Part shown: in pieces, positions 1-32,753 of the stretch
How the letters are laid out: the number at the start of each line of letters is the position of its first letter
Position numbering within the stretch: the first letter of the stretch is position 1
Assembly: GCA_017941355.1 (NCBI GenBank)
Contig: JAGAWN010000005.1
Span: 1 to 32,753 of the forward strand
DNA: 32,753 nucleotides
Source of the DNA: Ruminiclostridium sp.
Lineage (GTDB): Bacteria > Bacillota > Clostridia > Oscillospirales > Ruminococcaceae
Direction: 5' to 3'
Translations under genes and position numbers: made by a program
The notes under the pieces: model-generated
The model's input: only the letters and a program-made list of their open reading frames with translations
What the model was told of the DNA's origin: nothing
Databases searched by the model: none

Positions 1-663
1 AAATGTCATTTGTCCCTGATGCTTACAGAAGTATTCTCTTGTTGTAGTGCGGTTTGCGCTTGCGATCACTGCGCGAGACTTCTCTCTGTCTATAACTCCG
101 TCAAGAATATCGGGAAGAAGAATGTTCCGGTCCTCCGGCTGCGTAACATCGACTTTGCCGTAAGCGCCGTCATCGGTCCTCTCCCCTACCCAATACAGCC
201 TTTGCCGCATTTGTGCGGAAACGAGCGCCGAGTTAATGCAGATCGGCTCAAATCCGAACGTGTCAGATATAGCCTTTTGGATCTCCGCAGACATAGAGCG
301 GTTATTTTCGTAGATAAAGAACTGCGGCTGAACCTCACGCAAGGCTCTCACATACTGCATAAAAAGCTTCCAACCTATGCCCGAAGGTGCTGTTTCTCTG
401 TTGTTTTTCTGCGCTACGCTCCAGTAAGTGCAGGGAGAGCCGCCGATCAGATAATCTATCTTTCCGCTGTACTGCTCAAAGTTTGCACGAAACACATCAC
501 CACACTCAAAAATTTCGGGAAAATTGTATTTTGCCGTCTTTATAGCGTATTTGTCCGTTTCATACGCTATGTAATGCTTGATCTTCATTCCTGCGCGGAT
601 CATAGCAAGCATACCGCAAGCCATTCCGTCAAACAGCGACAAGACAGTAACAGGTCTGTTCAT
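1..663 (-). CDS. C5-cytosine DNA methyltransferase, 3' end outside window
   Basis: Partial gene: the start is inside the window and the C-terminus runs off the left edge, leaving 221 residues. Read on the minus strand it begins MNRPVTVLSLFDGMACG, the AdoMet-binding motif I of C5 methyltransferases. The catalytic Pro-Cys of motif IV is visible in GGSPCTYWSV (Cys78). The motif VI position reads YENN at about 118-121 instead of the usual ENV, and motif VIII is QMRQRLYW at 151-158. The ATG at 661-663 is preceded by AAGGAAG at good spacing, which fixes the start. It lies downstream of the Rep-like gene in the same direction, with a hairpin terminator in between. Such orphan methyltransferases on conjugative elements usually protect the DNA against host restriction; that role is inferred. 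No restriction gene is visible. Confidence 0.88.
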   Translation of the reverse strand, partial: MNRPVTVLSLFDGMACGMLAMIRAGMKIKHYIAYETDKYAIKTAKYNFPEIFECGDVFRANFEQYSGKIDYLIGGSPCTYWSVAQKNNRETAPSGIGWKLFMQYVRALREVQPQFFIYENNRSMSAEIQKAISDTFGFEPICINSALVSAQMRQRLYWVGERTDDGAYGKVDVTQPEDRNILLPDILDGVIDREKSRAVIASANRTTTREYFCKHQGQMTF

Positions 664-702
664 AATAACACTTCCTTGATTGAATTTTTCCTTGCCGAAA
701 AG

Positions 703-733
703 AAAAAATCGGCTCCAAAATAATCAAAGCCGA
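703..733 (-). terminator. Hairpin terminator before the methyltransferase
   Basis: On the minus strand the stem arms TCGGCT (728-733) and AGCCGA (709-714) enclose a 13-nt loop and are followed by six U residues (703-708). It ends transcripts coming from the Rep-like gene. Only about 40 nt separate it from the methyltransferase start and no promoter is obvious there, so it may act as a partial terminator or attenuator. Confidence 0.6.
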
Positions 734-876
734 CGCAATCTCTTAAGCAACGCAACAAAAGGGTATAGTAATCCTTGGAACCGGATATAAAAATTTTTTA
801 AACAGCCTTATCTGTATATAAGCAGATAGTAAACTACATTTACCAGTTTTTTCTTTTCTATAAGCCTGTTTTTGGT

Positions 877-1983
877 TTATATTAATGACTTAACATTTAA
901 GGGACTACCCCTTGACAAAGAAAAAATATGATTTTCACATCGAGCCACTTGACAAACAGAAACAGTTGTGCTACAATGTACTCGTGTAAAAAGCATAGAT
1001 ATTTTTTCATTTGAGGGACTGCGGCTTGCAAGGGCGGTCTCTATTTTTTTGTTTCTCCGGCTGATATGCGGAGCAACAAAAATAACGACAGCATAGCGAT
1101 TATCTGCATAAACACGTCGATTATCACGCATTTTAACAAGCTGCTTTGATATAAAATGAAGCTTGCACAGCTCCGAGATCACCTCGATTACGTCTGAACG
1201 CTTCATTCCGATAAGAGCTGATAAGTCATTGTAAGAGTTCCACATATAACCAATGGACGTATCAACGCACCGGCAGATGTAAAGATATACTCTCATCTGC
1301 TTTGGTGAGAGGAACCCGCCGAATACTCTGCGGTCAATCTGAAAATATCCTCCGCTTATTCCGGGCAGATTGAGCGTGTAGCAAGTAGTACCCGATTTGT
1401 TATCATCTTTCAGAATGCGTGCAGAACGCTCTATAAGCCCTTTTTCCAACAAAGAGGAAATTACCCTGCCGACAGTCTGAACACACTTTATAGCGCATTT
1501 TTGAGCTATTGTGGACTGCTTCACACAAATCCACCTTTTGCCGTTCTTTGATATAACGCTTGAATGAATAGTTGCAAGGTATGAAATTACCGACAGTTCA
1601 GCTGCCGAAAGATCATAATCAAGAAGTCTATTGCTTATCTTGACATAATTTAAAGCTCCCATATCATCTACGGGAGCTTTTTTGTGTCGCTGGTATCTCT
1701 TTTTCTTCGTTACAAATTCTTCCGGCTGTCCGACAAGGAGCTGCATAGCCGACGCAAATTCCATTTTTCTTACATTTACGCAATAGTCAATCGCATTTCT
1801 TCCGCGCAATCCCTGACTGTTCCAGTACCAAGTGTGCAGATCGTACTTAATAACAAAGCTGTCATGCTCGATACAATGATATTCATTGCCGACGCGCTTA
1901 AAAGAAAATCCTTCAATCGCTTGCAAGAACAATATCATATCTGTATTCTTTGCATTTTCTATTTGAGTTTGAGTGTAACGCAT
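877..1983 (-). CDS. Rep-like winged-helix protein with CHC2-like N-terminal domain
   Basis: 368 residues. Residues about 10-85 resemble a degenerate primase CHC2-type zinc-ribbon fold (FKRVGNEYHCIEHDSFVIKY, then WYWNSQGLRGRNAIDYCV). The same pattern occurs at about residues 635-705 of the TOPRIM polyvalent protein upstream, so the two share a domain. Residues about 110-310 look like two winged-helix units of the replication-initiator/DnaD type (SAAELSVISYLA, QSTIAQKCAIKCVQTVGRVISSLLE split over two helices, SPKQMRVYLYI). The last roughly 50 residues (from IETALASRS) look unlike the rest and are encoded by the region that carries a plus-strand small-RNA unit, so they may be a read-through tail. 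The gene starts 18 bp after the relaxase stop, with AGGAG upstream. A role in replication of the circular form is inferred from family resemblance and place. Confidence 0.6.
   Translation of the reverse strand: MRYTQTQIENAKNTDMILFLQAIEGFSFKRVGNEYHCIEHDSFVIKYDLHTWYWNSQGLRGRNAIDYCVNVRKMEFASAMQLLVGQPEEFVTKKKRYQRHKKAPVDDMGALNYVKISNRLLDYDLSAAELSVISYLATIHSSVISKNGKRWICVKQSTIAQKCAIKCVQTVGRVISSLLEKGLIERSARILKDDNKSGTTCYTLNLPGISGGYFQIDRRVFGGFLSPKQMRVYLYICRCVDTSIGYMWNSYNDLSALIGMKRSDVIEVISELCKLHFISKQLVKMRDNRRVYADNRYAVVIFVAPHISRRNKKIETALASRSPSNEKISMLFTRVHCSTTVSVCQVARCENHIFSLSRGSPLNVKSLI
949..1050 (+). ncRNA. Predicted plus-strand small RNA, antisense to the rep-like 3' end
   Basis: A consensus promoter lies on the plus strand: TTGACA at 949-954, a 17-nt spacer and TACAAT at 972-977 with an extended TGC before it. 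The predicted start is near 984. A stem (1014-1022 with 1034-1042, nine pairs including two G-U) followed by seven T residues (1044-1050) forms a Rho-independent terminator, giving an RNA of about 66 nt. It lies fully antisense to the last codons of the Rep-like gene. An antisense control of replication is possible, but pairing at the 3' end of the coding region is unusual for that. Its sequence differs from the other three plus-strand units in this window. Confidence 0.5.
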
Positions 1984-2001
1984 AGATTTTTATACTCCTG
2001 T

Positions 2002-3909
2002 TTATGATAAGTCTGTTTTCTTTTTCTTTTCAAGTTCTTCATGAATGAGCTTATCAATGTAGCTTCCGTTGACGATCATTTCATAGCTGTCGGATATTTT
2101 AAGATATTCTGTCTGCCGGGCTTGAGCTTTTGGTATTTTTTCTTTCAGAATTGCAAGTGCTTTCTGATTCTCTTTTAACTGTAACTTCAATTTTTCAATA
2201 TCAGAAGCAGATGTAACTTTGTTTCTTGTAAGAATATCTTCTGCTGCCTTTAAGTTTTCTCTTGAAGTATAATCGAGCGGCTTATCTTTATTGGTATAAT
2301 AAAAATCTCCGGCTCTGATAACTTCATTTATAGCAGAATTCAATCTTTTCAATCGTTCCGCATTGCTGTTCATATCATCAAGGCTGTTCTGTAACGACTC
2401 AATTTTTGAATTAAGGTCATTTATATTTCTTATGTCATCACGTTCGATCACAGATAAAGCGTTTACAAGTTCATTGATATGAAAATCATTTTCCATAGTA
2501 TAACTTTTTTCTGTATTCAGCTTCTTCGGTTCTTTTTCAGCTTTATAGATCATTGAGATAACTGTTTTCGTGACTGTAACATAACTTTCAGCAAACGGAT
2601 TATCGCAAGTTGATTGTAAATTATGTTTCAGATTAAAGCTCTGCTCAAAATATTTGCGCTGTGATATACGTTCCATTATTCTTTCTTTCGTATAATCATC
2701 ACCGAGAGATTTGGTTCTGATCGAACGATCAGCTCCTTCGGGTCTTACAGAAATATGCTTTCCTTCACGGACAGTATATCCACGCTTGCGAAGCTCTGAA
2801 TATAATTCCTCAATGCTGTCAACGGAATAAATAAGTCTATCAATAGTCAGCTTTAATCGCGGACGATATGAAAGGATTTTAGGTCTATATTTCTTTGAGA
2901 CTTCTTTTGCATCTTTTACAGCATAATCGGGAACAAATATTCCGTGAGTATCTTCTATCACTGGAATATTGTTGTAACGCAAGTTATCAGAAATAAACAT
3001 TGCTTTCTGATCGTCCGGTATCTCAATATACAAGAAACTTGCGGAAAGTTTTTTCGATAATTCTCTGACTTCCTGCTCTCTTTTTGATAACTCAACTTTG
3101 ATAAGTTCGTTCTCATTTCTCATCAGATCTATATCATCTTCCGTGAAGTCTGATGATTTTTTATCGGTATTTTTCTTTGTAAGCTCCGCAGAACGTTTCT
3201 GCAATTTTTTAAGTCTTTCTTTTTCTTCCTTGTATTCATCAACGCCAACATGGGTATGAAAGTCAAATTTGTTTTCTATTTCGATATTGTATTTTTTTGC
3301 GAGGTTTTCCATAACTTCGCGTTCTTTATCGCTCCATATAATTCTTTCAGTCTGTCCTGCTCTTGACATTGATTTAATTCCCTGCTGTTCAAGAGCTTTT
3401 GAAAATGAAACGCGAGTAGATAAACCGCGAGTCTGATTTTTTGCGATAGGAATAAAATCAATATGTAAGTGCGGAGTGCATTCATCCAAGTGCATTACCG
3501 CATTAAATACAATCAAGTTAGGATTTCTTTTTTGAAACTCATTCATATATTCTTCCAACATTTGCTGTGCTATTTTTCCGTTATCACTTCCAACAGCACA
3601 GTTTTCCATATCGCCAAACTGCACAACGACTTCATAGAAAGATTTTTCTTGTTTACTATTTTTTATATGCTCATAATAGTTTTCAATCTTATCTCTTGTT
3701 TTAGTTTTTTTGGCATTGTATTCCTGCAAAGCTTGTCCGAATATTTCATCATATTTCTTTTCTATATCTTCCTTTACGAAAAAAATATTGTTCTCGATTC
3801 GAGAGCGATCAACATTTTTTGCAACAAAGTCTCTGTTGTTATGTGATATTTTTTCTGTTTCGTTATATCCCTCACATCGAAAACTTCTGCTCAGTTTTAT
3901 TTTTCCCAT
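2002..3909 (-). CDS. mobV: MOBV-family relaxase (Mob/Pre)
   Basis: 635 residues, a conjugative relaxase of the pMV158 MobM class that cuts one strand at oriT and pilots it into the recipient. The metal-binding triad appears as HLDECTPHLHID (His140 to His149), the MOBV motif HxDExxPHxH. The N-terminal SHNNRDF places His23 where MobM has its catalytic His22, so a His-linked DNA intermediate is plausible. The region from about 225 onward is rich in charged coiled coil (KEEKERLKKLQKRSAEL; 480-635), usual for C-termini of this family that contact the membrane or coupling protein. The ATG at 3909 follows GCGGAG by nine bases. It directly adjoins an oriT with a pMV158-like nick sequence. Tn1549-like elements usually carry other relaxase types, so a MOBV enzyme beside a full type IV channel is noteworthy. 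Confidence 0.92.
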   Translation of the reverse strand: MGKIKLSRSFRCEGYNETEKISHNNRDFVAKNVDRSRIENNIFFVKEDIEKKYDEIFGQALQEYNAKKTKTRDKIENYYEHIKNSKQEKSFYEVVVQFGDMENCAVGSDNGKIAQQMLEEYMNEFQKRNPNLIVFNAVMHLDECTPHLHIDFIPIAKNQTRGLSTRVSFSKALEQQGIKSMSRAGQTERIIWSDKEREVMENLAKKYNIEIENKFDFHTHVGVDEYKEEKERLKKLQKRSAELTKKNTDKKSSDFTEDDIDLMRNENELIKVELSKREQEVRELSKKLSASFLYIEIPDDQKAMFISDNLRYNNIPVIEDTHGIFVPDYAVKDAKEVSKKYRPKILSYRPRLKLTIDRLIYSVDSIEELYSELRKRGYTVREGKHISVRPEGADRSIRTKSLGDDYTKERIMERISQRKYFEQSFNLKHNLQSTCDNPFAESYVTVTKTVISMIYKAEKEPKKLNTEKSYTMENDFHINELVNALSVIERDDIRNINDLNSKIESLQNSLDDMNSNAERLKRLNSAINEVIRAGDFYYTNKDKPLDYTSRENLKAAEDILTRNKVTSASDIEKLKLQLKENQKALAILKEKIPKAQARQTEYLKISDSYEMIVNGSYIDKLIHEELEKKKKTDLS

Positions 3910-3937
3910 TTTTCAAATCTCCGCTTCTTTTCTTTTT

Positions 3938-4106
3938 AGGACTATCCCTACCATTTTCACCTTTTTTCTTTTCGGTTTTGCGGCAAAATACGGGTATAGG
4001 ACGGTAGGGTGTGATAGTCCTATACCCAATAGTACTTTCACACTGTATATTCCGTGAATATATAGTGTGAAAGTACATCGGGTTAGGGGATTTTGGAATC
4101 CCCTAA
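3938..4106. other. oriT: Origin of transfer (oriT) with three inverted repeats
   Basis: The region between the relaxase and the TOPRIM gene is packed with inverted repeats. GGGTATAGGAC (3992-4002) is mirrored at 4017-4027. GTACTTTCACACT (4032-4044) is mirrored at 4064-4076. TTAGGGGATT (4083-4092) is mirrored at 4097-4106. A fourth, imperfect partner of 4003-4021 lies at 3938-3952. On the plus strand the sequence GAATATATAGTGTG ending at 4069 strongly resembles the pMV158 nick region (TAGTGTG then the cut), which predicts nicking between 4069 and 4070. Position next to a MOBV relaxase gene fits. The exact cut is an inference from that similarity. Confidence 0.82.
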
Positions 4107-4153
4107 GACCCCATTTTCTGCAAATCTGAAAATAAAAATCAGAATAAATTCTG

Positions 4154-4175
4154 AAAAAATTAGGGAAATCCCTAA
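4154..4175 (-). terminator. Terminator of the TOPRIM polyvalent gene
   Basis: On the minus strand TTAGGG and CCCTAA (4170-4175 and 4160-4165) form a short stem with a 4-nt loop, followed by six T residues. It lies just beyond the stop codon at 4194 and before oriT. Confidence 0.55.
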
Positions 4176-4193
4176 AACCCTTAATGAAAAAAG

Positions 4194-7100
4194 TTATCGC
4201 TTAAAGCGTTTCGGCGGATTATTTTTATCGTCAGCATTTGATACTTTATCAGTAATTTTTTTCGCATCTTCCGCAAGTTCCATCACGCTTTTTTCTTTTC
4301 CGCTCTGAAAACTTTTTTCTTCGGAAAGTTCAATTACGCCTTTTTTCTTTTTCAGCAATTCATTCCAATCTTTCGTTCCTGTTTCTTCTAATGCTTTATG
4401 GCAGGAACTAAAATTATGCTCTGATGTGAATTTATGTCCGGCTTCATCATTGTCAACACATGAATATATTTTCATTCCCGCTTTCTGAAACTCTTCCAGT
4501 GCAGTAGCTTTGAGTCCGCCCATAGAAACGAGAAGCGAATTCTGAATTTTTTCTTGATTGGCAAGTTCTTTGAAGCTCATCATATCTATCGCGCTTTCAA
4601 AAACATAAACTTTGTTCGGTTCGCCTATTTTAAAGCTTACGACATTATCGCCGTCACCGACAATTCCCTTGTAGCGCTTAAATGTATTTGTGCCGTGAAC
4701 TTCTGCTCCGACAATATTTCCGGTTTCATCGCGGCGAACAAATACCGCATTTCCTTTTTTGTCTTGATAAAGAGTACCGCGCTTTATCATTTCATCAACA
4801 ACAGATTTGTCAATCCGACGAGTATTACAGAAATAGGCATATATATTTCTAAAAGTATTATTTCTTTCGGGAAGTCCGATCACAGCTGATTTGATTTTAT
4901 CAATTGCAGAATGGACACTATTTCTGTCAAACGGGATTCGTTGATTGATATTATCTTCCTGCCGTTTCATAAAAAGATTAATCGTTTGTTCTCTCGGATC
5001 AAGAACAAAGTCAAGAGATATCGCTTTTTCCGTCTGCTCTATTTCAGCAAATTCAGCTTCCGATATTCTTTCACCAAGATTTGAAAGTTCTACAAAAGGC
5101 TTTTCAGATTTGAGAGCATTAAGCACGTTATCAATATTATCTTTGTCGGTTTTATAATGACGTATCTCATCATTTTGCGCTATTGAATAAATAACTGTTG
5201 CAGGAGCTTCTGAAGAATGTACAGGGATATGTTGATTTGAAACAGGCGCTTTCTTTGAAATCATAAAATCTTTATTGGTAAGTTCTTTTACTGCTGTTTT
5301 AAAATCCATTCCAAGAACTTCTGTAAGGCAATTCACAGGATTGGAAGAACCTCTGTTTTGGGAAAACTGATACCAACTATTCTTTTCGGTGTTTATTCTC
5401 AGACCGCCAAAACCTTTAACATGAAGTTCGTTTTTTGTTTCCATTTTACAATCATATCCGTGAGTAAGAAAATAATTTGCCAAATCAGCAGAACGAGCCG
5501 TTTTTATCAAATCTTCATTGAAGTCTTTTATGGAATCGTTATTTTTTTCAGATTTCGGGCTGTATGTCTGCGCGATTTCTGTTTGAAGCTCCTTGCTGTC
5601 TGCCACAACTTTATTTCTTCCTGTTTCTTTGGCTTCATACAATCTTGTATCAGCGGCTTTAAGCGGATTGTTTTCAAAGAACTCAAAAATATTGCTCTGA
5701 TTAAGATCATGAACATTGTCAAGCTTGATTTTCTCAACGCCCATGCTCATTGTGACATTTATTGTCTGTCCATTTCCGATATTACAAGGACTGCTTGCAA
5801 TTTTTTCTCGTAACCTTTCAGCCAATCCATAGGCTTCGGAAGTATTTGCATTATTCATAATGACAACCATTTCCTCGCCGCCCCACCGGAATACGCTGTC
5901 TCCCTCTCTCATATTTTCGGAAATTACTTTTGCAACGTGCTGTAAAACTCTGTCTCCGGCATCGTGACCGTATGTATCATTTACACTTTTAAAGTGGTCG
6001 ATGTCGCACATAATGACTGCGGTATCTTTTCCGCTTTTCAGCTGCGGCAGGACTGTTGATTTTAAATAATCCTGCGCTCCCTGCCGATTTGAAAGATGTG
6101 TAAGTTTGTCGGTTACAGCGGCTTGCTTCAACGCTTTGTTTTCCATTCCCATACGAAAAGCAGATCCGATCTCACCGCTTTTCAAATCGAATTTCTTGAT
6201 ATCGTCTTCTGTAAATCCTGTAACTTTATTCTTGCATACAACAACCCCTATTATGTCGCCGCTTTTAGCTTCCAACGGAATTACCGCTACGTTTTTTACA
6301 GGGGGATCATCATTCTCGCTGCCCCCTATCCGGCGCGATCCGCTGTAGTTGTTATCAACAAATGTTTCTTTATTCAGCAATGCTGCCCCTATAGCTGTCT
6401 GATCTTCAATTTCTGTATAGACCCTTTCGCCGTTCTCTGATACCGTAAAGAGTTTATCTTCAATCGCATCGTAGCTGTAAACCTCACATTCAGCCGCATC
6501 CAATTCAGATTTGCCCATATCGGACATTATCCCTAATGTTTCCTCAATGCTTTTGGAGTTATAGATCTGATTGAGGTGTTCATTGAATATATCCTGCTTT
6601 TTGCTTACAGCGTCAAGCTGCTTTTGTAAACTTCCAACCTGTTCCACAAGCTGTTTTATCAGCTCGCTCGACTTCATAAGCTCCGCTATCTGTTCGGGAG
6701 TGAAATTATTGTTATTTTCTGCCATTTTGTTTTCCTCCTGCGTATTTTTTTCGGAAAATCGCTCCGGATACTTGACATTTTCCAAAGTGTATGCTATACT
6801 ATTATCAAAGCTGATAAACGCTTCCTCCTTGGGCAACGATAGCCCTATGGACTGAAGTAGTTTACCAGCTTTATCTTTATTTGCCGCAATTAAATTTCCG
6901 TTTTTTATATTACTTGCTATAAAATAATCAAAATTGTCGTGACCATAAAAAGTTTTTATTTCATTGGCTTCAACTCTCCCACTTGAGCTATTCAAGTGAA
7001 TTGCAGCGATTATTCCACGACCTTTGTTATCTTTAATGCCTGTTATTGCTACTATTGCATTTTCAACATTTCCTTTGATAATCATTGTTGGATTTCTTAA

Positions 7101-7397
7101 TTGATTTCCTAATTGTTGAATTTGAAACTCTGTCAATCCGTGACCACTGTCATTAAGCCGTCTGCCGTCAGCATCTCTTAATTCCGGCATTTTCAATTTA
7201 GTTATTACTTTTTTTGTAATAATCAATTCCAAATTTCCGTCAGCTCCTCCGAGAGTAAGAGCATTGGGAGTTTTACCGACAACAAGCGGCTTGCTTGCAA
7301 TACGCTTGTCGCCGTTCAACAGCTTATGTAGATTATCCTCAAACGCCTTTTGCTCTGCTTGATTTTGGTTGACCTTTGCTATCTGCTCATCTGTCAT
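4194..7397 (-). CDS. Polyvalent protein: MuF-C-like, GAF, GGDEF, DUF3991, TOPRIM
   Basis: 1067 residues. Residues 36-210 (VVGKTPNALTLGGADGNLEL; IIAAIHLNSSSGRVEANEIK) match the MuF-C/PBECR-type domain of phage and conjugative polyvalent proteins. A short coiled coil (235-275) leads to a GAF-like sensor (about 280-425), then a GGDEF diguanylate cyclase (428-600). The latter has CDIDHFKSVNDTYGHDAGD, the active site GGEEM at 506-510, and an inhibitory RxxD (497-500) exactly five residues before it, so it is probably active. Then come a CHC2-like segment (635-705), DUF3991 (about 848-903) and a TOPRIM fold (Glu934; VDNDEAG at 981-987), typical of mobile primases. The ATG at 7397 has AAGGAAAGG about 12 nt upstream. 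A strong AGGAGG precedes an internal in-frame ATG at 6725, which would give an 843-residue protein without MuF-C; both forms may be made. Confidence 0.85.
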   Translation of the reverse strand: MTDEQIAKVNQNQAEQKAFEDNLHKLLNGDKRIASKPLVVGKTPNALTLGGADGNLELIITKKVITKLKMPELRDADGRRLNDSGHGLTEFQIQQLGNQLRNPTMIIKGNVENAIVAITGIKDNKGRGIIAAIHLNSSSGRVEANEIKTFYGHDNFDYFIASNIKNGNLIAANKDKAGKLLQSIGLSLPKEEAFISFDNSIAYTLENVKYPERFSEKNTQEENKMAENNNNFTPEQIAELMKSSELIKQLVEQVGSLQKQLDAVSKKQDIFNEHLNQIYNSKSIEETLGIMSDMGKSELDAAECEVYSYDAIEDKLFTVSENGERVYTEIEDQTAIGAALLNKETFVDNNYSGSRRIGGSENDDPPVKNVAVIPLEAKSGDIIGVVVCKNKVTGFTEDDIKKFDLKSGEIGSAFRMGMENKALKQAAVTDKLTHLSNRQGAQDYLKSTVLPQLKSGKDTAVIMCDIDHFKSVNDTYGHDAGDRVLQHVAKVISENMREGDSVFRWGGEEMVVIMNNANTSEAYGLAERLREKIASSPCNIGNGQTINVTMSMGVEKIKLDNVHDLNQSNIFEFFENNPLKAADTRLYEAKETGRNKVVADSKELQTEIAQTYSPKSEKNNDSIKDFNEDLIKTARSADLANYFLTHGYDCKMETKNELHVKGFGGLRINTEKNSWYQFSQNRGSSNPVNCLTEVLGMDFKTAVKELTNKDFMISKKAPVSNQHIPVHSSEAPATVIYSIAQNDEIRHYKTDKDNIDNVLNALKSEKPFVELSNLGERISEAEFAEIEQTEKAISLDFVLDPREQTINLFMKRQEDNINQRIPFDRNSVHSAIDKIKSAVIGLPERNNTFRNIYAYFCNTRRIDKSVVDEMIKRGTLYQDKKGNAVFVRRDETGNIVGAEVHGTNTFKRYKGIVGDGDNVVSFKIGEPNKVYVFESAIDMMSFKELANQEKIQNSLLVSMGGLKATALEEFQKAGMKIYSCVDNDEAGHKFTSEHNFSSCHKALEETGTKDWNELLKKKKGVIELSEEKSFQSGKEKSVMELAEDAKKITDKVSNADDKNNPPKRFKR
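6734..6739 (-). promoter_or_regulatory. Internal ribosome binding site for a shorter GAF-GGDEF-TOPRIM protein
   Basis: A perfect AGGAGG sits eight bases before an in-frame ATG (6723-6725; protein MAENNNNFTPEQ). It is stronger than the site at the annotated start. It implies either a second product or that the MuF-C part was once a separate gene that now reads through. Confidence 0.6.
6772..6876 (+). ncRNA. Plus-strand small-RNA unit, copy 1, antisense inside the polyvalent gene
   Basis: TTGACA (6772-6777), a 17-nt spacer and TATACT (6795-6800) with extended TGC form a promoter. The expected start at about 6807 is the first base of AAAGCTGATAAAC (6807-6819), which pairs with GTTTACCAGCTTT (6860-6872) with one mismatch. 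A T-rich but imperfect tract follows. Inside, TCC pairs with GGA and GGGC with GCCC around the loop AACGATA. The copy at 7431 has the same plan with a compensatory change (GGGA/TCCC). The unit lies within codons of the polyvalent protein on the opposite strand, at the end of the MuF-C-like domain. Confidence 0.5.
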
Positions 7398-7430
7398 AGT
7401 TTAATTAGCCTTTCCTTTAATATTTCAAGC

Positions 7431-7533
7431 TTGACATTTTTCAAAGAGTATGCTATACTATTATCAAAGCTGATAAATGTGTTCTCCTTGGGATACGATT
7501 TCCCTATGGAATGAAGCAATTGTCAGCTTTTTT
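7431..7533 (+). ncRNA. Plus-strand small-RNA unit, copy 2, intergenic
   Basis: Promoter TTGACA (7431-7436), 17-nt spacer, TATACT (7454-7459). The predicted start, 7466, begins AAAGCTGATAA (7466-7476), which pairs fully with TTGTCAGCTTT (7520-7530) and runs into six T residues. The inner hairpin is GGGA/TCCC with loop TACGATT, enclosed by TCC/GGA. Similarity to copy 1 begins at the -35 box and ends at the terminator. Copy 2 is not an open frame (one-base shift relative to copy 1, plus stops), so coding constraint cannot explain its preservation. It occupies most of the space between the two giant genes. Confidence 0.62.
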
Positions 7534-7543
7534 AATAGTTAAA

Positions 7544-7563
7544 GCCCCGCATTTCTGCGGGGC
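7544..7563 (-). terminator. Terminator of the giant helicase gene
   Basis: GCCCCGC (7557-7563 read on the minus strand, mirrored at 7544-7550) forms a seven-pair GC stem with a 6-nt loop just after the stop codon at 7571. The following tract TTTAACTATT is only moderately U-rich, so termination may be partial and feed the polyvalent gene downstream, for which no clear promoter is seen. Confidence 0.6.
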
Positions 7564-7570
7564 ATTTCTG

Positions 7571-10500
7571 TTATCTGCGCGGCTTGTTCCTATGTTCTTC
7601 AATTTCGGGTGCTTTTTCTTCGCTATCTAAGTCCTCGTCATCGGCGGCAATAACATCGTCCGGCTTGTCAACATTCAATTCAAGATTGAGTTGTTCAAGG
7701 CGCGCGGACTTCTCTGCAAGCTCTGCCGCCCTTGCGAAAGGTGTTTTGTCAGCATTCCGGGCTTCTTCGAGATTGTTTCTCGTTTCCGTAAGCCGAGCTT
7801 CCGTCTGCTCTATACGCTTCTCTATTGCAGTTTTAAAAACATTCTCGATACGCTGTACATTTCCCGTATCAGAAGCTAATTCAGCGTCCGAGGAGAAGTA
7901 TTTTTGTCCGGTCTCGCTCTGCAGGAAGAAGCGCGGGGCAGGATCCACATATTTCAGCTTTTCTATGCCGATTTTAAACCCGCCATACGAGCCTATCATT
8001 TGTGTTTCACCGTCTATGAACGCTTTTTGAACTATCGGACGCAATGCGGCTCCCGTTTTTACCCTCTCATCGAATTTCACACCGTTTATGACCATTCCCG
8101 CAAACTCATCTTTCGGCATTTTAGCCGCATTAGCTTGTTTCTGAGCAAGATCTGCTTTGGTGATTTTCAGCAATTCTTCATCAACCGAGATGTTCATCTC
8201 ATATTTCGGAATCATATCCTGCAACTTATAAAGATTGTTGTAATGCTCGGCTTCAAGCATTTTGAGCTTTGCAACATCGCCGTCAAGCTCGATCTTCTCT
8301 TTTATGCGCGGATCTCCCGAAGCTATTGCTTGCATCTCCGAGTAATTCAGCACCATTTCATCAACGTCCGAACACGTTCTTGCGGGAGTTTTACCTGTCA
8401 TCGTCTGAGAAATAAAGCGCTGTTTTGCAGTTATGATAGACAGCATATATGCGTCAAACGTACCTTCGGTAACATAATGATATATTCCGACTTCCTCAAA
8501 CTGATTACCGCGACGGAGAATTCTTCCGTTCTGCTGTTCAAGATCAGACGGCTTCCACGGAATATCCAAATGATGAAGTGCCGCAAGACGGTCTTGAATA
8601 TTCGCTCCGGTACCCATTTTTTGAGTTGAAGCAATTACAAGACGCTTTGTTCCGCTGCGGAGCTGGGAGTACATTTCGTTTCTTTCTGTCTGATTCTTTG
8701 CGTCTCCCGCAAAGCATATCTCGCTTTCAGGCATTCCGCGCTTTATAAGCTCCTGCTTGATATTATCATATACGCTCCACTTCCCCGCTTCCTCATCAGC
8801 ATGAACCGCAATATCGCAGAAAACAACTTGAACGCCCTTCTGCTCTGATGTTTCATTGTATATACGCATGATATTGTCAATGCACAGGTTTACCTTGCTG
8901 TCGGGACGATCATCGGCTTCGGGATTGATAGCTCTGCTGTCAAGTCCGAGAAGCCTTGCTTCATGCGTCACGCGAAGCATATTATCTTCCGACGGATCAA
9001 CAGACCCATTATGTATGCGTTCGGACCGAGCCGCCAATTGCTGAATATACGCTTGCTGAAACTCATCGGGCTTTGCTACTATAGTCTGCGGCTTACCGCC
9101 TATCATTTTCGGCGTAGGCAGATCAAGCATATCAGCAGTCTTTATATCGGCAAATTCTCGATACTGCTGCATAAGTTCGGGCAGATTGTTGAACTTCGCA
9201 AACCGCTTTTTCGTTCTGAATCCGTCTCCGGCGGGCTTCATTTCCAATTGAGAAACGACCTCGCCAAAGTTGCTTGCCCAATCATCGAATGTCTGTAATC
9301 CCGACTTTTGGAGCAGATCGGGACGAAGATACTTTTGCATAGTGTAGAATTCGACCATGCTGTTGCTAACAGGAGTCCCCGTTGCGAAAAGCAAGCCTTT
9401 GTATCCCGTCATTTCATTGATATACTGCGTCTTCATCAATATATCCTCTGATTTTTGTGCGGGACTGCACTGAACGCCCGAAACATTGTGCATTTTGGTC
9501 ACTACCAAGCCGTTTTTATAGTTATGGGCTTCATCAACGACCAAATAATCAAATCCGAGCTGCTCAAAGTTCAGTGCGGTATCTTTGGTTTTGCCGCCTT
9601 CCATAAGCTTCTGTATCTTCTTTTGTATCTGCTTTCTCTGTCGTTCAAGGTCTTTTACGGTCATATTGTCCCTGTTTGACTTCGCTTCATTGATACCGGC
9701 AACGATCTCATCGACCTCTCTTTGCAGGAATGACATTCGGTATTCCAAAGACATCGGTATCTTTTCAAACTGCTCATAGGACATTATAACAGCATCATAG
9801 TTTCCGGTTACACAGCGCCCGATAAACTTATTTCGGTTATCTTTGGTAAAATCCTTTTCTGTCGCCGTAAGAATGTGAGCGTTCGGATAAAGACGCTGCC
9901 ATTCGAGCGCAGTCTGCCCGACAAGGTGCTTCGGAACTACCATACAAGCCTTGTTTATCAATCCAAGCCGCTTCTTTTCCATTGTAGCCGCCACCATTTC
10001 AAACGATTTTCCTGCGCCCACAACGTGCGCCAACAGCGTATTGCCGCCGAGTTTCGCTCTCATTACTGCATCTTTCTGATGTGGCTTCAACTCAATGTCA
10101 GGCGACATTCCAGGGAAACTTTGCTTTGAGCCGTCATATTCCCTGCCCCGGATGGAATTGAATAGCACATTGTAACGCTCGACATATTTCTCACGCCTTT
10201 CGGGAGTTGCAAATATCCACTTTTGAAAAGCGTCTTTCATCTGTCTTGCTTTCTCCTGCGCTAACTCTGTCTCCTTCTGATTGATAACATAGCGTTCCTC
10301 GCCGTTGACCATTTTCAGATCTTTCACTACAACATCACGTTTATTCAGCAGATTTTCAAATATTTTAAGGCTGTTTATCCGAGATGTTCCGGCTACAGAT
10401 GTTACACCGACATTACCGTTGAACGAGTTCTTGTTCTGCATCTTGTATTCGCCGTTTATCGTTCGTCTTAATGGTGCATACCTTGAAATTAAGTCCGACA

Positions 10501-13500
10501 TCAGTTTTGAATGTTCGGCTATGAATTGCTCATAATCTCTTACATCGACCCAGTTGACACCAATTTCAGCTTTTATATCTCCGGCTTCTATGCGTTCGGG
10601 CAACACCCCGTTCAAGGCTTCAATGTTTTTGTTTATTTTCTGCAGTATCTCCGGATTGTCAATAAATTTTGCTTTTGCAAATTCCGCTTCATTGAGCTTG
10701 TCACGGATATTTCCCGAAAGATATTCCGCGGCGTCCTCATAGGCATTATCCATATTCCCGATCTCAGCTTTCATCGGGTCAAGATATATCAGCTCAGCCT
10801 GTTCGAGTTGACTTGTAACATCTGCTTTGCTCATACCCGTCAGATTTGACATATACTCTATATCAACTCGTCCTTTAAGATCTAAACTTATCTGTAATGC
10901 TTCTTCGGGACTATCTGCGCGGCTTACCTCAATTTCCGGCTTTATTGTCCTTTTGAAAAAGATTTCAGCTTTTGTGACCTCTTTTGTTTCGGGATTTATG
11001 TTTTCAAGAGATTTAAGCAGATTATAATAATCATCTTCTGCAAACACTTTGGAATTGCTTTTATCCGATATTGTACCGTATTTTCTTACGAAACGGTCAT
11101 ATACGGTATTCAGCTCCCTCTGCCTTGCTTCCAGTTCCGCATCCGAACAGCCGTTTGTTTGAGCTGTGATCAAGTCACGGAGCGTTTCCCGCACATTTAT
11201 AAGTCCTTGAACACGTTCTGTCTGTTGCGGAGTCAATTCTATTCTTCTTAAATTATCGTTTTCACGGTAGAAGATCTCATCATTAATAGATGTAAATGTG
11301 AAATTGCGAACGTCCGAAGGGGCAGGAATAACTCCGTTGTCTGCATTTTGCTTCTCCGTTCTCCTCTGAACAGCAAACTGCGCTTTTAAATTTGAAACCG
11401 CCTTTTCAAGCTGCTCTTTTAAATCTGCTCCGGGTAATGGAGAACAAGTTTCTTCCGGTCCGAAGCGTCCTGATTTCATCTCCATTTTTCCGAGTATCAT
11501 TTCGGGGTGATCCACAAAATATTGATTTATCGTAATACCTTCAGCATTTTCGGCAGTATATACCCAATCCGGCTTTTCGACAAGGGTCTTATGACTGTTT
11601 TTCTGTAGGAAGATAATATCCGATGTGACCTCTGTGCCGACCTCATTAAAAGCACTATTCGGCAAGCGAATTGCACCTATAAGGTCAGCCTTTCCCGCAA
11701 GATACTCTCTGAACGCAGGAGACTTCTTGTCAAGTGTGCCTTTGGACGTTACAAATGCCACTATACCGCCGTCTGCTACCTTATCCAGTGATTTAGCAAA
11801 GAAATAATCGTGAATAAGGAAGTTGTGCTTGTTGTATTCAGGATCGTGCAGACTGTAGTTATCAAAAGGGATATTTCCAATAGCAACATCAAATGTATCG
11901 TTTTCGATCTTTTTCTGTTCAAATCCTGTAATGGATATATCCGCATTGGGATATAGCTGTTTGGCTATTCTTCCGCTTATGCTGTCAAGCTCTACACCTG
12001 TCAGTTTGGATTTATCTCTGATGCTGTCGGGCATTTTTCCATAGAAATTACCTGTTCCCATGGACGGATCAAGTATCTTGCCGCCATTGAAGCCGAAATT
12101 CTCCAAAGCTTTGTACATGGTATCAATAACGACCGGAGGTGTGTAGAAACTTGTCAGCACTGATGAACGAGCCGCTTCATATTCTTCGGGAGTAAGCAGA
12201 CTTTTGAGACGGGTGTACTCATCGCTCCACGCTGAATTGTTTCCTTCAAAAGCGAGTCTGATACCTCCCCAACCCGCATACTTTGACAATATTGCCTGTT
12301 CTTCGGGAGTTGCTGAACGGTTTTCGCTTTCGATTTTCTTCAATGTCAGTATTGCGGCGAAATTGTTCTCAAACCGTGCTTTCATTCCTGTCTCGTATGC
12401 AAAACTTTCGGGAATATGGTAATCTGTTGATTTGCTTTCTTCCGCTGCGGCTAAACTCTCAAAATTCTGCTGTTCATAGTTTGATGACGGATTTTGTTCT
12501 TTTGCGGCGGCTCTCTCTATTTCTTCAACATCTCTCATCACCTGTTGAATAAACGGCGACTGATCCGGCGGTGTTTCTTCCAATGATTTACGGATTTTTC
12601 CCGTATCAATATCACTGAAATCATCTTCTTCATTTCTGCTATGCTCATCTTGAGCAACACCAAGAGCTTGTATATCAAGCTGTCTCTGTTGTTCCAAGCG
12701 GTCAGCAGTATTGTTCTGCTGAATTTGTCTGAAATAATTAATAACGCCGCCGTATCCGTCACCTATATCCTGTCGTTCGGTTATAGAAGCTCCATTAGGA
12801 AGATTGACCGTGAATTTGACTTTATCATAGCCTTTGAAACGTGAAAACTCGTCCTGCACATCGCTTTCGTACCATGCACTTCTTGAACCGTACTTTTCTA
12901 CAGCTTTTGCTTCTCCGGCGACTCTCTCATTGTCAGCTTCGGACATTATCCGGTCAAATTCATAAACAGAATATGTTTTGCCGTCCTCAAAAGCATTGCT
13001 TTCGCTCCACTCACAAGTGATTGTGATGTTTTCGTCAGCCGAAAAAGAAGAATTTGTGCTATATGTAGCACGACTATTTTTGTCCAAAGTTTTGTTCGTG
13101 AACCCTATATCTTTTGACGGTTTATTTCTTTTGTTTAAATAAAAATCTTTATCAAAACTCTTGACAATTGCAAATAAATCTGATATACTTATATGTGAGC
13201 CGTTGAGAACCGAATGGTCTAGCGATTTATTCGTGAACCCTATGTTCTTCAGCGGCTCTGTTTTTATTTCTCTTATGTTATATAATCTCTTTTGTGTATC
13301 ATGATTTATCCCATATTCTTCTACTGAAAGTTTTGCTAAATGTGGCTCATTATTTATAACACACGGGCAATATAATTTATGCATGAATGCAGTTGTAAAA
13401 GCCTTTGTGTTATTATTTTTCTCAGATAACACAGTATCCAGCAATATGCTGTTTTCAATCAACTCGTCTAAATGATACAGCAAATCAAAAGTGGAGTCGT

Positions 13501-16500
13501 TGTGAGAATTTGCATATCGAACAGAATCCTCCAATCCTCTGCGACTTACCTGTATTTCCCAATTTGTATCCGTATTTGTAAATACTCCTCTTTCGATAGT
13601 CTGATTTTTTATGTCATTACGAACTCCTTTGAAGTCTTTATTATGAGCCTCAATACGGATAATATTAACCTGCGCTTGTTCATTTTCCCGCCAATCCCCG
13701 TTCTGCGCTCTGTAATATGGTGATTTCACCCATAAGTCTTTAGTAAGACGCTCATTCCATTTTTGAGTTATTTCTATTTCCTCATCGGTGAAATTTAGAA
13801 TGCTCTTTCTCGGCTCAAGCGTTCTTAACAGATTAATGTCAGCTTCGTTAACAGATGTGTCTATGATATTTGTGCTATATGTAGCACGATTTATGTTTCT
13901 CTCGTTATCATCAAGCGAAACAAGTTCATCAAATTCAAGATTTCCGAGCGCTGCATTCATTTCTTCAAGATCGTTGAACAAGTCTTCGCGAACGATTTTG
14001 CCGTCGTATTCCGTTACTATTCGGAAACTTTCAAGGTCTGCATAAACTTCAATTTCCAATTCGGTCTGTTCGTCCGTTGTATAAGCAAGTCCTACCCTGT
14101 CCATATTGGAAAAGTTTGCGGGTTCTCCAAACTCTTTGTCGCAATACTCATTTATAAGGCGCATCGCTTTATCCATTGCGTCCTCTTTTATCACCTGTTC
14201 TTTCTCAAGAAGAAATTCGGGCATTTCGGGAAAACCGAAGCGGTCAACATAATATGCGGTTTGATTTGTTTCGTTGCCCACTACAATCACATCGCTCATC
14301 GACAATGAATGCCCGTTGTAATTATCGGGAAGCTGAAATCCGTTTAGGTTATTCCAAATTTCAGCAAGACGTTCTTCAGCCGATGTGCCTTTCAGATCGT
14401 CCCACTTTCCCTCATATACAAGGTCATAATCATCTATTGTCAGATGATCGTCTTTGTTGGACTCGAAGCTCTCAAATCGGTTATAATGATACTTGTCGCC
14501 CTCTTTAAGCTGATATATACGAAAAAAAGCAGGACTTTGTTCCTGCTCGATTGTGCTATATGTAGCACTTTTTTCTTTTTCCGCAAGGTATTTTTCCGCT
14601 TTAGGAAGATAACTGCCGAGCGTTCCGGTCTCCTCTGCTCTTATAGGGTTTATATCAACAGAAATGCCACCAATAGAGAACGGCTGCCCATGAAGTATGT
14701 TGAACAAGGCGTCCTCTTTAAGTTCAGAATTTACCTCGATAACAACATCTATATCCGAGCTTTCGTTTTCAATTCCTCGGCTGCGTGAGCCTGTCACAGC
14801 GATGTTGACAATGTTTGCTTCGATATTGTTTTCTTTGAGTACGCTTTCGGCATATTCTTTAACCGCTTTCTCAACATCTTCAGCACTGTTACCGTCAATA
14901 CTATGAAACCGCTCTTTTGTTTCTTCCTTAAATGCGGAAATTTGTATCTCCTCGTATTCTTTCCGAAAATAGTTCAGATAACTGTCAAAAAGCTCCTTAT
15001 ACGGTACATCTTTGGAATAACCTTCAAAATATCCGTAAGATAAATGCAAATGGTTTTCTCTGATTCGTTGGCTTACAGCTATGTCAGAATTGTCGTCCTT
15101 GCGAACATAGGCACGTTCGCCCCTGCCGTAAAGCGCTAAAGCAAATTCCTTTGAAACATCTTCGCCGCTGCGCATCCGGCGAATAAGCTCATACAGCTTT
15201 GTTTCTGTCAATCCATTTCCGTAAACTGCTTTATCGGACGGTTGGTGCTTGTCTATATACTCCTCATCAAAGAACCGATAGCCTAAACTTTCTATTTCAT
15301 CCCATGCAAGTGTGGACTTTGCAAGAACAGGGACTATATCAAGGTTATAAAGGTAGCTGACGTTGCTTCGATGTTTATTAAGAAGCTGTAACGTATCATC
15401 CCCATATATTAAAGAAATATAGTGATTCATTTCTTCTTCATTTGGAAATTCTTTGATCTCCGGCGAATTATCATCTTCCCATTCGCGTATAGCCATTGAT
15501 CTATAATCGAAGTCAACATCTGTACTACCGATTTCAAGTCTAACAGTAACAGGGACTCCTTGCGAAGTCCCTGTATCATTCGTTATTCTCTTACTTGCAG
15601 TACGATCTCCCGCATTATCTCTGACGAGTTTTCCATCTGCATTGTCTTGTAATACTTTGCTTTCTCCCAAAAGTTCGTCGGAACCGGATATTTTTTCTGA
15701 TACTCTTCCTCCAGTGCTATCAGCCTTTCCTGCGCTTCTTTCTCTATCAGCCGAGGAATTATCGTCCAACGAAGATTGAGCTGAAGCTCCAGTATCTTCT
15801 CCGGGTGCTGTTCCTGCATAAACTCCTGCCACCGCTGCCCGTAAATTCCTATCGGTTCCTTCATCAGCTCGATGTACTCCTTGTTCTCCGTCACGGGGAG
15901 ATCGGGATTGTAAGTCCATGTCTCCGTATCCAGTCTGTACGTTATTCCGAGCTTCTCGTCCGTCTGCGTTTCGGGAAAGTACTTGTTCGCTGTTTCGCAG
16001 AAGTACATTGTCATTCCGTTCTCTGTTTTGGTTGCGATCTCTTTCATTTCTATCACTCCTTTGGTTTTGGATCTCGTTCATCTTACGCTCAAATGTAAGC
16101 AGAACTGATTTTGCAGACATTTGAACGTATGACATAAGTTTAAGAAAATCGGACTTTGTTTTACACATATCAACGGCAGATAAATCAGCTTCTATTTCCT
16201 TATTGCCGCGATATTTATATTCACTTTCAGTTGTACAACGAGAGACAACTATCGACTTTGCCATGCTCAGCAAGGACTTCCGGAATGCGTCGCGATTTTC
16301 CGGAGTAATACCGAGAGCTGCTGCCGCATCGCCCTCTCGTTCCTGTACATATTTGAATGTGAGCTTATCTATGCAGTCGGACAGATTCTTGACAGTATCG
16401 GGAATTTCTGAATTTATTCCCTGCACGAGAGCGTCAGATACATCGCGGTTAAACCGCCATAAAGCAGGAGTACGATCACCGATTGTTTGCGAAATATCAA

Positions 16501-16771
16501 AATAACAGATCATTTTTCCGCTTGCGTCTATTACCGTCTTACTTCTTTGTCCGGCTTCCACCTGCCTTCCGATAGCTCTCCATCCGTCATATGTGGAAAT
16601 CATTGTTGCATCGTCTTTTTGAGCAAATATCTGCATTGCCCCACTTGCGGACAGCTTATAAATATTGGACGAGAAATGAAGGAATTTCTGTAATTCATTT
16701 CTATCCGAATATAATCTGTCAGAAATCTGTTGCGCAATTTGCAGAGCTTCTGTTTTTCTGCTATTGTTCAT
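7571..16771 (-). CDS. Giant ArdC-N / NTase / YodL / N6-methylase / SNF2-helicase polyvalent protein
   Basis: 3066 residues. The ATG at 16771 is chosen because AGGAGG lies six bases before it; an in-frame GTG further up lacks a site. Order of domains: ArdC-N-like ssDNA-binding (about 10-130, FAQKDDATMISTYDGWRAIGR); a disordered Arg/Asp/Ser/Gly-rich linker (235-410); a nucleotidyltransferase (GSRSRG near 662, SDIDV, third Asp in VDINPI); YodL (about 745-850, GHSLSMSDVIVV); an LPD28-like domain (870-950); an LPD3-like region (about 975-1230); LPD25-like (CEWSESNAFEDGK); an N6-adenine methylase (DPSMGTGNFYG, IGNIPF near 1634); and an SNF2 helicase with GAGKS near 2254, DEAH near 2413 and QNGRILRRGNQ near 2752, ending in coiled coil. 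Methylase-helicase fusions of this type resemble phage P1 DarB, so protection of incoming DNA is a fair inference. Three in-frame palindromes separate domains. Confidence 0.9.
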   Translation of the reverse strand: MNNSRKTEALQIAQQISDRLYSDRNELQKFLHFSSNIYKLSASGAMQIFAQKDDATMISTYDGWRAIGRQVEAGQRSKTVIDASGKMICYFDISQTIGDRTPALWRFNRDVSDALVQGINSEIPDTVKNLSDCIDKLTFKYVQEREGDAAAALGITPENRDAFRKSLLSMAKSIVVSRCTTESEYKYRGNKEIEADLSAVDMCKTKSDFLKLMSYVQMSAKSVLLTFERKMNEIQNQRSDRNERDRNQNRERNDNVLLRNSEQVLSRNADGREARNNVQTGYGDMDLQSRSPRDGEQGVHRADEGTDRNLRAAVAGVYAGTAPGEDTGASAQSSLDDNSSADRERSAGKADSTGGRVSEKISGSDELLGESKVLQDNADGKLVRDNAGDRTASKRITNDTGTSQGVPVTVRLEIGSTDVDFDYRSMAIREWEDDNSPEIKEFPNEEEMNHYISLIYGDDTLQLLNKHRSNVSYLYNLDIVPVLAKSTLAWDEIESLGYRFFDEEYIDKHQPSDKAVYGNGLTETKLYELIRRMRSGEDVSKEFALALYGRGERAYVRKDDNSDIAVSQRIRENHLHLSYGYFEGYSKDVPYKELFDSYLNYFRKEYEEIQISAFKEETKERFHSIDGNSAEDVEKAVKEYAESVLKENNIEANIVNIAVTGSRSRGIENESSDIDVVIEVNSELKEDALFNILHGQPFSIGGISVDINPIRAEETGTLGSYLPKAEKYLAEKEKSATYSTIEQEQSPAFFRIYQLKEGDKYHYNRFESFESNKDDHLTIDDYDLVYEGKWDDLKGTSAEERLAEIWNNLNGFQLPDNYNGHSLSMSDVIVVGNETNQTAYYVDRFGFPEMPEFLLEKEQVIKEDAMDKAMRLINEYCDKEFGEPANFSNMDRVGLAYTTDEQTELEIEVYADLESFRIVTEYDGKIVREDLFNDLEEMNAALGNLEFDELVSLDDNERNINRATYSTNIIDTSVNEADINLLRTLEPRKSILNFTDEEIEITQKWNERLTKDLWVKSPYYRAQNGDWRENEQAQVNIIRIEAHNKDFKGVRNDIKNQTIERGVFTNTDTNWEIQVSRRGLEDSVRYANSHNDSTFDLLYHLDELIENSILLDTVLSEKNNNTKAFTTAFMHKLYCPCVINNEPHLAKLSVEEYGINHDTQKRLYNIREIKTEPLKNIGFTNKSLDHSVLNGSHISISDLFAIVKSFDKDFYLNKRNKPSKDIGFTNKTLDKNSRATYSTNSSFSADENITITCEWSESNAFEDGKTYSVYEFDRIMSEADNERVAGEAKAVEKYGSRSAWYESDVQDEFSRFKGYDKVKFTVNLPNGASITERQDIGDGYGGVINYFRQIQQNNTADRLEQQRQLDIQALGVAQDEHSRNEEDDFSDIDTGKIRKSLEETPPDQSPFIQQVMRDVEEIERAAAKEQNPSSNYEQQNFESLAAAEESKSTDYHIPESFAYETGMKARFENNFAAILTLKKIESENRSATPEEQAILSKYAGWGGIRLAFEGNNSAWSDEYTRLKSLLTPEEYEAARSSVLTSFYTPPVVIDTMYKALENFGFNGGKILDPSMGTGNFYGKMPDSIRDKSKLTGVELDSISGRIAKQLYPNADISITGFEQKKIENDTFDVAIGNIPFDNYSLHDPEYNKHNFLIHDYFFAKSLDKVADGGIVAFVTSKGTLDKKSPAFREYLAGKADLIGAIRLPNSAFNEVGTEVTSDIIFLQKNSHKTLVEKPDWVYTAENAEGITINQYFVDHPEMILGKMEMKSGRFGPEETCSPLPGADLKEQLEKAVSNLKAQFAVQRRTEKQNADNGVIPAPSDVRNFTFTSINDEIFYRENDNLRRIELTPQQTERVQGLINVRETLRDLITAQTNGCSDAELEARQRELNTVYDRFVRKYGTISDKSNSKVFAEDDYYNLLKSLENINPETKEVTKAEIFFKRTIKPEIEVSRADSPEEALQISLDLKGRVDIEYMSNLTGMSKADVTSQLEQAELIYLDPMKAEIGNMDNAYEDAAEYLSGNIRDKLNEAEFAKAKFIDNPEILQKINKNIEALNGVLPERIEAGDIKAEIGVNWVDVRDYEQFIAEHSKLMSDLISRYAPLRRTINGEYKMQNKNSFNGNVGVTSVAGTSRINSLKIFENLLNKRDVVVKDLKMVNGEERYVINQKETELAQEKARQMKDAFQKWIFATPERREKYVERYNVLFNSIRGREYDGSKQSFPGMSPDIELKPHQKDAVMRAKLGGNTLLAHVVGAGKSFEMVAATMEKKRLGLINKACMVVPKHLVGQTALEWQRLYPNAHILTATEKDFTKDNRNKFIGRCVTGNYDAVIMSYEQFEKIPMSLEYRMSFLQREVDEIVAGINEAKSNRDNMTVKDLERQRKQIQKKIQKLMEGGKTKDTALNFEQLGFDYLVVDEAHNYKNGLVVTKMHNVSGVQCSPAQKSEDILMKTQYINEMTGYKGLLFATGTPVSNSMVEFYTMQKYLRPDLLQKSGLQTFDDWASNFGEVVSQLEMKPAGDGFRTKKRFAKFNNLPELMQQYREFADIKTADMLDLPTPKMIGGKPQTIVAKPDEFQQAYIQQLAARSERIHNGSVDPSEDNMLRVTHEARLLGLDSRAINPEADDRPDSKVNLCIDNIMRIYNETSEQKGVQVVFCDIAVHADEEAGKWSVYDNIKQELIKRGMPESEICFAGDAKNQTERNEMYSQLRSGTKRLVIASTQKMGTGANIQDRLAALHHLDIPWKPSDLEQQNGRILRRGNQFEEVGIYHYVTEGTFDAYMLSIITAKQRFISQTMTGKTPARTCSDVDEMVLNYSEMQAIASGDPRIKEKIELDGDVAKLKMLEAEHYNNLYKLQDMIPKYEMNISVDEELLKITKADLAQKQANAAKMPKDEFAGMVINGVKFDERVKTGAALRPIVQKAFIDGETQMIGSYGGFKIGIEKLKYVDPAPRFFLQSETGQKYFSSDAELASDTGNVQRIENVFKTAIEKRIEQTEARLTETRNNLEEARNADKTPFARAAELAEKSARLEQLNLELNVDKPDDVIAADDEDLDSEEKAPEIEEHRNKPRR
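13056..13071. repeat. Palindrome copy A, in frame between LPD3-like and LPD25-like domains
   Basis: GTGCTATATGTAGCAC, a perfect GTGCTA/TAGCAC inverted repeat. On the coding strand it encodes RATYSTN, directly before the LPD25-like domain of the giant protein (about residue 1237). Confidence 0.85.
13161..13266 (+). ncRNA. Plus-strand small-RNA unit, copy 3, antisense inside the giant gene
   Basis: TTGACA (13161-13166), 17-nt spacer, TATACT (13184-13189). The predicted start at about 13196-13197 coincides with GAGCCGTTGAG (13197-13207), which pairs over 11 positions with CTTCAGCGGCTC (to 13258, two G-U pairs) and is followed after two bases by TTTTT. The interior shares CGATTT and CCCTATG with the other two copies but is otherwise different. 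It lies opposite codons for the LPD3-like region. The plan (promoter, closing stem at +1, terminator, about 70 nt) is the same as in the units at 6772 and 7431. Confidence 0.5.
13872..13887. repeat. Palindrome copy B, in frame between LPD28-like and LPD3-like domains
   Basis: GTGCTATATGTAGCAC, identical to copy A. It encodes NRATYSTN near residue 965 of the giant protein, between the end of the LPD28-like domain and the next domain. Confidence 0.85.
14553..14568. repeat. Palindrome copy C, in frame between nucleotidyltransferase and YodL domains
   Basis: GTGCTATATGTAGCAC, identical to copies A and B. It encodes KSATYST near residue 738, in the linker after the nucleotidyltransferase domain and a few residues before the YodL domain. 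Confidence 0.85.
15583..16047 (-). CDS. tnpV: TnpV-family protein, nested in another frame of the giant gene
   Basis: 154 residues, read on the same strand as the giant gene but in the +1 frame. The ATG at 16047 has an ideal AAAGGAG eight bases upstream; a GTG at 16056 is too close to it. The product (LGITYRLDTETWTYNPDLP, KEPIGIYGQRWQEF, EKEAQERLIALEEEYQKK, then a C-terminal EIMREIVLQ helix) has the length and pattern of TnpV, a small transposon-associated protein of clostridial elements whose function is unknown. In the host frame this stretch encodes only a low-complexity Arg/Asp/Ser/Gly/Ala linker with no fold visible, which suggests that the TnpV frame is the constrained one. The stop at 15583 lies well inside the giant gene. 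Expression would come from the giant gene's mRNA. Confidence 0.72.
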   Translation of the reverse strand: MKEIATKTENGMTMYFCETANKYFPETQTDEKLGITYRLDTETWTYNPDLPVTENKEYIELMKEPIGIYGQRWQEFMQEQHPEKILELQLNLRWTIIPRLIEKEAQERLIALEEEYQKKYPVPTNFWEKAKYYKTMQMENSSEIMREIVLQVRE

Positions 16772-16785
16772 TACCATCCTCCTAT

Positions 16786-16814
16786 ATATTAGCACATTAA
16801 ACCGCTAAAGTCAA
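16786..16814 (-). promoter_or_regulatory. Promoter of the giant helicase gene
   Basis: On the minus strand TTGACT (16809-16814), a 17-nt spacer and TAATAT (16786-16791) with extended TGC lie just before the ribosome site AGGAGG. It sits immediately beyond the terminator of the preceding gene, so this gene begins a separate transcription unit with a very short leader. Confidence 0.75.
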
Positions 16815-16832
16815 TACTTTTTTAGAAAAAAT

Positions 16833-16879
16833 GTAAAAAAAATAGGCTCCATTACATATTTCTGAAATGTAACGGAGCC
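16833..16879 (-). terminator. Strong terminator after the metallo-hydrolase gene
   Basis: On the minus strand GGCTCCGTTACAT pairs with ATGTAATGGAGCC (16845-16879; one mismatch) and is followed by TATTTTTTTT. It closes the transfer operon that runs from the right side of the window. Confidence 0.9.
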
Positions 16880-16885
16880 ACCCTT

Positions 16886-19800
16886 TCACTGCTCTAAAAA
16901 TATAGTTAATTCTATCGGTATTGCATATCCGTCATTTATATTGCTGTTGCGTGTCCATTTGTCGCCAAGGATATATGTCACTCCATCGACCTTCAATCCG
17001 TCAAATGGAACTCTGATGATCTGCGTTCCAAAAACTGTTGCAGTTTCGTTGCTTTCAGACGCTTGCCCAATATTGGGATACTTGTTCGTGTTATCTACGA
17101 TCACAAAGGAAACCGTGTGAACCATAAGACTTTCTCCGTCATATCCAACAATGCTTCCGGTTACATTTCCGTTCATCACAGAATTGGATATATAGCATCT
17201 TGTTATATATGGACTGTTTGCGCCACCGGCAGAACACATTATGCCGCCTATATTCTGAGCATTATTCAGAACAATGTCGCGTACTGCCGTATCGGATACG
17301 CTACAGCCTATATACTGGAAAGTATGATTTTTTCGTTCTATCGGGAAGCCCGATCCGTCAGCCACAACACCACCAAGATTTATGATGTTATAAACTCCGT
17401 CCTTCACACATCCCTCTGCACTATATCCGGTTATTGCACAACCCGATATTTCGGCTGCTCCTCCGGCAATACCTCCCATATACTCGATTGTTGCACCTTC
17501 ACGGGCGTACATATAACAATTTGTGCTATATGTATCACGAATATATCCTCCATATCCTATAATTGATCCGACATATTTTATATCAGAACGGACTTCAAAA
17601 TTGCTTCCTATCACTGCACATTTTTCGATAATTGAGTTTCCGCTTGCAACAGTGTTTGCGTCTTTTCCAAAAGTAGTAGTAACAACTTTGTTAGCTATTG
17701 CTCCAATACACTCACTTTCGCGATCGACGGTTATAGCCGCATTAGATATAACAAGTTTTCTGATTCGGCTGCTTACAAGCTCATCGAACAAACCGCCTTT
17801 GCTATGCAAATTGGAAATCACAAAACCTCCGCCATTGTAGATAAAATTGCTGTAACTGCTATTATCTACAGATTCATTGGGTATCTTAACAGGAATGCTT
17901 GTATGAAGATAACTGTCGGGCATTTGAATATCCGAGATTTGTTCGTAATATCCCTGCACTCCTTTTTCAGACATGAGCTTGATATGCTCCCAAGAGTTTA
18001 TAAGGTAAGGATACTCTTTTGTGCCGTTCCCACCGTAGTAAATATTGCGCACACGATATACTGTTGTCGGCTTTGTAAATTCAGCAATGGTTCCGCCGTA
18101 ATATTCGAGCATTCCGTTTTGTCTGCTGCTCCAACCGTAAGTATATCCGCTTTTATGAGTTTTTTCGTTATCCACTTCGGGAAGAAGTACCGTTGCTATT
18201 CCGTTCATATTCAAAGGCACTTTAATAATTGCGTTAGGCTTGTTTAAATAAGACATATCAATGGTAATATCGATGTATGTTGCTTCTTCCCACACAGCAT
18301 ACAAAGTTGTATCGCCGCGGACGGTCATGTGCTGAATTATGTCACCGTAACCGTCATATAGTGTCCAACCTGACACAATGTATCCATCTTTGACGATTCC
18401 GAAATCATCACGGCAGTTAAGCTCCTCTCCGATAGTATAAGTGAATGACGACTCCTGCCCGTCAGCCATAAGCGTGATTTTAGCTTGAGCTTCTTCTGCC
18501 CACACAGCATATAAGGTTATATCTTTGTTCGGCATAAATAAGGTTTTTACTGCGCTACGGGCATTTGGCTTTGTATTCCAACCTACAAGAACAAGCTCAC
18601 CGTTTTCAAGTCCCTCGGTCGGTAAAGGGACTTCTTCATTGACTTTTACTTTGTACGGAACGACAAGACCGAGTCCGCCATTACTGTCGTAAGTCACAGT
18701 ATATTCCTTTGCTTCCCATACAGCATATAGAATAACATCTCTGTCAGGCATAGAATAGCTGTACAGGGGATATCTACCGTCAGCAGTCTCTGACCAACCC
18801 ACAAAATCATAGCCATCGCGCGTATATCCTTCTGTCGGCAGTTTTACATTAAAGCCTTCTGTAATAGTCAGCGTTTCAATTTCACCTTCGCCGCCATTGA
18901 CGTTAAAAGACAGCTTATAGGATCCTTTTGATGATGAACTGCCGCCGGAATATGACGAAGCAGGAGCTGTTGTTTCTGTAACTTCGGGGATATAGGGATA
19001 TTCTACCCATACATCGGCACCGTCTGATTTAACTATGATCGTACCCTCTTTATCTGTTCTATGAATATCTGCTCCGACACTGGTTAATCTTTCTATCACT
19101 GTATCGGACGGGTGTCCGTATTCATTTTCAACTCCAACAGAAATTACTGCAATCTTAGGCGAAACCGTATTAATAAATGCTTCAACAGATGATGTATCAC
19201 TGCCGTGATGCGATACTTTTAGCACTTCGGTATCAGACACGTCTATATCAGTTTTTAGAACGTTGTATTCAGCTACAGATTCAATATCTCCGGTAAAGAG
19301 ATATGAAGTATCGCCATAACTGAGCTTTATTACAACAGAATAGTCGTTAAGCTCATCGTAACTTATGCCCTCTGAAGGAGATAGTATTTCAAAATTGCAT
19401 ACATCGGAAACGCTGTACTTTACTCCCTTTTGAGCATTCTTTACTGTAATTCCTTTTTCCGCAACCGATGTTGTAAATTCGGTATATATTTCAGTAACAG
19501 GTATCAGCTCTTCGGGAACTTCGGGTATAATCAGTTCACCGATATCAAATGTACTTAACACTTTTGCCATGCCGCCTATGTGGTCTGCATGAGGATGAGT
19601 TGCCACAACATAATCTATATCGCTAACATTCAAGCTATACAGATATTCGATTACCTGTTCCCCTGTTTCTCCTGCGTCTATCAGCAATGATGTATCATTC
19701 GGTAATTCAGCATATATGCTGTCCCCCTGTCCTACATCTATGAAATGTACGGAAATATCATCAAGCTCTATGACTTCCGGCTGCTGTTCTGTAGTAACAT

Positions 19801-20395
19801 TTGATGACGTGACTTCAAAAGTCTCAGAAGCTGTCGCCGCTTCGCTTTCGCTAAAAGCTGTGGTAGTTTCGGAAGTAACAGCTTCGGTTAAAACAGGTAT
19901 AGACTCTCTTTCCGAAACAGGTGTTTCTGTTTCTTCGACCGGGATCTCGGTTTTCGGCTTGCTTTTGCCTATGACGGAAAAAACTACTATAAGTGCAATA
20001 GCACCTCCGACAATTGCTAACAGCGGAATATATTGTTTTATATCAAAGCCGCCCTTTTTCTTTTCCTTTGAATTTCCTACAGCCATATTGTCGATAATAT
20101 ATTGGTTCTCATCTATGACCGTTAATTTTCCTTCACTTTCAAGGTTACAGATTATATCGTATGTTATTCCTCCCTGCACCGCTCCGTCCGGCACCTCATA
20201 AGTTATGTACTGCACATTTACAACAGGAGTTTCTGTTTCTTTTACAAAATCCTTGTATTCTTCTGTGGAAACAAGGTTTTTTTCTATAAATATCGGTTTA
20301 TCGCCGTCGTATTCATCCGCTTTCGGAACTAAAACAAGCTCCGTTGTTTCATCGGTATAAGCTGTGAGCTTTACCTTGAATATCATCATACCCAT
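16886..20395 (-). CDS. Membrane-anchored ComEC-like metallo-beta-lactamase-fold protein with surface repeats
   Basis: 1169 residues from the ATG at 20395, which follows AAAGGA by eight bases and lies just after the topB stop. An N-terminal cytoplasmic part of about 120 residues precedes one membrane segment (about 123-143, LLAIVGGAIALIVVFSVIG). After a Ser/Thr/Glu-rich stalk comes a metallo-beta-lactamase fold of the ComEC/Rec2 type: VHFIDVGQGDS near 216, the metal site THPHADHIGG at about 266-275, LFTGDIE, and VSHHGSD. Beyond about residue 490 are three or four InlB-B/Flg_new repeats (GYDFVGWSETADG, DVILYAVWEAKEYTVTYDSN) and then a Gly-rich beta-helix-like region. The enzyme part probably sits outside the cell; its substrate (nucleic acid, as in ComEC, or a phosphodiester) is not shown. 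One palindrome lies in the C-terminal region. Confidence 0.8.
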   Translation of the reverse strand: MGMMIFKVKLTAYTDETTELVLVPKADEYDGDKPIFIEKNLVSTEEYKDFVKETETPVVNVQYITYEVPDGAVQGGITYDIICNLESEGKLTVIDENQYIIDNMAVGNSKEKKKGGFDIKQYIPLLAIVGGAIALIVVFSVIGKSKPKTEIPVEETETPVSERESIPVLTEAVTSETTTAFSESEAATASETFEVTSSNVTTEQQPEVIELDDISVHFIDVGQGDSIYAELPNDTSLLIDAGETGEQVIEYLYSLNVSDIDYVVATHPHADHIGGMAKVLSTFDIGELIIPEVPEELIPVTEIYTEFTTSVAEKGITVKNAQKGVKYSVSDVCNFEILSPSEGISYDELNDYSVVIKLSYGDTSYLFTGDIESVAEYNVLKTDIDVSDTEVLKVSHHGSDTSSVEAFINTVSPKIAVISVGVENEYGHPSDTVIERLTSVGADIHRTDKEGTIIVKSDGADVWVEYPYIPEVTETTAPASSYSGGSSSSKGSYKLSFNVNGGEGEIETLTITEGFNVKLPTEGYTRDGYDFVGWSETADGRYPLYSYSMPDRDVILYAVWEAKEYTVTYDSNGGLGLVVPYKVKVNEEVPLPTEGLENGELVLVGWNTKPNARSAVKTLFMPNKDITLYAVWAEEAQAKITLMADGQESSFTYTIGEELNCRDDFGIVKDGYIVSGWTLYDGYGDIIQHMTVRGDTTLYAVWEEATYIDITIDMSYLNKPNAIIKVPLNMNGIATVLLPEVDNEKTHKSGYTYGWSSRQNGMLEYYGGTIAEFTKPTTVYRVRNIYYGGNGTKEYPYLINSWEHIKLMSEKGVQGYYEQISDIQMPDSYLHTSIPVKIPNESVDNSSYSNFIYNGGGFVISNLHSKGGLFDELVSSRIRKLVISNAAITVDRESECIGAIANKVVTTTFGKDANTVASGNSIIEKCAVIGSNFEVRSDIKYVGSIIGYGGYIRDTYSTNCYMYAREGATIEYMGGIAGGAAEISGCAITGYSAEGCVKDGVYNIINLGGVVADGSGFPIERKNHTFQYIGCSVSDTAVRDIVLNNAQNIGGIMCSAGGANSPYITRCYISNSVMNGNVTGSIVGYDGESLMVHTVSFVIVDNTNKYPNIGQASESNETATVFGTQIIRVPFDGLKVDGVTYILGDKWTRNSNINDGYAIPIELTIFLEQ
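17523..17538. repeat. Palindrome copy D, in the surface protein gene
   Basis: GTGCTATATGTATCAC, one base off the perfect palindrome. It encodes RDTYSTN, in the same frame as copies A-C, within the beta-helix-like C-terminal part. Confidence 0.7.
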
Positions 20396-20400
20396 TTTAA

Positions 20401-22449
20401 TTATCCTTTCTTCGGCTGCTGAACGGATTTTGTTTCCCATTGATATAGCGCTTTTCCGTTGTATTCATTGGATGACACTTTCGGGATAACAGTTGTCTTT
20501 CTTCCGTTCGCAGTATATGATATTTCTTTTCCCGCAAGCAAGTTTTTGAGCTGATTTTCCGTCAGTTCCTTACCGTAAACCTTTGCAACATTCATTCCGC
20601 ATTTATTCGTGCAGTAAAATCCAAACTTGCCCTTTTTCACATCATTTCCGCATTTAGGGCATTTCCCGATAGGCTCAATATTGGGTACAAATGACAGCTC
20701 GTTATCTATACTGCTGTACTTCTTGCACATTCCTATAACATAATCGGAAATATCAGACATAAAGCTGTCCTTGCTTTCCTTTCCGTGTTCAATGGCTTGC
20801 AGACGCATTTCCCAATCCGCTGTCAGTTTAGGTGATTTTACATCATCGGGAACAACACTTATAAGCTTTATACCCTTTTCGGTTGCGGACAGCTGTTTTT
20901 TCTTTCGCTCGACGTATCCGTTCTTGACAAGTCCCTCGATTGTTCCTGCCCTTGTCGCAGGAGTTCCCAAGCCTTTTTTCTCCGAATCATCGTCATACTC
21001 GTCTTGCCCTGCGTGTTCCATAGCGGATAACAACGTATCCTCGGTGTATGGTTTGGGAGGACTTGTAAAATGTTCGGCAGTTTCAGAACGGATATTCTCA
21101 AATACTTGACCCTGTACGATTTGAGGAAGTTTAAAATTTTCCTCACTTTCTGTCTCGTCTGCCGGTTTTTTAATATTGGATTCAGCGGATTTCCAGCCCT
21201 CTGATATTACAGACCTCCCATTGGAAGTGAAGATTTTGCCCTCGCACTTAACAGCGATCTTGACAGCTTCATACTTGTAAGGCTCCGAAACCGCACAAAT
21301 CAGTCTGTTTGAAATGATTTTGAGAGTATTCAGCTCTCCTTCTGTTAATCCAGTCAAATCTGCACTCGCAATCTCAACTGTAGGGATAATAGCGTGATGT
21401 CCGGTGACTTTGGAATTATTTATACAGCGTGATACATTCGGTTCTCCGACAATCGTAAAACTAAAAACAGCACTCGCTGTTTTAGCTGCCGCAAGCGCTG
21501 TTTCTTCCATATCATCGGTTATGTATTGACTGTCCGTCCGGGGGTATGTAGTGAGCTTCTTTTCGTACAGTGACTGCTGATAATCAAGCGTTTGCTGTGC
21601 TGTATAGCCAAACTTTTTATTGGCTTCTCGCTGTAAAGAAGTCAGATCAAATAATTTAGGGGGATTAACTGTCTTGATCTCTCGTTTGACCTCAATTGCT
21701 TCGGCAGTTTTGCCCATACACAGTGCGGCAAGCTCTTCAGCTTCTCTTTCGTTATCAATTCGCTCCGAAACTGCTTTAAATCCGCCGCAATCTATATCGA
21801 CAGTAAAATACTTCTGTTTCACGAAATTCTGAACATCATAATCGCGCTTGACTATCATAGCAAGAGTAGGTGTCTGTACTCTTCCAATGTTAAGGTGTGC
21901 GCGATATCTTATCGAAAATAGCCGCGATCCGTTCATTCCGACAAGCCAGTCAGCCTTTGCTCTGCAAAATCCGGCATTGAACAAGCTGTCGTATTCCCTG
22001 TCGCTTTTAAGTTTAGACAATCCCGCTTTTATTGAACTTTCTTCAAGAGAGGAAACCCAAAGACGTTTCACGGGCTTTTTGCTGCCCGAAAGGTTATATA
22101 CATATCTGAAAATGCACTCGCCTTCCCGATCAGCGTCGGTTGCGCAGATGACCTCATCTACTGAGTTGTCATTGAGCAGTTTCTTTAATATATGGAATTG
22201 CTCTGACGCTCCCTCAGATATTATGAATTTCCATTTGTCGGGAATCATTGGAAGATTGTCGAAGCTCCACTTTTCAGCCCATGTTCCGCCGTAACCGTTC
22301 GGAAGCTGTAATCCGACAAGATGTCCAAAGCACCAAGACACAATGTAGCCGTTCCCCTCTACATATCCATTCTTTTTGCTGCTTGCACCGACAACAGGGC
22401 ATATTGCTCTTGCCACCGAGGGCTTTTCGGCTATAATCAACTTACTCAT
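20401..22449 (-). CDS. topB: DNA topoisomerase III
   Basis: 682 residues, a type IA topoisomerase that passes single strands and resolves replication or transfer intermediates. It has the TOPRIM acid (IAEKPSVAR, Glu8) and DADREGE (105-111), HLNIGRVQTPTLAMI, and the catalytic Tyr302 in TTYPRTDSQYI. The C-terminus carries one zinc ribbon (CPKCGN ... FYCTNKCG), as in TopB homologues of Tn1549-like elements. The ATG at 22449 follows GAGGAGG and overlaps the stop of the DUF4315 gene by eight bases, implying coupled translation. Confidence 0.95.
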   Translation of the reverse strand: MSKLIIAEKPSVARAICPVVGASSKKNGYVEGNGYIVSWCFGHLVGLQLPNGYGGTWAEKWSFDNLPMIPDKWKFIISEGASEQFHILKKLLNDNSVDEVICATDADREGECIFRYVYNLSGSKKPVKRLWVSSLEESSIKAGLSKLKSDREYDSLFNAGFCRAKADWLVGMNGSRLFSIRYRAHLNIGRVQTPTLAMIVKRDYDVQNFVKQKYFTVDIDCGGFKAVSERIDNEREAEELAALCMGKTAEAIEVKREIKTVNPPKLFDLTSLQREANKKFGYTAQQTLDYQQSLYEKKLTTYPRTDSQYITDDMEETALAAAKTASAVFSFTIVGEPNVSRCINNSKVTGHHAIIPTVEIASADLTGLTEGELNTLKIISNRLICAVSEPYKYEAVKIAVKCEGKIFTSNGRSVISEGWKSAESNIKKPADETESEENFKLPQIVQGQVFENIRSETAEHFTSPPKPYTEDTLLSAMEHAGQDEYDDDSEKKGLGTPATRAGTIEGLVKNGYVERKKKQLSATEKGIKLISVVPDDVKSPKLTADWEMRLQAIEHGKESKDSFMSDISDYVIGMCKKYSSIDNELSFVPNIEPIGKCPKCGNDVKKGKFGFYCTNKCGMNVAKVYGKELTENQLKNLLAGKEISYTANGRKTTVIPKVSSNEYNGKALYQWETKSVQQPKKG

Positions 22450-22759
22450 TTGCCGTTTCCTCCTCTTCTTTTATAGCATTTTCAGAAACTATATCATTGT
22501 TTTCATCAGTCTTATTTGCAAACATATTATTTGAAATTGCCTGTTCTATCTCTGCGAATGTAACTTGATGTTCATTCATAAGCTCTACAAGGCTTTCCAT
22601 TTTTATATGTTCTACCTCTGCACGCTCGGCTTCAATGGCTTTTGATAGCTCCTTGACATTCTTTTTTAAGGATTCGAGCGCTTTTTTCTTTTCAGCAAGC
22701 GCTTTTTCGTGCTTTTTCAAGCGTTCCTCTGCTTTCTGTACCCTTTTTTCGTTATTCAC
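22442..22759 (-). CDS. DUF4315 family protein
   Basis: 105 residues. The GTG at 22759 is preferred because AAAGGAGG lies eight bases before it; the longer frame has no site. Residues 1-55 form a Lys/Glu-rich coiled coil (KAEERLKKHEKALAEKKKAL), followed by VELMNEHQVTFAEIEQAI and an acidic tail. This is the DUF4315 pattern, regularly found beside topB and CD1108-type genes in clostridial conjugative elements; its function is unknown. The GTG start overlaps the TGA of the upstream gene (GTGA), and the stop overlaps topB. Confidence 0.82.
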   Translation of the reverse strand: MNNEKRVQKAEERLKKHEKALAEKKKALESLKKNVKELSKAIEAERAEVEHIKMESLVELMNEHQVTFAEIEQAISNNMFANKTDENNDIVSENAIKEEEETANE

Positions 22760-23028
22760 TTTTTTGTCCTCCTTTTGTCTTTCAACTTTTGACGGATTTT
22801 TAATACAATATAGGCGATAGCAATTCCTGCACCTATAAAGCAATCTACTATACTTATGTGGAATTTATAGAAGTCGTCATTCACAGATGTATCCGTTGAC
22901 TTAACACCATCAAAAATATCAAGTATATGTTGTGCGCCACCCATGTATATGAATAGAATTATCAATACAAGAACAATAATTGTCAGAATCTTTTTAGGTG
23001 TTTTTAAAAATCTTTTTAACCAATTCAT
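22756..23028 (-). CDS. Small two-helix membrane protein
   Basis: 90 residues, not assigned to a named family. It has a basic N-terminus (MNWLKRFLKTPKK), a first membrane helix at about 14-30 (ILTIIVLVLIILFIYMG), a short hydrophilic loop, a second helix at about 62-79 (CFIGAGIAIAYIVLKI) and a Lys/Arg-rich end. GGAG lies ten bases before the ATG. It is coupled to the DUF4315 gene. A role as an accessory of the transfer channel is inferred only from position. Confidence 0.7.
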   Translation of the reverse strand: MNWLKRFLKTPKKILTIIVLVLIILFIYMGGAQHILDIFDGVKSTDTSVNDDFYKFHISIVDCFIGAGIAIAYIVLKIRQKLKDKRRTKK

Positions 23029-23046
23029 CTATTTATCGCTCCTTTT

Positions 23047-25587
23047 TTATGAAGGATCAACTTCTTCTGTATCAATCTCATCGTTTTTTAGGACGTACCC
23101 CATGATGTAGCTGTCATAAAGCTGTTCCACCATTTTCTCCCAATCCTTTTCTTCCTGAGTAAAGCCGAGCTTGTCCATTATATTAGAGCTTTTGGCAATC
23201 TCGATTGAAGCTTTATTATGATGTGCATCACAATACGGGTGACCGGGACAATAAGGAATGGATTGAGTTATTGTTTTCGGACCGTCCTCGGTGCTTATAG
23301 TTGTTGTAATGGTTCGTGTAGAACAAGGAGGCGTACAGAACGACGTTTTACAGTTTCTTCCGGGGCATTCAACGCCTGTTTCTTCAAAATATGAAACATC
23401 AAAGTATATTTCAAAGAAATCCATTAGGTCATTTTCTGTAAAAGTAAAACTGTATATATCCTTTGCGTTATTCCCATCTGAATTATTTTTTTGTTTTTGC
23501 AGATAAATGTATAGCAGTGAAAAATATTCAGCATAGTCAATACTCATATTATCAAATACTTGTCTGACAATAACCTCACCACTTCCTCCGTTGTATCGTA
23601 TCCAATCTATCTTTATCGGAGAACCGTACGCGCCGTAAGCATCGTCATCTGCAGAAAGGAACGCATTTGCTTTCTCAATGTTTTCCTCAATAGTTGATTT
23701 AAGCTTATCATCAATCAGCTTTTTATATTCCTCAATTGTATTTGAAACATCTTCAGCGGTTGTTTCTTCATTTGGAAAGACATAGCTTACACCCGCTATG
23801 GTTGTATCACTTACCGCTGAGATCAATCCCGATGCAACGGCAACAATCAAGAATAATACTATAAGAACAAGTGAAACAATAAGTATAATCGGCAAATGTG
23901 TAACAAAGAACGTTGCTGCTTTTGCTATAGCTTTAAATGTGACTTCTGCCACTTTCTCTGCCGCTTGAGCCGCTTTTTTTGTTGTTTCAACTGCTTTCTG
24001 TGCGGTTTTTTGAGCTTGTTTTACAGCTTTCTTTGCGTTCTGTGCTGCTCTTTTTGCACCGAGATTTACTTCTCTTGTTTTTGGTGCAACATTGCCCGCA
24101 TATCTATACGGTCTGTTTGTTGATGTATATGGAGATATTTCTACTGCTGTAGCGATGTTTCTGCCCGACATAGGCACACTTTGAATTTTGCTGTAAAGAC
24201 TCCTGCCGGTAGAGTAAGCTGGTCTTGCATTATTTGCAAACGTTTGAATATGTTTTTTTACCGATGTTGCAATATGTCTAACCCCCGATACCACTCCTTT
24301 GGCTTCTGAGCCTGCTCTATACATCATCTTAGCTGACTCTATTCCAGTTTCAGACGTGTCGTCAATATTTACGTTCTTTGCCTTTGAATTAATGTAGTTT
24401 AATCCGCTGCGCAGTGTAGCTTTCGGCAGAGAAACCGCAGAAAGGCTTATCAGCTTTCCAAGAACCGAAGCTGATGCCTTCGATAATTTTTTAAACCTTA
24501 AATGCGATCTTAATTTTCGATAGCTTCTCTTGTCAAGCTTAATAGTTTTTTTAAGGTCATCTATATTCCCCTCAAAGCTGACCTTTGTCAGAACGCGAAC
24601 CTTTTTGTTTCCGAATTCAATAAAATTACCTGATGCAAGCTCTTCGGCGCTATACTTATTCTTTAAAACGCCTATGTAATTATTATGCGCCTTTCTGTAT
24701 AATTTGGCATTTCGCGCATTAGGATCGTTTCTATATTGTTCCCATGACTCATTATCTTTTTCAAAAGCCGAAACAGCTTCTCTATTTATACTCTTTATGC
24801 GGCGCTGATTGCTTAATTCATGAATGGATAATTTGTTTATGTCTTTTGGTTCAACCTTTTTGAGTAATTGCCTGTTATATTCAACCTTTGATTGTATCTG
24901 ACCGTTTGATGAGCGGTAATACTTAAACTTTTTTACCGAATCGTGATCCGATTTCAGCACATCTGCTCTATCGGAAACGGACTTCTCCTGTCCCGTCTTT
25001 ATTCTGCTATTCGTCTTTTCTTCGACTTCGCCTTTACTGAGCAGTTTTCTTGTTTTTTTATCTAAATCCTTTTGATATAAATTGAAGGATTTACCCTCGC
25101 TTTTGATCTCATATTCGGTTATATCAGCTGTTTTGCCTTTTCGGGACTCGCTTTTCTCATCAGATGTTCTTATCCGCTTATTATGCACAAACTGCTCTCT
25201 GAAAATATCTCTTGAATCGCTTGCTGACGTATCTTGAACAAAGTCTTGTCCGGATTTTTGAGCCATAAAGTCTTGTTCAGACTCATTTTCTTCTGTGCTT
25301 ACTTCCAATTGTCTTTTATAATACTCATCGTACACTGCCTGTTCAGGCTTTGAATCAACATTTTCTTCATTTATCAGCTTCGCCCTTTGTGCCGCAACAT
25401 ATTTGGTTTTTTCATCGAACTCCTCGTTTACGATGTTTCCACTCGTTTTTAGCCCATTTTCTGCTGAATGCTTTATAGTGGCATCTACCTTGCTTTCAAG
25501 GGTATCACTATTGAGATTGTCAAGTGATTGATTTCGTTCTATCATACCTTTTGGCTTTTCTGCTGCTTCGGTTCTTTTGACCTGCAT
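23047..25587 (-). CDS. CD1108-like transfer-channel protein without visible hydrolase domain
   Basis: 846 residues from the ATG at 25587, after GGAGG. The N-terminal half is highly charged and probably disordered in the cytoplasm. An Ala/Lys-rich amphipathic stretch (AQNAKKAVKQAQKTAQKA) leads into one membrane helix (about 563-595, LPIILIVSLVLIVLFLIV). The rest is outside: a helical part, an (F/Y)-rich segment and a Cys-rich piece (VECPGRNCKTSFCTPPC, YCPGHPYC). This build is that of CD1108-family mobile-element proteins, which usually end in a lytic or NlpC/P60 peptidoglycan hydrolase. None can be seen here, so the protein is short for the family or the hydrolase is encoded elsewhere. It probably lines the envelope-spanning part of the channel. 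A terminator hairpin sits directly before it. Confidence 0.65.
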   Translation of the reverse strand: MQVKRTEAAEKPKGMIERNQSLDNLNSDTLESKVDATIKHSAENGLKTSGNIVNEEFDEKTKYVAAQRAKLINEENVDSKPEQAVYDEYYKRQLEVSTEENESEQDFMAQKSGQDFVQDTSASDSRDIFREQFVHNKRIRTSDEKSESRKGKTADITEYEIKSEGKSFNLYQKDLDKKTRKLLSKGEVEEKTNSRIKTGQEKSVSDRADVLKSDHDSVKKFKYYRSSNGQIQSKVEYNRQLLKKVEPKDINKLSIHELSNQRRIKSINREAVSAFEKDNESWEQYRNDPNARNAKLYRKAHNNYIGVLKNKYSAEELASGNFIEFGNKKVRVLTKVSFEGNIDDLKKTIKLDKRSYRKLRSHLRFKKLSKASASVLGKLISLSAVSLPKATLRSGLNYINSKAKNVNIDDTSETGIESAKMMYRAGSEAKGVVSGVRHIATSVKKHIQTFANNARPAYSTGRSLYSKIQSVPMSGRNIATAVEISPYTSTNRPYRYAGNVAPKTREVNLGAKRAAQNAKKAVKQAQKTAQKAVETTKKAAQAAEKVAEVTFKAIAKAATFFVTHLPIILIVSLVLIVLFLIVAVASGLISAVSDTTIAGVSYVFPNEETTAEDVSNTIEEYKKLIDDKLKSTIEENIEKANAFLSADDDAYGAYGSPIKIDWIRYNGGSGEVIVRQVFDNMSIDYAEYFSLLYIYLQKQKNNSDGNNAKDIYSFTFTENDLMDFFEIYFDVSYFEETGVECPGRNCKTSFCTPPCSTRTITTTISTEDGPKTITQSIPYCPGHPYCDAHHNKASIEIAKSSNIMDKLGFTQEEKDWEKMVEQLYDSYIMGYVLKNDEIDTEEVDPS

Positions 25588-25612
25588 TGAAACACCTCCG
25601 TTTTCCTTTGCT

Positions 25613-25647
25613 GAAAAAGAAAAAGGCTGCTCAGCAGAACAGCCTTT
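25613..25647 (-). terminator. Terminator of the toxin-antitoxin cassette
   Basis: On the minus strand AAAGGCTG and CAGCCTTT (25640-25647 and 25622-25629) form an eight-pair stem with a 10-nt loop and a TTTTTC tail. It lies about 30 nt before the ribosome site of the next gene with no room for a promoter, so some read-through must feed the downstream transfer genes. Confidence 0.78.
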
Positions 25648-25663
25648 GTGATATATATAGCAC
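25648..25663. repeat. Palindrome copy E, left edge of the toxin-antitoxin cassette
   Basis: GTGATATATATAGCAC within TTGTG...CACAA, one arm base changed. It lies between the toxin stop and the terminator hairpin. With copy F it brackets the cassette. Confidence 0.75.
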
Positions 25664-25676
25664 AATCATACTCCTA

Positions 25677-26676
25677 TTATCTGTGCTTGTGCTTTAGGTT
25701 TGGACTTGTATTTGATACACTGCTTTTCTTGTGATCTTGTTCCTTTTCTCGCGGCAAATCACGTTGCAACGCCTTACCGCGAGTGGGTTGACTTCTTTCT
25801 GAAAAGAATAACTGCGCTGTATCTGAAACAGCTAAGTCATTCTTTTTGGCTATGGACGCAACAATATCAACATTAAAATACTGTTTTGTAAATCGGTCGA
25901 TCTCTTCGGCGTGTCTCTTTTCCATAAGCAGCTGAGTGCGCTTGCCTATCTCGCAGAATTGATCTAACTCATGCTGTGACCATCTGCCGTTAAACACACT
26001 TGAAATAGCTTTGTCGGCAGTCATATCCTGATGTACATCGCTATCATATAAACAACAACCTTCTCGATTGTACATCACAATTTTATCAAACATATTGCTT
26101 TCTTGAAGCTGTCTAAGATTGCCGGGAATGCTTTTTACGATCAGATCGTGTGCTTCCTTTGATGTTGCTCTGGGTGTTTTACCTTCAGCTATCATGTCCT
26201 CATATCGCATTATCGTACTCAGATATGATATTTGTGGTTTTACCGCCATGAGTGCCAGCGTAACACTGTAACCGCTCCTCTTGAACTCATTACAGGTTTT
26301 CAACGGTACTTGTGCAGTGCGCAGAGTTCCCTCGACAAGAACATTGTATTTCTCTTTTTTCAGTCTTTCAACAAGGGTTTCGGTCATTTGCCCTGAAAAC
26401 TTTCCTGTATAATCTACACTGTTCTTGCCGTACTTTTCCTGCAATTTCTGAAAATCGGGGTGAAGTTCACGAAACTCGTCACCGTTTATGACAATCAGAT
26501 TGTTATTACACAACTTCGACATTATTTTCTGTAGCCCTGTTTTCCCTGCTCCGGGTTGTCCCCCCCAATATAAAAGCTTTCGGCTTTGTTTCCGGTGTCA
26601 AAGTTTCTATGAACTCTTGATATGTTTTTTTGAGTGCGAATTCAAACGCTTCTTTTGAAAAATCACCATCAGTCAT
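25677..26676 (-). pseudogene. pezT: PezT/zeta toxin kinase gene, frameshifted at a G7 run
   Basis: Zeta toxins phosphorylate UDP-N-acetylglucosamine and block wall synthesis. The frame from the ATG at 26676 (MTDGDFSKEAFEFAL ... KPKAFILGG) breaks at seven G residues (26560-26566) in the middle of the Walker A loop. With six G it would read ILGGQPGAGKTGLQKIMSK and continue into the downstream frame (IVINGDEFRELHP, VLVEGTLRTAQVPLKT, SYLSTIMRYEDM, YDSDVHQDM), which closely follows PezT to a C-terminal basic tail at 25677. As written, the upstream frame stops after about 57 residues and the downstream frame lacks its P-loop, so no active toxin is made. It may be a true mutation, a slippage-prone on/off tract, or a sequencing error. 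The ATG overlaps the antitoxin gene by eight bases. Confidence 0.85.
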
Positions 26677-26932
26677 TTACTTCTATTACCTCATCGATGT
26701 AGTCGTTAGCCAAAGAAAGCTTTGCACTGATTTTTTCCAAATCTTCCATAGTAAAATCAGGATTTTGAATGAGCGAACGACTTATCGAACCGACCATGCT
26801 CAAAAGAACTTCAAGCGGATTTGACGGGTCATTATCTATATTCTTTATCCGCATATAATTGATGATCTTAGCCTTAACACTTGCCGCAACTTCCCTTAAG
26901 ACTTCTTCTTTTGCAGTGATAAAATAATCCAT
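26669..26932 (-). CDS. Antitoxin candidate, epsilon-like helical protein
   Basis: 87 residues; the ATG at 26932 follows GGAGG by seven bases. It is a small acidic all-helical protein (FITAKEEVLREVAASVKAKI, FTMEDLEKISAKLSLANDY) of the size of the epsilon antitoxin, which blocks the ATP site of zeta. Sequence similarity to epsilon or to the C-terminal half of PezA is not clear by eye. The assignment rests on its place between a regulator and the toxin and on the 8-bp overlap with the toxin start. Confidence 0.6.
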   Translation of the reverse strand: MDYFITAKEEVLREVAASVKAKIINYMRIKNIDNDPSNPLEVLLSMVGSISRSLIQNPDFTMEDLEKISAKLSLANDYIDEVIEVND

Positions 26933-26957
26933 ATCTGTTCCTCCGTATTTCATAAAA

Positions 26958-27173
26958 TCATTCTTTGGAGCGCAGGAATTCCAGTTCGAGCTTTGCGCTT
27001 ATCAGCGATGTTATATAGGGAGCGGGCGTTCTCTCGCCCGTTTCCCAATTGCTGATAGTACGCTTCGGAATGCCTGTGATCTCTGACAGCTGTACCTGTG
27101 TAATGCCATAATGCAGACGTAACTCCTTAATCGACAAATCGTTGCCGTCCCGCACTTTTTCATTTATGTGCAT
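26958..27173 (-). CDS. XRE-family regulator of the toxin-antitoxin operon
   Basis: 71 residues, a single helix-turn-helix domain (LRLHYGITQVQLSEITGIPK, RTISNWETGERTP). AGGAGGG lies seven bases before the ATG. It is the first gene after a consensus promoter, ahead of the antitoxin and toxin. The trio mirrors the omega-epsilon-zeta plan (regulator, antitoxin, toxin), with an XRE protein in place of omega, or a PezA split into two genes. Autorepression of its own promoter is likely. Confidence 0.85.
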   Translation of the reverse strand: MHINEKVRDGNDLSIKELRLHYGITQVQLSEITGIPKRTISNWETGERTPAPYITSLISAKLELEFLRSKE

Positions 27174-27194
27174 ATCATGCCCTCCTGCTTTTAT

Positions 27195-27223
27195 ATTATA
27201 GCACTCATTGGGTTACTTGTCAA
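27195..27223 (-). promoter_or_regulatory. Consensus promoter of the toxin-antitoxin operon
   Basis: TTGACA (27218-27223 on the minus strand), a 17-nt spacer and TATAAT (27195-27200) with extended TGC. A fully consensus promoter would need tight repression, fitting an operon led by an XRE regulator. Confidence 0.88.
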
Positions 27224-27271
27224 GAGATTATATATCAATTATGGTTTATTGTGTCACTGATATTTCAGATT

Positions 27272-27287
27272 GTGCTACATATATCAC
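27272..27287. repeat. Palindrome copy F, right edge of the toxin-antitoxin cassette
   Basis: GTGCTACATATATCAC within TTGTG...CACAA. It lies four bases beyond the virB4 stop and before the cassette promoter, the counterpart of copy E. Confidence 0.75.
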
Positions 27288-27291
27288 AATT

Positions 27292-29766
27292 CTATTCTTC
27301 CCCGAACTTCGTAGTCATTAGCTTATACAGCTTTGTATCAGTCGGAAACTCATCCTTAAAAGGAATACAGCCGTTTGCACCAAAATACATAAGCCCTGAA
27401 CCCGAGGGAGAACCTACAACATATTGCATCTGCGTATCCGGGATCTTCAAAAGCCTTGCAAGCTGCTCACGATCTGTTGCCGACTGATTAAGCATATATA
27501 TAAATTCCGAGTTTGCAAGCATTGTTCTCGCCGTAGGCGAACGCAGAAGATCTTCAACGTTTTGTGTGATTCCGGTCGGCACGCCGCCCCATTTTCTTGC
27601 ACGTTTGTAAAGCTCAAACAGGAAGTTTGCTGTTTCCTCGTTTGAAAACAGTAAATAAATTTCGTCCATATAGATGTATGTTCGTCTGCCTATCTGCCTG
27701 TTCTGAACGATTCTGTCCCAAAGGTTTTCCATGACGATCATCATTCCGAGAGCCTTTAATGACTTTCCTAAATCTTTAAGATCATAAACGACTACTCTCT
27801 TGTCTGTCTTAACATTCGACGGATAGCTGAAAGTGTTCATTGATCCTTCGACATACAGCGAAAGCGCATTATAAAGCGGAATTGCGCTGTCATACTGATG
27901 AGTGTACTTTTCAAGAGCCTTGAAATAGTCGCCAAGTGTAGGCATCTCTGTTTTAGCGCCCATAATAAGTGGAGTATAAATATCTTTGTCGCACATATCT
28001 ATAATAGAAGCCTGTTCGGAATCTATCGCAGTCGGAGCCATTATTGTTTGGAAGAATGACTTCATAAAGCTGAATTTAGTTTTAATCGGATCATCGTCCG
28101 CTTCAAGATTGACCTCCATAGGATTTAAGTGCGAATCTGATTTTTCGGAAATAAACACGACTTCGCCGCCCAATGCTCTTGCAAGATTGGTATATTCGCG
28201 TTCGGGATCCACGATTATAATATCTGCATCTGTAGCCAAGAAAACATTTACCATTTCACGCTTTGCAGAGAAGCTCTTTCCTGAACCGGGTGAGCCGAGT
28301 ATAAAGCCATTACAGTTTTTAAGAGTAGTTTTGTCGAATATTATCATGTTATTCGATATCTGATTAAGTCCGTAGTAAACGCCCCCCGCTTGCGTCAGTT
28401 CGCGTGACTTAAACGGCATAAATACCGCTGTACTTTCCGTTGTCAGCGTCCTGCGTACTTGTAACTGACAATTGCCGACCGGCAATGTTGAAGCCATTAC
28501 TTCTTCCTGTTGAAAGGTTGCTTTTGCAAGTACAGTTATATGCTTAGCGAATATTCCTTCGATAATGGAGCTTTGCGCTTCCAGTTCCTCATAGCTGTCC
28601 GCTATAAGCATTACACAAATATTTGTGAGAAACATCTTCTGATTTTTGCTCATAAGATCGTCAAGAAGTTTCTGCGCCTGTTCCATTGACTGCTTGTGAT
28701 CGTCGGATATAACATCTGTTCCGAAAATACCCCTTGCCGCTGCTTTACGCTCTTTTTCTATCTTATTTGCTCTCATTGCTGTAAGCTGCCGCTTAACTAT
28801 TTTTATAGCTTCATCGGGAGCTACCGGGGCTATGTTCTGAGTTATAATAAGATTAAGATTTGACTCCGCTACATCAGTAAGAATATCATCCTGCATGGAG
28901 GAAGGAAGTTGCCGAACAAAGAATGTTCTTGCGTATTTATCATCAAACATGAAGTAATCATTCTTAAACTCAAGATAATCCGGACAGCAAAGCGACTTTT
29001 CCGCCTGTCTCATAAATTCGCCTTGTGTGAACTCACGGACATACCTGTTTGCCCCTCTGAATACATCTGTCAGTATTCTTATGCGCTCATTTGCCGTAAG
29101 CGTTTTAACGCTTGTACCAAGCTTCTGAAATGTTGTTTTCAGATGTATCTCAATAGAATTGAATTGCTGCATAGCAAGTTCAAGGGATATCGCCGAAACT
29201 GTTACTGTTATGTACTTGCGGCGAAGAATTCCGTTTTGTCCCTCACGCATTCTGCTTTTTAGCATATCATTGTATTCCTCACGAAAAATGTCATATTCAT
29301 CGTTTTTCATAGGAAGTAGCACCTTTTTGGCAAAATCCTGTTTATTGTACTTGTTGTTATGAATAGTAATCTGAATATCAACGGTAGTATCAAACCCATT
29401 AAGGATATCAGCATACGCAAGAAATAACTGCTCCTGCTCCTCTCCGGCTGCGGAAGCATAGTTAATATCAGCATACTCATATGTCTTGCTGTATTTATTG
29501 CGTCCGTCATTGTACTCCTCTACAAGCATGATATATTTATCAACCACAGCTACATAAGGCATTGTGTCCTGCACAGTTTTAGATACACGGCGAACAGGAG
29601 CGCTTACTTTGGATTTCTTTGATTTCGTTCTCGCTTTAGCTTTTTTGGCGGTACGGAGTTTGTCCTTTTCCTTCGCGGAAAGCTTTTGTTCCTGAGTCCT
29701 AATTTCACCGCTTTCAGACGTTAGAACTGTAGTAACCTCATTTTTTTCTTCTTTTATTCCGAACAT
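27292..29766 (-). CDS. virB4: VirB4-type conjugation ATPase
   Basis: 824 residues. A basic N-terminal tail (Lys-rich, 28-60) is followed by the VirB4 N-terminal domain and an AAA+ motor with Walker A GSPGSGKSF at 491-499 (before it NCNGFIL) and Walker B TYIYMDEIYLLF near 690. VIVDPEREYTNLA-type and ITQNVEDLL-type motifs of VirB4/TraE are also present. It is the essential energiser of the type IV channel on the inner face of the membrane. The start overlaps the PrgI gene by 29 bases; AGGAG lies 13 bases upstream, somewhat far, so coupling with PrgI translation is likely. Confidence 0.95.
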   Translation of the reverse strand: MFGIKEEKNEVTTVLTSESGEIRTQEQKLSAKEKDKLRTAKKAKARTKSKKSKVSAPVRRVSKTVQDTMPYVAVVDKYIMLVEEYNDGRNKYSKTYEYADINYASAAGEEQEQLFLAYADILNGFDTTVDIQITIHNNKYNKQDFAKKVLLPMKNDEYDIFREEYNDMLKSRMREGQNGILRRKYITVTVSAISLELAMQQFNSIEIHLKTTFQKLGTSVKTLTANERIRILTDVFRGANRYVREFTQGEFMRQAEKSLCCPDYLEFKNDYFMFDDKYARTFFVRQLPSSMQDDILTDVAESNLNLIITQNIAPVAPDEAIKIVKRQLTAMRANKIEKERKAAARGIFGTDVISDDHKQSMEQAQKLLDDLMSKNQKMFLTNICVMLIADSYEELEAQSSIIEGIFAKHITVLAKATFQQEEVMASTLPVGNCQLQVRRTLTTESTAVFMPFKSRELTQAGGVYYGLNQISNNMIIFDKTTLKNCNGFILGSPGSGKSFSAKREMVNVFLATDADIIIVDPEREYTNLARALGGEVVFISEKSDSHLNPMEVNLEADDDPIKTKFSFMKSFFQTIMAPTAIDSEQASIIDMCDKDIYTPLIMGAKTEMPTLGDYFKALEKYTHQYDSAIPLYNALSLYVEGSMNTFSYPSNVKTDKRVVVYDLKDLGKSLKALGMMIVMENLWDRIVQNRQIGRRTYIYMDEIYLLFSNEETANFLFELYKRARKWGGVPTGITQNVEDLLRSPTARTMLANSEFIYMLNQSATDREQLARLLKIPDTQMQYVVGSPSGSGLMYFGANGCIPFKDEFPTDTKLYKLMTTKFGEE

Positions 29767-30157
29767 CTTTTTTACTATGCTCCTTTCTTTTTTCTTCCGC
29801 TTCTGCCTTTTGCAGTGCTATATTTTCTTTGATTAACATCTCTCTGCTTTCCCAAAATGTGTTCAGCTCTCGATATGGGCGCTTTTGCGGTTCTGTATAA
29901 AACCTCAGTACACATCTTGCAAATGTTTCAAAGTTCATTCCGTGGTACGAAAACCATCCGAACGCCATAATTGGAATTGCTATCAGAATAACTATCCAAG
30001 AAAGTATATCTTCGGATATTATTTCCCTACCGAAAATAAAAAGAGGAACACATATTGCAAGAGCTGCTGCAAGAGAGAAGAATTTTCTCATTGTGAGTCC
30101 GAACAGGAATTTCTCCTTATATTCGGTTATTTCTTTCGGTATGCGTATTTCTATCAT
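29738..30157 (-). CDS. prgI: PrgI family (VirB3-like) membrane protein
   Basis: 139 residues. It begins MIEIRIPKEITEYKEKFLFG, the typical PrgI opening, with two membrane helices at about 26-43 and 53-70, then FETFARCVLRFYTEPQKRPY and a basic tail. AGGAGG lies seven bases before the ATG. PrgI proteins take the VirB3 place next to VirB4 in Gram-positive type IV systems, and the 29-bp overlap with virB4 fits this. Confidence 0.9.
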   Translation of the reverse strand: MIEIRIPKEITEYKEKFLFGLTMRKFFSLAAALAICVPLFIFGREIISEDILSWIVILIAIPIMAFGWFSYHGMNFETFARCVLRFYTEPQKRPYRELNTFWESREMLIKENIALQKAEAEEKRKEHSKKDVRNKRRKK

Positions 30158-30169
30158 ATACGTTCCTCC

Positions 30170-31129
30170 TTATGCAGTACCGCATATTTTCTTTGCCCAT
30201 GATCCTGATTTCAAAACGCCCATACCTAATGCTCCGGTCAACAGCAGTGCTTCCATAGATCCGTCAGCCGCTGCTCCAATTGAACCTGCATATGACATAA
30301 CGGCATCTCGCACAGTTACCATAAGATCTCCATATACCGTAAACATGATTACTAAAATAAACGCTTGTAAGCATACAGCGGCATAGCTTTTGGCAAATGT
30401 TTTACCAACATCGCTGGCGGCTGACGATATAAAAGTTGACATTGGTAATGGCGCTATGACAGTATAGATCATCAATTCGAATATTCTTCCTATTATTACC
30501 ACCTGACAAGCTAACATACAAAGCTTCAGAATAAGAAAAACCGGGGATAATTGAATATTGCGAATAAGAGAATATGTACCGAACATATTGGGATCATCCG
30601 CTACTGCTGTTTGCCATTGCAAATCGCTGATAAACATTCCCATACCACCGGTAAGGATCTGATTACTGTTATTAAGGGTTATCGCAGTCTGTAAGCCCGT
30701 AAACGCATCATATATAGTTTGCATTATTGCAGGCGTATTATCGATCAGTGCTTTTCCAACAAAAAGTTTTGCCATAAGCAAGAGAACGTTTTCCCACTTT
30801 ACCCATTCAAATTGAAGTGTTTTAACAAAGAATTCGATTACGAAAAACAGAGAAACCAATACAAGCGCTGTACCCTGTACAACGCTAACAGCACCCTCTA
30901 CTGCTGAATATCCACTGCCGCTGCTGAACGGCGATATTCGCAGGAGCGCTCTGCATTGACTATATGCTGTATTTATTGCATCTATCTCGCCTTCGATGGT
31001 TGTTTGCAATTGATCAGATGGCATAAGTGCTGCACTCGCATGGACAGTGAACAAAATGATAACAACGGCTATCAGAAAGGCTGATATCATCAAGCGCCTG
31101 TTAGGTGATAAAGAGGATATTTTTATCAC
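30170..31129 (-). CDS. VirB6/TrbL-like polytopic channel protein
   Basis: 319 residues from a GTG at 31129, chosen because AGGAGG lies seven bases upstream; an overlapping ATG is out of frame. There is a signal-like first helix (MISAFLIAVVIILFTVHASA), then several membrane segments (about 85-105, 195-215, 215-235, 255-280, 285-305). The C-terminal part (IYTVIAPLPMSTFISSAASD, GKTFAKSYAAVCLQAFILV) is the signature of the VirB6/CD1112-like proteins of clostridial elements. It forms part of the inner-membrane channel and stands between the pilin candidate and PrgI. Confidence 0.85.
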   Translation of the reverse strand: MIKISSLSPNRRLMISAFLIAVVIILFTVHASAALMPSDQLQTTIEGEIDAINTAYSQCRALLRISPFSSGSGYSAVEGAVSVVQGTALVLVSLFFVIEFFVKTLQFEWVKWENVLLLMAKLFVGKALIDNTPAIMQTIYDAFTGLQTAITLNNSNQILTGGMGMFISDLQWQTAVADDPNMFGTYSLIRNIQLSPVFLILKLCMLACQVVIIGRIFELMIYTVIAPLPMSTFISSAASDVGKTFAKSYAAVCLQAFILVIMFTVYGDLMVTVRDAVMSYAGSIGAAADGSMEALLLTGALGMGVLKSGSWAKKICGTA

Positions 31130-31154
31130 ATTATGACCTCCTTTTCAAAAGATA

Positions 31155-31175
31155 GCGGCGGGATAGCCCCGCCGC
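31155..31175 (-). terminator. GC-rich hairpin after the pilin-like gene
   Basis: GCGGCGGG pairs with CCCGCCGC (31155-31162, 31168-31175; 5-nt loop), followed on the minus strand by TATCTTTT. The U-run is weak, so it probably lowers rather than stops transcription of the channel genes, leaving the first gene most abundant, or it protects the upstream mRNA end. Confidence 0.6.
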
Positions 31176-31187
31176 ATTGATAGTAGT

Positions 31188-31652
31188 TTAAGCCGCAAAT
31201 GTGATTAAATGTGAAATCATATCTACAGCTCCTGCAGTTCCTCCATCCATGCCGGTGAAAAGACCTAATGCCTGTGTAACAGCAAACACCACAAAGCCCG
31301 ATGCAAGTGTCATAAGACCACGAGTTTTAGCTTCTGCATCATCATTTTTTATTGCAAGAGCAAACATTACAGCGCCTACAAAGCCCACAACGAGTCCTAT
31401 ACGCCCGATCCAAGTTGCGAAAAACTCAATGACCTTATTGAATTCAGCTTCTCCGGCATTGCCAAAGTCAGATCCGCCGCCCTCGGCTGCAGCAAACGCA
31501 TTAACCGCAGACAGCATAATCATTGTGAACATTACATTGACCGTAAGGACTCCTTTCTGAATCTTGCTGTACACCCTGCTTAACTTTGTTCTTCCGGGCT
31601 TTTTGTTCTCCGTATTCTCAGCAACGGAAATAGCTGTTTTTGTGTTTTCCAT
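31188..31652 (-). CDS. Maff2-type small membrane protein, VirB2-like pilin candidate
   Basis: 154 residues from the ATG at 31652, eight bases after AAAGGAGG. The N-terminal 40 residues are basic and precede a first hydrophobic segment (VNVMFTMIMLSAVNAFAAA) that ends in a possible signal-peptidase site (AFA-A). The mature part has two further helices (IGRIGLVVGFVGAVMFALAI and LASGFVVFAVTQALGLF) separated by the short polar KNDDAEAKTRG, the pattern of Maff2 and VirB2/TrbC proteins. It lies first in the channel gene run with its own promoter and a trailing hairpin, which suits a highly expressed pilin. The long leader is unusual for Maff2, so the name is tentative. Confidence 0.72.
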   Translation of the reverse strand: MENTKTAISVAENTENKKPGRTKLSRVYSKIQKGVLTVNVMFTMIMLSAVNAFAAAEGGGSDFGNAGEAEFNKVIEFFATWIGRIGLVVGFVGAVMFALAIKNDDAEAKTRGLMTLASGFVVFAVTQALGLFTGMDGGTAGAVDMISHLITFAA

Positions 31653-31680
31653 AATGGAAACCTCCTTTAAAAATATTGAT

Positions 31681-31709
31681 TTATTAAATCCCAGCCGGGA
31701 TTTTGACAA
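31681..31709 (-). promoter_or_regulatory. Promoter of the pilin-like gene with an inverted repeat in its spacer
   Basis: On the minus strand TTGTCA (31704-31709), a 17-nt spacer and TAATAA (31681-31686). The spacer holds the inverted repeat AATCCC/GGGATT, a suitable place for an operator. It lies between the virD4 terminator and the pilin-like gene. Confidence 0.55.
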
Positions 31710-31710
31710 T

Positions 31711-31751
31711 AAAAATGCTCCTGAATTGTGCTATATGTAGCACATAGGAGC
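31711..31751 (-). terminator. virD4 terminator whose loop is palindrome copy G
   Basis: GCTCCT (31746-31751 on the minus strand) pairs with AGGAGC (31717-31722) and is followed by ATTTTT. The loop region contains the perfect palindrome GTGCTATATGTAGCAC (31728-31743), which extends the stem. Thus a dispersed repeat has become part of a terminator. Confidence 0.75.
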
Positions 31752-31765
31752 TGCTTAAACTATTT

Positions 31766-32613
31766 TTATGAGTAGAATAACCCGCTGTCAAAAGTCATTT
31801 CATCGCTTGTATCAAAGTCCGGTGCCGAATCTTCGAGTACCATTCCCGATATATCGAATGAGCTGATATTCTCATCGTGAAAGTCCGAGACATCATCAAA
31901 ATCTGAATACGGCTCGTCATCTTCGGGAATATCGTGCCACTCATCGTTATCATCGTACATATCTGCGTTTTCTCCCTCAATGACTTCAACCTCATCATCA
32001 TCGGGAATATCTATATCCGACATAATATCATCTGCTTTCTGTATGTCGCCCGCAAGAATGCTGCCGACTGCATTCTCAGTTTCTTCAGTTTGTTCTTCTT
32101 CTGCTACATGGTCATCGGGATTGTACTCAGTATTCGGCATTTGAATCGTTACAGCCTTATTTTCGACTATGTAAGCGAAGTCTTTGTTGCTGTCCTCAAG
32201 GAACTGATAATTCCTATGCTTTTCAATATCGAATTTGTGGCAGTAAAACGGGTGAAACGCTCTGACCATGACAATACAACGGTCTATCGGCATTACTGAG
32301 AGTTCATCCTGTGTCATTAATTCTCTGCCCTGTATACTGTTATTGATCGAAGTCGAGTTGTTTCTGTGACCCTTGCTTCTGTTTTGTGAAACAACATCAA
32401 TAGTCTCTTTGCCAAGCAGTTCGGAGATCATCTTTAGTGTTGACTGCTCCTTACCGCCAAGAAATATAAAGCTGTCGCAGTTTCCCATTATGACCTCATG
32501 TGTCTTTTCATACATCGCCTTTAGCTGCGCCGTGTTTTGAATGATCACGTTTGCCGATATCTCCATAGAACGCATCGTCGCAATAAGCTTGTCAAAATTC
32601 GGTATCGTACCTA
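31766..32613 (-). CDS. virD4: VirD4-type coupling protein, 3' exon
   Basis: C-terminal 281 residues of the ATPase that brings the relaxase-DNA complex to the channel. From GTIPNFDKLIATMRSMEISA on, it follows the VirD4/TraG family (NVIIQNTAQLKAMYEK, VIMGNCDSFIFLGGKEQST, MISELLGKETID, LMTQDELSVMPIDRCIVMVR). It ends in a very acidic tail (about 100 residues rich in Asp and Glu). The expected LLDEFANI, which should come directly before GTIPNF, is missing; a group II intron end stands in its place. The upstream exon with the Walker motifs lies outside the window. The residues before GTIPNF in the open frame are intron read-through and should not be annotated as protein. Confidence 0.88.
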
Positions 32614-32753
32614 ATAGTGATAGGTAATCCTTTGAAATAATCTCCGGATTTTCCCCCACTCCACACCGTACGTGACAGTTTCCCGTCATACGGCGTTCCA
32701 TCGTTTCATAATGTTTTTAGTGCATACGTAGTCTCGGAGAGAATATTATTTGT
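32614..32753 (-). mobile_element. Group II intron, 3' end (domains V and VI), interrupting virD4
   Basis: On the minus strand, the sequence at about 32663-32696 has the hairpin of domain V: GCCGTATGACGGGAAACTG with CACGTACGGT, including the GAAA tetraloop. Domain VI follows and the intron ends in ACCTATCACTAT, the usual AY end, at 32614. The exon resumes in frame with the virD4 sequence. The rest of the intron, with any reverse-transcriptase gene, lies beyond the right edge. The exact junction may be off by a base or two. Confidence 0.85.

Follow-up and report, generated by a model that had tools for sequence, protein, structure and literature searches.

KorB of plasmid RK2 is a ParB-family protein carried on a conjugative element, as is the ParB of the integrative and conjugative element (ICE) studied here. 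Its operator OB was described as a set of short inverted repeats scattered over the RK2 genome (PMC5016525). OB lies both near and far from promoters, and KorB was reported to act as a CTP clamp in long-range silencing; RK2 is a plasmid of Gram-negative hosts, with a 16-bp OB and KorA as co-repressor (PMC11790492). In contrast, the present element is integrated, has in-frame linker sites and shows a site sequence that varies between lineages. The profile match between KorB and its ParB was weak (E 0.028). The centromere sites of the phage-plasmid N15 are few and lie on a linear plasmid prophage. They form a sop-type centromere of dispersed inverted-repeat sites, in which N15 is like the present ICE (PMC5016525). 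Noc is a ParB relative, and its NBS were described as short palindromes spread widely over the genome (PMC7383237), which is similar to the arrangement on the ICE. Noc chains were the best PDB profile matches of the ICE ParB (E 1.9e-9). However, Noc is chromosomal and unlinked to a mobile element, whereas here parB is accompanied by a ParA gene. BisD of Pseudomonas ICEs (ICEclc) is, like the present ParB, an ICE-encoded ParB-like CTPase, and it regulates gene expression (PMC12704722). It differs in belonging to a Pseudomonas ICE, and the accessible part of that source did not mention ICE-wide dispersed sites (PMC12704722). Canonical chromosomal parS is a palindrome with a related half-site and the consensus TGTTTCACGTGAAACA (PMC7383237). 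Unlike parS, the present sites have arms 4 bp apart, are spread over the ICE and lie within linkers.

A palindrome set restricted to one ICE

The window (the whole 32,753-nucleotide stretch analysed) and contigs C179 and C195 of the same genome are one ICE at a tRNA-Ser gene. The genes considered were as follows.

7571..16795, minus strand: giant polyvalent protein, 3074 aa, with NTP_transf, YodL, LPD3, LPD25, Eco57I-like and SNF2/helicase parts; three linker sites
25677..27173, minus strand: zeta/epsilon/HTH cassette, bordered by two sites; missing at the equivalent place in G350
27292..29766, minus strand: VirB4-like conjugation ATPase (CD1110 family), the backbone marker of the partial Mantel test
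C179 3179-3967: ParA gene (AAA_31, E 2.6e-35), about 2.5 kb from parB
C179 787-1164: GntR/YtrA-type regulator, 126 aa, a GntR family member

A 20-bp palindrome with the arms TGTGCTA-N4-TAGCACA gave 12 strand matches at 7 places in the window with pattern TTGTGCTATATGTAGCACAA and at most 3 mismatches. The expectation by chance was 0.01, and none of 100 shuffles gave 12 strand matches. The seven near-identical copies reported in the first-pass annotation were present, but its positions were 2 bp too high. The corrected positions of the parS-like sites, to which no strand was assigned, are given below.

13054..13073: coding, RATYST on the minus strand, about 6 aa before LPD25
13870..13889: coding, RATYST, ends 1 aa before an LPD3-type homology block
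14551..14570: coding, SATYST, about 9 aa ahead of the Pfam match to YodL
17521..17540: coding, RDTYST, inside an MBL-fold/Listeria-Bacteroides-repeat protein
25646..25665: between the zeta toxin stop and the terminator preceding the next gene
27270..27289: immediately past the stop of the VirB4-like gene and upstream of HTH/epsilon/zeta
31726..31745: in a hairpin that resembles a terminator, past the TraG-like gene

Eight extra palindromes were found on C179 and C195, which gave a total of about 15 sites over the roughly 45 kb of ICE sequence seen. When at most 1 mismatch was allowed across the 4.5-Mb genome, all 14 palindrome places (15 in a second count) were on the window, C179 and C195, and none was elsewhere. 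A looser pattern with 2 mismatches added lone matches on C3, C40, C280 and C296, which was about the control level (controls 2 and 6). The centre was found in both orientations. The palindromes were depleted from coding sequence, since 5/15 sites were fully coding compared to the 88% expected (p 1.2e-6). As the first-pass annotation had stated, all four coding copies in the window were read in a single frame and encoded ATYST or DTYST. The fifth, in a putative 66-aa ORF on C179, encoded ATYST/DTYST in the same frame. Comparison showed that the sites form a set confined to the element and depleted from coding sequence, and likewise showed the co-variation with ParB and the seam placement described below.

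ParB as the predicted partner of the palindromes

The palindromes are best read as parS-like candidate binding sites for the ICE's own ParB, and we gave this reading a probability of about 0.87. The ParB gene lies on C179, near the ParA gene, and is cut by the contig end. Its product matched the profiles of Noc, Spo0J (E 4.9e-7) and ParB (E 6e-7); the matches to Pfam ParB_N (E 0.0014) and TIGR00180 (E 1.2e-7) were under the curated cut-offs. ParB-family proteins have an HTH and, in their N-terminal part, a nucleotide-binding domain that carries a GxRR-type motif; GHRR was invariant across the 6 aligned ParB rows. Both a ParB-family protein and a ParA ATPase, the two proteins expected of a ParABS system, are predicted on the window's ICE, and a ParA homologue was found in 14/14 elements checked. 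In addition, the site consensuses resembled the parS consensus quoted in PMC7383237, and in G255, G561 and G703 in-frame palindromes were found inside parB itself.

The palindrome sequence followed ParB across genomes. More than 2 copies were found in 3/396 family genomes (G000 with 15, G350 with 19 and G739 with 24), all with window-type ParB, and related ICEs carried dispersed palindromes of other sequence. In a partial Mantel test on the 8 ICEs having VirB4, ParB and a motif, the motif followed ParB given VirB4 (r 0.71, p 0.0007), whereas the correlation of motif with VirB4 given ParB was r 0.19 (p 0.17). This set left outside four ICEs with VirB4 and ParB and no motif (G540, G599, G623 and G638), and G531, whose VirB4 match was weak. 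Over 24 elements, which included the sub-threshold G739C21, G216a, G404 and G257 and left out G216b (ParB not recovered by the filter), G561, G497, G577 and G634, the correlation of motif with ParB was r 0.63, and 0/10000 permutations were as high. ParA tracked the motif nearly like ParB in the 8-ICE set (r 0.87 vs 0.89), and therefore another protein in step with ParA/ParB could be the partner of the motif. The ParB of G642 was 57-61% identical to those of G650/G035, compared to 32-33% for VirB4, and the G642 palindrome was the G650/G035 palindrome with one base changed per arm. The predicted pairs are TTGTGCTAYATRTAGCACAA with the window-type ICE ParB and AATTCCCCANTGGGGAATT with the G650-type ParB.

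New ParB loci were scored with a threshold rule that was fixed before they were seen but had been tuned on the earlier set. Dispersed palindromes were found in 9/13 of these loci, and 6 of those 9 were GTGTYCAANTTGRACAC-like; 3/16 ParB places (G257:C89, G315:C47 and G277:C11) had been left out because of short contigs. In regions whose lack of ParB was checked in every case, the result was 0/15 (0/8 chromosomal pieces and 0/7 other), where 4/7 of the non-chromosomal regions were short (about 20 kb) and had originally been picked for single or double palindrome matches. VirB4 was checked in 5/15 of them (G557, G541, own C261, G776 and G743). Window-type VirB4 was present only in G557, which meant that ParB-less ICEs were hardly sampled. 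The ParB regions under the threshold were 8/23 in the earlier set and 4/13 in the new one; the scoring left out the short pieces G777, G487, G652 and G521, and among the 15 earlier positives G577 and G634 were doubtful and G497 was partly a tandem array. No dispersed site reached the threshold in G540, G599, G623 and G638 despite VirB4 and ParB, and in G481 the sites were at least 14 kb from parB. The G599 ParB was 53% identical to that of the window's ICE, as close as that of G350, and no TGTGCTA-type site was found at up to 2 mismatches in its 50 kb. CAGGGCT in G599, AGACTTC in G642 and the G561 sites were also tried as dispersed palindromes and were rejected as tandem arrays. A search with six-base arms was too noisy to use.

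In the proposed mechanism, each site would load a ParB clamp, which would then spread to neighbouring DNA. The coated element might serve partition of the excised circle, KorB-like gene silencing or both. ParB would dictate the site sequence, and copies would persist only in intergenic gaps, in terminators and, in frame, in the linkers that join protein domains. A site would probably survive only at positions that tolerate a fixed run of 20 bases.

Placement at domain seams and cassette borders

Coding sites were placed at seams, with 9/12 at most 20 aa from a homology-block edge (p 0.0002; block ends entered by hand from the homology-block comparison). Pfam match positions agreed with the earlier claim that the three copies in the giant protein sit in linkers before YodL, LPD3 and LPD25, where the 13870 site is 80 aa before the Pfam LPD3 match itself. 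The linker of the 13054 site also bore a palindrome in G350 and G739. G650 had its own palindrome about 15 bp ahead of a block homologous to the LPD3-type one, probably upstream of the gene start. Likewise, 25646 and 27270 flanked the zeta/epsilon/HTH toxin-antitoxin cassette. The G350 ICE gave no tblastn match to zeta or epsilon, its VirB4 gene directly adjoined the following one when read by eye, and both window palindromes were at the edges of this difference.

The first-pass annotation had explained this placement by recombination or insertion that adds domains and cassettes at the palindrome, or by a mobile in-frame palindromic element. The seam placement, the single frame of the coding copies, and the cassette and module differences that end near palindromes between ICEs favour this explanation. 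However, the placement was retained and the proposed cause was not supported. A YodL-like block was present in 6/6 giant proteins (two near-identical), and 5/6 had it without an adjoining site; only the window protein had a palindrome directly before YodL. In the linker before the methylase module, alignment by eye set SATYST/RATYST of G350/G739 against NPSSNY of the window protein. This linker is inside one continuous homology block, indicating that a site was gained or lost with the domains unchanged. The G350 site replaced a similar-sized stretch of the window protein (one linker, by eye). Syntenic places also kept palindromes of different sequence. In the window, G650 and G035 such a palindrome followed the TraG gene (directly in G650 and G035), and in G350, G739, G650 and G035 one stood ahead of the methylase module. 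A mobile in-frame palindromic element like those of Rickettsia appears as extra sequence relative to empty homologues, and one sequence spreads between hosts independent of other genes. Here, the palindrome differed between lineages and shifted with ParB. An origin by insertion or recombination, or as a mobile in-frame element, was judged highly improbable, and the sites may have a secondary role as recombination joints. In the ParB reading, the sites mark domain seams because 20 fixed bases are tolerated only where they are harmless.

Other explanations

The first hypothesis was that the palindrome is the operator of the GntR/YtrA-type regulator on C179, acting as an ICE-wide repressor. YtrA motifs were described as long palindromes in which GT and AC lie well away from the centre (PMC4494728), a layout that the palindrome fits, and sites lie about 20 bp upstream of the start and about 20 bp after the stop of this GntR family gene. 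The idea was dropped because G350 has the same palindromes, and no regulator was found in its 40-kb ICE stretch, which runs off the contig end (best tblastn E 0.49). Regulator and operator, which would occur together in a YtrA-type GntR regulon, did not do so in this stretch. G350 was also absent from the GntR matches at E<=1e-9 in a search of 394 genomes. Distant GntR relatives (26-32% identity) were present in G009, G014 and G030 without the palindrome, a weak argument at such distance, and YtrA regulons were described as mostly single sites (PMC4494728). We therefore considered a GntR operator very unlikely.

That the sites work mainly as RNA (hairpins, terminators or targets of an RNA-binding protein) could be practically dismissed: the terminator copy noted earlier was indeed in a strong hairpin (31726, −17.8 kcal/mol, 0/200 shuffles as good), but of the three sites folded 27270 folded weakly (z −1.3) and 25646 was not self-paired in the best fold, both centre orientations were present, and the half-sites were parS-like.

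Implications and minor observations

With ParB as the predicted partner, an unexplained repeat becomes a testable ParB-parS pair. The results suggested that many ParB-bearing elements of the host's bacterial order may carry element-wide parS sets co-evolving with ParB. Such elements would amount to a naturally occurring series of switches in protein-DNA specificity, with sites and proteins both known. The tolerance of linkers and gaps for fixed DNA words would be a simple rule for why short repeats mark domain seams. Partition specificity and element borders could also be read from sequence alone. A broader and rather doubtful idea is that gut ICEs and their relatives carry chromosome-like packaging, where ParB at 4 to 21 sites coats the element, and that in-frame linker sites double as ready joints for domain and cassette exchange, with centromere sites shaping the modularity of polyvalent proteins.

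No close relative of the window's ICE was found among plasmids or viral contigs (queried with the GntR protein or with 801 contiguous aa from the giant protein), in phages (giant-protein query) or in genome contigs (GntR query). For repeats noticed in passing, no Rfam family reached its gathering score. The palindrome scan of viral contigs gave 4 contigs with a single place in each.

The palindrome set and the element that carries it

A pattern scan of the window found the dispersed 20-bp palindrome (TGTGCTA-N4-TAGCACA type) at seven places, with 12 strand matches against 0.01 expected and none of 100 shuffles giving as many. This confirmed the repeat reported in the first-pass annotation, which had placed it 2 bp too high. 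Genome and contig scans gave 15 palindromes in total over three contigs of the same genome: the window (C211), C195 and C179.

Palindromes, and one protein that bears a site, from sequence scans
Window: 13054, 13870, 14551, 17521, 25646, 27270, 31726
C195: 952, 1590, 3026, 3446, 6142
C179: 743, 1185, 2963
Window 16889-20440, strand -: protein with a metallo-beta-lactamase (MBL) fold and Listeria-Bacteroides repeats, bearing one in-frame site

With up to one mismatch, no palindrome was found in the 4.5-Mb genome outside these contigs (14 of the 14 matches listed; a second scan counted 15). Two mismatches with a looser pattern gave single matches on four further contigs, about as many as a reversed control. 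C179 carried ParA, a GntR regulator, a ParB truncated by the contig end and, by eye, a tyrosine integrase. C195 carried a tRNA-Ser gene, and the 3' end of this gene appeared by eye to be duplicated on C179 beyond the integrase. The window encoded VirB4 (CD1110 family), a TraG-like protein, PrgI, a topoisomerase, a Mob_Pre-type relaxase and a giant polyvalent protein. Because of the common sites, the gene order and the tRNA ends, we infer that the three contigs, ~45 kb together, form one ICE at tRNA-Ser, from which intervening pieces may be absent. The genomes are drafts, genes were called from ORF length and homology, and the ParB of the window ICE is incomplete.

The palindrome goes with ParB

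In a survey of the family, 13 of 396 genomes had the 16-bp core at least once with no more than one mismatch. Copies numbered 15 in the window's genome, 19 in G350, 24 in G739 and two in G776, with one each in nine others. A search for ParB in 396 genomes of the family matched 17, including the window's own, G350 and G739; G776 was not among them. The G350 ICE had ParA and ParB 51.5% and 52.8% identical to those of the window ICE, and no GntR homologue was found within the 40 kb stretch of it examined. G650 and G035 had a backbone related to the window ICE, a ParB less than 20% identical, and the palindrome ATTCCCCANTGGGGAAT instead.

A partial Mantel test covered the eight ICEs in which a motif accompanies both VirB4 and ParB. 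In this test, motif similarity tracked ParB given VirB4 (r 0.71, p 0.0007); for VirB4 given ParB, r was 0.19 (p 0.17). The topoisomerase added no explanation, and ParA tracked the motif nearly as well as ParB. G642 was the telling case for the motif going with ParB rather than VirB4. Its ParB was 57-61% like that of G650 and G035 but its VirB4 only 32-33%, and it carried four perfect copies of TTCGCCANTGGCGAA.

A ParB search across the order (394 genomes) yielded 16 further loci, of which 13 were retrieved for testing. A region was scored positive when at least four palindrome copies were spread over at least 3 kb. Nine of the 13 new loci were positive, as were 15 of 23 earlier ParB regions, two of the 15 being doubtful. 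Dispersed palindromes were found in 0/8 chromosomal pieces and 0/7 other regions without ParB. A ParB profile search found no ParB in any of these 15, and VirB4 was present only in G557 among the five checked. The difference (24/36 vs 0/15) gave a Fisher p of 5e-6, or 2e-5 with the two doubtful regions scored as misses. The new loci alone gave p 0.0001 against 0/15 and p 0.002 against 0/8. Six of the nine new positives (G182, G194, G181, G431, G430, G216b) had the consensus GTGTYCAANTTGRACAC, or this with one open position per arm; G357 was near to it, and G381a and G427 were more divergent. All nine consensuses were similar to the parS consensus quoted in PMC7383237. Over 24 elements, motif similarity correlated with ParB identity (r 0.63; 0/10000 permutations as high). 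These comparisons suggested that the palindromes are parS-like candidate sites of the ParB on the same ICE, with a probability of roughly 0.87.

Some ParB-bearing elements did not fit. G540, G599, G623 and G638, which have VirB4 and ParB, showed no dispersed palindrome under the same rule (at least four copies over at least 3 kb). The ParB of G599 (G599:C20, L164-L166, an ICE-like region with VirB4) was 53% identical to the window's, vs 52% for G350. G623 had a single perfect palindrome beside parB, and G531 had two parS-like copies, only near parB.

Sites in the gaps upstream of ParB, GntR, an HTH gene and genes on C195 would be in keeping with autoregulation or with silencing of the KorB kind, and the presence of ParA suits partition; the data fit both alike. 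The literature searched, which omits most subscription journals, covered GntR motifs, KorB, Noc, N15, SGI1 and ICEclc BisD (parts of PMC11790492, PMC4494728, PMC5016525, PMC12704722, PMC7383237 and PMC5512222), and in it we found no description of parS sets spread over a whole ICE of this type.

Placement in genes and at domain seams

Only five of the 15 palindromes were fully genic, whereas 88% would be expected from gene calls made by hand (p 1.2e-6). Three were in the giant, one in the MBL/repeat protein and the fifth in a putative ORF of 66 aa on C179, and all five translate as [RS][AD]TYST in one frame. The same frame was open at a palindrome ~20 bp before the GntR start, which an automatic rule scored as coding; it was counted as leader because the ribosome-binding site comes after it.

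The first-pass annotation had placed palindromes at domain seams, and this was borne out. In five giants, 9 of 12 coding sites, some orthologous and hence not independent, were within 20 aa of a homology-block end (p 0.0002 vs random positions). Seam placement was also seen in other ICEs, with palindromes of other sequence. In-frame linker palindromes were not peculiar to the giant, because three parB genes have them too. In the G561 ParB a 21-aa repeat occurred ten times, and the palindrome of each copy encoded K-V-[DN]-T-S-S-N-F; the ParB of G703 and of G255 had two such copies each. In G561 (L176, G561:C27 20310-20898) the ten repeats were tandem and in frame with one palindrome each, which is a centromere-like array within the parB gene.

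Tolerance of a fixed sequence in linkers was taken as the simpler cause of seam placement. The earlier proposal, that the palindrome is the scar of insertion or recombination adding domains and cassettes, is very improbable, and four comparisons argued against it. The linker before the methylase module read SATYST/RATYST in G350 and G739 and N-S-P-V-G in G650 and G035; the window giant had neither motif there, although the right-hand module was common to all and the left flank to the window and G350. In both the window and G650, the palindrome of the respective element stood before the LPD3-type block, with differing sequences; the block was also present in G623, which showed no dispersed palindrome. 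Among six giants, only that of the window had a site beside the YodL-like block. The window, G650 and G035 all had a palindrome in the gap directly 3' of the TraG gene.

The claim of palindromes at cassette borders held for the toxin-antitoxin cassette. In G350, which lacks it, the next gene directly follows VirB4 by eye; the cassette is therefore an extra segment in the window, with palindromes at its edges. In addition, G650 parts from G035 precisely at a site (aa 627). Both cases are compatible with tolerance in linkers as well as with occasional exchange at the sites.

Other features of the element

The following features were also observed.

Window 25680-26522, strand -: zeta toxin ORF; the Pfam Zeta_toxin match begins only at profile position 43, and a C run lies just upstream
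Window 32614-32698, strand -: group II intron piece (Rfam RF00029), interrupting the gene for the TraG-like protein close to where the contig ends (32614-32753)
Window 4197-7397, strand -: single protein with MuF-C, GAF, GGDEF (E 5.8e-41), DUF3991 and Toprim domains
Window 6771-6862 and 7430-7521: 92-nt repeat, copies 86% identical, one within the gene for the primase-like protein and one upstream of this gene

The intron piece is perhaps the cause of the assembly break at the window end. The 4197-7397 product is a primase-like polyvalent protein containing a diguanylate cyclase domain. Neither the 92-nt repeat nor several alike units on C195 (L018, ~3470-5250), adjoining the ICE end, reached the gathering score of any Rfam family. 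By eye, each C195 unit combined a promoter resembling TTGACA/TATAAT with paired repeats capable of hairpin formation.
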